This document shows positions 1 to 64,000 of a stretch of 64,000 bases of DNA, one piece after another. Position 1 is the first letter of the stretch. Every line of letters begins with the position of its first letter. Position numbers and translations under genes: made by a program. The notes under the pieces are model-generated. The model worked only from the letters and a program-made list of their open reading frames with translations, was not told where the DNA came from and searched no databases. The DNA is from Ornithinimicrobium sp. F0845. GTDB lineage: Bacteria; Actinomycetota; Actinomycetes; Actinomycetales; Dermatophilaceae. The stretch is taken from positions 124,001 through 188,000 of the forward strand of contig NZ_JALKAL010000005.1 of the NCBI RefSeq assembly GCF_023015765.1. The letters run 5' to 3'.

Positions 1-1259
<1,259 letters not shown>

Positions 1260-1261
1260 GG

Positions 1262-4200
1262 CTACTCCTGCGGTGTGGGTGGGGTGGGAGTCGGGTCAGT
1301 CTGTGGCTGAGCGTCCTGCTGTATGCCGTGAGCCGGCCGGTCCTGGGCGCCCGCCTGCGCGTCGGGTCCGGCGGGAGCCGCGTCGGGCACCAGCCAGAGG
1401 ACGCCCAGCGGGGGCAGCATGAGCGTGACGGAGTGCGGCTGACCCTGGTGCGGGTCGTCGGTGGCGGTGACCGACCCCATGTTGCCCACCCCGGACCCGC
1501 CATAGGGGTCGGCGTCGGTGTTGACCAGCTCGCGCCACCGGCCGGGGCGCGGCACGCCGAGCCGGACCTCGCGCGGTGTGCCGGAGAAGTTGGCCGCCGC
1601 CACGAGGACGGGCCGGTCGCCGCCCTCGTCCTGGGTGCCGTAGCGCACGAAGCTGAAGGTGTTGCCGCGCGCGTCGTCGGCGTCCAGCCACTGGAACCCG
1701 GCGCTCTTGTGGTCCAGCTGCCACAGGGCGGGGGTGTCCTGGTAGGCCCGGTTGAGGTCGCGCACCAGGTGCTGCACCCCGACGTGCGCCGGCTGGTCCA
1801 GCAGCCACCAGTCCAGGCTGCGCCCGTCGGCCCACTCCGAGATCTGGGCGAACTCCTGGCCCATGAAGAGTAGCTGCTTGCCGGGGTGGGCCCACATGAA
1901 CGCCAGGTAGGCGCGGAGGCTGGCCAGCTGCTGCCAGCGGTCGTTGCCGCCCATCTTGCGCACCAGCGAGCCCTTGCCGTGGACGACCTCGTCGTGGCTG
2001 ATCGGCAGCACGAACTGCTCGGAGAAGGCATACATGAGCGAGAAGGTCATCTGGTGGTGGTGGTACTGCCGGTGGACCGGCTGTCGCTGGACGTAGTCGA
2101 GCGAGTCGTGCATCCACCCCATGTTCCACTTGAAGCCGAAGCCCAGTCCGCCGGCACTGGTCGAGCGGGTCACCCCCGGCCAGGACGTGGACTCCTCGGC
2201 GATGATGACCACGCCGGGGGCGCGGCGGTAGGCCGTGGCGTTGGTCTCCTGCAGCAGCGCCACCGCCTCGAGGTGCTCGCGGCCGCCGTACTTGTTGGGC
2301 AGCCACTCACCCTCGTTGCGCGAGTAGTCGAGGTAGAGCATGGAGGCCACGCCGTCCACGCGCAGCCCGTCGGCGTGGAACTCCTCCAGCCAGAACAGCG
2401 CGTTGGCGACCAGGAAGTTGCGGACCTCCGGGCGACCGAAGTCGAAGATGTAGGAGCCCCACTCGTTCTGCCAGCCGCGGCGGGGGTCGGGGTGCTCGTA
2501 GAGCGGTGTGCCGTCGAAGCGGGCCAGTGCCCACGGGTCGGTGGCGAAGTGGCCGGGCACCCAGTCCAGGATCACGCCGACCCCGGCCTGGTGCAGCCGG
2601 TCGATGAGGTAGCGCAGGTCGTCGGGGTTGCCGAAGCGGGAGTCGGCCGCGTAGTAGCCGGTCACGTGGTAGCCCCACGAGGGGGCGTAGGGGTGTTGCA
2701 TCACCGGCATCAGCTCGACGTGGGTGAAGCCCATCTCGGTGACATAGCCGGTGAGCTGGTCGGCCAGGTCGCGGTAGGACGCGCCCTGCCGCCAGGAGCC
2801 CAGGTGCACCTCGTAGATGCTCATCGGCCCCTCGTGCGGGTTGCGCTGCGCCCGCCGGGTCATCCAGTCGCCGTCACCCCACTCGTGCCAGCTGTGCGTG
2901 ACGATGGAGGCCGAGCTGGGCGGCACCTCCGCGGCCCGCGCCATCGGGTCGGCCTTGAGCCGTCGGTGACCGTCCGGGCCCGTGATGTCGAACTTGTAGC
3001 GGTTGCCCTCCCACACACCCGGCAGGAAGATCTCCCAGATCCCGCTCTCACCGAGCACCCGCATCGGGTGGGCGGTGTTGTCCCACTGGTTGAAGTCGCC
3101 GACCACGTGGACCCCGCGGGCGTTCGGCGCCCACACCGCGAAGCTGGTGCCGCGCACCTGACCCAGCGGCCCGTCATACTCCCTCAGGTGGGCGCCGAGG
3201 ACCGTCCACAGCTGCTCGTGGCGGCCCTCGCCGATGAGGTGGCGGTCCATCTCGCCCAGCGTGGGGAGGAACCGGTAGGGGTCGTCCTGCTGGTGCCCGA
3301 CGCCGTCGCCCCAGGCCACCTCGAGGCGGTAGTCGGGGATCTCCGTCAGCGGCAGCGCCACCGTCCAGATGCCGTGCGTCTCGTGCCGCATCGGGTGCCG
3401 CTCGCCGCCGGCGAGGAGCACGGTGACGCGCTCGGCCAGCGGGCGCAGCGCCCGGATCGTGATGCCCCCGTCGTGCGGGTGGGCGCCGAGCAGGGAGTGC
3501 GGGTCGCGGTGCAGCCCCCGCATGAGCAGCTCCACCTCGTGCGCGGCGAGCGGTCTCTCCCCAATTTTGAGAGGGGTTTTGTCGCCCTGCCCCGCATTTT
3601 CGTAGTGGTTTTGCTGGTCGGTGGCGTCGGCGTCCGCCGGGGAACCACCGGACTCGGTGGGGCCACCCTCCTCGACAGCTCCCGCGGCCCCAGGCGTCGC
3701 GGCGGTGGCGCCCCTCCCAGCGGCTCCACGACCGGCGGTCGGTGCTGCAGGGGCAGCCTCGGCGGAGGACCCGCTTGCCGGCCGACCCACCAGGGCGCGG
3801 ACCGCGGCGACCGGGATGCCGACCCACGCCGGCCGGTGGCGCGCCTCGTAGACCACCTCGTAGAGCGCCTTGTCCAGCTCGAGCGCGGCCAGCACCGGGT
3901 CGGAGGTGCTCACGTCCTGGCCGGACTGCGCGGCGTACCCCTCCAGGAAGGCGGCGCGGGCCGCCCGGGCCCAGCCGGCCCGGTCCAGGTCGGTGTCCTG
4001 CGCGAGGGAGCCGGCGGCGTAGTCGAAGGAACGCAGCATCCCCGCGACGTCGCGCAGCGCCAGGTCCGGGAGCGTGCGCTCCTCCAGCGGCCGCAGCGGC
4101 TCGCCCTCGAAGTCGACCAGCACCCAGCCGCGCTCGGGCACGTCCAGCACCTGGCCGAGGTGGTAGTCGCCGTGGACCCGCTGCAGGGGCGGCCAGTCGG

Positions 4201-5164
4201 CCTCCGCCGCGGCGGCGAAGACCGAGGTGACCTGCTCGTCATACTCCGACAGGGCAGGCACCTCGGTGAGGGCGTCAGTATGCCGTGCGCGCAGCCGGTC
4301 GAGGATGGCCGCCCGACTGTCCTCGGTCAGGTCCTGGCTCCCGAAGGACTCCCGGAGGGTGGCGTGGACCTCGGCGGTCGCGACCCCCAGCTCCCGGGCG
4401 CGCTCGGTGAAGTCGGTGTCCTCCCGCGCGGCGACGAGGGCGCTGCGCCAGGCGTCCTGGACGCCGGGCAGGAACTCCTGGGCGAAGGCGAGGTGACCGT
4501 GGGCGGTGCTGCCGTCGGTGTGCGGCCAGTCGCCGGTGACCCAGCCGACGGGGCGGGGGACCCGGGTGCTGCCGGCCTCCGCGAGGGCGCTCTGCACGGC
4601 GACGTCGGGGTTCTCTCCCGGGTGGAGCACCCGGAAGACCTTGATGATCACCGGCGCGGACTCACCGGGCTCGCCGGTCTCCACGATGATCGAGGTGTTG
4701 GACTGCTCGCCGACCAGCACCGCCGAGCGGCGCACGACCGGCCGGGGACCCTCCGAGGCCGCGGTGGTGGCGCAGCCGGTCACCCGCGCTCCCTCGCCCT
4801 CCCCGGTCACGGTGCTGCCCGAGTGCATCAGGTCGGCCAGCGCCTGGACGTAGACCGGGTCGTGGCAGCCGTCGTAGATCCAGCGCGTGCCGAGCTCGGA
4901 GTGCTCGGCGGTGGCGACCAGGGCGGTGTGCAGCTCGGGCGCCGGCTCCCCGCGGTAGGTGAGCGGCACGTGGTAGACGACCGGGGCTGGCCCGGACTCG
5001 TCGACCACGATGTGCGTGTCGATGCCGACCTGCCCGTCCGGGTCATCCAGGCGGTAGCCGCCGATCCGCCGCAGCTCCGGCACCCGTCCGCTGCCGGTGA
5101 ACCAGCGCTGGGCGGCGAGCCAGCCGGGCAGGAACTCGGAGAAGGACGGGGTCAGGGTTGCCAT
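1262..5164 (-). CDS. glgB: Maltokinase-glycogen branching enzyme fusion protein (Mak-GlgB)
   Basis: One 1300-residue frame carries two enzymes of the GlgE pathway. Residues ~1-460 are maltokinase (Mak/Pep2), with an N-terminal cap domain and a kinase core holding the [11 protein letters not shown] catalytic loop; it makes maltose-1-phosphate. Residues ~460-535 are an Ala/Gly/Thr-rich linker. Residues ~537-1280 are 1,4-alpha-glucan branching enzyme (GH13_9) with CBM48. The nucleophile Asp is in [10 protein letters not shown] (~931), the acid/base Glu in EESTSWPG (~990) and [10 protein letters not shown] near 1058. Mak and GlgB are normally separate proteins. Here the linker codons around 515-535 coincide with a dispersed 32-bp-period repeat that is otherwise intergenic, so the fusion may have arisen through that element. 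ATG 5164 is 1 nt downstream of the treS stop. A sequencing slip joining two genes is the main alternative. Confidence 0.9.
3555..3614 (-). repeat. 32-bp-period dispersed repeat, locus 1 (inside mak-glgB)
   Basis: Read on the minus strand, a unit beginning AAAACCACTACGAAAA is followed exactly 32 nt later by AAAACCCCTCTCAAAA and a CCCC/GGGG-flanked end. It lies in frame in the Mak-GlgB linker and is translated as QNHYENAG...DKTPLKIGE. The same unit occurs at five other loci in the window (11648, 14236, 19511, 26651, 62121), all intergenic or at a gene end. Confidence 0.8.
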
Positions 5165-5165
5165 G

Positions 5166-6907
5166 TCAGGCTCCTTCGGGGATGAGGCCGAGCCAGAAGA
5201 AGTCCTGGGCCCCCAGGGTCAGGTGGATCCGCCCGTCGGCGTCGACGTCGGGGAAGCCGTTGCCGCCGAACAGGTCCGAGGTGATGGCGCCGGCCAGCTC
5301 GGCGGGCAGGGCGATCCGCGCGGCCTGGGGCCGGGAGGACAGGTTGTTGACGCACAGCACCGCGCGCACCCCCTGGACCTCCGGCTCCGCACGGCCCCCG
5401 ATCTCAGCCTCCGGCACGGCCGCGCCCGTGGACACGATGCGGGTGTAGGCCAGCACGGCGGGGTTGTCGGCCTCGGCCAGGCTGAAATCGCCGATGCCGA
5501 AGACCTCGTGCCGGCTCCGGATGGCCAGCATCCCGCGGGTCCAGTGCAGGAGCGAGGAGCCGGAGGCCATCTGCGCCTCCACGTTGACCGCCCCGTGGTG
5601 ATAGACCAGGCTCGAGATCACCGGCAGGTAGAGCTTGCCCGGGTCGGAGGTGGAGAACCCCGCGTTGCGGTCCGGTGTCCACTGCATCGGGGTGCGCACG
5701 GCGTCGCGGTCCTGCAGCCAGATGTTGTCGCCCATCCCGATCTCGTCGCCGTAGTACAGGCACGGTGACCCGGGCAGGCTCAGCAGCAGCGCGTTGATCA
5801 GCTCGAGCTCGCTGCGCGAGTTGTCCAGCAGCGGTGCCAGCCGCCGGCGGATCCCGATGTTGGCGCGCATCCGCGGGTCGGGGGCGTACCAGCCGTACAT
5901 CGCCGAGCGCTCCTCGGCCGAGACCATCTCCAGGGTGAGCTCGTCGTGGTTGCGCAGGAAGGTGCCCCACTGGGTGCCCGGCGGGATCGGCGGGGTCTCC
6001 CGCATCACCCGGATGATCGACTCGGCCGTCTCCTCCCGCAGTGCGTAGTAGAGCCGCGGCATCACCGGGAAGTGGAAGCACATGTGGCACTCGGGCGCCT
6101 CGGGCGTGCCGAAGTAGTCCACGACCTCCGCCGGCAGCTGGTTGGCCTCGGCCAGCAGCACCCGGCCGGGATACTCCTCGTCCACCATCGCCCGCAGGCT
6201 CGCCAGGAACTCGTGCGTCCTGGGCAGGTTCTCGCAGTTGGTGCCCTCCTCCTCGAACAGGTAGGGCACGGCGTCCAGCCGGAAGCCGTCGATGCCCATG
6301 TCCATCCAGAACCGGACGACGTCGAACATGGCCTCCTGGACGGCGGGGTTCTCGAAGTTCAGGTCCGGCTGGTGGCTGAAGAACCGGTGCCAGTAGAACT
6401 GCCGCCGGACGCTGTCGAAGGACCAGTTGGAGACCTCGGTGTCGACGAAGATGATGCGGGCGTCGGCATACTTGTCGTCGGTGTCGGACCACACGTAGAA
6501 GTCGCCGTAGGGCCCGTCCGGCTCGGCCCGGGAGGCCTGGAACCACGCGTGCTGGTCGCTGGTGTGGTTCATCACCAGGTCGGTGATGATCCGTATGCCG
6601 CGCGCGTGCGCCTGGGAGATCAGCTCGTGGAACTCCGGCAGGGTGCCGAACTCGGGCAGGACGGCGGTGTAGTCGGCCACGTCGTAGCCGCCGTCCCGCA
6701 GCGGCGAGGCGTAGAACGGCGGCAGCCACAGACAGTCCACCCCGAGCCACTGCAGGTAGTCCAGCCGGGAGATCAGGCCGCTGAAGTCACCGGACCCCGA
6801 GCCCGTCGAGTCGTCGAAGGCCCGCACCAGCACCTCGTAGAAGACGGCCTTGCGGAACCAGTCCGGGTCGTACCTCAGGCCGGGTTGCTGCAGGTTCAGG
6901 CCGCGCA

Positions 6908-6908
<1 letters not shown>
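5166..6908 (-). CDS. treS: Trehalose synthase/maltose alpha-D-glucosyltransmutase TreS
   Basis: GH13 enzyme of about 580 residues that isomerises trehalose and maltose, feeding maltose to the maltokinase encoded immediately downstream. Visible motifs are [14 protein letters not shown] (region I), [15 protein letters not shown] with the nucleophile Asp near residue 212, LLAEANQ (acid/base Glu) and [10 protein letters not shown]. The start at 6908 ([10 protein letters not shown]) is chosen because its ATG overlaps the glgE stop as TGATG; an upstream in-frame ATG at 6989 would extend into glgE with non-homologous sequence. Some actinobacteria carry a TreS-Mak fusion, but here Mak is fused to GlgB instead. 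The operon order glgE-treS-mak/glgB-pgm implies coordinated expression from the glgE promoter. Confidence 0.95.
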
Positions 6909-8971
<2,063 letters not shown>

Positions 8972-8978
8972 GAGCCCG

Positions 8979-8984
8979 ACGCTA
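8979..8984 (-). promoter_or_regulatory. -10 hexamer of glgE operon (leaderless)
   Basis: TAGCGT on the minus strand fits the actinobacterial TANNNT -10 consensus. It is followed by 7 nt and then the GTG at 8971, so transcription would begin at or next to the start codon. No clear -35 or ribosome binding site is seen. Confidence 0.6.
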
Positions 8985-9039
8985 CCGGTCCTGCGACGGG
9001 TCCGCACGGGCCACGGTCGGGGACGCCGCGCCTAGCGCC

Positions 9040-9045
9040 TACCCT
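9040..9045 (+). promoter_or_regulatory. -10 hexamer of glgP (leaderless)
   Basis: TACCCT (TANNNT) ends 8 nt before GTG 9054. Together with the divergent glgE hexamer it places both promoters of the synthesis/degradation pair within about 65 bp, a compact site for joint control. Confidence 0.55.
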
Positions 9046-9053
9046 TGTGCCTC

Positions 9054-11642
9054 GTGAAGGCAATCCGCAGACTCCACGTGCGCACCGTTCTCCCGGACGC
9101 ACTGTCCCCGTTGCACGACCTCGCGCTCAATCTGCGCTGGTCGTGGCACCAGCCGACGCTCGACCTGTTCGAGAGCATCGACCCGCAGAAGTGGGAGGCG
9201 GTCCGTCGCGAGCCGCTCGCCATGCTCAGCGCGCTGACCCCCGACGACCTGGCCGCCCTGGCGGGCGACGCCGGCTTCGTCCAGCGGGTCCGCGAGGCGG
9301 GCGAGGGCCTGCAGCGCTACCTGACCGAGCCCCGGTGGTACCAGCGCGAGGCGGAGGCAGGAGCCGCCGCCGGCGGCTTCGGCCAGGCCTACGCCTACTT
9401 CTCGCCCGAGTTCGGGATCACGGCGGCGCTCCCGCAGTACTCCGGAGGCCTCGGCATACTCGCCGGAGACCACCTCAAGAGCGCCTCGGACCTCGGCGTG
9501 CCGATCGTGGGCATCGGCCTGTTCTACAAGAGCGGCTACTTCCGCCAGCGGCTCAACGCCGAGGGGTGGCAGCAGGAGTCCTACCCGGTCCTGGACCCCG
9601 ACGACCAGCCGCTGTCCCTGCTGCGCGAGGAGGACGGGACCCCCGCCGTCGTCTCGCTGGCGATGCCCGGCGACGGCCAGCTGCACGCCCACGTGTGGCG
9701 GGCCCAGGTCGGCCGGGTGCCGCTCCTGCTGCTCGACTCCGACGTGGAGACCAACGAGCCCAGCAAGCGCGATCTGACCGACCGGCTCTACGGCGGTGGC
9801 GGCGACATGCGCCTGCAGCAGGAGATGCTGCTCGGCATCGGTGGCGTGCGGGCACTGCGGCTCTGGTCGCGGCTCACCGGCGCCCCCGCCCCGGACGTCT
9901 ACCACATGAACGAGGGCCACGCCGGCTTCCAGGGGCTGGAGCGGATCAGCGAGCTCACCACCGGGGCGGGGCTGTCCTTCGAGGAGGCACTGCGCGCGGT
10001 GCGCGCCTCGACGGTCTTCACGACGCACACCCCGGTGCCCGCCGGCATCGACCGGTTCGGTGTCAACCAGATCTCCCAGCACTTCGGTGGCGCTGCCGCT
10101 CTGTCCGGCGTGCCGCTGGCCAAGCTCCTCCCGCTCGGTGCGGAGTCCTACGAGGGCGGAGACCCCGGTGTGTTCAACATGGCCGTGATGGGCCTGCGCC
10201 TGGGTCAGCGCGCCAACGGCGTCTCCGTGCTGCACGGCGCCGTGAGCCGCGGCATGTTCCAGGGCCTGTGGCCGGGCTTCGACGAGGACGAGGTGCCGAT
10301 CGGCTCGATCACCAACGGCGTCCACGCCGGGACCTGGGTGGACCGCAAGGTGTTCGACCTGGCCACCGAGTTCATGGGCCCGCACGCCATCGCCGACGGC
10401 ACCGCCTTCTCCAACGTCGAGCAGGTCCCGGTCGACCGGATCTGGGCCACCAAGCGCGAGATGCGTGAGCAACTCGTGGAGGAGACCCGGGCCCGGCTGC
10501 GCAAGTCGATGCGGACCCGCGGCTCGACCTCCGCGGAGTTGGGCTGGATCGATGACGTCCTGGACCCGGACATCCTGACGATCGGCTTCGCACGGCGAGT
10601 TCCGACATACAAGCGACTCACCCTGATGCTCCGCGACCCGGAGCGGCTGAGCAGGATCCTGCTCGATGAGGACCGCCCGGTGCAGCTGGTCATCGCGGGC
10701 AAGGCGCACCCGGCCGATGACACCGGGAAGCGGCTCATCCAGGAGATGGTGAAGTTCACCGACGACCCGAGGCTGCGGCACCGGATCGTCTTCCTGCCCA
10801 ACTACGACATCGCGATGGCGCAGCGGCTCTACCCGGGCTGCGACGTCTGGCTGAACAACCCCCTACGGCCGTTCGAGGCGTGCGGCACCTCCGGCATGAA
10901 GGCCGCGCTCAACGGTGCCCTCAACCTGTCCATCCTGGACGGCTGGTGGGACGAGTGGTTCGACGGCGAGAACGGCTGGGCGATCCCCACGGCCGACGGG
11001 GTCGACGACGACCGCCGTGACGAGCTGGAGGCGGCGGCGCTGTACGACCTGCTGGAGAACAGCGTCGTGCCGACCTTCTACGACACCGACGACGCGGGTC
11101 TGCCCACCCGCTGGCTGGAGATGATCCAGCACACGCTGGGCACGCTCGGGCCGAAGGTGATGGCCGACCGGATGGTGCGGGACTACACGCAGACGCTCTA
11201 CCTCCCGGCGGCTCGGGCTGGGTGGGCCGTGCGGGACAACGACTTCGCCGGGGCCCGTGACCTGGCCGCCCGGGTCGACCGGATCCGTGCCGCGTGGCCG
11301 TCGGTGCGGGTGGACCACGTGGAGGCCGAGGGCGTCAGCGACAGCCCGCAGATCGGCGAGACGGTGCGCGTGCACGCCTACCTCTCGCTCGGGGAGCTGT
11401 CGCCGGAGGAGGTCAAGGTCCAGGTGGCCTTCGGGCGCGCGTCCGAGGCCGACGAGCTGACCGAGGTGGAGACCAGCGTGCTGCGGCACGTGGAGTCCTA
11501 CGACGGTGGCAAGCACCGCTTCGACGGCGAGCTCGAGCTGACCCGCACGGGGTCCCTGGGCTGGACCGTCCGCGTGCTCCCCGCGCACCCGCTGCTGGCC
11601 TCCGATGCCGAGCTCGGCCTCGTCACCAATCCGAAGATGTAG
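9054..11642 (+). CDS. glgP: Alpha-glucan (glycogen/maltodextrin) phosphorylase
   Basis: GT35 phosphorylase of 862 residues that releases glucose-1-phosphate from alpha-1,4-glucan. The pyridoxal-phosphate site is GTSGMKAALNGALNLS, with Lys at about 616; the substrate-loop region HMNEGHAGFQG and TTHTPVPAGIDRF are present, as in the compact actinobacterial/archaeal-type phosphorylases carrying the N-terminal domain that begins AIRRLHVRTVLP. GTG 9054 was chosen over TTG 9045 because a -10 hexamer ends at 9045. Divergent from the GlgE operon; its product glucose-1-phosphate is the substrate of Pgm encoded at the end of that operon. A 32-bp-period repeat begins within 10 nt of the stop. Confidence 0.95.
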   Translation: MKAIRRLHVRTVLPDALSPLHDLALNLRWSWHQPTLDLFESIDPQKWEAVRREPLAMLSALTPDDLAALAGDAGFVQRVREAGEGLQRYLTEPRWYQREAEAGAAAGGFGQAYAYFSPEFGITAALPQYSGGLGILAGDHLKSASDLGVPIVGIGLFYKSGYFRQRLNAEGWQQESYPVLDPDDQPLSLLREEDGTPAVVSLAMPGDGQLHAHVWRAQVGRVPLLLLDSDVETNEPSKRDLTDRLYGGGGDMRLQQEMLLGIGGVRALRLWSRLTGAPAPDVYHMNEGHAGFQGLERISELTTGAGLSFEEALRAVRASTVFTTHTPVPAGIDRFGVNQISQHFGGAAALSGVPLAKLLPLGAESYEGGDPGVFNMAVMGLRLGQRANGVSVLHGAVSRGMFQGLWPGFDEDEVPIGSITNGVHAGTWVDRKVFDLATEFMGPHAIADGTAFSNVEQVPVDRIWATKREMREQLVEETRARLRKSMRTRGSTSAELGWIDDVLDPDILTIGFARRVPTYKRLTLMLRDPERLSRILLDEDRPVQLVIAGKAHPADDTGKRLIQEMVKFTDDPRLRHRIVFLPNYDIAMAQRLYPGCDVWLNNPLRPFEACGTSGMKAALNGALNLSILDGWWDEWFDGENGWAIPTADGVDDDRRDELEAAALYDLLENSVVPTFYDTDDAGLPTRWLEMIQHTLGTLGPKVMADRMVRDYTQTLYLPAARAGWAVRDNDFAGARDLAARVDRIRAAWPSVRVDHVEAEGVSDSPQIGETVRVHAYLSLGELSPEEVKVQVAFGRASEADELTEVETSVLRHVESYDGGKHRFDGELELTRTGSLGWTVRVLPAHPLLASDAELGLVTNPKM

Positions 11643-11647
11643 GGGTC

Positions 11648-11735
11648 ACCCACAAGAAAGATAGGGGTTTTGCGGTTCGATCCCGCATTTTCGTAGTGGT
11701 TTTGTCGGTCGATCCCGGCTTTTTGCAGGGGTTCT
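11648..11735 (-). repeat. 32-bp-period dispersed repeat, locus 2 (downstream of glgP)
   Basis: Minus-strand units start at 11735, 11703 and 11671, exactly 32 nt apart: AGAACCCCTGCAAAAAG, AAAACCACTACGAAAATG, AAAACCCCTATCTTTC. In the sense direction of glgP two units read as a short GC stem followed by ATTTT or TTTTT (GCGG...CCGC-ATTTT), so a terminator role is possible. The rest of the 11643-11847 interval shows nothing but the ribosome binding site of the next gene. Confidence 0.8.
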
Positions 11736-11847
11736 GCTGACTGTCCTCCACAGGCCCCCGCGACCCGGCCCCGCCCTCAACAGGACCTGCACGCGGTCTG
11801 GCGCGACGGCATACTGGCGCGCAGCCTTGCCCGCAGGAGGTGGTGAG

Positions 11848-12774
11848 GTGACGTTCCAGATCAGGCGGACAGCGGAGCTGTTGGCAGAGGGCATGACCCG
11901 GCACGCGGTCGACCAGCTGCCACGGATCGAGGGCATGAACGGTCTGCGCGTCCTGGGGAGCGAACCCGAGGACCGCCGACTCCTCCGGGTCCGGGCCGCG
12001 TGGGTGAAGGCGCCCGCCGGTTCCGTGCTGGCGGGGTGGGCGGCGGCCGTGGTCCACGGTGTGCCGGACAGTTTCGTCGACGGGACCGTGGACGGGACCC
12101 GGCTGCGGCCGGTCGATCTCGGCGTGCCCGAGGACGCCGGGAGCTATGACACCCGCGGACTTCGACCACGGCGGTCGCGGGTCCCGCAGGCGCAGCAGAT
12201 GGTCATCGACGGCATCCGGGTGACCAATGGCCAGCGGACCGCGCTGGACCTGGCCCGCTGGACCCGGTCTGACGCGCGCACACTCGCCATGCTCGACCTG
12301 TCCGCGCGGTTCGAGCTGATGGAGCCGGGTGCGTTCCACGAGTTCCTGGACCCGCTCGGTGGGCTGCACGGGCTCGCCCGGGTCCGTGAGGTCCTTCCGG
12401 GTGTCAGCTCGCGGGCGGAGTCCGTGCCCGAGAGCGAGATGAGGCACGCGTGGGTGGAGGCCGGGCTGCCGTCGCCGCTGGTCAACCAACCCATCCACGA
12501 CAGGCGCGGGCATTTCGTCGGCCGCCCCGATCTGTTCGACGGGGAGAGCGGTCTGGTCGGGGAGTACCAGGGGTTCTGGCACCACCTGGACCTTGCCCCG
12601 GAGGAGGATCAGGCCCGTCGTGACCGGTTCCAGGCGATGAACATGACGGTCGTCGAGATCTGGAAGGACGACCGGGAGCGGATGGAGTCACTGCTGCTCG
12701 ACGGATACGCGCGAGCCCAGGCACGGGACAAGCGTCTCGACTCCTGGACGTTGTCACCGCACGAGGCAGTATGA
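11848..12774 (+). CDS. AbiEi-like / DUF559-type hypothetical protein
   Basis: 308-residue protein of a common actinobacterial type: an N-terminal part resembling the winged-helix AbiEi antitoxin family (LLAEGMTRHAVDQL, ~10-25), a middle region with GWAAAVVHGVPD and a conserved GIRVTNGQRTALDLAR segment, and a C-terminal domain with the spacing of a PD-(D/E)XK/Vsr-like fold (VNQPIHD...GRPDLFD...GEYQG...VVEIWKDD). The GTG at 11848 is selected because AGGAGG lies 7 nt upstream at 11835-11840. No AbiEii-type nucleotidyltransferase partner is adjacent, so it appears to be an orphan. Whether it is a regulator or a nuclease cannot be decided from sequence alone. Confidence 0.7.
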   Translation: MTFQIRRTAELLAEGMTRHAVDQLPRIEGMNGLRVLGSEPEDRRLLRVRAAWVKAPAGSVLAGWAAAVVHGVPDSFVDGTVDGTRLRPVDLGVPEDAGSYDTRGLRPRRSRVPQAQQMVIDGIRVTNGQRTALDLARWTRSDARTLAMLDLSARFELMEPGAFHEFLDPLGGLHGLARVREVLPGVSSRAESVPESEMRHAWVEAGLPSPLVNQPIHDRRGHFVGRPDLFDGESGLVGEYQGFWHHLDLAPEEDQARRDRFQAMNMTVVEIWKDDRERMESLLLDGYARAQARDKRLDSWTLSPHEAV

Positions 12775-12794
12775 CGTTTAGCTGGCTCGCAGGA

Positions 12795-12864
12795 GCACCC
12801 ATCGGGGTGCGTGGGCCGGACCCGCAGGGTCGAGCACCGGGGGGACTCCGCTGTCCCGGTGCTC
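12795..12864. terminator. Two hairpins between convergent genes
   Basis: GCACCC-ATCG-GGGTGC (12795-12810) is a perfect 6-bp stem with a tetraloop. GAGCACCGG...CCGGTGCTC (12832-12864) is a longer stem with a small bulge. Both lie between the stops of the convergent genes at 12774 and 12874 and lack a T tract, as usual for actinobacterial terminators. Confidence 0.55.
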
Positions 12865-12873
12865 GGTGTGTCC

Positions 12874-14136
12874 TCACCCCGCAAGAAGCCGGGACAGGTC
12901 GTCCATGAAGTGCATCGCGACATCGACGCCGAGTGCGGTGCGGTGGAGCGTCCGCCCCTCGCGTCGCCAGACACCGGTGTCGTCCGCCGCCCAGAGCAGC
13001 CGCTCCACCTGACGGTCGCTCGCGGTGCGAGCCGGTGAGCTGCCCACACCCAGGTCGACCCACGGGTTGGCATCGTGCTCCCACCACCAGTCCTGGACCT
13101 CCGACACCTCGACCCGGTCGACCGACTCGGTGAGGAACGGCAGGAGCACCCGCATCACGGGGTCGAGAGGCTCCAGGAAGTGCCGTGTCACGATGGCGGA
13201 GGCGACGAGCCGGTGGCCCAGCTGTGCCCAGTCGTCCGGGGATCGCTCGCACTGCGGGTCCGCGGCGGGGGTTGCGTGCACACGCGTGGGCCCGACCTCG
13301 ATGAGATGCGCAGACGCGCAGGAGCGCCACAGGGACTGCAGCGAACGAGTGGGCACGAGGACGTCCAGATCTCCGAGCTGCCCGTCAGGGGCGCGGTCAC
13401 CGGGGCCAGGTGACTCGAAGAGGCCGGGCACCCGCAGCGGGGAGCGGGCGAGAAACTCTGCCTCCCACCGCTCCAGGTCGAACTCAAGGAACGCCTCCCG
13501 CACGTGGGCAGGGCTGAGGATGCCCTCGGCGACATGCTTGCCGTCACCGATCCACCGGGCGAACCTCAGGCACTGCTGCACGTAGGGCGACTGCTCCGCG
13601 TCGCGCGCGGAGTCCTCCCCCGGCGGATCCTGCACCCACTCGTCGTGGGGGCCGGGCTCCAGTGCCCACGTCTCGTCGTGCGTGAAGTCGTCGAGGAAGC
13701 CATCGTCGAACTCCTCGTCGTCGTCCCAGTCGTCGGGGTCGCCGCTCCATTCCTCGAGTGCTTCCTCCACGGTCATCGACTGGCGCCCCGCGCTGTCGAG
13801 AGTGGTGTCGATCATCGTCGGCGCGGCGCGTCGGGCCTCCTTGGCCAGGACCTTGGGCTCGGCCGAGCCAGAACGCATCCGGCCGGTGGCGCGCAGGAAC
13901 CTCCAGAAGGTGTCAAGGGTTTCCACCAGGGCCTCGACGTCGGACGTGTCGAGCCCCGAGGGCGTCGGCCACTCGTGAAGCAAGAGCCGTTCCGCGGACC
14001 CTGTCGGCCACTCCGCAGCTGCGTGTCCCTCCCGACGGCACACTGAGAGCGCGGCAACCAGGAGGCCACGGTCCAGGGGCCGGTTCTTCGCCGATGCCCA
14101 GGTCTCGGTATGCCGAAGCAGTTCGTTGTCGCCCAT
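12874..14136 (-). CDS. Hypothetical protein (420 aa)
   Basis: I do not recognise a family. The product is soluble, with no signal peptide or membrane segment. A strongly acidic stretch rich in Asp/Glu (about residues 130-155, GDPDDWDDDEEFDD) separates an N-terminal ~120-residue part from a Trp-rich C-terminal part (DLERWEAEFLARSP, VQDWWWEHDANPWVDLG). The ATG at 14136 has CACGAT, a weak -10-like hexamer, 6 nt upstream. It lies downstream of glgX on the same strand, separated by a 32-bp-period repeat, and converges on the AbiEi-like gene. It may be a conserved actinobacterial protein of unknown function; codon use looks native. Confidence 0.7.
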   Translation of the reverse strand: MGDNELLRHTETWASAKNRPLDRGLLVAALSVCRREGHAAAEWPTGSAERLLLHEWPTPSGLDTSDVEALVETLDTFWRFLRATGRMRSGSAEPKVLAKEARRAAPTMIDTTLDSAGRQSMTVEEALEEWSGDPDDWDDDEEFDDGFLDDFTHDETWALEPGPHDEWVQDPPGEDSARDAEQSPYVQQCLRFARWIGDGKHVAEGILSPAHVREAFLEFDLERWEAEFLARSPLRVPGLFESPGPGDRAPDGQLGDLDVLVPTRSLQSLWRSCASAHLIEVGPTRVHATPAADPQCERSPDDWAQLGHRLVASAIVTRHFLEPLDPVMRVLLPFLTESVDRVEVSEVQDWWWEHDANPWVDLGVGSSPARTASDRQVERLLWAADDTGVWRREGRTLHRTALGVDVAMHFMDDLSRLLAG

Positions 14137-14235
14137 CCGCGGATCGTGACACGCGTCCGACGAGCCCCGCAGGAGTTGTCCACAGCCCCCGCCGGTCAGG
14201 TCACTCGGGGTCGCAAGACGCGAGGCCGGACCGAC

Positions 14236-14274
14236 AAAACCCCTGCAACAAGCCGGGATCGGCCGGCAAAACCA

Positions 14275-14291
<17 letters not shown>
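14236..14291 (+). repeat. 32-bp-period dispersed repeat, locus 3 (overlaps the glgX stop)
   Basis: Units start at 14236 (AAAACCCCTGCAACAAG) and 14268 (AAAACCACTATGAAAATT), exactly 32 nt apart, ending in a run of G. The glgX stop codon and its last few residues lie within the second unit. In the glgX sense direction the first unit reads GCCGG-N5-CCGGC followed by TTGTT, a small stem-and-T motif. Confidence 0.8.
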
Positions 14292-16413
<2,122 letters not shown>

Positions 16414-16419
16414 GGTCGC

Positions 16420-16425
16420 AGCCTA
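16420..16425 (-). promoter_or_regulatory. -10 hexamer of glgX (leaderless)
   Basis: TAGGCT on the minus strand, 6 nt before the ATG at 16413. It almost abuts the divergent -10 hexamer of the YbjN-like gene (16435-16440). Confidence 0.6.
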
Positions 16426-16434
16426 AGGACTCGG

Positions 16435-16440
16435 TAACGT
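16435..16440 (+). promoter_or_regulatory. -10 hexamer of the YbjN-like gene (leaderless)
   Basis: TAACGT followed by 7 nt and ATG 16448. This decides the start: the in-frame GTG at 16439 overlaps the hexamer and is unlikely to be used. Confidence 0.6.
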
Positions 16441-16447
16441 GGGGCCC

Positions 16448-17041
16448 ATGACCGACCCCACCAGCCTTCCCAACTTCCCGCCGCCGCCCGAGGAGAGCCC
16501 CCTGCGTGGGCGCGTCCTCGACGCGCTCCAGGACCTGCAGCTGCAGCCCGACCTCGACGCCGAGGGCGACATCAAGTTCACCGCGCAGGAGCAGCAGCTC
16601 TTCGTCCGTTCATTGACCGGTGGTCAGGTCGACATCATGCGCGTCTACGGCCAGTGGCAGATCGCCGACAGTGTGCCCACGGACCTGCTGACCCGCCTGA
16701 ACGGCTGCAACGACATCACGCTCGGGGTCAACCTGGTCAAGGCCGGGATCGCCTCGGGCAACCTGGTCCTGAGCGTCGAGCAGGTGATCGCGCCCAAGGA
16801 GAACCCGAAGGCCAAGGTGCAGATCGCGGTCAGCATGATCCTGCAGGCCGTGGCGTTGTGGCACCGCAACGTGACCGCCAAGGCCAAGCGCGAGGCCGAC
16901 ATCGCGGCCGGCGGCACCGGTGACGTCGTCGTCGAGGGCAAGGGCGACGCCTCCGGCGAGCAGCAGAAGGTCGGCCCCTGGCTGTCTGAGGGGACGCGCC
17001 GCAAGCAGGGCGGGACCCCGGACGCCGGCGGTGAGGCATGA
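16448..17041 (+). CDS. YbjN-like domain protein
   Basis: 197-residue soluble protein resembling the YbjN/type-III-chaperone-like family of actinobacteria: VLDALQDLQLQPDLDAEGDI, then a predicted alpha/beta core ending with LVKAGIASGNLVLSVEQV, and a charged, probably disordered Gly-rich C-tail (last ~45 residues). A peptide-binding chaperone-like role has been suggested for the fold; the specific job here is unknown. The stop overlaps the start of the enoyl-CoA hydratase gene (ATGA), so the two are co-translated. Confidence 0.6.
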   Translation: MTDPTSLPNFPPPPEESPLRGRVLDALQDLQLQPDLDAEGDIKFTAQEQQLFVRSLTGGQVDIMRVYGQWQIADSVPTDLLTRLNGCNDITLGVNLVKAGIASGNLVLSVEQVIAPKENPKAKVQIAVSMILQAVALWHRNVTAKAKREADIAAGGTGDVVVEGKGDASGEQQKVGPWLSEGTRRKQGGTPDAGGEA

Positions 17042-17844
17042 GCGAGCCGCGCACGGTCGCGACCTCGACCGAGCACGTCCGCGTCGAGATCGAGGCCGGG
17101 ATCGCCACGATCCGGATCGACCGGCCGAAGATGAACCCCCTCGACATCGCCGTCCAGGACGCCCTGGGCGAGGCCGCCGGGATCGTCTCGGCCGACGCCG
17201 AGGTCCGCGCGGTGATCATCTACGGCGGGGAGAAGGTCTTCGCCGCCGGCGCGGACATCAAGGAGATGGAGACCATGTCCTACACCGACATGGTCGACCG
17301 GGCCGCCGTGATCCAGGAGTGCTTCCGCGCCGTCGCGCACATCCCGAAGCCGGTCATTGCCGCGATCACCGGCTACGCCCTGGGCGCCGGCTGCGAGCTG
17401 GCGATGTGCGCCGACTTCCGCGTCGCCGGCAGCGACGCCAGGCTCGGCCAGCCCGAGATCCTGCTCGGCGTCATCCCCGGCGCCGGCGGCTCCCAGCGCC
17501 TGCCCCGTCTGGTCGGACCGGCCAAGGCCAAGGACCTGATCTTCAGCGGCCGGATGGTCGAGGCCGAGGAGGCCCTGGCGATCGGTCTCGTTGATGAGGT
17601 GGTCGAGCCGGACCAGGTGTATGCCGCAGCCCGAGCCCGCGCCGAGCGCTACGTCAGTGGTGCGCCCTACGCCCTGCGGGCGGCCAAGGAGGCCGTCGAC
17701 CGCGGCATCGAGACCGACCTGGACACGGGCCTGGCCATCGAGGCGATGCTGTTCGCCGGGGTCTTCGCCACGGAGGACCGCCAGATCGGCATGACCTCGT
17801 TCGTGCAGGACGGCCCCGGCAAGGCCAAGTTCACCGGCAAATAA
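17038..17844 (+). CDS. Enoyl-CoA hydratase/isomerase family protein
   Basis: Crotonase-fold protein of 268 residues, probably hydrating 2-trans-enoyl-CoA in beta-oxidation. The oxyanion-hole signature (AAGADIKEM, ~75) and both catalytic glutamates are present: GCELAMCADF (Glu 120) and GQPEILLGVIPGAGGSQRLPR (Glu 140). Length is normal for the family. Translationally coupled to the upstream YbjN-like gene by ATGA. The electron-transfer flavoprotein genes 3 kb downstream would support fatty-acid oxidation, but no linkage is shown. Substrate cannot be inferred. Confidence 0.9.
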   Translation: MSEPRTVATSTEHVRVEIEAGIATIRIDRPKMNPLDIAVQDALGEAAGIVSADAEVRAVIIYGGEKVFAAGADIKEMETMSYTDMVDRAAVIQECFRAVAHIPKPVIAAITGYALGAGCELAMCADFRVAGSDARLGQPEILLGVIPGAGGSQRLPRLVGPAKAKDLIFSGRMVEAEEALAIGLVDEVVEPDQVYAAARARAERYVSGAPYALRAAKEAVDRGIETDLDTGLAIEAMLFAGVFATEDRQIGMTSFVQDGPGKAKFTGK

Positions 17845-17848
17845 ATCT

Positions 17849-17976
17849 CGACCGAGCGCGAGGTATTGCGGTCCAGAAGGTCACCGAACGCACCGCGTGG
17901 CGAACGGTGCGCGGTCCGCGGTCGGGACCAGACGGCATAGTGCCCGGCAGGGAGCGCCACCCCGTGCGCTCGGTCG
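17849..17976. repeat. Long-range 11-bp inverted repeat between convergent genes
   Basis: CGACCGAGCGC (17849-17859) and its exact complement GCGCTCGGTCG (17966-17976) bracket the whole gap between the enoyl-CoA hydratase and the LLM oxidoreductase stops. Between them GCACCGCG/CGGTGCG segments could pair as inner stems. It may act as a bidirectional terminator. Confidence 0.45.
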
Positions 17977-19008
17977 CTAGGGGGCCAGCAGCTCTCGGAC
18001 GCGCGGGCCGACCTGCTCGGCATACAGCCGGATGCACTCCATCCGTTGCTCGTGCGGGAGGTGGCCCATGCTGTATTTGAGCTGGAAGCGGGAGAGCCCG
18101 AGGAGCCGCGCGGTGTCGGCGATCTTGCGGGCCACGGTCTCGGGGGATCCGACGTAGGCAGCGCCGTCCGGACCGAGCTGCTCCAGCGCCCGCACCTCGT
18201 CCATCGGCGCCCAGCCGCGCTCGCGGCCGAGGCGGTTCATGTACTCGACGAACGGGCCGAGGTACTCCTCCCGGGCCTGCTCGTCGGTCGCGGCGACGTG
18301 CCCGGGGGAGTGCACCCCGAGCGGCTGCTCTGGCTGCTCCGCCTGCACGAGGGCCCGCCGGTAGAGGTCGACGAGCGGCGCGAACTGCCTGGCTGGCCCG
18401 CCGATGATCGCGACCACGACGGGCAGGCCGTAGGCCGCGGCCCGGACCATGGACTGCGGGGTCCCGCCGACCGCCACCCAGGTCGGGATCCGGCCGCCCT
18501 CGGTGCCGGGCATGACCTGGTCTACCTGCAGCGGCGGTCGGATGGTGCCCTCCCACAGCACAGGCTGTTCGGTCAGCAGGTGTGCGAGCAGGTCGAGCTT
18601 CTCGGAGAACAGCACCTCGTAGTCCTCCAGGGCGAAGCCGAACAGCGGGAAGGACTCGATGAACGAGCCGCGGCCGACGGTGACCTCAGCGCGACCGCTG
18701 GAGAGGGCGTCGAGGGTCGAGAAGCGTTCGAAGACGCGCACCGGGTCGTCGGAGCTGAGGACCGTGACGGAGGTGCCCAGCCGGATCCGCTCGGTTGTGG
18801 AGGCGAGGGCGGCCAGCACCGTGTCCGGTGCCGAGATCGCGTAGTCGGGCCGGTGGTGCTCGCCGATGCCGAAGAAGTCGAGGCCGAGCTGGTCGGCCAG
18901 CTGCCCCTCGGCCAGCACCTCCCGCACGACCTGCGCCGGGTGCAAGGGCTCGCCGTCCGGGCCGTTCGCGATGTCGCCGAAGGTGTCCAGGCCCAGTTCG
19001 AGACTCAT
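17977..19008 (-). CDS. LLM-class flavin-dependent oxidoreductase
   Basis: Luciferase-like TIM-barrel protein of 343 residues: SLELGLDTFGDI at the N-terminus, GIGEHHRPDYAISAP (~50), TVLSSDDPVRVFERF and GRGSFIESFPLFG, and GTPQSMVRAAAYGLPVV toward the C-terminus. Members use FMN or F420; substrate is unknown. ATG 19008 is chosen because TACGAT precedes it by 6 nt (leaderless); the longer frame from 19041 would include the promoter. Convergent with the enoyl-CoA hydratase gene. Confidence 0.88.
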   Translation of the reverse strand: MSLELGLDTFGDIANGPDGEPLHPAQVVREVLAEGQLADQLGLDFFGIGEHHRPDYAISAPDTVLAALASTTERIRLGTSVTVLSSDDPVRVFERFSTLDALSSGRAEVTVGRGSFIESFPLFGFALEDYEVLFSEKLDLLAHLLTEQPVLWEGTIRPPLQVDQVMPGTEGGRIPTWVAVGGTPQSMVRAAAYGLPVVVAIIGGPARQFAPLVDLYRRALVQAEQPEQPLGVHSPGHVAATDEQAREEYLGPFVEYMNRLGRERGWAPMDEVRALEQLGPDGAAYVGSPETVARKIADTARLLGLSRFQLKYSMGHLPHEQRMECIRLYAEQVGPRVRELLAP

Positions 19009-19014
19009 CGCCTC

Positions 19015-19020
19015 ATCGTA
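19015..19020 (-). promoter_or_regulatory. -10 hexamer of the LLM oxidoreductase gene
   Basis: TACGAT on the minus strand, 6 nt upstream of ATG 19008; a leaderless configuration. Confidence 0.55.
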
Positions 19021-19047
19021 GGAGGGCGCAGGGCCGGGCATCGTGTG

Positions 19048-19404
19048 TCAGGACAGCGTCCACACCCCCAGCTCGTTGCCGCTGGGGTCGGCGAAGTGGA
19101 ACCGTCTCCCGCCCGGGAACGCATACGGCGCCTGGATGATCCGACCCCCGGCTCCTTCCACGGCGGCCACGCTCGCATCGAGGTCCTCGGAGTAGAGCAG
19201 GACGAACGGACCGCCAGGACCTGGTTGCCCCGCAGGGTTGAGGCCGCCGGCCTCGTCCTCGCGCCCGACTGTGCGGAAGCCGGCATAGCCGGGGCCGTAG
19301 TCGGTGAACGTCCACCCGAAGGCCTGCCCATAGAAGTCCTTGGCGGTGGCCAGGTCCGCGACGTTGATCTCGATGTAGTCGATCGCATGGTGTGTCGATG
19401 CCAT
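19048..19404 (-). CDS. VOC (glyoxalase/bleomycin-resistance-like) family protein
   Basis: 118-residue single-domain vicinal-oxygen-chelate protein. It shows the typical IDYIEINVADLATAKDFYGQ opening, YGPGYAGF in the middle, and the C-terminal GGRRFHFADPSGNELGVW strand in which His and Glu act as metal ligands in related proteins. ATG 19404 is supported by TACCGT 6 nt upstream (leaderless); a longer frame to 19632 runs through the repeats and is not credible. Same strand as, and just upstream of, the LLM oxidoreductase. Substrate unknown. Confidence 0.85.
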   Translation of the reverse strand: MASTHHAIDYIEINVADLATAKDFYGQAFGWTFTDYGPGYAGFRTVGREDEAGGLNPAGQPGPGGPFVLLYSEDLDASVAAVEGAGGRIIQAPYAFPGGRRFHFADPSGNELGVWTLS

Positions 19405-19410
19405 GAGCGG

Positions 19411-19416
19411 ACGGTA
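19411..19416 (-). promoter_or_regulatory. -10 hexamer of VOC gene
   Basis: TACCGT on the minus strand followed by 6 nt and ATG 19404. Confidence 0.55.
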
Positions 19417-19510
19417 TGACGTAGGTCCGACACTGGGCGTCGTCCGGCGGTCTGTGGTCCTGTTCGGCGGATGGCGGGGTTCAAGGTGCCACTCGCCGAA
19501 AGCGGTCAAC

Positions 19511-19599
19511 AAAACCACTACGAAAATGGTGGACGGACCTGCAAAACCACTACGAAAAGACGGGGCGGGGGTGCAAAACCCCTGAACTTTTGTGGGGGC
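19511..19599 (+). repeat. 32-bp-period dispersed repeat, locus 4 (three units)
   Basis: Units begin at 19511, 19543 and 19575. The first two read AAAACCACTACGAAAA and the last is AAAACCCCTGAACTTTTG followed by a G run. The period is exactly 32. Located between the divergent VOC and padR genes, upstream of the padR operator. Confidence 0.85.
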
Positions 19600-19612
19600 T
19601 AGTTGACGTGCC

Positions 19613-19639
19613 TGACTAGTTAGTGACACCATCTAGTCA
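19613..19639. promoter_or_regulatory. Candidate PadR operator
   Basis: TGACTAG (19613-19619) and CTAGTCA (19633-19639) form a perfect 7-bp inverted repeat with centres 20 bp apart, two helical turns, as expected for a dimeric winged-helix repressor. The right half touches the padR start codon, and TTGACG at 19603 could be a -35 element. Autoregulation by the downstream PadR is inferred. Confidence 0.6.
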
Positions 19640-19992
19640 TGAACCCGGAACAGGAGTGGCCCAGCGAGTGGCTGCGGGGGGTGCTGAGCGTGTGCACGCT
19701 GCGGATCCTGCGCGACGGCCCGACCTACGGCTACGCCATCGCCTCCAGGCTCACGGAGGCCGGGCTGGGCAGCGTCAAGGGCGGCACGCTCTATCCCCTG
19801 CTCGGGCGGCTCGAGGAGGCGGGCTGGGTCGAGGTGGAGTGGCGGCCCGGGGAGGGCGGGCCGGGCCGCAAGTTCTATGCACTGACCGCCGAGGGCCTGG
19901 CCGAGGCCGAGCGCCAGGCGACCCGCTGGGCCGCGTTCACCAACACCACCCGGGCACTTACCGACCACATCGTCTCGAAGGGACGGGCATGA
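19639..19992 (+). CDS. PadR family transcriptional regulator
   Basis: 117-residue winged-helix repressor. WLRGVLSVCTLRILRDGPTYGYAIAS is the N-terminal helix-turn-helix entry, GSVKGGTLYPLLGRLEEAGWV the recognition helix and wing, and EGGPGRKFYALTAEG the second wing strand; the short C-terminal helix makes it a PadR-s2 (small) type. Its stop overlaps the next gene (ATGA), the usual arrangement of a PadR regulator with a HAAS-domain membrane protein that it controls. The 7-bp inverted repeat at the start codon is its likely operator. Confidence 0.9.
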   Translation: MNPEQEWPSEWLRGVLSVCTLRILRDGPTYGYAIASRLTEAGLGSVKGGTLYPLLGRLEEAGWVEVEWRPGEGGPGRKFYALTAEGLAEAERQATRWAAFTNTTRALTDHIVSKGRA

Positions 19993-20735
19993 CCATGACC
20001 AGCACTGGCAACGGGGGCAGCTTCGAGCTGGCCACCCCGCACATCGACAGGACCTGGCGGGAGCGCTTCGTCGTGGAGCAGCGTCTCGCCGACCGCACGG
20101 GAGCCCAGATCGGCGACGCGCTCGCCACCGTGGACGCCCACTGTGCCGAGTCGGGGGAGACCGCGCAGGAGGCGTTCGGCGACCCGGCGGCATACTCCCG
20201 GTCGTTGATCGGTGACGCCGCCGACGAGCCGATGCGTCTCGCACCGCGCACGGTGGCGGGGATCGTGTGCGGGGTCCTGTCCCTGCTCATCCTGCCGCGC
20301 GCGATCGAGGCCCTGGTCGAGGGCTCCAGTTTCAGGATCACCGGCGGTGACGTCGCGGCCGCGGTGCTCCTGGCGGCCCTCGTCGCGGTGATCTTCTGGC
20401 GGCCCACGCCGGTCCTGCGCTGGCTCGTCCGGCGCCCGGCGACGGCGGGGGCCGCGGTCTTCGCGGTGCTGATCGTCCTCGTCGTCCCGCAGGCGCTCCT
20501 GCGGGAGGCTCTCCTGGAGGTCGGCCCGGTGACCCCGCTGGTGGTGGGGGCGGTCCTGCTGGTGCTGTCCGTGGTCCTCCCGTGGGGCGACCTGTCGCAG
20601 CAGGACCCGGTGCGTGACCCGCGCGCCCGCGAGACCGGTGGCGGCGGGGGCATCGGGTGGTTCACGGCCTTCCTCTTCCCCGTGCTCACCGTGATCATGG
20701 TCGGGATGAACGCCCTGTTCCGCGCGGTGAGCTGA
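19989..20735 (+). CDS. HAAS-domain membrane protein (PadR partner)
   Basis: 248-residue protein with an N-terminal cytosolic ~80-residue helical region (WRERFVVEQRLADRTGAQIGDALATV, FGDPAAYSRSLI) like the HAAS/permease-prefix domain found beside PadR genes. It is followed by four or five hydrophobic helices (~95-115, 118-140, 150-170, 180-200, 225-245). The function of such proteins is unclear; a membrane-stress sensor or accessory role is commonly assumed. Co-translated with padR through ATGA. Confidence 0.65.
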   Translation: MTMTSTGNGGSFELATPHIDRTWRERFVVEQRLADRTGAQIGDALATVDAHCAESGETAQEAFGDPAAYSRSLIGDAADEPMRLAPRTVAGIVCGVLSLLILPRAIEALVEGSSFRITGGDVAAAVLLAALVAVIFWRPTPVLRWLVRRPATAGAAVFAVLIVLVVPQALLREALLEVGPVTPLVVGAVLLVLSVVLPWGDLSQQDPVRDPRARETGGGGGIGWFTAFLFPVLTVIMVGMNALFRAVS

Positions 20736-20837
20736 GCGGGGCGCCTGGCGCCACCTGAGGACCCGTTTGGCGACGGCCACGGGGTGGGTGCGAAGATGAC
20801 CTCAAGGTAACCCGCCCCCAACGATGAGGATCGACAC

Positions 20838-21620
20838 GTGAATATCGTCGTCTGTGTCAAGTACGTGCCGGACGCGCAGTCCGACCGTTCCTTCGAGTCG
20901 GACCACACCACTGACCGCGAGGCCGTGGACGGTCTGCTCTCGGAGCTGGATGAGTATGCCGTGGAGGCCGCTCTGGCTCTGAACGAGGCGGGGGACGGTG
21001 GTGAGGTCACGGTCCTGACGATGGGTCCGGAGGACGCGGCCGATGCGGTGAAGAAGGGTCTGCAGATGGGCGCCGACAAGGGCGTGCACGTGCTGGACGA
21101 CGCGATCGCTGGCTCGGACGCCGTGGCCAGCTCCCTGGTGCTGGCCGAGGCGATCAAGAAGCTGGGTGGGGTGGACCTGGTGATCACGGGGCTGGCCTCG
21201 ACCGATGGTGCGATGTCGGTGGTGCCGGCGATGCTGGCCGAGCGGCTGGGTCTGCCGCAGGTGACCTTCGCCTCCGAGCTGACGGTGGAGGGCGGGGTCG
21301 CGCGGATCCGGCGTGACGGGGACATCGCCTCGGAGACGATCGAGGCCTCGCTGCCGGCGGTGGTGTCGGTGACCGACCAGATCAACGAGCCGCGCTACCC
21401 CTCGTTCAAGGGGATCATGGCGGCGAAGAAGAAGCCGGTGGAGACCTGGGGGCTGGGTGACCTGGGCGTGGACGCCTCGCAGGTCGGGCTGGGCGCGGCC
21501 TGGACGACGGTGGAGTCGGTCGAGGCGCGTCCGCCGCGCAGCAAGGGTGAGGTCGTGACCGACGAGGGCGAGGGCGGCAAGGCCCTGGCCGAGTTCCTGG
21601 CCTCCCGCAAGTTCGTCTGA
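20838..21620 (+). CDS. etfB: Electron transfer flavoprotein subunit beta
   Basis: 260-residue ETF beta (FixA type), which holds AMP/FAD and passes electrons from acyl-CoA dehydrogenases to ETF:quinone oxidoreductase. Shows MNIVVCVKYVPDAQ, the DEYAVEAALALNE segment, GPEDAADAVKKGLQMGADKGVHV and GLASTDGAMSVVPAMLAERLG. GTG start with AGGA about 10 nt upstream. Followed 36 nt later by etfA; the two subunits form the heterodimer. Preceded by a ~100-bp leader in which no clear promoter is visible. Confidence 0.95.
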   Translation: MNIVVCVKYVPDAQSDRSFESDHTTDREAVDGLLSELDEYAVEAALALNEAGDGGEVTVLTMGPEDAADAVKKGLQMGADKGVHVLDDAIAGSDAVASSLVLAEAIKKLGGVDLVITGLASTDGAMSVVPAMLAERLGLPQVTFASELTVEGGVARIRRDGDIASETIEASLPAVVSVTDQINEPRYPSFKGIMAAKKKPVETWGLGDLGVDASQVGLGAAWTTVESVEARPPRSKGEVVTDEGEGGKALAEFLASRKFV

Positions 21621-21656
21621 GTCGACCAGAGACAGTTCAGGAGAAGGAGAAACATC

Positions 21657-22616
21657 ATGGCTGAAGTGCTCGTTCTGGTCGACCACGTCGACGGGACCGT
21701 CCGCAAGACCACCGCCGAGCTGCTGACCGCGGCCGCCCGCCTGGGTGAGCCGTCCGCGGTGTTCATCGGCACCGGGTTCGAGTCCGCCCGGGACACGCTG
21801 GCGCAGTATGGCGCGGCGAAGGTCTACCGCATCGATGACCCGGCGGTCACCGACCACCTGGTCGCCCCGACCGCCGAGGTGCTGGCCCACCTGGTCGACC
21901 AGACCAGCCCGGCCGCGGTGCTGCTGCCCTCCTCCGCCGAGGGCAAGGAGATCGCCGGCCGCCTGGCCATCAAGACCGAGTCCGGTCTGGTCACCGACGC
22001 CACCGACGTCCAGCCGGGCGACGGCGGCGGGGTGCGCACAGTGCAGTCGGTCTTCGCCGGCAACTACACGGTCACCACCGCGGTGACCAAGGGGTCCCCG
22101 ATCGTGACGGTCAAGCCCAACTCGATCCCGGTCCAGGAGGCACCGGGCGAGGCGACCGAGGAGACCATCACGGTCCCGCTGTCCGAGCAGGCCACGACCG
22201 CCCGGATCACCGACCGCAAGGAGAAGGCGGCCTCCGGTCGCCCGCAGCTGACCGAGGCCGCGATCGTGGTCTCCGGCGGGCGCGGCACCGGCGGTGACTT
22301 CGGCCCGGTCGAGCAGTTCGCCGACTCCCTCGGCGCAGCCGTGGGTGCCTCCCGCGCCGCGGTCGACGCGGGCTGGTACCCGCACGCCTCCCAGGTCGGA
22401 CAGACCGGCGTGTCCGTCTCCCCGCAGCTCTACGTCGCGGCCGGCATCTCCGGGGCGATCCAGCACCGCGCGGGCATGCAGACCTCCAAGACGATCGTCG
22501 CGGTCAACAAGGACGCCGAGGCCCCGATCTTCGAGCTGGTCGACTTCGGTGTCGTCGGCGACCTCTTCCAGGTCCTGCCCCAGGCGACCACCGAGGTCCA
22601 GGCCCGCAAGGGCTGA
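21657..22616 (+). CDS. etfA: Electron transfer flavoprotein subunit alpha
   Basis: 319-residue ETF alpha. The N-terminal alpha/beta domain ([13 protein letters not shown]) is followed by the FAD-binding C-terminal domain with the family signature [43 protein letters not shown] and [28 protein letters not shown] lies immediately upstream of ATG 21657, a strong ribosome binding site. Forms the ETF heterodimer with EtfB; a GC-rich hairpin terminates the pair. Confidence 0.96.
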
Positions 22617-22638
22617 CCCGGCCACACGACATACTGAC

Positions 22639-22670
22639 CGGCCCCGGCGCTCACCCGAGCACCGGGGCCG
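22639..22670 (+). terminator. Hairpin downstream of etfA
   Basis: CGGCCCCGG (22639-22647) pairs with CCGGGGCCG (22662-22670) over a 14-nt loop, 22 nt after the etfA stop. No T tract follows. Confidence 0.65.
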
Positions 22671-22716
22671 TTCCGCATCGGGCGACTGGCACTGGCCGGG
22701 GCGGGGTCACCGCTGC

Positions 22717-22722
22717 TACGTT
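22717..22722 (+). promoter_or_regulatory. -10 hexamer of the ParA-like/permease/receiver operon
   Basis: TACGTT 9 nt before ATG 22732, a near-leaderless start for the three-gene module. This supports the ATG rather than a longer reading frame into the etfA terminator. Confidence 0.5.
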
Positions 22723-22731
22723 GCCACCAGA

Positions 22732-23481
22732 ATGATCCAGGTCGCCTGCGTCCACTCGTTCCGCGGCGGGACCGGCAAGTCAACGCTCACGGCCAGCCTC
22801 GCCGGTCAGCTCGCGCAGCGCGGCCGCGCCGTGGGCGTGGTCGACACGGACCTGGCCTCGCCGGGCATCCACGTCCTGTTCGGGCTCGATGGCGCCGCGG
22901 TGGAGGCCTCGCTCAATGACTACCTCTTCGGGCGGCGCACCATGGGCGAGGTGGCCCGGCCGGTGGTCGTCGACGGGCCGGGCAGCATCCACCTGGTCCC
23001 GGCGAGCGTGCGGGCGGGGGAGATCACCCGGATCCTGCGCGAGGGCTACGACGCGCAGCGCCTCGTGCGCGGGCTGCGCGAGGTGGTCGACGCGCTCTCC
23101 CTCGACGTGCTGCTCGTCGACACCCACCCCGGGCTCGGTGAGGAGACCCTGCTCAGCCTGGCCATCAGCGACACCGTGGTCACCGTGCTGCGCCCGGACC
23201 GCCAGGACTACGAGGGCACCGCGGTGCTCCAGGAGGTGGCGGCCGGCCTGGGCGTGCGTCGCCAGGGGCTGGTGGTCAGCAAGGTCCCGCCCGGGCTCGA
23301 TCCGGCCGGGGTGCGCAGCCGCGTGGAGACGGCCTACGGGTGCCCGGTCGTGGGGGTCGTGCGCCACGACGACGACCTGATGGCCCTGGCCAGCGCCGGG
23401 ATCTTCACCCTGCAGCACCCCGACCACCCGGTCACCGCAGCGGTGTCCGAGGTCGCCGACTGGCTGGAGGCGGACCGGTGA
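22732..23481 (+). CDS. ParA/MinD-family ATPase
   Basis: 249-residue P-loop ATPase. The deviant Walker A reads [10 protein letters not shown], with Arg in place of the usual signature Lys (KGG); the switch I region is [16 protein letters not shown] and Walker B is [33 protein letters not shown] insertion and a final [14 protein letters not shown] helix are similar to MinD/CpsD-type regulators. No partition (parB/parS) or Min partner is nearby; instead it heads an operon with a permease-like protein and a receiver protein, so a role in positioning or regulating that membrane protein is inferred. Loss of the signature Lys would affect dimer-dependent hydrolysis in classic ParA proteins. Confidence 0.8.
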
Positions 23482-23521
23482 GACACCCGCCCCGCGCCGG
23501 GTCGAGGCGGCAGGTGGGACC

Positions 23522-25828
23522 GTGAGCGAGCCCGCCCCGATCGACCGCGAGGAGGTGCTCGGCGGGCTCACCGGGCGCCGGGTGAGCACCGCCCTGTATG
23601 CCGTGGAGAGCCGGGCCGGGCTGCTCGCCCTGGCCGACCGGCACGCGGGAGCACCGGCCATCTGCGAGGGGATGGTGCGGACCGCCGAACGGGACCACCT
23701 CGCCGCCCTGCGGGCCGGGGAGGCATTGCCGGCGCCGCCGCGGATCCAGCACCTCGAGCGCTCCGCCGAGGCGTGGGCGCACCTGGTGCCCGCCGCCCCC
23801 GCGGTCCGTGCCGGGCTGGCCCACGCGCTGACCGCCAAGTACGCCGCGCGCGCCCGCGACGTCCCCGGGCTGCGCCGGGCGGTCGGCTTCGAGGACCCCG
23901 AGGTCGTCGCCGAGCACGTGCGCCGGCACGGCACCGCGCCGGACGCCGGGTGGGCCGACACGCTGCCGTGGGCAGAGCGCCTGCGCTGGCGAGCCTCCGG
24001 GCTGGCCGACCGGGTGGGCACCCTGCCTGCGTTCTGGTCGGCCTTCGCCCTCACCCTCACCCAGACCGTGGGCGCCGGGGTGCTCGCCCTGCCGATCGCG
24101 ATCGCCGGCATCGGTCCGCTCTGGGGACTGGCGCTCATCGTCGTGATCGGCCTGGCGAACGTGCTGACCGTGACCGCCATCGCCGAGGCGGTGACCCGCA
24201 CGGGAGCCGTGCGCTGGGCCGGCGCCTTCCTCGGGGGAGTGGTCCGTCAGCACCTCGGCAGACAGGCTGCGGCGGTGACCGCGGCCGCGGTGACGGCCTT
24301 CGCCGTGGCCACCCTGGTCGCCTACTACCTGGGCCTGTCCACCACCCTGGCCGCGGCCGTCGGTCTCCCGGCGACCGTGTGGGTCGGGATGCTCTTCGCG
24401 CTGACGGCGGCCCTGGCGTGGAGCGGCCGCATGGGCGCCACGATCGTGTCGGCCCTGCTGATCGGTGCGGTCAACCTGCTGGTCATCGCCCTGCTCGTGG
24501 CCGTGACGCTGACCGCCTTCGACCTCGACCGGCTCACCGGGGGCGCCGGGTCGCGCGACGGGATCGACGTCTCGGCCGTGGGTGCGGTCTTCGGCGTCGT
24601 GCTGATGTCCTTCTTCGGCCACACGGCGGTCGCCGCGGGTGCCCGGGACATCCTGCGCCGCGACCCGGGCGGCCGGGGCCTGATCCGCGGCACCGCCGCC
24701 GCGATGCTCGTGGCCATCCTCGTGTATGCCGTGTGGACCCTGGTCGTCGCCGGCGCCGTGGACGGTGGTCGGCTGGTCGGAGAGAGCGGCACCGTCCTGG
24801 AGGCGCTGACCGAGACCGTGGGCCCGGTGGTCATGGTGCTGGGCAGCGTGTTCGCGGTGACCGCCATGGGGATGGGGGCGGTGCACTCCTCGGTGGGTCT
24901 GCACGCCCAGGCCGCCGAGCTGCTGCGCACCCGCGTCGGCTCGGGCCGGCTCCCCGCGATGGTGCCGCTCGTGGCGGTGTTCCTGCTGGTGGAGGTGCTG
25001 CTGGTGACGGGCCGCGCCTCGTTCACCGGGGCTCTGGCCACGGTGGGAACGCTGGCCGTGCCGGTGCTCGCCGGCACCATCCCGGTCCTGCTCCTGGCCT
25101 CGGCCCGGCGGCGTGGTGACTATGTCCCGACCGGCGCGCTGCCCGGCCTGGGAGTCCCGGTGCTCCTGGGCCTGTGGGTGCTCTTCGCGGGCGGCGTCGC
25201 CGCGCACGGTCTGGTGATCTGGGGCGGAGTGGTGGCGCGGGTGCTGGCGGGCCTGGTGGTGGTGCTGATCTGCGTGCTCACCGCTGTGGTGCTGCGCGCC
25301 GGCGTGCTGGACCCCCTGTCGACCCTCGAGGTCCGTCGCGACCGCGACCTGGGGCTGGACACCATCCAGCTGACCACGGCGGGACGGTCCGGTCGTGCCG
25401 AGGTGGTGGCCGCGGTCGACCGGGGCCGGAGCACCGCCGAGCTGCTCGAGGGGTCGCTGCGGCTTCCGGAGCAGACGACGACCGCGACCGTGCAGGTCGC
25501 CACGGCGCCCGCGCGGCAGCTGCGTGTCTGGGCCCACGAGGTCGACCCGTTCGGTGTGTCCCAGGACCTGCCGGTGGAGGTCCTCGTCGGACCGCCTGCT
25601 GCCGGGGCTGCTGCTGCCACCGGGCCGGCTGCCGCCGGGCCGGCCTCTGCTGCCGCCGGGCCGGCCTCACCTGCCGGCGTTGGTGCCACTGCTGCCGCTG
25701 GCGCTGGTGCCACTGCTGTCGCCGGGGCCGCGACCCTGGTGCTCCCGGCCACGTCGACAACCGTCCCGGTCACGCTGGGGCTGGCTGGGCCCGGAGTCGT
25801 CTGCGACCTACCGGGGGGTCACCGGTGA
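23522..25828 (+). CDS. Amino-acid-permease-like membrane protein with large N- and C-terminal soluble extensions
   Basis: 768 residues. Residues 1-165 are soluble and helical with no recognised family; ~170-600 hold about eleven hydrophobic helices beginning FWSAFALTLTQTVGAGVLALP, which resembles the first helix of HAAAP/tryptophan-tyrosine permeases (APC fold). Residues ~600-690 form a soluble domain (TLEVRRDRDLGLDTIQL...AEVVAAVDRGRSTAELLEG...LRVWAHEVDPFG), followed by an Ala/Gly/Pro-rich low-complexity tail. GTG start 41 nt after the ATPase gene; the end overlaps the receiver gene as GTGA. Fusion of a permease core to two cytosolic regions beside an ATPase and a receiver suggests a regulated transporter or transporter-like sensor; the substrate is unknown. 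Confidence 0.75.
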   Translation: MSEPAPIDREEVLGGLTGRRVSTALYAVESRAGLLALADRHAGAPAICEGMVRTAERDHLAALRAGEALPAPPRIQHLERSAEAWAHLVPAAPAVRAGLAHALTAKYAARARDVPGLRRAVGFEDPEVVAEHVRRHGTAPDAGWADTLPWAERLRWRASGLADRVGTLPAFWSAFALTLTQTVGAGVLALPIAIAGIGPLWGLALIVVIGLANVLTVTAIAEAVTRTGAVRWAGAFLGGVVRQHLGRQAAAVTAAAVTAFAVATLVAYYLGLSTTLAAAVGLPATVWVGMLFALTAALAWSGRMGATIVSALLIGAVNLLVIALLVAVTLTAFDLDRLTGGAGSRDGIDVSAVGAVFGVVLMSFFGHTAVAAGARDILRRDPGGRGLIRGTAAAMLVAILVYAVWTLVVAGAVDGGRLVGESGTVLEALTETVGPVVMVLGSVFAVTAMGMGAVHSSVGLHAQAAELLRTRVGSGRLPAMVPLVAVFLLVEVLLVTGRASFTGALATVGTLAVPVLAGTIPVLLLASARRRGDYVPTGALPGLGVPVLLGLWVLFAGGVAAHGLVIWGGVVARVLAGLVVVLICVLTAVVLRAGVLDPLSTLEVRRDRDLGLDTIQLTTAGRSGRAEVVAAVDRGRSTAELLEGSLRLPEQTTTATVQVATAPARQLRVWAHEVDPFGVSQDLPVEVLVGPPAAGAAAATGPAAAGPASAAAGPASPAGVGATAAAGAGATAVAGAATLVLPATSTTVPVTLGLAGPGVVCDLPGGHR
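25597..25740 (+). repeat. Low-complexity coding repeat in the permease tail
   Basis: Degenerate tandem copies of CTGCCGCCGGGCCGG and of GGTGCCACTGCTG encode runs of GPAAA/GPAS and GATA. The segment is probably disordered and prone to length change. Confidence 0.6.
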
Positions 25829-26535
25829 GCGCGCGCGTCCTCGTCGTCGACTCCGACCCGGAGGAGAGGTGGGCTACGTGCCAGGCGGCCAGCGGCTTGG
25901 GCTACCGCCCGGATCCCGCGGCCGACGGCCCGGCCGCGCTGGCCATGCTCAGGGGGGACACGGCATACGAGATCGTCCTGCTCGAGCTGGTCATGGCGCA
26001 GGTCGACGGGTGCGCCGTGCTGTCGGCCATGAAGGCCGACGAGCGGCTGCGTGACCTGCCGGTCATCGTCGTGTCCCGGGCCGACGAGGTCGAGGACATC
26101 GCCCGGTCCATCGCGCTCGGCGCCACCGACCATCTCACCAAGCCGGTGCGGACCGAGGTGCTCGGGGCACGCCTGCGCACCTCGCTGGCGAGCAAGCGGC
26201 TGCGTGACGTGGAGCGGGACCACCTGGCCCAGGTGCGGGCGCTCACCTCGGCGGCCGTCGAACTGCAGGCCGGGGCCGAGTGCGGCGACCTGTCCGTGCT
26301 CGACCCCGTCGCCGCGCGCGACGACGACCTCGGCACGCTCGCCCGCGTCTTCCGCCAGATGGCGGAGGAGATCCGGTCCCGGGAGACGGCCTTGCGCGAG
26401 CAGGTCGACCGGCTGACCGTCGAGCTGGACCGGAGCCGCATCGGGGGGCAGGTCGCGGAGGTGACCGGGTCCGAGTCCTACCGGGACCTGGCCGGCCGTG
26501 CCGAGGAGCTGCGGCGCATCCTGCGTGAGGAGTGA
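25825..26535 (+). CDS. Receiver-domain protein with Glu at the phosphoacceptor site and HAMP-like coiled coil
   Basis: 236 residues. Residues 1-120 form a CheY-like receiver: RVLVVDSDPEER (acidic pocket), VLLELVMAQVDG where the phosphorylated Asp is replaced by Glu 54, VIVVSRADE (Ser/Thr switch) and LTKPV (conserved Lys). Residues ~150-200 resemble a HAMP second helix (DDLGTLARVFRQMAEEIRSRE) running into a coiled coil. There is no DNA-binding or catalytic output domain. Glu at this site often mimics phosphorylation, so constitutive activity is inferred. GTG 25825 overlaps the permease stop (GTGA); last gene of the module. No histidine kinase is adjacent. Confidence 0.8.
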   Translation: MSARVLVVDSDPEERWATCQAASGLGYRPDPAADGPAALAMLRGDTAYEIVLLELVMAQVDGCAVLSAMKADERLRDLPVIVVSRADEVEDIARSIALGATDHLTKPVRTEVLGARLRTSLASKRLRDVERDHLAQVRALTSAAVELQAGAECGDLSVLDPVAARDDDLGTLARVFRQMAEEIRSRETALREQVDRLTVELDRSRIGGQVAEVTGSESYRDLAGRAEELRRILREE

Positions 26536-26650
26536 GCTACCGCGCCCCTGGGTGCACAGGTCGCCCGGAGGCAACCGCTCCGCCCGGACGCAACCGCCGC
26601 GGGGGCCAAGCTTCCCGCGGGCACGCGGGAGACAAAGAGGGCAGGCGGGC

Positions 26651-26705
26651 AAAACGTCCCCAAGAATGCGCGGGAGGCGGGCAAACCTCCCCAAAATTTG
26701 TGGGG
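26651..26705 (+). repeat. 32-bp-period dispersed repeat, locus 5 (CTCCCCAA variant)
   Basis: AAAACGTCCCCAAGAATGCG at 26651 and AAACCTCCCCAAAATTTG at 26683, exactly 32 nt apart and ending in GTGGGG. Upstream (26563-26600) a ~19-bp unit, GCCCGGAnGCAACCGC, occurs twice in tandem. The locus lies between the receiver gene and the cysteine desulfurase gene. Confidence 0.75.
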
Positions 26706-26731
26706 TCCCGGCCCGGTGGGATGATGGGTCG

Positions 26732-27934
26732 GTGCCCGACGCCCCCACCTACCTCGACCACGCCGCGACCACGGCCGTCCTGCCGGAGGTCATCGAGACC
26801 GTCACCGAGCACATGCGCCAGCTCGGCAACCCGAGCTCGCTGCACGGTGCCGGGCGCGACGCACGGCGGGTCGTCGAGGAGTCCCGCGAGTCGATCGCCA
26901 GCGACCTGGGGGTGCGGCCGTCGGAGGTGATCTTCACCTCCGGGGGCACCGAGTCGGACAACATGGCGGTCAAGGGCACCTGGTTCCACAACTACGAGAA
27001 CGAGACCGGTCGTAACGTCCTCGTCGTCAGCGCGATCGAGCACCACGCCGTCCTCGACGCGGTCGAGCACCTGGTGCTGGAGCACGACGCCGAGGTCGCC
27101 TGGCTGGAGCCGGACAGCGCTGGCCGCATCCGCCCCGAGACCCTGCAGAAGGCGCTCGACGAGCACGGTGACCGGGCCGCGCTGGTCAGCGTGATGTGGG
27201 CCAACAACGAGGTCGGCACGGTGCAGCCGGTCGAGGAGCTCGCCGGCCTGGCCCGCGAGCACGGCGTGCCCTTCCACACCGACGCAGTGCAGGCGCTGGG
27301 GCAGGTGCCGCTGCCGCTCGGGGAGGTCGGTGCCGACCTCGTGGCGCTGACCGGCCACAAGATCGGCGGCCCGATGGGGGTGGGTCTGCTGGTCGCCGGG
27401 CGCGACCAGACGCCGGTGCCGCTCACGCACGGTGGGGGCCAGGAGCGCCAGCTGCGCAGCGGCACGCTGGACACGCCCGCCATCGCCGGGCTCGCGGTCG
27501 CCGTGCGCCGCGCGGTCAGCGAGCAGGAGCTGCACGCCAAGACGATGATCCAGCTGCGTGACCGGCTGATCCAGGGAGCTCTCGACCTGGACCCCACGAT
27601 CCAGGTGAGCGGCCCGTGGGAGCCGGGTGACGGCATACTGCGGCTGCCGGCCAACGCCCACCTGCGCGTGCCCGGCTGCGACGGGGACTCCCTGCTCTAC
27701 CTGCTCGACGCGGCCGGCGTGCAGTGCTCGACCGGGTCCGCGTGCCAGGCCGGGGTGCCGCAGCCCAGCCACGTGCTGCTCGCGATGGGGGTCGAGGAGG
27801 ACGCCGCCCGTGGCTCGCTGCGCCTGACCCTCGGCCGCACCTCCACCGACGCCGACGTGGACGCCTTCCTCGCGGCCTTGCCCGGCGCCGTCGACCGGGC
27901 GCGCCGTGCCAGGGGCGTCAGCCGGGGAGCATGA
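26732..27934 (+). CDS. Cysteine desulfurase (NifS/IscS family)
   Basis: 400-residue class V aminotransferase-fold PLP enzyme that transfers sulfur from cysteine to acceptor proteins. Motifs are [63 protein letters not shown] (PLP Lys 210) and [10 protein letters not shown] with catalytic Cys 338. GTG 26732 has GATGAT 6 nt upstream, a plausible leaderless start. ATGA overlap with mnmA indicates that this is the sulfur donor for tRNA 2-thiouridylation; whether it also serves Fe-S assembly cannot be told. Confidence 0.95.
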
Positions 27935-29031
27935 TGCGCGTCGTGGCCGCGATGAGCGGCGGGGTCGACTCGGCCGTGGCCGCCGCCCGGATGCTCGACG
28001 CCGGGCACGAGGTCGTCGGGGTCCACCTCGCGCTCAGCCAGTCGGCCGCGACCCTGCGCGAGAGCGCCCGCGGCTGCTGCACCCTCGAGGACGCCGGCGA
28101 CGCCCGACGCGTGGCCGACCGGCTGGGCATCCCGTTCTACGTCTGGGACATGGCCGAGCGCTTCCGGGAGGACGTCGTCGAGGACTTCGTCGCGGAGTAT
28201 GCCGCGGGCCGCACCCCCAACCCGTGCCTGCGGTGCAACGAGAAGATCAAGTTCGCCGCGCTGCTGGACAAGGCGCTCGCGCTGGGCTTCGACGCGGTCG
28301 CGACCGGGCACTACGCGCAGATCCGGGAGGTGCCCGACGGCTCCGGCGTGCGGCGCGAGCTGCACCGGGCGGTCGACATGGCCAAGGACCAGTCCTACGT
28401 GCTGGGCGTGCTCGACGCCGAGCAGCTGGCGCGGGCATTCTTCCCCCTGGGCGACACGACCAAGCCGGACATCCGGGCAGAGGCGGCCGAGCGCGGCTTC
28501 TCGATCGCCAAGAAGCCGGACAGCCACGACATCTGCTTCATCGCCGACGGCGATACCCGCGGGTGGCTGACCGCCCGGCTCGGCGAGCAGCCCGGCGAGA
28601 TCGTCGACACCGACGGGACCGTGCTGGGGGAGCACGGCGGGTCCTTCGGCTACACGGTCGGTCAGCGTCGCGGCCTGGGTCTGAAGGTCCCGGCGGCCGA
28701 CGGAGCCAAGCGCTACGTGGTGCAGACCCGCCCCGAGACCAACCAGGTCGTGGTCGGCACCGCCGAGCTGCTCGGTGTCGACGAGATCACCGGCGACCAC
28801 GCGCGCTGGTGCGGGGCGGCACCCGAGGGCATCGTGTCGGTCGGGGCGCAGGTGCGGGCGCACGGCGAGGAGATCCCCGCGACCGCCTGGGCCGACGGCG
28901 ACCACGTCGAGGTGAGGTTGGAGCGCCGGATCCGGGGCGTGGCACCCGGCCAGTCCGTGGTTCTCTACGAGGGGACCCGCGTGGTCGGGTCGGCCACCAT
29001 CGCCGGGACGGGCACGAGCCGCAAGGACTGA
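27931..29031 (+). CDS. mnmA: tRNA-specific 2-thiouridylase MnmA
   Basis: 366-residue enzyme making s2U34 in tRNA-Lys, -Glu and -Gln. The PP-loop [14 protein letters not shown] (~11-24) binds ATP; catalytic cysteines are Cys 99 in [12 protein letters not shown] and Cys 202 in [20 protein letters not shown] and the central GQRRGLGL motif are intact, followed by the C-terminal beta-barrel. The first of two adjacent ATG codons (27931/27934) overlaps the cysteine desulfurase stop, so sulfur donor and acceptor are co-translated. Confidence 0.96.
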
Positions 29032-29144
29032 GTATGCCGGGGGCTGGCTCCCGGACGCCTGCCGACCACCGCCTGCCGACCCTCCGGAGTCAGCCGGCCC
29101 CGCGTCGCGGGCGATCGCCACGCGCTGCTGCTCCCCGCCGCTCT

Positions 29145-29212
29145 TCTTCGAGCGCCCAAGCGTTCTTCATGCCGACTGCAACCGGCTCGATGAACAGGTA
29201 GGCGCTCGAAGA
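29145..29212. repeat. Dispersed ~70-bp hairpin element, copy 1
   Basis: TCTTCGAGCGCC (29145-29156) and GGCGCTCGAAGA (29201-29212) are perfect 12-bp arms around a 44-nt loop. The same element, with arms and loop length conserved and a partly similar loop (GCAGTCGG, GAAGAACGC on one strand), recurs at 57190-57261. Both copies lie between the 3' ends of convergent genes (here mnmA and DUF5701), suggesting a terminator or REP-like element. The rest of 29032-29300 shows no other feature. Confidence 0.7.
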
Positions 29213-29300
29213 CGATGGCTCGCACCACAGCTGGGCGCCAGGGACGGGTATGCGCGGGAGGTCGGGCCAGCGGGCGGACGCGTGGGCTGCACGCGATGGG

Positions 29301-29921
29301 TCAGGTGGTCGCGCTGCGCCCGCCGACCGAGGCGATGCCCAGCCACGTGTGCCGGTTGCCCGCCCAGCACCACCCGAGCTTGGGTGCGCCGCGGCGCGCC
29401 ACCCCGTCGCGGCCGGTGCCGTTGCTGATCCACAGCGCCGGCACTCGCGCATCGAGTCTGCCGGCTCGCGTGCCCGGCTTGCGGGAGCCGGTGGTCATGA
29501 AGCAGTGGTTGCGCTCGAGCACCTCGGGCACCTGCAACGCCCAGGCCAGTCCCTCGCTGGCGGTCATCGGGTCCCGCCCACGGGCACGCAGCTGCGGGTC
29601 GACCTCGTCCGGGCTCTGGTTGGCGAACTCATCGCCCCGCTGCGGGGCGTGCACCGCATAGAGATCGGCGTCGGGCACCTCGACCCCGGGGGCTGGGCCG
29701 AAGTCCGCCAGGTCGGTGAGGTCCTCGACGACAAACCCTTGGCGGCCGCCGAGCCGCAGCAGCGGGGCGAGTTGCGCCGCTGCAGTATGCCGGGGGTGCA
29801 GCACGAGCAGGTCGCCCCGCAGGTCCGGGGGCAGGGGCGGGACGGCCAACCCCAGGTCGAGGAGCCGTTGGTGCTGGGTCGCCAGCTCGGGGAGGGTGGC
29901 CAGGGAGGACAGTGCGGTCAT
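29301..29921 (-). CDS. DUF5701 family protein
   Basis: 206-residue soluble protein matching the actinobacterial DUF5701 family in its C-terminal signature ALWISNGTGRDGVARRGAPK followed by LGWCWAGNRHTWLGIAS, and in FVVEDLTDLADF...ADLYAVHAPQRGDEF in the middle. Function unknown; the conserved Trp/Cys-rich C-terminus suggests ligand binding. ATG 29921 has GAAGGAG 5 nt upstream. It abuts a decayed PIN-toxin gene, whose residual frame overlaps its start. Confidence 0.85.
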   Translation of the reverse strand: MTALSSLATLPELATQHQRLLDLGLAVPPLPPDLRGDLLVLHPRHTAAAQLAPLLRLGGRQGFVVEDLTDLADFGPAPGVEVPDADLYAVHAPQRGDEFANQSPDEVDPQLRARGRDPMTASEGLAWALQVPEVLERNHCFMTTGSRKPGTRAGRLDARVPALWISNGTGRDGVARRGAPKLGWCWAGNRHTWLGIASVGGRSATT

Positions 29922-30244
29922 GTGCGCTCCTTCAGCGTTGAGGCCGTGCAACGTGCCGACCGACGGATCCATTCCCGCACGAGAGCCTGGGGCCAGCTGC
30001 CGCAGCCTGGGGCCAGCACCGCCTCGAAAGGCGCGAACTCGATCGGCAGGCGCATCACGTGGGCGCGAGCCATGCGGCGGACTCGGTCCCGGCCAGCTCG
30101 AGCCGACGCAACACGTTGTGCGTCTCGACGAGGATGTGGTCGGGGCGATGAGGTCGTCCTGCGAGGCCACGGACAGCGCCCAGGGGCCCTCGGTGCCGGA
30201 GTCCAGGACAGCGCTGACCAGGACGGATGCGTCGAGACGATCAC
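29918..30244 (-). pseudogene. Frameshifted PIN-domain (VapC-type) toxin remnant
   Basis: The start GTG (30244) overlaps the antitoxin stop as GTGA, as in a functional vapBC pair. However, the conserved PIN segments fall in different frames: LDASVLVSAVLDSGTEGPWAL and DDLIAP in one, HILVETHNVLRRLELAGTESAAW in another, and MRLPIEFAPFEAVLA again in the first-start frame. At least two frameshifts and loss of the C-terminal catalytic Asp region are needed to explain this; a short direct repeat CTGGCCCCAGGCT near 29990-30020 marks the point where homology ends. The toxin is almost certainly inactive. Confidence 0.75.
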
Positions 30245-30477
30245 GGGCGGTCGGCGTCGCGAGCGGCCAGGATCTCCGCGGCGGACAGTCGCACGGTCGT
30301 CGCCGCCTTGGCCCGCTGGACGTTCGCGGCCCACTGGTCGGGCGAGGGCCGACTCGCGATCCTGGTCAGCTCGTCCCTGAGGAACTCCTGCAAGGACCGG
30401 CCCTGGTCGGCCGCACGAGCCGTGAGGGTGGAGACCACCTCGTCGGGGACATCGCGCACGGTGACGGACTTGCTCAT
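30241..30477 (-). CDS. FitA/VapB-type ribbon-helix-helix antitoxin (orphaned)
   Basis: 78-residue antitoxin: MSKSVTVRDVPDEVVSTLTA with an RHH fold (beta strand SVTVRDVP, then two helices up to LQEFLRDELTRIA) and a C-terminal toxin-binding tail rich in Ala/Arg. Begins leaderless (TATTTT, 6 nt before ATG). The cognate PIN toxin directly downstream is frameshifted, so this is an antitoxin without toxin. It could still repress its own promoter through the inverted repeat at 30477-30504 or neutralise related toxins. Confidence 0.85.
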   Translation of the reverse strand: MSKSVTVRDVPDEVVSTLTARAADQGRSLQEFLRDELTRIASRPSPDQWAANVQRAKAATTVRLSAAEILAARDADRP

Positions 30478-30504
30478 GCCTGCAAAATAGCTGCATCGCA
30501 GGCA
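30477..30504 (-). promoter_or_regulatory. Antitoxin promoter with flanking operator
   Basis: TATTTT (30489-30484, minus) is a -10 hexamer 6 nt from the antitoxin ATG. It is embedded in a perfect inverted repeat TGCCTGC (30477-30483) / GCAGGCA (30498-30504), a natural site for RHH autorepression. Confidence 0.6.
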
Positions 30505-30728
30505 ACTTGCTGCTCAGCCGGCCGTCGCGAAGCTCTGCCCGGTGAGTGGGCCAGTAGGCGGGGTGTCTGGTGCCCGAGGCAATGACCGTGCCCAGATCGG
30601 GTGCCGGTGGGTGAGTGCCCTGAGCCGTCCCTGAGGGCGACCCTGAGCGGTCCCGCAGAGCTGGCCGATCGGCTTACTGCCGGCCGCATGGTGGGGGACA
30701 GAGATCCCGCACCGACCTTGGAGCCACC

Positions 30729-32243
30729 ATGTCCCGCCGACGCAACCGCAGCGTCCTGTCCGTCTTCGCCCGTGTCGTCGCCGTCGGCGTCGGGGGCGTC
30801 ATCCTGCTGGTCGCCGGCCTCGTGGTGGGCGCCTGGATGCTCCTCGCGCCGACCGACACGGTGGGCGAGGTGGACTTCGACACCGAGCTGGCGATCCCGC
30901 CGCTGGCCGAGTCGACGATCGACGACCAGGGCCGGCGCGTGTTCGACCTGACCGCGCAGGAGGGCAGCCTCGACCTGAGTGAGGGCGAGGTGCAGACGTG
31001 GGGTTTCAACGGGGACTACCTGGGGCCGACGCTGCGGGCCGAGCGGGGCGAGGAGGTCCTCGTCCGCTACCGCAACGAGCTGCCCGACGCCTCGACCGTC
31101 CACTGGCACGGCATGCACCTGCCGGCCGCGATGGACGGCGGGCCGCACCAGCTCGTCGAGTCGGGCGGCACCTGGGAGCCGACGTGGACGATCGACCAGC
31201 CGGCCGCGACGCTCTGGTATCACCCCCACCCGCACGGCGAGACCATGGACCACGTGAGTCGCGGGCTGGCCGGGATGTTCATCCTGGCCGACCCCGCACA
31301 GACCGTGGACCTGCCCTCGGAGTATGGCGTGGACGACCTGCCGATCATCGTCACCGATCCCTCGAGCAGCCGGGGCGAGGTTCAGACGAACAGCGAGTTC
31401 GGGGACCGGCTGCTGGTCAACGGCACCGAGGGGCCGTATGCCGAGGTGTCCACCGAGCTGGTCCGGCTCCGGTTGCTCAACGGGTCACCGATGCGGGTGT
31501 ACAGCTTCCAGCTCGACGACGGGTCGCCGCTCGTGCAGGTGGCCAGCGACGGTGGTCTGCTGCCGGCCCCGCACGAGACGACCTCGGTCCGTCTCTCACC
31601 GGGCGAGCGCGCCGAGGTGCTGGTGCGGATGGAGCCGGGGGAGACCCGGACGCTGCGCAGCATCGCGCCGGACCTGGGGCAGAACTTCCTCAGCGAGCGG
31701 TTCGGCGGTGGTGAGGACCGGTTCGACGTCCTGCAGCTGCGGGCCGCCGACCAGCTGGCGGACTCCCCGGACGTCCCCGAGGAGCTGGCGCCGGACATCG
31801 TGGAGCACGCCGGGGACCCCGACGCGGTCGACCGCACCCGGGAGTTCCGGATGAGCGGCCGCCAGATCAACGGTGCTCAGATGCGGATGGACCACGCCGA
31901 CGAGGTCGTGACGCTCGGCGACACCGAGGTCTGGGAGGTCACCAACACCGGCGGCGAGGTGCACACCTTCCACGTCCACGACGTGCAGTTCCGGGTGCTG
32001 TCGGTCGACGGCCGGGAGCCGCCGCCGGAGCTGTCCGGGCTCAAGGACACGATCCTGGTCGAGGACGGTGTGGACTATCGCCTGCTGATGACCTTCACCG
32101 ACTACGCCGACCCGACGATGCCGTACATGTACCACTGCCACTTGTTGCGCCACGAGGACCAGGGGATGATGGGCCAGTTTGTCGTGGTCGAGGAGGGACA
32201 GGAGCCGGCTATCGCTGCCCGCCAGGGGAACGGCCACCACTGA
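30729..32243 (+). CDS. Multicopper oxidase family protein, membrane anchored
   Basis: 504 residues. An Arg-rich N-terminus and one hydrophobic segment (~14-40) direct it to the outside of the membrane. Three cupredoxin domains follow with all copper motifs: HWHGMHLP and WYHPHPHG (first domain), HTFHVHDVQF, and YHCHLLRHEDQGMMG with the T1 Cys and axial Met. CueO/FtsP-like, so probable cuprous or phenol oxidation; a specific substrate is not evident. ATG preceded by GGAG 5 nt upstream. A perfect 7-bp hairpin begins within the stop-codon region. No copper ATPase or chaperone lies nearby. Confidence 0.92.
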   Translation: MSRRRNRSVLSVFARVVAVGVGGVILLVAGLVVGAWMLLAPTDTVGEVDFDTELAIPPLAESTIDDQGRRVFDLTAQEGSLDLSEGEVQTWGFNGDYLGPTLRAERGEEVLVRYRNELPDASTVHWHGMHLPAAMDGGPHQLVESGGTWEPTWTIDQPAATLWYHPHPHGETMDHVSRGLAGMFILADPAQTVDLPSEYGVDDLPIIVTDPSSSRGEVQTNSEFGDRLLVNGTEGPYAEVSTELVRLRLLNGSPMRVYSFQLDDGSPLVQVASDGGLLPAPHETTSVRLSPGERAEVLVRMEPGETRTLRSIAPDLGQNFLSERFGGGEDRFDVLQLRAADQLADSPDVPEELAPDIVEHAGDPDAVDRTREFRMSGRQINGAQMRMDHADEVVTLGDTEVWEVTNTGGEVHTFHVHDVQFRVLSVDGREPPPELSGLKDTILVEDGVDYRLLMTFTDYADPTMPYMYHCHLLRHEDQGMMGQFVVVEEGQEPAIAARQGNGHH

Positions 32244-32266
32244 CGGCAGCGGATGCACTCCGTCAG
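32240..32266 (+). terminator. Hairpin at end of multicopper oxidase gene
   Basis: CTGACGG (32240-32246, including the TGA stop) pairs with CCGTCAG (32260-32266) across 13 nt. Confidence 0.55.
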
Positions 32267-32358
32267 CGTTGCGCAGCGCGCCGCGGCGGTGCGTGACCAC
32301 CCCAGTTACGACCAACGACCACGCGCTCAAACTAAGCGAGGTACGCCGACAGTTTGAC

Positions 32359-32387
32359 TTGACACTCCGTTCGACCAGTTCTACTGT
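32359..32387 (+). promoter_or_regulatory. Consensus-like promoter of the lipoprotein gene
   Basis: TTGACA (32359-32364), a 17-bp spacer and TACTGT (32382-32387): the best match to a housekeeping promoter in the window. An ATG lies 6 nt downstream at 32394, so the transcript is predicted to begin at or near a nine-codon leader ORF rather than at the lipoprotein start. Confidence 0.75.
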
Positions 32388-32393
32388 CCGCCT

Positions 32394-32423
32394 ATGGCGC
32401 GCACAACCGGGCTGGGGTCGTGA
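32394..32423 (+). CDS. Putative nine-residue leaderless leader peptide
   Basis: ATG 32394 lies 6 nt after a consensus -10 hexamer and opens a frame of nine codons (MARTTGLGS) that ends at TGA 32423, 10 nt before the lipoprotein ATG. Its position fits either a translated leader that feeds ribosomes to the next gene, which lacks a clear ribosome binding site, or a chance short frame. No attenuator is obvious. Confidence 0.35.
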   Translation: MARTTGLGS

Positions 32424-32433
32424 ATATTTACGG

Positions 32434-33126
32434 ATGATCGGAGCCCAGGTGTCTCGTTCTCCACGATACCGATGGGTGGCAAGTGCAGGCATCCTGTGTT
32501 TGGCTTTGTCAGCATGTTCTGGCGCGCCGGGTGATGTCGATGTCGTTGCAGGGGAGCACGATCGAGTCCCGACGCCGAGGGCTACGGAGGGCAGCATCCA
32601 GACCCCGCAGAGTGAAGAAACAGGTGATGATGGGTCGGCTGAGTTCTCGCGGGTAAAGATGTACACGAGCCTCAAGGAGATGGCTCATGACAGTAGTACC
32701 ATCGGGATTTTCCAGTCTACCGGTGAGATCAATTATGACACCATTGCAGGCTCGGCCATCGCAGTCGTGACGCTCGAACTTGCGGAGCCGATCGCCGGTG
32801 AGCGGCCCGAGCAAGTACGGGTGGCGACGTTTGCCCACGATGAGTCGGGGAGTCTCCTTCTGGGTGAGCCCGGGGAGTACCTGCTCTTCCTCAAACCCTG
32901 GGTAATCCGGGGGGAGCAGGTGAGCGAGCGGTGGCTCGCCACCGACGATTGGTCGGGCATCTACACCTCGGGCAACTCCGGTGGCAGCTGGGTGCGTTAC
33001 GACAGCGAGGCCACTGAACTGCCCGAGTCAGTGAGCATCGGCGAGCTCGACGATCTGTCCACACGGTCAACCCCGGAGATCGTCGCCGAGGTCGTGGAAG
33101 ATCAGACTGGCCGGAGTCAGCGCTGA
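32434..33126 (+). CDS. Putative secreted lipoprotein (unknown family)
   Basis: 230 residues with a type II signal: positive N-region (RSPRYRW), hydrophobic core and the lipobox LALSACS (Cys at ~29). The mature part is acidic, with YTSLKEMAHDSSTIGIFQSTG, VVTLELAEPIAGERPEQVRVATF and GEYLLFLKPW; it resembles small actinobacterial lipoproteins with a strand-rich domain, but I cannot name it. Base composition from about 32,300 to 33,130 is clearly lower in GC than its surroundings, and codons such as ATT, AAA, GAT and AGT are common, suggesting acquisition. Start ATG 32434 is tentative; GTG 32449 is an alternative. Confidence 0.7.
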   Translation: MIGAQVSRSPRYRWVASAGILCLALSACSGAPGDVDVVAGEHDRVPTPRATEGSIQTPQSEETGDDGSAEFSRVKMYTSLKEMAHDSSTIGIFQSTGEINYDTIAGSAIAVVTLELAEPIAGERPEQVRVATFAHDESGSLLLGEPGEYLLFLKPWVIRGEQVSERWLATDDWSGIYTSGNSGGSWVRYDSEATELPESVSIGELDDLSTRSTPEIVAEVVEDQTGRSQR

Positions 33127-33267
33127 TACGGACCTGACTGAGCGGCATGAACCCGGGTTGCGCAGCGACCATCACCTGGCCTGGGGCCGGGTGAGTCCGT
33201 GACCCAGCGAGGGTCTGGTATCTGGACCTGGTCGGCCAGCGTCGGGGCTATGCCGCACACTTGACCC

Positions 33268-34272
33268 ATGGTGCTCGCTTCTGGGATCGGATCGTGGCCC
33301 GGGACCGACATCCGGGATGCTCTTCGCGTCGTGCGCGACGCGCTGACCGAGGCACCCGACGGCGTGACGACGCTGCCCTACCTGCCCGAGCTGCCGGCCC
33401 GGGGCCCGGGCGCCGACATGGTGGGCCGCTCCGCCGGGCTGCTGGTGGACCTGCCCGTCGACATGCCGCCGCAGGGCTGGCGCCTGGTCGACCGGCCCGG
33501 GCGGGACGCCGAGCGCACCACCTCACTGTGGCGCCAGGACCTGGACGAGCTGGCCGAGGCCTTCGACGGTTGGTCCGGCCCGCTGAAGCTGCAGGTCACC
33601 GGCCCGTGGACGCTGGCGGCGGCGCTCTGGCTGCCGCTGGGGGACCGCGTGCTCTCCGACGCGGGGGCCACCCGCGACCTGGCCGAGTCCCTCGCCGAGG
33701 GAGTCCGCGCTCACGTCACCGAGGTGGCGCGGCTCCTGCCCGGCACCAGCCTGACCCTGCAGGTCGACGAGCCATCGCTGCCCGCCGTCCTCGCCGGGCA
33801 CGTCAGGTCCGACTCCGGCTATCGCGTGCTCCCCGCGCCCGACGCCAGCCAGGCCGAGCACGTCCTCGGCACCGTGCTGACGGCCGCCCGGGACGCCGGC
33901 GCCGCCACCGCCGTCCACTGCTGCGCCGGCGACCCACCCGTCGCGCTGCTGCGCGGGGCGGGGGCCGAGGCGCTCGCCCTCGACGTCGCCACCCTGAGCA
34001 CCCGTGACTGGGACGCCGTGGCCGAGGCGGTCGAGGCCGGGACCACCCTCTGGGCGGGCGCGCTGTCGACCAGCCGCCCCACGGCATACGGCCAGGTCGT
34101 GGAGACCATCAGCACCCGATGGCACGAGCTCGGCCTGTCGCCCGCCAGCCTGGCGGACCTCGGGGTGACCCCCGCCTGCGGACTCGCCGGCACCACCCCG
34201 GACGCGGCCCGCGCGATCACCCGGGCCACGGTGGAGTCCGCCCGGGCACTGGCCGAGGTGGCGGTGCGGTGA
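33268..34272 (+). CDS. Methionine synthase II (cobalamin-independent)-like protein
   Basis: 334-residue protein related to the C-terminal catalytic barrel of MetE (UROD/MetE-like superfamily). It carries GIGSWPGTDIRDALR at the start, LQVTGPWTLAAAL, LTLQVDEPSLPAVL and HCCAGDPPVALL, the last probably matching the zinc-binding His/Cys region, and WAGALST near the end. It lacks the N-terminal half of MetE. Such short proteins lie near mnmA and ligA in related actinobacteria; their real substrate is unknown. CACACT lies 6 nt before the ATG. Overlaps the next gene as GTGA. Confidence 0.8.
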   Translation: MVLASGIGSWPGTDIRDALRVVRDALTEAPDGVTTLPYLPELPARGPGADMVGRSAGLLVDLPVDMPPQGWRLVDRPGRDAERTTSLWRQDLDELAEAFDGWSGPLKLQVTGPWTLAAALWLPLGDRVLSDAGATRDLAESLAEGVRAHVTEVARLLPGTSLTLQVDEPSLPAVLAGHVRSDSGYRVLPAPDASQAEHVLGTVLTAARDAGAATAVHCCAGDPPVALLRGAGAEALALDVATLSTRDWDAVAEAVEAGTTLWAGALSTSRPTAYGQVVETISTRWHELGLSPASLADLGVTPACGLAGTTPDAARAITRATVESARALAEVAVR

Positions 34273-35219
34273 CGGCCACCGTCCTTCCGGCGCCCGCCGT
34301 CGGCCGGGTGCCGTGGCCGGCGAAGTACGCCGCGATCGCCCTGATCTGGGGCTCCAGCTATCTGCTGATGAAGGTCGGCCTCGAGGCGATGTCCGGCGTG
34401 CAGGTGGCGACCCTCCGCGTCATGTGCGGCGGTGCGGTGCTGCTCCTGCTGCTCGGTCTCAGCGGCGGCCAGCTCCCGCGGGGACTGCGCACCTGGGGAC
34501 ACCTGTGCGTGAGCGGGACGTTGTTGTGCTCCCTGCCGTGGACCCTGTTCGCGGTCGGCGAGGAGCGCGTCGACTCCTCGATCGCCGGACTCGCCAACGC
34601 CGTCACGCCGGTGGCGACGGTCGTCTGCTCGTGGCTGCTGCTGCGCGGGGAGAAGGTCGGCCGGACCCGCGTGGTGGGGGTGGCCGTCGGGTTCCTCGGG
34701 GTGCTCCTCATCTCACAGCCGTGGGCGGCCGACCGCGGCCCGGACCCGATCGGCTTCGCGATGGTGCTGGCGGCCTCGGCGAGCTACGGCGTGGGCTGGA
34801 TCTACGTCCGCCGGTTCCTGACCCGGGCCGACCGCGGCGGGTTGTCGTTGCCGACCGCCCAGATCGTGGTGGCCATGGTGCAGATGCCCGTGGTCCTCGT
34901 GCTCTGGTGGTGGCTCGGGGCCGGGGAGTCGATCAGTATGCCGTGGACGCTCCACAGCCCCGACCCTCTCGTGCCGCTCCTGGCCGTGCTGGCCCTGGGC
35001 GTCATCGGGACCGGGCTGGCGCAGTGGCTGCAGTTCGACGTGGTGCGCGCCGCGGGCCCGACGGTGGCGACCAGCGTGACCTACCCGATCACGGTGGTGT
35101 CGGTGCTGCTCGGCGTCCTGATCCTCGGCGAGGAGCTCGGCCCGGTCGTGCTGCTCGGCGGTGCGGTGGTGCTGGTGGCCTCCCTCCTCATCGGGCGGGG
35201 TGCGCGCGGGCCGAGGTGA
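34269..35219 (+). CDS. EamA/DMT-superfamily transporter
   Basis: 316-residue inner-membrane protein with ten predicted helices in two EamA repeats: WPAKYAAIALIWGSSYLLMKVGL opens the first and ADRGPDPIGFAMVLAASASYGVGWIYVRRFL the second. TVATSVTYPITVVSVLLGVLILGE near the end is characteristic. It probably exports metabolites such as amino acids. GTG start overlapping the MetE-like stop; the pair is co-transcribed. Confidence 0.9.
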   Translation: MTATVLPAPAVGRVPWPAKYAAIALIWGSSYLLMKVGLEAMSGVQVATLRVMCGGAVLLLLLGLSGGQLPRGLRTWGHLCVSGTLLCSLPWTLFAVGEERVDSSIAGLANAVTPVATVVCSWLLLRGEKVGRTRVVGVAVGFLGVLLISQPWAADRGPDPIGFAMVLAASASYGVGWIYVRRFLTRADRGGLSLPTAQIVVAMVQMPVVLVLWWWLGAGESISMPWTLHSPDPLVPLLAVLALGVIGTGLAQWLQFDVVRAAGPTVATSVTYPITVVSVLLGVLILGEELGPVVLLGGAVVLVASLLIGRGARGPR

Positions 35220-35231
35220 GACACCCGGTGT

Positions 35232-35237
35232 TACACT
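35232..35237 (+). promoter_or_regulatory. -10 hexamer of the VapBC-type module
   Basis: TACACT followed by 5 nt and ATG 35243; a leaderless start for the antitoxin. Confidence 0.55.
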
Positions 35238-35242
35238 CCAGT

Positions 35243-35512
35243 ATGCCGACCGCTCGCCCCCGCGTGCTCGTCACGGAGACCGACGACCTCGCCGCCGCGC
35301 TGCAGCTCGCCGCCCGGGCCTGGCCGCAGGAGCGTTCCCGGGCGCGGCTGCTGACGCGACTGGCGCTGCTGGGTGGCCAGCGCCTGGCCGAGCCCAGTCA
35401 CGAGTCACGACTGAGCCGCCGCACCGCGGCGCTCGAGCAGCACGCCGGGCGGTTCGCCGGCGTGTTCCCGCCCGGCTATCGGGAGGCGCTGCGCGACGAG
35501 TGGCCGGAGTGA
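35243..35512 (+). CDS. Putative VapB-type antitoxin
   Basis: 89-residue protein encoded directly ahead of a PIN toxin with GTGA overlap. It has no obvious RHH signature; a helical TETDDLAAALQLAARAWPQERS...ARLLTRLALLGGQRLA core is visible, then RRTAALEQHAGRFAGVFPPGYR, which may be the toxin-wrapping part. The function is inferred from position and size. The leaderless promoter just upstream indicates its own transcription, separate from the EamA gene. Confidence 0.65.
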   Translation: MPTARPRVLVTETDDLAAALQLAARAWPQERSRARLLTRLALLGGQRLAEPSHESRLSRRTAALEQHAGRFAGVFPPGYREALRDEWPE

Positions 35513-35901
35513 GTGTCGTCCTGGACGCGAGCGTCCTGATCGCCTGGTTGGACCCGCAGGACGGGCACCACCACAGCGTGCTCTCCGACCTGCATGAGGC
35601 TGCGCGCGAGCAGTGGGCCATCAGCGCCCTGACGCTGGCCGAGGTGATGACCAGGGCAGCCGCTGACGAGGAGCTGCTCGCAGCGGTCGGGGAGGCCGTC
35701 GCCGACCTTGAGCTCGTGGTCGTTCCGCTGGGAGACGAGGACGCCGAGGCCCTCGCCCGGTTGCGCGCGGCATCGGGGCTGCGGATGCCCGACTGCTGCG
35801 TGCTCCTGGTGGCGTCCACGCTCGGGGGCCGGGTGCTCTCGACCGACACGCAGCTCGTGCGCAGGGCGGGGGAGCTCGGGCTGGACGCCCGGCTCCTCTG
35901 A
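35509..35901 (+). CDS. PIN-domain toxin (VapC family)
   Basis: 130-residue PIN ribonuclease. Conserved acidic residues are in VVLDASVLIAWLD (first Asp), ALTLAEVMTRAA (Glu), and RMPDCCVLLVAS and RVLSTDTQLVRRA (Asp residues). It probably cleaves tRNA or rRNA when freed from the antitoxin. GTG overlaps the antitoxin stop. All catalytic positions look intact, unlike the broken copy at 29.9-30.2 kb. Confidence 0.9.
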   Translation: MSVVLDASVLIAWLDPQDGHHHSVLSDLHEAAREQWAISALTLAEVMTRAAADEELLAAVGEAVADLELVVVPLGDEDAEALARLRAASGLRMPDCCVLLVASTLGGRVLSTDTQLVRRAGELGLDARLL

Positions 35902-35908
35902 CCCCATC

Positions 35909-35922
35909 GGGGGAAGGCCCCC
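35909..35922. terminator. Hairpin between convergent genes
   Basis: GGGGG-AAGG-CCCCC, a 5-bp GC stem in the 26-nt gap between the PIN toxin and the lipoprotein stop codons. Confidence 0.5.
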
Positions 35923-35927
35923 AGAGA

Positions 35928-36887
35928 TCAGGGGTTCATGGCCGGCGTGGCGCTGGTGTGCACGAATGGCTCGTCCTCGGCCACCCAGCTCGCGGTGACC
36001 ACGTGCAGCCCGTCGCCGAGCTCGCTGTCGGACAGGTCATACATCACGGCGCCGCCGGTGGGCCGCTCGGTCAGCTGCTGCGACACCTCGTCGCCGTCGT
36101 CGATGCTGGCGGTGACGGCGACGTTCGGTCCGGAGTCCTTGAGCAGCGCGAACGTGATCGGGGCGTCGGGGTTCACGACCCACGGGTCGACCCCCTCCTG
36201 GATCCCGGGGTTGAGCCAGTTCAGGCGGGTCTCGCCGGTCGCGGGGGTGATGCCCTGGTCGACGACCCAGCTCAGGCCGTCCAGCTGACGGACGGCGAAG
36301 GCGTGCGCGAACGGGTCACCGTCGCCGCCCTCGCCCCAGATACTGACCACCCGGGCGCCGTCGTGAGTCTCCTCGTAGGCCGAACGGACCGCCCACTGCG
36401 GCTCACCCGAGGCGTCGGCCAGGTCAGCGGCGAGCTCCGCGACACCGTTCTCCTCGAAGGTCTCCACGTCCGGGAAGTAGGCGATCGCCTCCGGGCTGAG
36501 CATCCCGTAGGCGGCGTCCATGTCCCCGGAGGTGACCAGCTCGACATACTGCTCGGCGGTGGTCATCGCGTCCCCGGCCCCCTCCGCGGGCGGCTCCTCG
36601 CTGGTCGGCTCGGCGGGCTCGGTGGTCGGCTCCTCGGTGGCCTCCGCGGTCGGCTCCGTGGTGGGCTCCTCGGTGGTGGGTGCCTCGGTGGTGGGCTCCG
36701 GCTCGGCCGTCGTCGGTGCGGCCTCCGTCGGGGTCTCGGCGGACGTGGTGGGCGCTTCGACCTCCGGCTCCTCCTCTGTGCCGCACGCGGTCATCAGGAC
36801 CAGTGCCGCGATCGGCAGGGTCGCCACTGCGGTGCGCCGTGACCGGCTGCGTCGGTGTGCTGCCCCCGTGTGCTGCGTCGTGTGCAT
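35928..36887 (-). CDS. Thr/Glu/Pro-rich lipoprotein, unknown function
   Basis: 319 residues. Signal peptide with lipobox LVLMTACG (Cys ~35), then an ~70-residue low-complexity tract of repeated PTTEAPTTE/PTTEPTE units (~42-105), probably an extended cell-wall linker. A C-terminal domain follows (AEQYVELVTSGDMDAAYGMLSPEAI...) resembling NTF2-like ligand-binding folds, then a second strand-rich part with FALLKDSGPNVAVTASIDDG. Surface-exposed by prediction; no enzymatic motif seen. The low-complexity tract is built from short direct repeats, so its length is likely variable. Confidence 0.75.
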   Translation of the reverse strand: MHTTQHTGAAHRRSRSRRTAVATLPIAALVLMTACGTEEEPEVEAPTTSAETPTEAAPTTAEPEPTTEAPTTEEPTTEPTAEATEEPTTEPAEPTSEEPPAEGAGDAMTTAEQYVELVTSGDMDAAYGMLSPEAIAYFPDVETFEENGVAELAADLADASGEPQWAVRSAYEETHDGARVVSIWGEGGDGDPFAHAFAVRQLDGLSWVVDQGITPATGETRLNWLNPGIQEGVDPWVVNPDAPITFALLKDSGPNVAVTASIDDGDEVSQQLTERPTGGAVMYDLSDSELGDGLHVVTASWVAEDEPFVHTSATPAMNP

Positions 36888-37036
36888 CCTCAGTCCTCCT
36901 CCGTGCGGGGCTCCTGGCCCGCGCTGTTCGGCATCCCCGGTGGCGGGGGTGCCTCAGGTCCTCCAACGCCCCAGCCCCTCCCCACGGTTGCACGCAGCCG
37001 CCGATCACGCATCCGGGAGTATGGCGTGGGGCCGGC

Positions 37037-41610
<4,574 letters not shown>

Positions 41611-41642
41611 TCAGGGTGCACCTGTCCAGGGGACGTGACACT

Positions 41643-41802
41643 GGTGCATGTCCTGCACCGGCCCAGGCTGGTGCGTGTCCTGCACCAGCCCCAGGCCCGG
41701 GTGCGTGTCCTGCACCGGCCCCCACGGTGGTGCGTGTCCTGCACCAGTCCCGGGCCCGGTGTGTGTCCTGCACCGGCCTAGGCTCGGTGCGTCACGTGCA
41801 CC
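41643..41802. repeat. Array of six 17-bp palindromic repeats
   Basis: GGTGCGTGTCCTGCACC or close variants at 41643, 41670, 41700, 41729, 41758 and 41786 (start-to-start 27-30 bp). Each has 5-bp arms GGTGC/GCACC around GTGTCCT; the sixth has a different core (GTCACGT). Spacers of 10-13 bp are GC-rich and mutually similar (GGCCCAGGCT, AGCCCCAGGCCC). The array fills the gap between convergent ligA and the DUF488 gene, ending 4 nt before the latter's stop codon. Function unknown; a protein-binding array or multi-hairpin terminator are possible. Confidence 0.85.
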
Positions 41803-41806
41803 GATG

Positions 41807-42370
41807 TCACGTCCCCGCGACCTCCCCGTCCCAGACCACCTCGTCCGAGCCCGTCAGCCGCGCTCCCTCGCTCACCGGGTGCTCGGTGAGACGTCCGGTG
41901 TGCATCAGGTGCCGCACAGCCACCTCGTGCTGCAGGACCGCGACGTCGGCGACGATCCGCCGGTGGCAGCGCCACCAGACGGCCTCGCTGCACATCACCG
42001 CGGTGCGTCGCTCCGCGGCGCCTGCGAGCAGCTCGCGCATTGCAGCCGCGAAGTCCTCGGTGCGTGTCCCGGCGGCATAGGCACGGAACTGCGCGACGCG
42101 CCACCAGCGGTCCGGGCTGGCCGCATCCTGCTCAGCGGTCAGCCGCCGCCGTCCGCCGAGCCGCTCCTCCCAGCGGTAGGCGACACCGCGCGCGGGCAGC
42201 CACTGCTCGAGCGCCTCCCGCCGGGCATCGGGGTTGTGCCGACTGCCCGGGAAGCGTCGGATGTCCACCAGTTGCTCGATGCCGGCACCGGTCAGCAGAT
42301 CACCGAGGTCGTCCCGGTCGAGCGTGCTGTGCCCGACCGTCAGCAGTGTCGACCGGCCCATCGGACCCAT
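41807..42370 (-). CDS. DUF488 domain protein
   Basis: 187-residue protein with the DUF488 opening LLTVGHSTLDRDDLGDLL, VDIRRFPGSRHNPDARREAL and RTAVMCSEAVWWRCHRRIVADVAV, where conserved Cys/His residues are present. Function is unproven. The start is ambiguous between ATG 42370 and ATG 42361; GGTGG precedes the first. Divergent from the glutaredoxin gene across a 24-bp tandem repeat. A second, distinct DUF488 protein is encoded 640 nt away at 43010. Confidence 0.85.
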   Translation of the reverse strand: MGPMGRSTLLTVGHSTLDRDDLGDLLTGAGIEQLVDIRRFPGSRHNPDARREALEQWLPARGVAYRWEERLGGRRRLTAEQDAASPDRWWRVAQFRAYAAGTRTEDFAAAMRELLAGAAERRTAVMCSEAVWWRCHRRIVADVAVLQHEVAVRHLMHTGRLTEHPVSEGARLTGSDEVVWDGEVAGT

Positions 42371-42456
42371 GCTGCCACCGCCGCACCGAGCTGCCACCCG
42401 CGGACGCACGGCGCGCCCGCGACCGGCGCCACGACATGCCACCTGCGCACGCACGA

Positions 42457-42512
42457 CATACTCCGCGGCCGGCCCCACGGCATACTCCGCGGCCGGCCCC
42501 ACGGCATACTCC
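42457..42512. repeat. Perfect 24-bp tandem repeat (2.3 copies)
   Basis: Two identical 24-bp units (42457-42480 and 42481-42504) starting CATACTCCGCGG and ending GGCCCCACGG, plus the first 8 bases of a third. It lies in the 214-bp divergent region between the DUF488 and glutaredoxin genes, and each junction creates the over-represented word GGCATAC. Direct identity implies recent duplication. Confidence 0.85.
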
Positions 42513-42584
42513 CCGATGCGACCGAGACACGGCTCCGGCGCGCGGGGGATGCGCCATCACCCTGCGCGGCGGCAGCATGGAGGC

Positions 42585-43013
42585 ATGCGCTGGTTGTGGC
42601 TGCCGATGCTGGCCTTCTTCGCCTACCTGACCGGTGAGGCGGCCTGGGAGCAGCGGTGGGCGCTCGCGGCGGTCTACGCGGTGGTGGGTATCGGACTCTC
42701 CTACTGGCTCAGCCCGTGGCAGGGTGGGAGGAGTCGGCGACACGAGGAGGTCCTGGCGATGCCGGAGTCGGAGCGGCAGGTCGTCATCTACTGGCGGCCC
42801 GGCTGTCAGTACTGCATGCGCCTGAAGTCCTCCCTCGGGGACCTGCGCGACAAGGCGCTCTGGGTCAACATCTGGCAGGACGACGACGCCGCCGCCTTCG
42901 TGCGCAGCGTCAACGACGGCAACGAGACCGTGCCGACCGTGGTCATCGACGGCGAGGCGCACACCAACCCCGACCCCGGTATGGTCCGCGAGCGGCTGGA
43001 GGCACCGGCATGA
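42585..43013 (+). CDS. Membrane-anchored glutaredoxin/mycoredoxin-like protein
   Basis: 142 residues. Two hydrophobic helices at the N-terminus (MRWLWLPMLAFFAYLTGEAAW; WALAAVYAVVGIGLSYWLS) are followed by a cytosolic thioredoxin fold with the redox motif WRPGCQYCMRLK, the cis-Pro region ETVPTVVIDGEA and NIWQDDDAAAFVRSVN, as in Mrx1-type mycoredoxins that use mycothiol. The membrane anchor is the unusual part. ATG 42585 precedes the first helix. ATGA overlap with the downstream DUF488/YeaO gene suggests a joint redox or detoxification role. Confidence 0.85.
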   Translation: MRWLWLPMLAFFAYLTGEAAWEQRWALAAVYAVVGIGLSYWLSPWQGGRSRRHEEVLAMPESERQVVIYWRPGCQYCMRLKSSLGDLRDKALWVNIWQDDDAAAFVRSVNDGNETVPTVVIDGEAHTNPDPGMVRERLEAPA

Positions 43014-43357
43014 CCGAGATCTCCATCCGGCGCGTCTATGACGGTGCACCTCCCGGGTGGCACCCGATCCTGGTCGACCGCCTCTGGCCGCGCGGGATCG
43101 CCAAGGACGACCTGCGGGTGAGCTGGCTCCAGGAGGTCGGGCCGTCCACGGAGCTGAGGAAGTGGTTTGGCCACGACCCGGCGAAGTTCGAGGAGTTCGC
43201 CGAGCGCTACCGGGCTGAGCTGGAGGGCTCCGACGCGTTCGACGAGCTGCTCGAGGAGGCACGTGGCCACCAGCGGGTTGTCCTGCTCTACAGCGCCAAG
43301 GACGAGGAGCACAACCAGGCGGTCGTGCTCGCTGACCTGCTGCGCCAGCGGCAGTAG
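43010..43357 (+). CDS. DUF488 family (YeaO-like) protein
   Basis: 115-residue small protein of the YeaO branch: RRVYDGAPPGWHPILVDRLWPRG, WLQEVGPSTELRKWFGHDPAKFEEF and VVLLYSAKDEEHNQAVVLADLL. Function unknown; related proteins accompany redox or stress genes. Translationally coupled to the glutaredoxin gene (ATGA). Confidence 0.88.
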   Translation: MTEISIRRVYDGAPPGWHPILVDRLWPRGIAKDDLRVSWLQEVGPSTELRKWFGHDPAKFEEFAERYRAELEGSDAFDELLEEARGHQRVVLLYSAKDEEHNQAVVLADLLRQRQ

Positions 43358-43382
43358 CCCATCGCGGGTCGGCAAGCCGCCA

Positions 43383-43388
43383 TAGGCT
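43383..43388 (+). promoter_or_regulatory. -10 hexamer of the Mak-cap gene
   Basis: TAGGCT, identical to the glgX hexamer, with 7 nt to ATG 43396 (leaderless). Confidence 0.6.
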
Positions 43389-43395
43389 TTCGCCC

Positions 43396-44037
43396 ATGGC
43401 GATCATCCACCGCGCAACCCTCACCCCGACCAAGCTCGAGCTCATCGGGCCCTGGCTCGACCAGCAGCAGTGGGGCGGCAGCGGCGACCTGGAGCTCGTC
43501 GGTTCCTACCGCTTCGACGACCCCGCGGGAGAGGTCGGCGTCGAGGCGTTGCTGGTCCGACGGGGAAGCAGCAGCACCGTGCTGCACGTGCCGCTGACCT
43601 ATCGCGCAGCACCCCTGGAGGGTGCACAGGAGCACCTGGTCGGCACGACACAGCACTCGGTGCTGGGACAGCGCTGGGTCTACGCCGCGTCGGGTGACCC
43701 GGTCGCCCTCGGCTGCTACGCCCGTGCGCTGGCCGGGCAGCAGGACCAGGCCAGTTTCGAGGTTTACGACGGCGACACCCTGGTCACAGTCCGGGACCAG
43801 ACCGTGCGGCTTACCCTCGAGCCCGGGCCGGCCACCGAGACCGACCCCCGGCTGGCACAGGTCGTGGACGATGTCGAGGGCACCCACCGGCTCGTGGCGA
43901 ACTGGGAGGGTGGCAGCGGAGCAGTCGCGGCCGGGAGCGCTGCCTATGTGCACGTCTCGGCGCCGCTCGGACTCACGATGGACACGGCGAACACCGCAGA
44001 CGTCCTGGAGTCCCTCGATGACGAGGACGACGGCTGA
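43396..44037 (+). CDS. Stand-alone maltokinase N-terminal cap-like protein
   Basis: 213 residues similar to the first ~120 residues of the Mak half of Mak-GlgB in this same window: IGPWLDQQQWGG, VGSYRFDDPAGEVGVEALLV, LHVPLTYRAAPLEGA and GTTQHSVLGQRWVYAASGDPV line up with [26 protein letters not shown] and [20 protein letters not shown]. No kinase core follows; the C-terminal ~90 residues are acidic. Proteins of this cap-only type are known in actinobacteria without an assigned role; regulation or binding of Mak or of a sugar is inference. Convergent with the next gene (9-nt gap). Confidence 0.8.
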   Translation: MAIIHRATLTPTKLELIGPWLDQQQWGGSGDLELVGSYRFDDPAGEVGVEALLVRRGSSSTVLHVPLTYRAAPLEGAQEHLVGTTQHSVLGQRWVYAASGDPVALGCYARALAGQQDQASFEVYDGDTLVTVRDQTVRLTLEPGPATETDPRLAQVVDDVEGTHRLVANWEGGSGAVAAGSAAYVHVSAPLGLTMDTANTADVLESLDDEDDG

Positions 44038-44046
44038 CAGATCCGG

Positions 44047-44868
44047 TCAGCCCAGCCCGCCGACCTCGTGGATCTCGTTGGTGAAGGCGGTGCGGGCCCG
44101 GTCGCCGTCCTGCGGCTCGACGTTGACGACGATCCCGGTCTCCACATCGAGGGAGACCCAGTATGCCGAGGGGTAGCCGGCGACCTCCGCCTGCGACGGC
44201 GCCCTCTCATCCCCTGTGGTGAACTCCAGGGCCTGGCTGACCGCGCCGAAGAGCAGGGCACAGCACGAGCACCGCGGGTCGTAGCCGTCACCGAGGTCCT
44301 CGCTCGTGGCCGGCAGCGGGCGGCAGGTCGCGGTCCAGGTGAGCCGTCCGAAGCGTTCGCGGGTGTGCACCTCGCTCACCTCGACGCCGCGGGACAGCTC
44401 GACGGGGTCAAGCATCGCCACCCACCGGTAGTCGTGCCACATCGGGTCGTCGTAGTCCGCCGCGAACGGTCGCTCCAGCACCAGGCCGTCGGGTCGCCGC
44501 ACCGGATCGACATCCTGGGGCGGCACGATCGGGGGGTCCGACTGGGTGTCGCGGGGTGCGAGGCCCGGCACCGCGGCCCAGCGCCCGCCCGGCCGGAGGC
44601 TGCGGCGTGGCAGCAGGCGACGCAGCCCGGTGGGAGGCTCCTCGAAGTAGAGCACCGAGCGGCTGTAGGGCACGCCGGTCTCGACGTGGCGCTCGCCGCC
44701 GACCAGCACCTCCAGGTGCCCCGGCCTGCGCAGCCACGCCTCGACCGGCGCCCCGTCGTGGGGCCGGTGGGTGAAGTGAAGGGTGCCGAACCGCCACGGC
44801 GAGGACCGCGCGAGGGCCTGGAAGTCGTCCGGCCCCGGCGCGTCCGGGAGAGGTGAGGTGCTCGGCAT
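44047..44868 (-). CDS. Conserved hypothetical protein (273 aa)
   Basis: Soluble, no signal peptide. Recognisable blocks are FGTLHFTHRPHDGAPVEAWLR, RSVLYFEEPPTGLRRLLPR, VLERPFAADYDDPMWHDYRW and a Cys-rich GYDPRCSCCALLFG, which could bind metal, then GYPSAYWVSLDVETGIVVNVEPQDGD. I know no name for the family; it looks like an actinobacterial protein of unknown function. CAGGAT lies 7 nt before ATG 44868 as a weak -10. Divergent from gatC. Confidence 0.75.
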   Translation of the reverse strand: MPSTSPLPDAPGPDDFQALARSSPWRFGTLHFTHRPHDGAPVEAWLRRPGHLEVLVGGERHVETGVPYSRSVLYFEEPPTGLRRLLPRRSLRPGGRWAAVPGLAPRDTQSDPPIVPPQDVDPVRRPDGLVLERPFAADYDDPMWHDYRWVAMLDPVELSRGVEVSEVHTRERFGRLTWTATCRPLPATSEDLGDGYDPRCSCCALLFGAVSQALEFTTGDERAPSQAEVAGYPSAYWVSLDVETGIVVNVEPQDGDRARTAFTNEIHEVGGLG

Positions 44869-44933
44869 ACGGGCGATCCTGTCAGCCCCAGGGCAAGGTG
44901 ACGAGCGGTTTCAGAGCCCCGGGCGCGGGAACC

Positions 44934-44939
44934 TAGACT
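44934..44939 (+). promoter_or_regulatory. -10 hexamer of gatCAB (leaderless)
   Basis: TAGACT followed by 6 nt and ATG 44946. Confidence 0.65.
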
Positions 44940-44945
44940 GACCCC

Positions 44946-45242
44946 ATGTCCGCACTGTCCCGCGACGATGTCGCGCACGTCGCCATGCTGGCCCGCATCC
45001 AGCTCACCGATGCCGAGCTCGACCGCCTCGCCGGTCAGCTCGACCAGATCGTCGGCTGGGTCGGCCAGGTCAACGAGGTCGCTGCCGACGACGTGCCGCC
45101 GATGAGTCACCCGCTGCCGCTGACCAACGTGACCCGCCCCGACGAGGTGCGCCCGAGCCTGACCGCCGAGCAGGCGCTCGCCAACGCGCCCGAGGCCGAG
45201 CTCGACCGGTTCAGCGTCCCCCGCATCCTGGACGAGGACTGA
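44946..45242 (+). CDS. gatC: Asp-tRNA(Asn)/Glu-tRNA(Gln) amidotransferase subunit C
   Basis: 98-residue GatC, which clamps GatA to Gat[34 protein letters not shown] and [23 protein letters not shown] are both characteristic. First gene of gatCAB; 2 nt separate its stop from gatA. Confidence 0.96.
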
Positions 45243-45244
45243 GT

Positions 45245-46789
45245 ATGACGACCGCTCCCGACCTCACCCACCTCACCGCCGTGCAGATGGCCGACGGCCT
45301 CGCCTCCGGCGAGTTCACCTCGGTCGAGCTGACCCAGGCGCACCTGGACCGCATCACCGCGCTCAACCCGGTGCTCAACGCCTTCCTGCAGGTGGACATC
45401 GACGGCGCTCTCGCGACGGCCGCCGACGTCGACGCCCGCCGGGCTGCCGGCGAGGAGCTGCCGCGCCTGGCCGGCGTGCCGATCGCGGTCAAGGACATCG
45501 CCTGCACCCAGGGCATCCCGACGACCGCCGGCTCCAGGACCCTCGAGGGCTGGATCCCGCCGTATGACGCGACGATCGTCACCCGCCTCAAGGACGCGCG
45601 GATGCCCATCCTCGGCAAGACCAACATGGACGAGTTCGCCATGGGCTCCTCCACCGAGCACTCCGCCTTCGGCCCGACCCGCAACCCGTGGAACCTGGAC
45701 CGGATCCCCGGCGGCTCCGGCGGCGGCAGCTCGGCCGCGGTCGCTGCGTTCCTCGCACCGCTGGCCATCGGCTCGGACACCGGCGGCTCGATCCGCCAGC
45801 CCGGCGCGGTCACCGGCACGGTCGGGGCCAAGCCGACCTACGGCGGGGTCTCCCGCTACGGCGTGATCGCGCTGGCCTCCAGCCTGGACCAGATCGGTCC
45901 GTGCGCGCGCACCGTCACCGACGCGGCGCTGCTGCACGAGGTGATCGGCGGTCACGACCCGATGGACTCCACGAGCATCGACGCCCCGGTCCCCCCCGTG
46001 GTCGAGGCCTCGGCCAACCGCGACCTCACCGGGCTGCGGATCGGCATCGTCACCGAGCTGACCGGCGAGGGCTACCAGGACGGCGTGCAGGCCCGCTTCG
46101 ACGAGTCCGTCCAGCTCCTGCGGGACGCCGGCGCCGAGATTGTCGAGGTCTCCTGCCCGCACTTCCGGTACGCCATGGCCGCCTACTACCTGATCCTGCC
46201 CAGCGAGGCGTCCTCCAACCTGGCCCGCTACGACGCGATGCGCTACGGCCTGCGGGTCGCGCCGGAGGGGGTGGAGTCGCCCAGCGCCGAGCAGGTCATG
46301 GCCTCCAGCCGCGACGCGGGCTTCGGCGATGAGGTCAAGCGCCGCATCATCCTGGGCACCTACGCGCTGTCCTCGGGCTACTACGACGCCTACTACGGCC
46401 AGGCGCAGAAGGTCCGCACCCTCATCGCGCGCGACTTCGAGGCCGCGTTCGAGCAGGCCGACGTGCTGATCAGCCCGACCGCGCCGACCACGGCGTTCAA
46501 GATCGGAGACAAGCTGGAGGACCCGATGGCGATGTACCTCAACGACATCGCCACCATCCCTGCCAACCTCGCCGGGATCCCCGGACTCTCGCTCCCCTCC
46601 GGGGTGGCGGACGAGGACGGCCTGCCCGTCGGCATACAGATCCTCGCCCCGGCGACCCAGGACCAGCGGATGTATGCCGTGGGCGCGGCCCTGGAGGCCC
46701 TGCTCGCGCAGCAGTGGGGCGGGTCGGGCAGCGTGCTGGATCGCGCGCCCGAGGTCACGACCGGAGCAGTCAGCGAGGAGGCGAAGTGA
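45245..46789 (+). CDS. gatA: Asp-tRNA(Asn)/Glu-tRNA(Gln) amidotransferase subunit A
   Basis: 514-residue amidase releasing ammonia from glutamine. The Ser-cisSer-Lys triad is visible: Lys 83 in [12 protein letters not shown], and serines in [14 protein letters not shown] and [37 protein letters not shown] follows. Overlaps gatB as GTGA. The complex converts Glu-tRNA(Gln), and possibly Asp-tRNA(Asn). Confidence 0.97.
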
Positions 46790-48336
46790 GCACGCAGGCC
46801 AGGAGCGCCCACAGCGAGGACGTCGTCGGCTACGACGAGGCGCTGACCAGGTATGACCCCGTTCTGGGCCTGGAGGTGCACGTCGAGCTGAACACCGCGA
46901 CCAAGATGTTCTGCGGCTGCGCGACCGGCTTCGGCGCCGACCCCAACACCCAGGTGTGCCCGGTGTGCCTGGGTCTGCCCGGCGCGCTGCCGGTCGTCAA
47001 CGCGACGGCGGTGGAGTCCGCGATCCGGATCGGGCTAGCGCTGAACTGCCAGATCGCCGACTGGTGCCGGTTCGCCCGGAAGAACTACTTCTATCCGGAC
47101 ATGCCCAAGAACTTCCAGACCAGCCAGTATGACGAGCCGATCGCCTTCGACGGCTACCTGGACGTGGATCTTGACGACGGGACGACGTTCCGCGTGGAGA
47201 TCGAGCGGGCGCACATGGAGGAGGACACCGGCAAGTCGACCCACGTGGGTGGTGCGACCGGTCGGATCCACGGCGCGGAGTACTCCCTGGTCGACTTCAA
47301 CCGGGCCGGCATCCCGCTGATCGAGATCGTCACCAAGCCGATCACCGGCGCAGGGGAGCGCGCCCCGGAGGTGGCGCGGGCCTATGTCTCCGCCCTGCGC
47401 GATCTGCTCAAGGCGCTCGCTGTCTCCGAGGTCAGGATGGAGCAGGGCAACGTGCGCTGCGACGCCAACGTGTCGCTGCGGGCGAAGGCCGGTGACGGCG
47501 CGACCTCGGCAGAGCAGCTGGCCGTGCCGCTTGGCACCCGCACCGAGACCAAGAACGTCAACTCCCTGCGCTCGGTCGAGCGTGCGGCGCGTTATGAGAT
47601 CTGCCGGCACGCGGCGGTGCTGGACTCCGGCGCGAGCATCCTGCAGGAGACCCGTCACTGGCACGAGGACACCGGGGTGACCACCTCCGGTCGCCCGAAG
47701 TCGGACGCCGACGACTACCGCTACTTCCCCGAGCCCGACCTGGTGCCGGTGGCGCCGACCCGGGAGCGGGTGGAGGAGCTGCGGGCCACGCTGCCCGAGC
47801 CGCCTGCCCAGCGCCGCAAGCGACTGCAGGGGGAGTGGGGCTACTCCGACCTGGAGATGCGCGACGTGCTCAACGCCGGCGCGGTCGAGGTCATCGAGGA
47901 GACCGTGGCCGCGGGCGCGACCCCGGCGGCCGCCCGCAAGTGGTGGACCGGCGACCTGGCACGCCGCGCCAACGAGGCCGGCACCGCGGTGACCGACCTG
48001 GGTGTCACGCCGGCGCACATCGCGGAGCTCGACGGGCTGGTGCGCGACGGCCGGCTCAACGACTCCATGGCCCGCCAGGTCATGGAGGGCGTGCTCGCCG
48101 GCGAGGGGACCCCGATGGAGGTCGCCGACGCCCGAGGTCTGGAGCTGGTCCAGGACGACGGCGCCCTCGAGGCGGCCGTCGACAAGGTCATCGAGGCCAA
48201 CCCGGACGTCGCCGACAAGATCCGCGACGGCAAGGTGCAGGCCGCCGGTGCCCTGATCGGCCAGGTCATGAAGGAGATGCGCGGCCAGGCCGACGCCGCC
48301 AAGGCCCGCGAGCTGATCCTGGCCAAGCTGACCTAA
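46786..48336 (+). CDS. gatB: Asp-tRNA(Asn)/Glu-tRNA(Gln) amidotransferase subunit B
   Basis: 516-residue kinase/tRNA-binding subunit: [87 protein letters not shown] and the C-terminal helical/YqeY domain ([16 protein letters not shown]). Zinc ligands Cys in the first two motifs are retained. GTG 46786 is taken from the overlap with the gatA stop. Confidence 0.97.
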
Positions 48337-48406
48337 TTTTGGGTCGTTCGGCCCGCTCCTCACGCATTCTGCCCTCGTCGACGCGTACGCCCCAACGTGC
48401 TCGAAA

Positions 48407-48428
48407 ACCCGTGGAGCACGGGTACACT
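48407..48428 (+). promoter_or_regulatory. VapBC promoter with overlapping operator
   Basis: ACCCGTG-GAG-CACGGGT (48407-48423) is a perfect 7-bp inverted repeat running into the -10 hexamer TACACT (48423-48428), which is followed by 6 nt and the antitoxin ATG. Autorepression by the toxin-antitoxin complex is the natural reading. Confidence 0.65.
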
Positions 48429-48434
48429 GGGGTC

Positions 48435-48662
48435 ATGGCGAATCTCACGCTGGTCATCGACGAGGACGTGCTGCGGCGCGCGCGAGTTCGCGCCACTGAG
48501 CAAGGCACCTCGGTCAACGCGACAGTTCGGGAGTTTCTCGACGACTATGCCTCCGGCCGCGACGCCCACCGCGAGGCGCGGCAGCGGCTCCTCCAGCTCG
48601 CCGACCGGTCCTCGGCCTCGAGCGATGGCCGCCACATAACCAGGGACGAGCTCTATGACTGA
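48435..48662 (+). CDS. VapB-type antitoxin
   Basis: 75-residue protein with an RHH-like N-terminus (MANLTLVIDEDVLRRARVRA, then GTSVNATVREFLDDYA) and a charged C-terminal toxin-binding tail. Leaderless. Its end overlaps the toxin start by 8 nt (48655-48662). Confidence 0.88.
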   Translation: MANLTLVIDEDVLRRARVRATEQGTSVNATVREFLDDYASGRDAHREARQRLLQLADRSSASSDGRHITRDELYD

Positions 48663-49080
48663 GCGGGTGTTCCTGGACACCAACGTGGTCGTCTATGCCT
48701 TCGACGCGGCCGAGCAGTCAGCCCCCAAGCGGGAGACTGCCCGGGCTGTTCTCGGAAACGTCGGCTACGACCTGTGCGTGAGCGCTCAGGTCCTCGGCGA
48801 GTTCTTCGTCACCGTCACCAGAAAGCTCCCGCGTCCGCTGAGCCTCCGGGACGCCGCCAGTGCGGTCGCCGAGCTCTCCGCACTCGGGCCGGTCCCGACG
48901 GATGCAGACCTCGTGGCTGCGGCCGTGGAGACCTCGCAGCAGGCACAGTTGTCCTATTGGGACTCCTTGATCGTCGTAGCCGCGTCGCGGGCGCGCTGCC
49001 CGGTGCTGCTCACCGAGGACCTGTCCGACGGCTCCGTCATCCGCGGAGTCCGGATCGAGAACCCGTTCCGCGGTCGTTGA
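48655..49080 (+). CDS. PIN-domain toxin (VapC family)
   Basis: 141-residue PIN RNase with the acidic residues in place: RVFLDTNVVVYAFD (Asp 8), AQVLGEFFVTVTRK (Glu), QLSYWDSLIVVAA (Asp) and VLLTEDLSDGSV (Asp). Paired with the overlapping VapB. Typical length for the VapC group with a YWDxLIVxAA motif. Confidence 0.93.
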   Translation: MTERVFLDTNVVVYAFDAAEQSAPKRETARAVLGNVGYDLCVSAQVLGEFFVTVTRKLPRPLSLRDAASAVAELSALGPVPTDADLVAAAVETSQQAQLSYWDSLIVVAASRARCPVLLTEDLSDGSVIRGVRIENPFRGR

Positions 49081-49165
49081 GGTCAGCGCAAGCCCCCGGA
49101 CGGCTCTTCCATCGGCCTCTCCCGAGGCCATCCGGATTACCGCGTCTGACACTACTGCGCCTGCG

Positions 49166-49420
49166 TCACCGATAGACCTCGCGCCGGTGCGCCGCCTTGA
49201 CAGCCAGGACGACCAGACCGTGATTCTCGAGGTGGCACAGGAGCCGGTAGTCGCCGACCCGGTACCGCCACTCGTCCCGGCCACTCAGTGCCTTGCCGCG
49301 AGAGCGCGGGTTCTGCAAGTCGAGGGCCTCGAAGAACCGCCGGATCCGCTTCACCTGCGCACGGTCGAGGTTCCCGATCTTCTTGAGTGCTTTCGGTGTG
49401 TACCGGACCCGGTAACTCAT
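49166..49420 (-). CDS. RelE/ParE-family toxin
   Basis: 84 residues: YRVRYTPKALKKIGNLDRAQVKRI, then ALSGRDEWRYRVGDYRLLCHLENHGLVV and the C-terminal VKAAHRREVYR, the basic and Tyr residues expected of ribosome-dependent RelE RNases. ATGA overlap with the upstream antitoxin gene. Confidence 0.92.
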   Translation of the reverse strand: MSYRVRYTPKALKKIGNLDRAQVKRIRRFFEALDLQNPRSRGKALSGRDEWRYRVGDYRLLCHLENHGLVVLAVKAAHRREVYR

Positions 49421-49641
49421 CGACCGAGAGCGTCCCAGTCCACATCCTCGTGCGCGATCGAGTCCTCATCGGAGTCGTAGAACTCCTGCAGAGCGTCCTT
49501 CAGCAGGTGGTGGTCCTCGAGGTCGTTTAGCCCCCGCTCGATGAACTCGGCCGCGTAGTGGCGGCCGGTCCGGGTCGCCAGACGTTCGAGCCGCTCGTAG
49601 AGCGATGACTCGATGCTCGTGTTGAGCTGCCTCGTTGCCAT
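49417..49641 (-). CDS. RelB-type antitoxin (ribbon-helix-helix)
   Basis: 74-residue RHH protein (RQLNTSIESSLYERLERLATRTGRHYAAEFIERGLNDLE) with an acidic toxin-binding tail (YDSDEDSIAHEDVDWDALG). GGAGGGAG lies 8-9 nt upstream, so this module uses a ribosome binding site rather than a leaderless start. Convergent with the VapBC module. Confidence 0.9.
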   Translation of the reverse strand: MATRQLNTSIESSLYERLERLATRTGRHYAAEFIERGLNDLEDHHLLKDALQEFYDSDEDSIAHEDVDWDALGR

Positions 49642-49668
49642 CGTGGGTATCTCCCTCCGCCGTGGGTC

Positions 49669-50832
49669 TCACTCCGGCGCGGGCAGCGGGCCGAGGAGTG
49701 CGTTGGCCCAGGCGCCATGCACGGACTCGTCGTCACTGGGGTGGAAGATGCCGGCCAGCACGTCGCGATAGAGGCGGGAGAGCTCGTTGGAGCTGAAGTA
49801 TGACGAGCCGCCGCTGGCCCGGATGGCCTTGGTCACCACCGACAGCGCGGTCTCGGTCGCGCGGGACTTCACTGCCGACAGCTGTGGCATCCAGAGCGGA
49901 CCACGGTCCACGCCCTGGTCGACATCGCGGGCCAGCGCCGCGATCTGCGGGTGGATGGCGTCCAGCTCGATCGCCGCGTCGGCCAGCCGCCAGCGGATGT
50001 CCGGGTCGTGGGCGTAGGGGGCACCGTTGTTCTTCATCGAGGTGCGCTTGCCCACCGTCGCGACGGCCAGGTCCAGGGCCCGCTGGGCGATGCCGGTATA
50101 GACCGAGGCCAGCAGCAGCTCGAAGCTGGCGAAGATCCCGAAGACAAACGGGTCGGCTGTGGGACCCGGCGGGATGCGTCGGATGACCCGGTCGGCCGGT
50201 GCGTGCGCCCCGTCCAGCACGGTGGTGCGCGACTGGCTGCCCCGCATGCCGAGCGTGTCCCAGTCGTCCTTGATCTCGAAGCCACCGCCGTCGCGGGTGA
50301 TGAAGCCGAAGACCGACATCGGCTCCTCGCCGGTGCTGTCGGTGCCGAAGGTGCCCAGCCGCGTCCAGGCCGGTGACAGCGAGGTGAAGATCTTGGTGCC
50401 GTGGAAGCTGAAGCCGCCCTCCCCGTCGGGCCGGGCCTCCGTGCGGGAGCCGAAGAGCACCAGGTCGTTGCCCGCCTCAGAGATCCCGAAGCCGAAGACC
50501 TCACCGGCCAACGCGTCGGCGAACACCCAGTCCATCGAGTCATCACCGGTGGCGTGCACCACCCGGGCCACACCCATCCACACCTGGTGCATGTTGACCG
50601 ACAGCGCCGTCGCCGGCGCGGCACCGGCCAGGCGCATCTGCTCGCAGGTCATTTCCTCCAGGCTTAGCCCCAGGCCACCGAACTCGACGGGCACCATCGC
50701 CCGCAGGTAGCCGGCCTTCGCCAGGTCCGCCAGGTCCTCGTGCGGGAAGCCGTTCTCCCGGTCGACCTGGGCGGCGCGGCCGCGGATCCGCTCCAGCAGG
50801 TCATCGGTGAGCAGCGCATCGGGGCGAGGCAT
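49669..50832 (-). CDS. Acyl-CoA dehydrogenase family protein
   Basis: 387-residue flavoprotein of the ACAD fold: ADLAKAGYLRAMVPVEFGGLGLS (N-terminal helices), FGISEAGNDLVLFGSRTEARP (flavin-binding strand), WDTLGMRGSQSRTTVLDGA and IRASGGSSYFSSNELSRLYRD near the C-terminus. The usual catalytic Glu position is not clear, so it may belong to the DszC/hydroxylase-like branch rather than be a true dehydrogenase. ATG 50832 is preferred over 50838 because AAGGAG (50845-50840) lies 7 nt from it. Same strand as lplA, 34 nt downstream. Confidence 0.85.
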   Translation of the reverse strand: MPRPDALLTDDLLERIRGRAAQVDRENGFPHEDLADLAKAGYLRAMVPVEFGGLGLSLEEMTCEQMRLAGAAPATALSVNMHQVWMGVARVVHATGDDSMDWVFADALAGEVFGFGISEAGNDLVLFGSRTEARPDGEGGFSFHGTKIFTSLSPAWTRLGTFGTDSTGEEPMSVFGFITRDGGGFEIKDDWDTLGMRGSQSRTTVLDGAHAPADRVIRRIPPGPTADPFVFGIFASFELLLASVYTGIAQRALDLAVATVGKRTSMKNNGAPYAHDPDIRWRLADAAIELDAIHPQIAALARDVDQGVDRGPLWMPQLSAVKSRATETALSVVTKAIRASGGSSYFSSNELSRLYRDVLAGIFHPSDDESVHGAWANALLGPLPAPE

Positions 50833-50865
50833 CGGCATACTCCTTGGTCGGTCGAGGAGGGAGGG

Positions 50866-51915
50866 TCAGGGGACCCGGTGGGTCCACTCGGGGGTCAGGA
50901 ACTTGGTCTCGGTCAGCTCGCGGGCCGCGGCAAGCTCGGCGTCGGTGTAGCCACTGTCCACCGTGTCATAGCGTCCTCGGAAGTGGGCCAGCAGGGCCTC
51001 GATCACTGCGTCGCGGGCCATCCCGGTCTGCGAGCGCATCGGGTCGACCCGCTTGTTGGCGCTCTTGGTGCCCTTGTCGGACAGCTTCTCCCGGCCGGTG
51101 CGCAGGACCTGCATCATCTTGTCGGCGTCGATGTCGTAGGCCATGGTCACGTGGTGCAGGACGGCCCCCGCGGCGAACCGCTTCTGCGCGGCCCCGCCGA
51201 TCTTGCCGGCGTCGGAGGCGATGTCGTTGAGGGGGACGTAGCGTGCAGAGATCCCGACATCGGCGAGTGCCCCCAGGACCCAGTCGTCGAGGAAGGCGTA
51301 GGACTGCTCGAAGGTCAGCCCCTCGACCAGGGAGGTCGGCACCACCAGGGAGTAGGTGATGCAGTTGCCGGGCTCCATGAACATCGCGCCGCCCCCGGAG
51401 ATGCGCCGGGCGATCCGTATGTCGTGGTGCCGGGCCGCGTCCTCGTCCACCTCGTTGCGCACCGACTGGAAGGAGCCGATGACCACCACGGAGGCGTCCC
51501 AGTCCCAGATCCGCAGCAGCGGGTTGCGACGGCCGGCCGCCACCTCCTGGGGGAGGACCTCGTCCAGGGCCATGTGCATGACCGGGTCCATGACCTGCGG
51601 GCCGATGACGTCGAAGGTGTGGTCGGCCCAGCCGGTGGCCCGGCCCAGTGCACGGCGCACCGCGATACCGACCGCCTGCGGGCTGAAGCCGATGAGGGCC
51701 ACGGACTCGTCGAGCGCCCCCTCGATCGCGGCCGCTAGGCCGTCGGCCTTCGTGTCGGCCGGCATGCCGGTCAGCGCGGCGTCGATGTCCTCCAGCGCCG
51801 AGTCCGGCTCCAGGAAGAAGTCGCCCGAGACGTGGACGTCGGCGAGCCGGCCGTCGACCACCTCGAGCTCGACCACCACGAGCTTGCCACCGGGGACCTT
51901 GTACTCACCACGCAC
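50866..51915 (-). CDS. lplA: Lipoate-protein ligase A with accessory domain at the N-terminus
   Basis: 349 residues. Residues ~1-85 (LVVVELEVVDGRLADVHVSGDFFLEPDSALEDIDAALTGM in substance) resemble the lipoate-ligase C-terminal accessory domain, here placed first. The BPL/LplA/LipB catalytic domain follows: RRISGGGAMFMEPGNCITYS (lipoyl-AMP loop), DAGKIGGAAQKR with the catalytic Lys, and FAAGAVLHHVTMAYDID. Attaches lipoate to E2 and GcvH proteins. GTG 51915 is leaderless (TAGGTT, 6 nt). The order is reversed relative to E. coli LplA. Confidence 0.9.
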   Translation of the reverse strand: MRGEYKVPGGKLVVVELEVVDGRLADVHVSGDFFLEPDSALEDIDAALTGMPADTKADGLAAAIEGALDESVALIGFSPQAVGIAVRRALGRATGWADHTFDVIGPQVMDPVMHMALDEVLPQEVAAGRRNPLLRIWDWDASVVVIGSFQSVRNEVDEDAARHHDIRIARRISGGGAMFMEPGNCITYSLVVPTSLVEGLTFEQSYAFLDDWVLGALADVGISARYVPLNDIASDAGKIGGAAQKRFAAGAVLHHVTMAYDIDADKMMQVLRTGREKLSDKGTKSANKRVDPMRSQTGMARDAVIEALLAHFRGRYDTVDSGYTDAELAAARELTETKFLTPEWTHRVP

Positions 51916-51921
51916 GGCACC

Positions 51922-51927
51922 AACCTA
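51922..51927 (-). promoter_or_regulatory. -10 hexamer of lplA (leaderless)
   Basis: TAGGTT on the minus strand, 6 nt before GTG 51915; probably also drives the acyl-CoA dehydrogenase gene. Confidence 0.55.
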
Positions 51928-51960
51928 CGTCGCGGGGCGTCGGTAGCCGGTCTCGGGGCC

Positions 51961-52308
51961 GTGGCGAGCGACCAGGAGGTCGTCCACGCGGCCGTGGGAC
52001 AGCACGGGCTGCACGCCCCCGCTCACGTGGACGTCGAGGTGGTGAACGCCCTGCGAGGACTGGTCCTGGGTCGCCATCTGACCAGGCCTCGTGCCCGGGA
52101 CGCGCTGCGGGACCTCGACGACCTCCAGATCCACCGGTGGCCTCTCGACCACCGGATGGCTGGCGCCACACTCGACCTGCTCGACACCGTGACGCCCTAC
52201 GACGCGGCAGGCGTGGTCCTCGCTCAGGGGTTGGGCTGCCCGCTGGTCACCCGCGACAAGCGGTTGGGCCGTGCTGTCAGGGAGTTCGTGGCCGTCCGCA
52301 TGGTGTGA
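51961..52308 (+). pseudogene. N-terminally truncated PIN-domain toxin remnant
   Basis: An open frame of 116 codons from GTG 51961 matches the VapC consensus from its second helix on: QHGLHAPAHVDVEVVNALRG, DALRDLDDLQIHRWPL, TVTPYDAAGVVLAQGLGCPLVTRDKRL. The first strand with the leading catalytic Asp (the usual VVDASV-type start) is missing, and no antitoxin gene lies upstream, where the divergent lplA promoter sits. Decay by 5' deletion is inferred; the product would lack one metal ligand. Confidence 0.65.
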
Positions 52309-52341
52309 GTCGATGCGCGTCGGCCCACGGTCGCGTGGCAG

Positions 52342-53592
52342 CTATCTCAGCTCGGCGGGGTCCGCGAGGAGCAGCAACCGATCGTCGTCGGGAGCAGGCT
52401 CGCCGCGGAAGGTGTTGCTGGTCAGCACCCACAGCTCGCCCCCCGCGCCGGCGACCACGCTGCGCAGGCGCCCGAACTCACCCTCCAGCAGCCGCTCCGG
52501 CTCGCCGACGCTCACGGACGCCGGGTCGGTGCCGGGCGTCTGGGGCTCCACGGGGACGCGCCACAGCGACTCTCCGCGCAGCGCTGCGACATACAGATCG
52601 CCGTCGGGACCGACCGCCAGCCCCGACGGTGAGGCGTTCTCGGTCGGCCAGCTCACCACCGGGTCGATGAACTCCGGCTCGCCGCCCGGTCCCTCCACCT
52701 CCGGCCAGCCGTAGTTGCCGCCCGGCACGATCAGGTTGACCTCATCGAGCGCATTCTGCCCGAACTCGCTGGCCCACAGCCGCCCGTCCGCGTCCCAGCC
52801 CAGGCCCTGGACGTTGCGGTGGCCCATCGACCAGACCGGTGACTCCGGGTTGGGGTTGCCCGGCGCCGGCGTGCCGTCCGGGGTCACCCGCAGGATCTTG
52901 CCCGCCAGGGAGTCCGGGTCCTGCGAGCTCTGGCCCTCCGAGGCGTCGCCCGTGGTCACGAAGAGGTTGCCGTCCGGGCCGAACGCGATCCGCCCGCCGT
53001 TGTGGTTGCCTGCCTTCGGTATGCCGTCCAGGACCACCTCCATGGACGGCTCGCCACCGTTCTGGGCGGGGTCGACGAGGAGCACCCGGTTGTCGTCGGC
53101 GGTGGTCGCGTAGGCGTAGAACGACCCCGTCGCGCCGCCGTGCCACGGCGAGTCCGCGGGGACCGCCAGTCCCAGCAGGCCGCCCTCGCCGCCGGGCTGG
53201 ACTCCGGGCACGGTCGTGAGCAGCTCCGGGTCGGAGCCGGGCACCACGCGGAACACCCGGGCCGTGTCCCGCTCGCCGATCAGCAGGCTGCCATCCACCA
53301 GGGGCACCAGGCCCCACGGCACCTGGAAGCCGGTGGCCACGGTCTGCGGGTCGGGGTCCGGGGCGGACGGTGCGGGCGGAGTCGAGATGGCCTCGTCGGA
53401 CGATGGGGGAACGACGGACGCCGAGGTGATCGAGGGCTCCGGGTCCGAGGGCGGCGTGGGCGGAGCGGCGGGTTCCGAGGAGTGGGCGGGCGCCGACGGC
53501 AGCCGGCCGGGGTCCGGGTCGGTGCCCGCCGAGCAGCCGGCCAGCAGCACGACCGCGGTCATTGCGATCGCGGGGCGGACGCGCCGTCGCAT
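52342..53592 (-). CDS. PQQ-dependent sugar dehydrogenase-like lipoprotein
   Basis: 416 residues. Lipobox LLAGCSAG (Cys ~20) after a basic N-region, a Pro/Ser-rich linker (~25-80), then a six-bladed beta-propeller of the soluble aldose/glucose dehydrogenase (GDH-B) type: GFQVPWGLVPL, GEGGLLGLAV, GNHNGGRIAFGPDGNLFVTT (catalytic His), MGHRNVQGLGWD and SEFGQNALDEVNLI. Extracellular, anchored to the membrane. ATG 53592 is favoured over 53628 because CAGAGT lies 6 nt before it and the signal peptide then starts properly. Confidence 0.9.
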   Translation of the reverse strand: MRRRVRPAIAMTAVVLLAGCSAGTDPDPGRLPSAPAHSSEPAAPPTPPSDPEPSITSASVVPPSSDEAISTPPAPSAPDPDPQTVATGFQVPWGLVPLVDGSLLIGERDTARVFRVVPGSDPELLTTVPGVQPGGEGGLLGLAVPADSPWHGGATGSFYAYATTADDNRVLLVDPAQNGGEPSMEVVLDGIPKAGNHNGGRIAFGPDGNLFVTTGDASEGQSSQDPDSLAGKILRVTPDGTPAPGNPNPESPVWSMGHRNVQGLGWDADGRLWASEFGQNALDEVNLIVPGGNYGWPEVEGPGGEPEFIDPVVSWPTENASPSGLAVGPDGDLYVAALRGESLWRVPVEPQTPGTDPASVSVGEPERLLEGEFGRLRSVVAGAGGELWVLTSNTFRGEPAPDDDRLLLLADPAELR

Positions 53593-53642
53593 GTGTCCAC
53601 TCTGGCACGCCCCTGCGCGGGACACCACGGGCGCGGCTCGGA

Positions 53643-53648
53643 TAGCGT
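53643..53648 (+). promoter_or_regulatory. -10 hexamer of hydroxyacid dehydrogenase operon
   Basis: TAGCGT followed by 6 nt and GTG 53655; leaderless. Confidence 0.6.
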
Positions 53649-53654
53649 GGCGGT

Positions 53655-54581
53655 GTGCCCGTGATCAGCGTCCCCACCGTCATCGCCGACCTCGTGCAGC
53701 CCGTCGAGGGGGCCGAGATCGTGACGTGGGACGTGGCCGACGAGCCGTCACGGTCGGACGTCGAGGTCATCGTCGTGCCCCAGGGGCCGACTCCGTTCCT
53801 CACCCGGCTGGACGAGCTGCCGCAGTTGCGTGGGGTGATCCTGTCGGCCGCCGGCTATGACGACGTCGTGCAGCTCCTGCCGCCGGGGGTGGCGCTCTCC
53901 AACGCGGTCGGCGTGCACGACACCGCCACCGCGGAGATGGCACTGGCGCTGATGCTCGCGGCCCAGCGCGAGCTGCCCACCTACGTCCGCGCCCAGGACG
54001 AGGGCAGGTGGCGCCCGCAGCAGGACCGTCGGTCGCTGGCCGACCAGCGGGTGCTCCTCATCGGCTACGGCGGCATCGGGCGTGCCCTGGCCGCGCGGTT
54101 GCTGGCCTGCGAGACCACCGTCACCGCCGTCGCCAGCCAGGTCCGCGACGGCGATGAGTATGTCGAGCGGGTCCACCCGGTCTCGGACCTGCCGGCTCTC
54201 TTCCCGGACCACGACATCGTGGTGGTGGCCGTCCCGCTGAACGACACCACTCGGGGGATGATCGGCGCCGACCAGCTGGCCCTCCTGCCTGACGACGCAC
54301 TCGTAGTCAACGTGGGGCGAGGCCCCCTCGTGGACACCGACGCGCTGATCGCCGAGTGCGGCTCGGGGCGGCTGCGCGCGGCGCTGGACGTCACCGACCC
54401 CGAGCCGCTGCCCGACGGCCACCCGCTGTGGCACACCCCGGGCGTGCTGATCAGCCCGCACGTCGGAGGCGGGGGCCGGGCCTACCCGCCCCGGCAGGCG
54501 CGGTATGTCACGGCCCAGATCGAGCACTACCTGCGCACCGGCGAGCTCGCGCACGTCGTCGCCACGGGACAGGAGGAGTGA
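53655..54581 (+). CDS. D-isomer-specific 2-hydroxyacid dehydrogenase family protein
   Basis: 308 residues. NAD-binding Rossmann motif LLIGYGGIGRALAARLL (~140), VVNVGRGPLVDTDALIAECGSGRLRAALDV with the conserved Arg-containing stretch, DPEPLPDGHPLWHTPGVLISPH with the catalytic Glu/His pair, and QRELPTYVRAQDEGRW before the dinucleotide domain. The substrate is an unidentified 2-hydroxy acid. Its stop overlaps the SixA-like gene (TGATG), starting a four-gene run that ends with ilvE. Confidence 0.92.
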   Translation: MPVISVPTVIADLVQPVEGAEIVTWDVADEPSRSDVEVIVVPQGPTPFLTRLDELPQLRGVILSAAGYDDVVQLLPPGVALSNAVGVHDTATAEMALALMLAAQRELPTYVRAQDEGRWRPQQDRRSLADQRVLLIGYGGIGRALAARLLACETTVTAVASQVRDGDEYVERVHPVSDLPALFPDHDIVVVAVPLNDTTRGMIGADQLALLPDDALVVNVGRGPLVDTDALIAECGSGRLRAALDVTDPEPLPDGHPLWHTPGVLISPHVGGGGRAYPPRQARYVTAQIEHYLRTGELAHVVATGQEE

Positions 54582-55138
54582 TGGACACCACGGACCCGAC
54601 CCACGGACCGGCACGGCGGCTCGTGCTGGTGCGGCACGCCAAGACCGAGCAGGTGCCCGGCAAGGTGGACCACGACCGCGAGCTGCTGCCCCGCGGCGTG
54701 GCCGACTCGCGGGCCGGCGGGGCCTGGCTCGTCGAGCACGACCTCGTGCCGGACCTGGTGCTGTGCTCGACCGCGACCCGCGCCCAGCAGACCTGGGAGC
54801 GCCTGGCGGAGGGCGGTGACCTCGAGGACGTCGAGGTGTGGGACGACCGCCGGATCTACAACGCCTACCCCGACGAGATCCTCGAGGTGGTCTGGGAGGC
54901 CTCCGAGGAGGCACGGACGGTGATGGTGGTCGGCCACGCCCCGGGCATCCCGTCGCTCGCGGCGGGCCTCGCGGACCCCGAGGCCTCCGACTCCGCTGCG
55001 CTCGACCAGCTGCACGAGGGCATGCCGACTGCCGTCGGGGTCGTCCTCGAGCTCGACAGCCTGTGGGCTGAGCTCGGCGCCGAGTCGGCCCGACTGACCG
55101 GCTTCCACCGCTGGCGCGGATCCGAGGACGACGCGTGA
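54581..55138 (+). CDS. SixA-like histidine phosphatase family protein
   Basis: 185-residue phosphoglycerate-mutase-fold protein: RRLVLVRHAKTEQVPGK with the phospho-accepting His (RHA), LCSTATRAQQTWERL and VVGHAPGIPSLAAGL with the second catalytic His. Similar to SixA, but the substrate is unknown in actinobacteria. Overlaps neighbours at both ends (TGATG and GTGA), so it is firmly part of the operon. Confidence 0.88.
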   Translation: MDTTDPTHGPARRLVLVRHAKTEQVPGKVDHDRELLPRGVADSRAGGAWLVEHDLVPDLVLCSTATRAQQTWERLAEGGDLEDVEVWDDRRIYNAYPDEILEVVWEASEEARTVMVVGHAPGIPSLAAGLADPEASDSAALDQLHEGMPTAVGVVLELDSLWAELGAESARLTGFHRWRGSEDDA

Positions 55139-55995
55139 CACAGGCACGCCAGCTGGACCCGGAGTCCGCCGACCTGACGCTGCTGCAGGACCGCCAGGTC
55201 GCGGTGCTGGGCTTCGGCCCCGTCGCCTCCGGACACGCGCTCAACCTGCGGGACAGCGGTGTCGACGTGCGCGTGGGCGTGCCCCCGGACAGCCGGGCGG
55301 CGGCCCGGGCGGAGGTCGAGGGGCTGCTCGTGGTCGAGGTCCCCGACGCCGTCGCCACGGCCGACATCGTGGTCCTGCCGACCGACGACTCCACCGATCC
55401 GGCCACGCTCGCCCCGGTCCTGGAGGCCGGTCTCGAGCCGGGCGACCTGATCCTGGTCACCGGCGGGGGACCGGTGCACCACGGGGCCGTCCGCCCACCG
55501 GAGGGCGTGGACCTCGTGGTGCTCCAGGGGATCGGGGGAGCGGACCGGCTGCGCGGTGAGTACCTCGACGGCCGCGGCATCCCCTGCCTGGTGGCGGTCG
55601 AGACCGACGCGAGCGGCGTCGCCTGGCCGGTGCTCACGGCATACTGCCAGGCCCTGGGCGCCCTGCGCTCCGGTGCCCTCGTCACCTCGGCCGCGGAGCT
55701 GGCCGAGACCGAAGAGTATGCCGACGAGGCAGTGCACCGCGAGGTCCGGCGACTGGTGGAGTCGGGTTTCGACACCCTCGTGGGGCGCGGGGTGAGCGAG
55801 GAGGTCGCCTACCTGGCCACCCTGCACGAGCTGAAGCAGCGGGTCGACACCGCGTGGGCGGCGGGTTTCGGCACCGACCACGTGCCGGACCGGGCGGCGG
55901 CCGAGCTGCCGAGCCGCAGTGCCGTGGCGCGGGCCGCCCACCCGATCGAGCAGGTGGGGCGGCGGGTGCGGGCGCTGATGAGCTGGATCCGGTGA
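55135..55995 (+). CDS. Ketol-acid reductoisomerase-like NAD(P)-binding protein, probably diverged
   Basis: 286 residues aligning along most of class I IlvC: VAVLGFGPVASGHALNLRDSGVDVRVGVP (Rossmann), VEVPDAVATADIVVLPTDD, PVHHGAVRPPEGVDLV, LVAVETDASGVAWPVLTAYCQALGALRSG and VAYLATLHELKQRVDTAW. Key residues differ: the metal-binding ETDLFGEQ motif of IlvC reads ETEEYADE (Asp to Glu 193, Glu to Asp 197), and the Lys-containing GPGH region is changed to GIGGAD. It is ~50 residues shorter than normal. It may act on another substrate; a true ilvC is expected elsewhere. Sits 46 nt before ilvE. Confidence 0.75.
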   Translation: MTQARQLDPESADLTLLQDRQVAVLGFGPVASGHALNLRDSGVDVRVGVPPDSRAAARAEVEGLLVVEVPDAVATADIVVLPTDDSTDPATLAPVLEAGLEPGDLILVTGGGPVHHGAVRPPEGVDLVVLQGIGGADRLRGEYLDGRGIPCLVAVETDASGVAWPVLTAYCQALGALRSGALVTSAAELAETEEYADEAVHREVRRLVESGFDTLVGRGVSEEVAYLATLHELKQRVDTAWAAGFGTDHVPDRAAAELPSRSAVARAAHPIEQVGRRVRALMSWIR

Positions 55996-56041
55996 GCGGG
56001 TATTTTGGACAGGACGCAATGACGCTCGACCAGGAGGACGC

Positions 56042-57136
56042 ATGACCACCCAGACCGCACCGACCTTCACCGTCGAGACGCGGCCCGACGCCGCCACCGA
56101 CGAGCAGGTGGCGGAGCTCCTGGCCAACCCGGCCTTCGGCGCGAAGTTCACCGACCACATGGCCCTGGTCGACTGGACCCAGGGCGGCGGCTGGGCCAAC
56201 CCTCGCGTCACGGCCTACGGCCCGATCCCGCTGGAGCCCGCCGCGTCGGTCTTCCACTACGGGCAGGAGATCTTCGAGGGGATGAAGGCCTACCGGCACG
56301 CTGACGGCAGCATCTGGACGTTCCGTCCGGAGATCAACGCCGCGCGGTTCGCCCGCAGCGCGCGTCGCCTGGCGCTGCCCGAGCTGCCCGAGGACCTGTT
56401 CCTGGAGTCGCTGCGCGCGCTGGTCGAGCTGGACCAGCGGTGGGTGCCGGACCAGTCGCTGGGCGAGGTCAGCCTCTACCTGCGGCCGTTCATGATCGCC
56501 ACCGAGCAGGCGCTGGGGGTGCGGCCGGCCAACCGGGCGCTCTACTGCGTGATCGCCTCGCCGGCGGGCGCCTACTTCACCGGCGGGCTCAAGCCGGTCA
56601 GCATCTGGCTGTCGGAGGACTACGTGCGCGCGGCCCCGGGCGGCACCGGGACCGCCAAGTGCGGGGGCAACTACGGCGCCTCGCTGGCCGCTCAGGCCGA
56701 GGGCATCGAGAACGGTTGCGACCAGGTGGCCTTCCTCGACGCCGTCGAGCAGAAGTGGGTCGAGGAGCTCGGCGGGATGAACCTGTTCTTCTGCTACAAG
56801 GACGGCACCATCGTCACCCCCGAGCTGAGCGGCACCATCCTGGAGGGCGTGACCCGCAGCTCGCTCATCGAGCTGGCGCGCGAGCGCGGCCACGAGGTCG
56901 TCGAGCGCCGCTACTCGATCGGGGAGTGGAAGGACGACGCCGCCAGCGGCGACCTGGCCGAGGTGTTCGCGTGCGGCACCGCTGCGGTCATCACGCCCGT
57001 CGGTCGGCTGAAGTGGCGCGGCGGCGAGGTCTCCATGGGCGGCGGCGAGATCGCCGAGTCCCTGCGCAACGCCCTGCTGGACATCCAGTACGGCCGGGTC
57101 GAGGACACCCACGGCTGGATGCACCAGCTCGTCTGA
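56042..57136 (+). CDS. ilvE: Branched-chain amino acid aminotransferase
   Basis: 364-residue fold-type IV PLP transaminase of the eukaryote-like (BCAT) group: ASVFHYGQEIFEGMKAYRH, LYLRPFMIATEQALGV, GTAKCGGNYGASL with PLP Lys 206, and EVFACGTAAVITPVG. GGAGG lies 6 nt before ATG 56042. TATTTT at about 56000 could be a -10 for a separate transcript. The final step of Val/Leu/Ile synthesis or first step of their breakdown. Confidence 0.96.
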   Translation: MTTQTAPTFTVETRPDAATDEQVAELLANPAFGAKFTDHMALVDWTQGGGWANPRVTAYGPIPLEPAASVFHYGQEIFEGMKAYRHADGSIWTFRPEINAARFARSARRLALPELPEDLFLESLRALVELDQRWVPDQSLGEVSLYLRPFMIATEQALGVRPANRALYCVIASPAGAYFTGGLKPVSIWLSEDYVRAAPGGTGTAKCGGNYGASLAAQAEGIENGCDQVAFLDAVEQKWVEELGGMNLFFCYKDGTIVTPELSGTILEGVTRSSLIELARERGHEVVERRYSIGEWKDDAASGDLAEVFACGTAAVITPVGRLKWRGGEVSMGGGEIAESLRNALLDIQYGRVEDTHGWMHQLV

Positions 57137-57189
57137 CCGTCGGCCCCACCGACCGGGCGCGCGGGGCGTGGCCGCCGGCCCCACCGAGG

Positions 57190-57261
57190 CGTCTTCGAGC
57201 GCCTCGGTGATCCTCAGGCTGGCTGCAGTCGGCCCGAAGAACGCGAGGGCGCTCGAAGACG
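57190..57261. repeat. Dispersed ~70-bp hairpin element, copy 2
   Basis: CGTCTTCGAGCGCC (57190-57203) and GGCGCTCGAAGACG (57248-57261): perfect 14-bp arms and a 44-nt loop, matching copy 1 at 29145-29212. It lies between the convergent ilvE and GyrI-like genes. Four copies of C/TCGGCCCCACCG-type 12-13-mers (57139-57331) surround it; the rest of the 215-bp gap shows nothing else. Confidence 0.75.
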
Positions 57262-57351
57262 TCGGGCGGGCGCTGGTTGTCGGTGTCGCCGGCCCACCGA
57301 GCGCGTCGTGTCGGGGCTGTCGGCCCCACCGGGCGTGTGGGGCTGCGGCTG

Positions 57352-57966
57352 TCAGATCGGCCGCACGGGCTGGCGCAGGACGGTCCGCAGCTTCTCCGGT
57401 GCCACGCGCCGGGGATCGCTGAGGTAGATCTCGTGGTGGGGTCCGTTGAATGTCACGCCAGCCTCCGGCATCACCTCCTGATGCAGCCGCGCGAGCGTCG
57501 GACCCTCGTCGTCATAGCTGCCCACGTGCATGATCTGCAGGCAGCGACCCTCGTCCAGCACGAGCAGCCGGACGCTGCCGACCGGCAACTCCGGCTTCTT
57601 ACGGGCGGCCGAGGCCAGACCCGAGTCGACGTCATCCGTCGTCACGACGTCGGGGAGCGGGATCAGCATCGTCCAGTCCCACTCGCCCTTGCGACGCGCG
57701 GTGAAGGAGGTCGGGTCCTCACTCGTCCACAGACCCTCGAGCGGCCCGACCACGAAGTCCTCACCGGTGCGGGCGCGCAGGGCGAACTTCACGGCATACG
57801 AGATGGCAAAGAGCGCGGCCACGGCGTCGGCGTAGTCCCGTGACGTGTTGGGGTCGCCGTGCCCGTCGATCGCGAGGTAGCTGCGCGGCGGCAAGTGCAC
57901 CTCGACGAACTCTGCCGAGCCGGGTTGGTAGAAGTCCTTCAGGTCCTTCTTGAGGTCGATCTTCAC
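57352..57966 (-). CDS. GyrI-like small-molecule-binding domain protein
   Basis: 204 residues: IDLKKDLKDFYQPGSAEFVEV, then PRSYLAIDGHGDPNTSRDYADAV and ALFAISYAVKFALR, GLWTSEDPTSFTARRKGEWDWTMLIPLPDVV, and HVGSYDDEGPTLARLH near the end: the GyrI-like/SOUL-type ligand-binding fold of DUF2174-like proteins. No DNA-binding domain. GTG 57966 with GAGGAGG 5-6 nt upstream. Could bind or hydrolyse small toxic compounds; the ligand is unknown. Confidence 0.85.
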   Translation of the reverse strand: MKIDLKKDLKDFYQPGSAEFVEVHLPPRSYLAIDGHGDPNTSRDYADAVAALFAISYAVKFALRARTGEDFVVGPLEGLWTSEDPTSFTARRKGEWDWTMLIPLPDVVTTDDVDSGLASAARKKPELPVGSVRLLVLDEGRCLQIMHVGSYDDEGPTLARLHQEVMPEAGVTFNGPHHEIYLSDPRRVAPEKLRTVLRQPVRPI

Positions 57967-58011
57967 TGCGCCTCCTCATCGTCACCAGTGGTCCCTTGCG
58001 CGGGCAGGGCC

Positions 58012-58017
58012 TAGCGT
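58012..58017 (+). promoter_or_regulatory. -10 hexamer of VOC gene
   Basis: TAGCGT followed by 7 nt and ATG 58025; leaderless. Confidence 0.6.
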
Positions 58018-58024
58018 CTGGGCC

Positions 58025-58456
58025 ATGATCACCGCGATCCACAACCTGGTGTACTCCGACGATCCCACGGCCACGCGTGCGTTCTTCAAGGACGTGCTCC
58101 GCTGGCCGTTCGTCTCCGAGGGTGCTCGGGGCGATGCCGCGGTCGGTGGCCAGGGGACCGGAGGGAGCGACCCGGCCGAGTGGCTGATCTTCGGCACCGG
58201 CCGCAGCGAGCTGGGGGTTCACCCCACCTCGGAGGTCCACGAGGGCAGGGAGTGGAGCGCTCCGCGGCACCACGCGATCGCCATCATGTGCGACGACATG
58301 GAGGCCACCGTCGCCGAGCTGGCCGGGCGCGGGGCAGAGTTCTCCGGCGAGGTCCAGGACATGGGCTTCGGCCGGGGCACCATGCTCAAGGTGCCCGGCG
58401 CCGACGACATGCTCCTCTACGAGGCACGCCACGCGAAGGCCTACGACCTCACCTGA
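58025..58456 (+). CDS. VOC family protein
   Basis: 143-residue glyoxalase-fold protein: AIHNLVYSDDPTATRAFFKDVLRW at the N-terminus, HHAIAIMCDDMEATVAELAGRGA in the middle and GRGTMLKVPGADDMLLYEAR at the C-terminal strand with the usual metal-ligand Glu. Divergent from the GyrI-like gene. Substrate unknown. Confidence 0.88.
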   Translation: MITAIHNLVYSDDPTATRAFFKDVLRWPFVSEGARGDAAVGGQGTGGSDPAEWLIFGTGRSELGVHPTSEVHEGREWSAPRHHAIAIMCDDMEATVAELAGRGAEFSGEVQDMGFGRGTMLKVPGADDMLLYEARHAKAYDLT

Positions 58457-58471
58457 CGCGAACGAGTCACC

Positions 58472-58738
58472 TCAGCCGCCAGAGGGCTCGCGGATCAGGT
58501 CAAGGTCGACCCCCACCCGGCGTGGCACATACCGGAAGCCTTCGTGGGTGCCAGGGTCGTAGTCGACCACGGCACCGCGGTGCTGCAGGCTGCGTTTCCA
58601 GCCGGTCACGCGCTCGATGTCGATGGTGCGCAACTGCTCGCCAGCACGACGCCTCGCCTCGACCCGCAGCATCGCCAGCGGATACTCCCACCCGTGCTGG
58701 TCCCGGACCTCCCACGGGATCAGGTCACCTTCTGTCAT
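58472..58738 (-). CDS. Hypothetical protein (88 aa)
   Basis: Small soluble protein starting MTEGDLIPWEVRDQHGWEYP with a charged helix (MLRVEARRRAGEQLRTIDI), then ERVTGWKRSLQHRGAVVDYDP and YVPRRVGVDLDLIREP. GAGGAG lies 4-5 nt before ATG 58738, supporting this start within a much longer open frame. No family recognised. The short DNA-binding-like basic helix is only suggestive. Confidence 0.6.
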   Translation of the reverse strand: MTEGDLIPWEVRDQHGWEYPLAMLRVEARRRAGEQLRTIDIERVTGWKRSLQHRGAVVDYDPGTHEGFRYVPRRVGVDLDLIREPSGG

Positions 58739-58842
58739 CGCACTCCTCTCTGCCTCCACCGACGGTGCGGACGCTAGAGGTGAGCACTGACACCGAGACA
58801 CCGCCGTCGCCGAGCAGGCGCCAGACGGAGCCCCGACGAGAG

Positions 58843-60213
58843 TCAGGCGAGACCCAGCTCCACCGGCACGCCCCACTTCCACACCCCGACGATCCCGTGC
58901 AGGTCCTGGATCCCCGTGGTCGGGTCGCCCTCCACGAGCAGGACATCGCCCCGCAGCCCCTCGGCGATGCGCCCACGGTCCATCAGCCCCCATGTGTCGG
59001 CCGGCGCGGACGTGGCTGCCGCGAGGGCCTCGACCGGCGTCATTCCGGCCTCGACCAGGATGTCCAGCTCGACGAGCATCCCGGCGCCGGACAGGGTGCC
59101 CGGGTTGCCGCTGTCCGTGCCCGCGAGCATCGGCACGCCAGCCGCGTGGAGCGCCTGCAGGGTGGGCAGCATCGTTGCCCACGTGTCGTCGCTGGCGTAA
59201 GTCGGCCGGCGGAAGTAGCCCAGCAGCTCCGGGTTGACCCGGTCGATCACGCGGTCGTCGTCGAAAGCGGGCTTGTGCTTGGTGGGCTGCGCCATGCCGG
59301 CGGTGGTGACCACGAAGATCCCCATCTCGCCGATCCGCTCGACAACGCTGGGTGGCAGCTCATCCCGGGGCGCGTGCGCGAGCCCGTCCAGCGGGACGGA
59401 CAGCGCGACCAACGTATCCTCCAGGGACTGCGCGTGAACAATGGCTCGCAGGCCGTGCGCGTGTGCCGCCTCCACGAGAGCCCCCACGGTCTGCTGGTCC
59501 AGGGCTTGAAAGTCACCCCCGGACTCGACCACGATCTTGATGTACGCCGCGCCCTCGGCCACGCGGTCCTCCACCCACCCGAGGGCCTGAGAGGGCTCGG
59601 TCAGGAACTCCAGATCGTCGACCTCAAACTGCGTCCCGTGCCCGTCGGGGGCGGTGGCCATGGACGTGGCGCTGAAGATGTCGGCCCGCTCCGTCGCCCC
59701 GCTCGCCTGCTGCTCGGCCATCTGGTCCGCCAGGTCGACGGCGACGAACATGTCCAGCTCCGTCAGCACCCCGAAACGCGCAGCCTCCTCCTGGGACTCG
59801 GGGAAGGCGTGCACGTGGCTGTCGATCATCCCCGGCATCAGCGTGTGTCCCGCACCGTCGACGACCTCGGCGCCCTCCGGCTCCTCCAACCCAGATCCCA
59901 CGGCGGTCACCAGACCACCGGCAAGGATGACGTCAACCTCCTCCGTGACCTTCTCACCGTCGAAGAGGCGAACCCCGCGGAAGATCGTGGGTGCCGCCTC
60001 GGGCAGGTCGGGCGGAACCGTGACTTGCTCGACCAGCGGTGCGAGGTCGCCGGTGAACGTGGGCGGTGGCCCGAGCGAGGTCGGTGCTGCGTCACCACCC
60101 GCCGGTCTGCTGGGCCCCCGGTCCTCCCCGGTCGAGGAGCAGCCCGCCAGCACCACGACTGCACCGAGGGTGAACGCCCGCCGGGACACCGTGCAGTGGT
60201 TGTGGTTTCCCAT
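58843..60213 (-). CDS. Amidohydrolase family lipoprotein
   Basis: 456 residues. Signal with SRRAFTLGAVVVLAGCSS, giving both a possible Tat-like RR and a lipobox Cys ~25. Metal-dependent hydrolase fold: HTLMPGMIDSHVHAFPES (metal His pair), IVVESGGDFQALDQQT, GLRAIVHAQSL (His), PLDGLAHAPRDELP (His) and PMLAGTDSGNPGTL (Asp); C-terminal strand domain GLRGDVLLVEGDPTT. An exported amidohydrolase/imidazolonepropionase-like enzyme of unknown substrate. ATG 60213 is leaderless (TAACGT, 6 nt upstream). Confidence 0.9.
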   Translation of the reverse strand: MGNHNHCTVSRRAFTLGAVVVLAGCSSTGEDRGPSRPAGGDAAPTSLGPPPTFTGDLAPLVEQVTVPPDLPEAAPTIFRGVRLFDGEKVTEEVDVILAGGLVTAVGSGLEEPEGAEVVDGAGHTLMPGMIDSHVHAFPESQEEAARFGVLTELDMFVAVDLADQMAEQQASGATERADIFSATSMATAPDGHGTQFEVDDLEFLTEPSQALGWVEDRVAEGAAYIKIVVESGGDFQALDQQTVGALVEAAHAHGLRAIVHAQSLEDTLVALSVPLDGLAHAPRDELPPSVVERIGEMGIFVVTTAGMAQPTKHKPAFDDDRVIDRVNPELLGYFRRPTYASDDTWATMLPTLQALHAAGVPMLAGTDSGNPGTLSGAGMLVELDILVEAGMTPVEALAAATSAPADTWGLMDRGRIAEGLRGDVLLVEGDPTTGIQDLHGIVGVWKWGVPVELGLA

Positions 60214-60219
60214 CCGGTC

Positions 60220-60225
60220 ACGTTA
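60220..60225 (-). promoter_or_regulatory. -10 hexamer of amidohydrolase gene
   Basis: TAACGT on the minus strand, 6 nt before ATG 60213; same hexamer as the YbjN-like gene. Confidence 0.6.
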
Positions 60226-60381
60226 CCAGTGCACCCACCCGGCCCCACGACATACTGCGGGAGTATGCCGTGAGCCAGGTGCGCGCACGCCGGTGCGGAG
60301 CCGTGACCCAGCCGGGGAACTCGCGGTGACCCCGGGGCGGCCGGTTACAGTTTCGGCTGTCGCTCACAGAGGAGAATTGTC

Positions 60382-62034
60382 TTGGCCACCGTCTCTGCCC
60401 ACGTCGCCGCCACGCTCACCCGGCACATCAGCCAGGTCTTCGGGGTAATGGGCAACGGCAACGCCCACTTCCTCAACGAGCTGGAGCGGACCACCGACGC
60501 CGTCTACACCGCGGTGCGGCACGAGGCTGGCGCGGTGGTGGCCGCCGACGCCTGTTATCGCGCCGGGGGCGGGCTGGCCGCGGCGACCACGACCTACGGT
60601 GCGGGCTTCACCAACACCCTCACCTCGCTCGCGGAGGCCGCCCAGGCGCGCGTGCCGCTGATCCTGGTCACCGGCGAGGCGCCGCGGTGGGGTCGCCGGC
60701 CCTGGGACGTCGACCAGCTCGCGCTGGCCAGCGGCGTGGGGGTGCGCACCTTCACCGTGGGCCGCACCGACTCGGCCGCCACCACGATGCTCGCCATCGA
60801 GCACGCGCTGTCCTATTCGCTGCCGGCGGTCCTGGCCATCCCCTATGACGTCGCCGGCCTGGACGTCGGGGACATCCCGCAGCCGCCGGACCCGATGGTG
60901 CCGCCGCCCGTGCCGCCCACCGGCGACCTGGCGGCCGGGAAGGTGGCGCAGATCGCCCGCGCCCTCGCCGAGGCCGAGCGGCCGGTGCTGCTCGCCGGCC
61001 GCGGCGCGTGGCTGGCCGGGGCCGCCGAGGACCTGGGGGCGCTCGCCGCCGCCACCGGTGCGGTCACCGCGAGCACCGCGCTGGCCCGCGGGATCTTCCC
61101 CGAGCAGGAGTATGACGTGGGCGTCGCCGGCGGCTTCGGTGCCGACGGTGCGATGGAGCTGGTGCACCAGGCGGACGTCGCAGTCGTCTTCGGTGCGTCG
61201 CTCAACCAGTTCACGATGCGCTTCGGTGAGCTGTTCTCGCCGAGCGCCCGGGTGATCCAGATCGACCTGTCCAACGTGGCGACCCATCCGCAGGTCGGGG
61301 ACTACCTGCACGCCGACGCCGCGCTCGCTGCCCGGGCGATCCTTCAGGAGCTGACGGCCCTCGGGGCGGAGAGCAGCGGGTGGCGCGAGAGCGTGGACAT
61401 CGCCGCGCTGCGTGAGTATGACGTGGGCACGGGCCAGGCCTCCGACGGCCGGCTGGACCCTCGCTCGACCGCGCGGCGGATCGCCGAGCTGCTGCCCGAG
61501 GACCGGGTCGTGGTCTCCGACGGTGGCCACTTCATCGCGTGGGCCAACATGTACTGGCCCGTCGCCGCACCGGACCGGATGCTGATGATCGGCACCGCCT
61601 ACCAGGCCATCGGGCAGGGTTTCCCCTCCGTGGCCGGGGCGGCCCGCGCCAAGCCGGACTCGACGGTCGTGCTGACCACCGGCGACGGCGGAGGACTGAT
61701 GGCGCTCGCGGACCTGGAGACCGCGGTGCGCGTCGCCGGGGGTCGCGGGCTGGCGGTCGTGTGGAACGACCGCGCCTACGGCGCCGAGATCCACCTCTAC
61801 GGCCGCAAGGGCTTTGCCCGTGAGCCGATGCTGATCGACGAGGTGGACTTCGCCGGCCTCGCCCGGGCGGTGGGCGCCGAGGGCGTCGTCGTGCGCACCC
61901 TGGACGACCTCGCGGCCCTCGCGGTATGGACGCAGCGCCCGGTCGCTGATCGGCCCTTCCTCCTCCTGGACCTGCGGATCAGCGGCGAGGTGATGGCGCC
62001 CTACCAGCGCGAGGTCATCCGCGTCAACGCGTAG
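60382..62034 (+). CDS. Thiamine-diphosphate-binding enzyme (acetolactate synthase-like)
   Basis: 550 residues with the three ThDP-enzyme domains: N-terminal PYR (FGVMGNGNAHFLNEL, catalytic Glu 48 in VRHEAGAVVAAD, TTTYGAGFTNTLTSLAEAAQ), the central domain (PVLLAGRGAWLAGA) and C-terminal PP with the GDGGGLMALADLETAV...VVWNDRAYG cofactor motif. Related to ALS, benzoylformate decarboxylase and similar enzymes; no FAD or small-subunit partner is near, so it is probably catabolic. TTG start with GAGGAG 7-8 nt upstream. Convergent with an aromatic-ring monooxygenase. Confidence 0.9.
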   Translation: MATVSAHVAATLTRHISQVFGVMGNGNAHFLNELERTTDAVYTAVRHEAGAVVAADACYRAGGGLAAATTTYGAGFTNTLTSLAEAAQARVPLILVTGEAPRWGRRPWDVDQLALASGVGVRTFTVGRTDSAATTMLAIEHALSYSLPAVLAIPYDVAGLDVGDIPQPPDPMVPPPVPPTGDLAAGKVAQIARALAEAERPVLLAGRGAWLAGAAEDLGALAAATGAVTASTALARGIFPEQEYDVGVAGGFGADGAMELVHQADVAVVFGASLNQFTMRFGELFSPSARVIQIDLSNVATHPQVGDYLHADAALAARAILQELTALGAESSGWRESVDIAALREYDVGTGQASDGRLDPRSTARRIAELLPEDRVVVSDGGHFIAWANMYWPVAAPDRMLMIGTAYQAIGQGFPSVAGAARAKPDSTVVLTTGDGGGLMALADLETAVRVAGGRGLAVVWNDRAYGAEIHLYGRKGFAREPMLIDEVDFAGLARAVGAEGVVVRTLDDLAALAVWTQRPVADRPFLLLDLRISGEVMAPYQREVIRVNA

Positions 62035-62120
62035 GGCCGCCAGGAGCCTCGGCCCGCACCCGACCACCTCGTGGGGAGCCTGCGGGTCGGCCACGACGCT
62101 GCGTGCACGCAGCGGCTTAC

Positions 62121-62172
62121 CGAATCTCCCCAAGAATGGGTCGGGGGCGTCCAAAACCTCCCCAAGATTGCG
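62121..62172 (+). repeat. 32-bp-period dispersed repeat, locus 6 (CTCCCCAAG variant)
   Basis: CGAATCTCCCCAAGAATGGG at 62121 and AAAACCTCCCCAAGATTGCG at 62153, exactly 32 nt apart. The last unit abuts the stop codon of the FAD monooxygenase gene at 62173. Confidence 0.75.
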
Positions 62173-64000
62173 TCAGAGGAGGTGCTGCGCGAAGAAGTCG
62201 GCCAGCTCACGGGTGGCGCTGAGCGGCAGGACGTGCGCGACGTACTGGTCGGGGCGGACCACGACGACCGCTCCCTCGCGGGAGATCGACCGCTCCTCGA
62301 AGATGTCCGAGCCGTTGCCGGCGCCATAGACCTTCTCCCAGTCCATCAGCCCGAACGGGCCGGTGCGCGGCACGAAGACCGGGTCGACCGTGGTCAGGTC
62401 GATGTCCTCGAAGCCCTGCTGGTAGATCACCTTGACGTCGAGGACGGCGTCGATGTCCCCGTCCTTCGGGGTGTGGCGCACCAGCGGCGAGTCGGGGGCC
62501 TGGGACAGCCAGCCAGCCCAGTCCGCCAGGGCCGAGCTCTCGCCCGGGGCGGGGGAGTCGGCGAAGGCGTAGATCCGCCACCGGCCGTCCGCACGCGCGT
62601 GGTGGCCGAGGTGCTGGACGTTGCCGTCGCACGCCCTCACCACCTCGGCGGACTTGAATCGCTTGCCGATCGGGAAGCCCTCGGCGAGCGCCTGGTGCTC
62701 GGCGGTGCCGGTGATCATCGAGGGGCCGTACTGGGTCATGAAGCCCGAGGGGAACTCGGCGGTGCCCAGGTAGTAGTTGGCCAGCTCCTGAGGATCATCG
62801 ATCTCCTCGGGCCTGCGCGCCATCAGCGTGGACCACTCGCGGTCGAAGTCGATGAGCTGCTGGGCCACCGGCTGCCGCTCGGCCGAGTAGGTCGCCATGA
62901 GCGACTCCGGGCTGCGCCCGCTCAGCACCTGGCCCAGCTTCCAGGCGAGGTTGAAGCCGTCCTGCATGGAGACGTTCATGCCCTGCCCGGCCTTGGCGCT
63001 GTGCGTGTGACAGGCGTCGCCGGTCAGGAAGACCCGGGGGCTGCCCTCCCCGTCGAGCGGGATGTCGTCGAACTTGTCGGTGACGCGGTGGCCCACCTCG
63101 TAGACGCTGTGCCAGGCCACCTCCTTCACATCGATCGAGTAGGGATGCAGGATCTCGTTGGCCCTGGCGATCACCGTCTCGAGCGGGGTCTGACGGACCT
63201 TGTGGTCGTCGTCCTCGGCCACCGCCCCGAGGTCGATGTACATCCGGGAGAGGTAGCCGCCCTCGCGCGGGATGTGCAGGATGTTGCCGTGCGTGGAGTT
63301 GATCGCGCACTTGATGCGCCAGTCGGGGAAGTCGGTGTTGACCAGGACGTCCATGACGCCCCAGGCGTGTGCCGAGATGCCGCCGATGTGCTTGCGACCG
63401 ATGGCCTCCCGCACGGCGCTGCGCGCGCCGTCGCAGCCCGCGACATACTTCGCGCGCACGGTGCGCTCCTCACCGGCCCGCTCGCCGGCAGTATGCCGAA
63501 GGGTTACCTCCACCGGGTAGTCACCCTCGCCGACGGTCAGGTGGACGAACTCGATGCCGTAGTCGGGCACGATCCGGCCGGGTCCGTTGTGGGCGGCCTC
63601 GGCGAAGTAGTCCAGCACCCGCGCCTGGTTGACGATCAGGTGCGGGAACTCGCAGATCTGGAAGGCGTAGTCCTCGGTGCGCGAGGTGCGGATGATGTTC
63701 TCCGGGTGCTCCGGGTCGGGGCCCCAGAAGTTCATCCAGCCGATGTTGTAGGCCTCGGCGATGATCCGCTCGGCGAACCCGAAGGCCTGGAAGGTCTCGA
63801 CGCTGCGCGGCTGGATGCCGTCCGCCTGGCCGAGCCGGAGCCGCCCGTCCCGTCGCTCGATGATGCGGGTGGTCACGTCCGGGAACTGGGACAGCTGGGC
63901 AGCCATGAGCATCCCGGCGGGTCCGGAGCCCACGATGAGCACATCCATCTCGTCGGGGAGCTCGGTCGGCCGGTCGATGCCGGTCCCGGCGGCGGGCAGC
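62173..64000 (-). CDS. FAD-binding aromatic hydroxylase (phenol 2-monooxygenase-like), 5' end outside window
   Basis: About 608 C-terminal residues of a group A flavoprotein hydroxylase. The FAD motif MDVLIVGSGPAGMLMAAQL, the NADPH/FAD DG-like motif KYVAGCDGARSAVREAIG and FLTGDACHTHSAKAGQGMN are present, and a thioredoxin-like C-terminal dimerisation domain ends the protein (RPDQYVAHVLPL). The frame stays open to base 64000, reading ...GTGIDRPTELPDE before ATG 63948, sequence that is itself conserved in 3-hydroxybenzoate 4-hydroxylase/phenol hydroxylase proteins, so the true start lies outside. Aromatic ring hydroxylation is inferred; the substrate is uncertain. Confidence 0.9.
   Translation of the reverse strand, partial: LPAAGTGIDRPTELPDEMDVLIVGSGPAGMLMAAQLSQFPDVTTRIIERRDGRLRLGQADGIQPRSVETFQAFGFAERIIAEAYNIGWMNFWGPDPEHPENIIRTSRTEDYAFQICEFPHLIVNQARVLDYFAEAAHNGPGRIVPDYGIEFVHLTVGEGDYPVEVTLRHTAGERAGEERTVRAKYVAGCDGARSAVREAIGRKHIGGISAHAWGVMDVLVNTDFPDWRIKCAINSTHGNILHIPREGGYLSRMYIDLGAVAEDDDHKVRQTPLETVIARANEILHPYSIDVKEVAWHSVYEVGHRVTDKFDDIPLDGEGSPRVFLTGDACHTHSAKAGQGMNVSMQDGFNLAWKLGQVLSGRSPESLMATYSAERQPVAQQLIDFDREWSTLMARRPEEIDDPQELANYYLGTAEFPSGFMTQYGPSMITGTAEHQALAEGFPIGKRFKSAEVVRACDGNVQHLGHHARADGRWRIYAFADSPAPGESSALADWAGWLSQAPDSPLVRHTPKDGDIDAVLDVKVIYQQGFEDIDLTTVDPVFVPRTGPFGLMDWEKVYGAGNGSDIFEERSISREGAVVVVRPDQYVAHVLPLSATRELADFFAQHLL

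Follow-up and report, generated by a model that had tools for sequence, protein, structure and literature searches.

The window analysed here, a 64-kb stretch of the Ornithinimicrobium sp. F0845 genome (contig NZ_JALKAL010000005.1, positions 124,001 to 188,000), includes genes for a fused maltokinase-GlgB protein, a phosphorylase, a PadR-family protein and a class-V aminotransferase. Short repeats lie beside these and other genes and, in one case, inside an ORF (Table 1). The initial annotation had described a dispersed repeat with an exact 32-bp period at six loci. Units were present at all six, and their spacing was 32 bp at five of them; at the remaining locus (26651) it was 31 bp. Three units each were found at 11648-11735 and 19511-19599, and the locus at 3555-3614 was inside the minus-strand ORF 1262-5164, between its maltokinase and GlgB parts. 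Over the whole window, lag 32 gave 7 events, whereas lags that are not multiples of 3 averaged 0.75. Five of these corresponded to loci already annotated (the one at 14236 fell below the threshold of this count), one was an additional pair at 57289 and one was in coding DNA (21483). Single units at 17851 and 17943 adjoined the ends of convergent genes (17844 and 17977, respectively). No Rfam family matched the window at the gathering score.

Table 1. Repeat arrays and single repeat units in the window (F3, unit family defined in the text)
Feature	Position	Strand	Units and context
Array 1	3555..3619	-	Two units, A-rich strand minus; linker of fused maltokinase-GlgB ORF 1262-5164 (minus)
Array 2	11648..11742	-	Three units; just past stop of phosphorylase gene 9078-11642 (+)
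Array 3	14229..14291	+	Two units; called end of gene 14275-16386 (minus) is a TAG within the last unit
Array 4	19504..19599	+	Three units; upstream of PadR-family gene 19639-19992 (+)
Array 5	26644..26705	+	Two units 31 bp apart; upstream of class-V aminotransferase gene 26732-27934 (+)
Array 6	62114..62172	+	Two units; abuts stop of gene 62173-63999 (minus)
Single F3-like unit	17851..17882	+	7 bp past end of gene 17038-17844 (+)
Single F3 unit	17943..17974	-	Directly past end of gene 17977-19041 (minus)
F3-like pair, period 32	57289..57352	+	Between convergent genes; missed by the initial annotation

We derived a profile of the unit from the window's own genome (G000; 4,198,449 bases, 59 contigs). 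Read on the A-rich strand, the unit is GRCSNRC-AAAACCNCTNCRAAAA-TGCGKGNN. Single core positions carried up to 2.5 bits of information, and positions 23-32 only 0.06-0.36 bits. About 16 conserved and about 16 variable bases had been proposed; the unit is longer than 16 bp, with GRCSNRC preceding the core and TGCGKG following it. The last unit of an array mostly had TTGG at its end in place of TGCG. Two sequence types had been recognized; this number was too low, as at least three unit families were present (F1, F2 and F3, assigned by eye). F1 comprised core types ACTACG and CCTGCG, mostly with a GACCAGC-like edge, and F2 had core type CTCCCC, mostly with a GTAC edge; mutual information linked core type to edge. 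Units of both families were direct repeats at 32 bp. F3 (ACCGRGCGC-N8-GCGCTC) had the same period and contained a short inverted repeat. Most arrays consisted of 2-4 units and their ends were sharp. We looked for decaying units outside the arrays and saw none, and an origin of the left/right asymmetry described below from decaying units left of the arrays was rejected on this ground.

The repeat proved to be far more abundant than six loci. The sequence AAAACCACTACGAAAA had 28 exact copies in G000 and 74 copies with at most 2 mismatches, and its reversed control had none. The pair pattern AAAACCNC-N24-AAAACCNC gave 83 matches with at most 1 mismatch (15 for the reversed control) and 105 with at most 2 (79 for the reversed control); the CTCCCCAAAA type of the family itself fits this control, which is therefore not a clean one. 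Periodicity was analyzed in segments totalling 377,399 of the 4,198,449 bases. In their intergenic DNA, lag 32 accounted for 70 events, lags 31 and 64 for 10 each and all others for no more than 6, although the segments were chosen because they contain matches and the count is not a genome-wide rate. A profile scan of the same 377,399 bases yielded 86 clusters. Among 134 gaps between profile matches, 97 were 32 bp, 13 were 31 bp and 5 had other lengths; the remaining 19 were units matched twice with a one-base offset. When the clusters were masked, lag 32 still ranked first in intergenic DNA (7 events, with 6 for the next lag and a mean of 1.2). The reported dispersed 32-bp repeat was thus confirmed, and its excess and periodicity extend beyond the loci on which the report was based.

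The arrays had a defined position relative to genes. In G000, 74 of the 86 clusters were intergenic, and the counts that follow leave out the rest, of which 9 fell within ORF calls, 2 had a single strong unit and 1 lacked a neighbour in the sampled DNA. The distance to the next gene had a median of 4 bp at the right end of the array and 78.5 bp at the left end (p 9e-8); genes were called with a simple custom caller, whose errors these distances carry. The right end met a gene end in 44 of the 74 arrays and a gene start in 30. When a gene ran into the right end, its edge was no more than 20 bp away in 42 of 44 cases, and often the gene ended directly past TTGG or at the TAG of the core. The corresponding figures in three relatives were 13/15, 8/8 and 13/14 (34/37 altogether), based on 21 to 31 clusters each and omitting 2 edge and 2 internal clusters in G023, 4 internal ones in G006 and 1 in G015. 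Gene ends facing the left end were this close in only 9 of 44 cases in G000 and 12 of 38 in the three relatives, and genes starting at the right end in 14 of 30 in G000. Between tandem genes the two orientations of the array were equally frequent in G000 (19:19), and the ratios in the three relatives were 9:8, 8:5 and 2:5. Such random orientation argues that DNA, not RNA, is read. We also inspected the starts of 70 proteins beside right ends by eye, and no mutual relatedness was evident. In relative G008, arrays occurred at the same maltokinase-GlgB junction within an open frame of 1305 codons.

A scan of 84,980 species, from which records very close to G000 were possibly left out, detected the exact F1/F2 pattern in one MAG. 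The pattern was absent from the viral contigs searched, and a phage origin was rejected accordingly. Among 24 genomes of the genus, the pair pattern was abundant in G000 (83), G006 (30), G015 (27) and G023 (100) and occurred 0-5 times in the rest; the reversed control was also high in some of them (G008 30, G019 38, G006 26, G000 15) because the family itself matches it, and the pattern hides other unit types in relatives. F3 was distributed differently, with 222 matches in G023, 27 in G010, 11 in G000, 9 in G006, 6 in G019 and no more than 2 in each other of 43 genomes. In contrast to sequence, the period was shared: 49/52, 19/28 and 21/24 of the listed unit gaps in three relatives were 32 bp.

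The end of the phosphorylase gene provided an example. Of 17 relatives, judged by eye, 9 had a 32-bp array at this place (G001, G006, G008, G010, G015, G016, G017, G019 and G023), and 8 had none (G003, G005, G009, G013, G014, G022, G038 and G042). In longer syntenic DNA from 8 relatives, a lag-32 array was present at the phosphorylase end in 7 and absent in G013. The units differed in sequence: GAGACCTYTAT- in G010, GGTCCGAACCTCCCCAAGAA- in G008 and GTTGCNAGGGAGT- in G016, with G015 and G006 nearer to F1 and G017 and G001 more distant. For subsets of species, 32-bp arrays with differing units were also observed at 14275, at 19404-19639 and before 26732; at the last site only a single degenerate unit was present in G015 and none in G013, G016, G001 and G017. 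At the same gene ends, several relatives had arrays that differed in sequence and agreed in period and orientation. In 20-40 kb samples from seven other families of the order, 0-1 lag-32 events were found in each, as expected by chance.

We then compared orthologous sites in G000 and its closest relative, G023 (loci L047-L068, from MAG AS06rmzACSIP_198, which was taken as G023). The comparison used 23 right flanks of 40, of which 17 were matched and 16 readable. Judged by eye, an array of the same kind was in place at 7 of the 16 sites, 2 had an array of another type, 3 had an F3 array (one at a contig end) and 4 had none. Flanking genes of the two genomes were about 80-98% identical. None of the 16 could be read as a clean empty site bearing a target duplication, and at one site the array of G006 was opposite in orientation to those of G000 and G023. 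Occupancy and orientation were thus kept at several orthologous sites despite changes in unit sequence. Substitutions were counted at 8 orthologous sites, which supplied 17 unit pairs, with last units included to position 20 only; these were the sites with readable pairs rather than a random sample. The ten invariant core positions had changed in 16 of 170 comparisons, and the spacer and edge in 40 of 159 (p 0.0002). The constrained invariant core and a spacer that is freer in sequence than in length resemble phased binding sites. In contrast, core positions that determine the type had changed in 27 of 102 comparisons, as fast as the spacer.

Arrays within a genome were related to different degrees. 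In G000, no near-identical pairs of F1/F2 arrays were detected, the best pair being 92% alike over 59 bp. F1 arrays nevertheless formed 161 pairs above 80% similarity, compared with 33 expected from independent columns, while the excess for F2 was within that of shuffles (45 pairs; mean 31, maximum 51). Two unlinked F3 arrays in G023 were 96% alike over 55 bp. An old or slow spread would fit both the relatedness of the arrays and the absence of near-identical ones in G000.

These data establish the 32-bp period, a core that changes more slowly than its drifting spacer, a directional right end, the persistence of occupancy and orientation at several orthologous sites while units change in sequence, the existence of at least three unit families and the lack of a consistent RNA-fold signal. 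The initial annotation had offered either a protein-binding ladder or a mobile or amplified element, and each part of this alternative gained evidence. Fixed spacing, drifting spacer, slower core, lack of a consistent RNA structure (see below) and the same period in relatives speak for the ladder; unequal copy number of subfamilies in close relatives, random orientation between tandem genes, apparently unrelated neighbours and in-place swaps of type speak for the mobile element. Our first-ranked explanation, which we hold tentatively, combines both: the arrays may be short interspersed gene-boundary elements made of phased sites for putative DNA-binding proteins and slowly spreading. The sites are separated by whole helical turns and their core is more constrained than the spacer, as expected of a phased protein-site array, and ladders of near-constant 32-bp spacing whose rungs differ between species hint at a putative reading protein. 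Each unit would be one site of a sequence-specific DNA-binding protein, and 32 bp, about three helical turns, would place neighbouring protomers on one face of the helix and allow joint binding. Several paralogous or fast-diverging proteins might read the different unit families. The bound row would then act as a gene-boundary element, most plausibly by terminating transcription, or insulating it, where the row adjoins a gene end; such a role is suggested by how closely the arrays abut gene ends and, weakly, by a shortage of hairpins at those ends. Arrays would enlarge through unit duplication and spread slowly. Several points speak against parts of this proposal. A block bound right past a stop codon would be expected to stall RNA polymerase before the gene end, a 19:19 orientation does not suit a polar terminator, and the core positions that set the type are no slower to change than the spacer. 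Furthermore, unequal copy numbers and relatedness among arrays would also suit selfish spread. No candidate trans factor stood out by eye beside the longest F3 arrays.

Second in rank, and possible though somewhat doubtful, is a mobile family comparable to REP, REPIN or MIRU, non-autonomous and purely selfish, in which the units would be sites of a putative transposase or recombinase without host function, TTGG the joined end and the gene edge the target. The surplus of F3 in G023 over G000, the restriction of abundant F1-type pairs to 4 of 24 genus genomes, the inverted array of G006, the 4 empty sites and 5 sites of other type in G023, and the two similar F3 arrays of G023 are all consistent with it, as are the arrays within ORFs, whose A-rich strand was the sense strand in 7 of 9. 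However, near-identical F1/F2 arrays were not found in G000, nor clean empty sites with a target duplication among the 16 readable sites, the core is constrained relative to the spacer between orthologues, and the Y1 (RAYT-type) transposase (PF01797), the one family searched for, was present in 0 of 27 genus genomes while being detected in 5 of 14 control genomes.

Known repeats resemble the arrays in part. Among dispersed bacterial repeats, those studied best are palindromic and associated with a known transposase. MIRUs are tandem direct repeats at gene junctions that can be translated with the neighbouring gene; their units are longer and oriented with transcription, and they insert at overlapping stop and start codons. 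The arrays share with them the tandem direct repeats and the placement at gene edges, but MIRUs follow transcription, whereas arrays here lie at random in either orientation when the neighbouring genes are in tandem, and their unit differs in sequence from one species to another. In pneumococci, BOX elements are intergenic and modular, with a variable number of middle units; they combine three different modules and form RNA stem-loops, whereas each element here has one unit type and no consistent fold. NrdR boxes and TnsB sites are repeated sites at whole helical turns that mark few loci or transposon ends; the arrays are likewise phased, but occupy many gene edges with a motif that changes between species. 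REP and REPIN sequences, as described in PMC3116915, are short, mostly extragenic and species-specific, with many copies, several sequence groups per genome and doublets as the unit. The likeness to REP/BIME and REPIN-RAYT systems in size, extragenic position, copy number, several groups per genome and species specificity is evident. However, REPs are palindromic and REPINs combine two of them in inverted order, whereas F1 and F2 are direct repeats at a fixed 32 bp that fold no better than shuffled sequences; F3 has a short inverted repeat, yet also occurs in direct arrays. Membership in REPIN-RAYT was rejected because of the direct units and the lack of a Y1 transposase in the 27 genomes. The initial annotation knew of no named family of this form, and our literature search, which covered one open library and few subscription papers, likewise found no described counterpart of a 32-bp gene-boundary family of direct repeats.

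We consider it improbable that the arrays are operators through which a transcription factor controls an ordinary regulon. Two arrays of the window are upstream of gene starts (19511 and 26651), the TTGG in front of 26732 could pass for a -35 hexamer, and TANNNT at a spacing of 20-28 occurred 3 times on the start side, compared with 0.6 expected from the following stretch, and not at all on the stop side. With only these 3 TANNNT at the right spacing among 30 start-side sites, the promoter reading of TTGG was rejected. The predominance of gene ends over gene starts at the right end and the apparently unrelated neighbouring proteins also argue against a regulon.

Even less probable are tandem RNA hairpin terminators, with each unit forming a small stem followed by UUUU. 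Right ends abut stop codons as terminators would, F3 has its inverted repeat, and matching changes in both arms were seen at one site between G000 and G006. In one test, internal units of G000 folded about 3 SD better on the T-rich strand than with swapped arms, and internal units of G015 gave z 2.6-2.8. However, other sets were null or opposite (last units of G000, z -2.2), so that arm pairing, with z from -2.2 to 2.8 across sets, was not consistently better than in swapped arms. Mean folding z on the T-rich strand was -0.15 for F1 and -0.49 for F2, no better than shuffled, and random orientation between tandem genes also disagrees with a terminator. A stable RNA hairpin followed by a U run, as in intrinsic terminators, was not found, apart from weak partial signals in some sets, and a consistent RNA hairpin was rejected after mutual information, swap and folding tests. 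Gene ends touched by the right end lacked the hairpin excess of element-free gene ends (mean z -0.19 and about -1.05, respectively), which speaks for the boundary role proposed above; the deficit is weak, with p 0.03 when the element was included, p 0.34 beyond the element and p 0.12 against left-facing gene ends. That the arrays replace terminators was rejected as well, since the raw difference (p 3e-5 to 5e-3) was mostly base composition, as judged by the test against own shuffles (p 0.03 and 0.34). Finally, tandem duplication through slippage or chance is hardly credible: spacers of neighbours within an array were 78% alike (18 pairs) compared with 61% for spacers at large, but slippage would produce many lengths instead of the single dominant lag, and copy counts show one motif recurring at many loci.

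Returning to rows of sites for DNA-binding proteins, a further possibility, which we regard as rather unlikely, is a boundary system conserved in geometry and not in sequence, in which ladder, orientation and place at the coding edge are kept while the motif is replaced. If true, this would imply a bacterial family of DNA-binding proteins that occupies gene ends throughout the genome and changes its specificity as quickly as the factors of selfish elements do. In these arrays, direct repeats retain an exact helical period although their sequence is replaced from one close species to the next, and one end is placed at gene ends. If a protein reads them, they would represent a new way of marking gene ends in high-GC bacteria, or else a new class of long-lived selfish DNA.

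One array of the 32-bp family lies inside a reading frame: the maltokinase cap domain and the GlgB domains are united in a single open frame of the window, and the repeats constitute the translated linker between the two parts. Arrays at the equivalent maltokinase/GlgB junction, within an open frame, were also detected in G008, a genome of the same genus.

Coordinates of the features discussed
Feature	Genome or stretch	Position	Strand
Maltokinase-GlgB frame	window	1262-5164	minus
Single F3 units	window	17851-17974	
CTAGTTGAC...TGACTAG	window	19598-19640	
Further tandem repeat	window	41641-41803	
AAAACCCCGACCGAGCGCGTGGGCGCCYGGTC repeats	G019, L046	~1470-1680	
CTGCCAGAACTCTTGA-like repeat	G006, L189	site matching C56:161776	
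F3 dimer row	G023, L263	2342-2504	

Five near-perfect 32-bp repeats in G019, flanked by convergent genes, combine AAAACC with a stretch resembling F3, the third unit type (ACCGRGCGC-N8-GCGCTC, period 32). The G006 repeat, located downstream of a gene end, is of a distinct type, with a period (~16 bp) half of the usual 32 bp. No lag-32 array was found across 40 kb of G013 (L173, L174), even though G013, G006 and G015 are about equally close to the window in their genes; a pair of F3-like matches at 32-bp distance was present outside these 40 kb.

The sequence upstream of the PadR-family gene, also present before this gene in G006, G010 and G015, may act as the operator of that gene. The further tandem repeat (periods 29, 59 and 86) is unrelated to the 32-bp family.

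The two single F3 units of the window face each other, each directly 3' of one of two convergent genes. In G023, the closest relative, two F3 units form a dimer of 65 bp (32 + 33) that is repeated in tandem, a mark left by unequal exchange among units.
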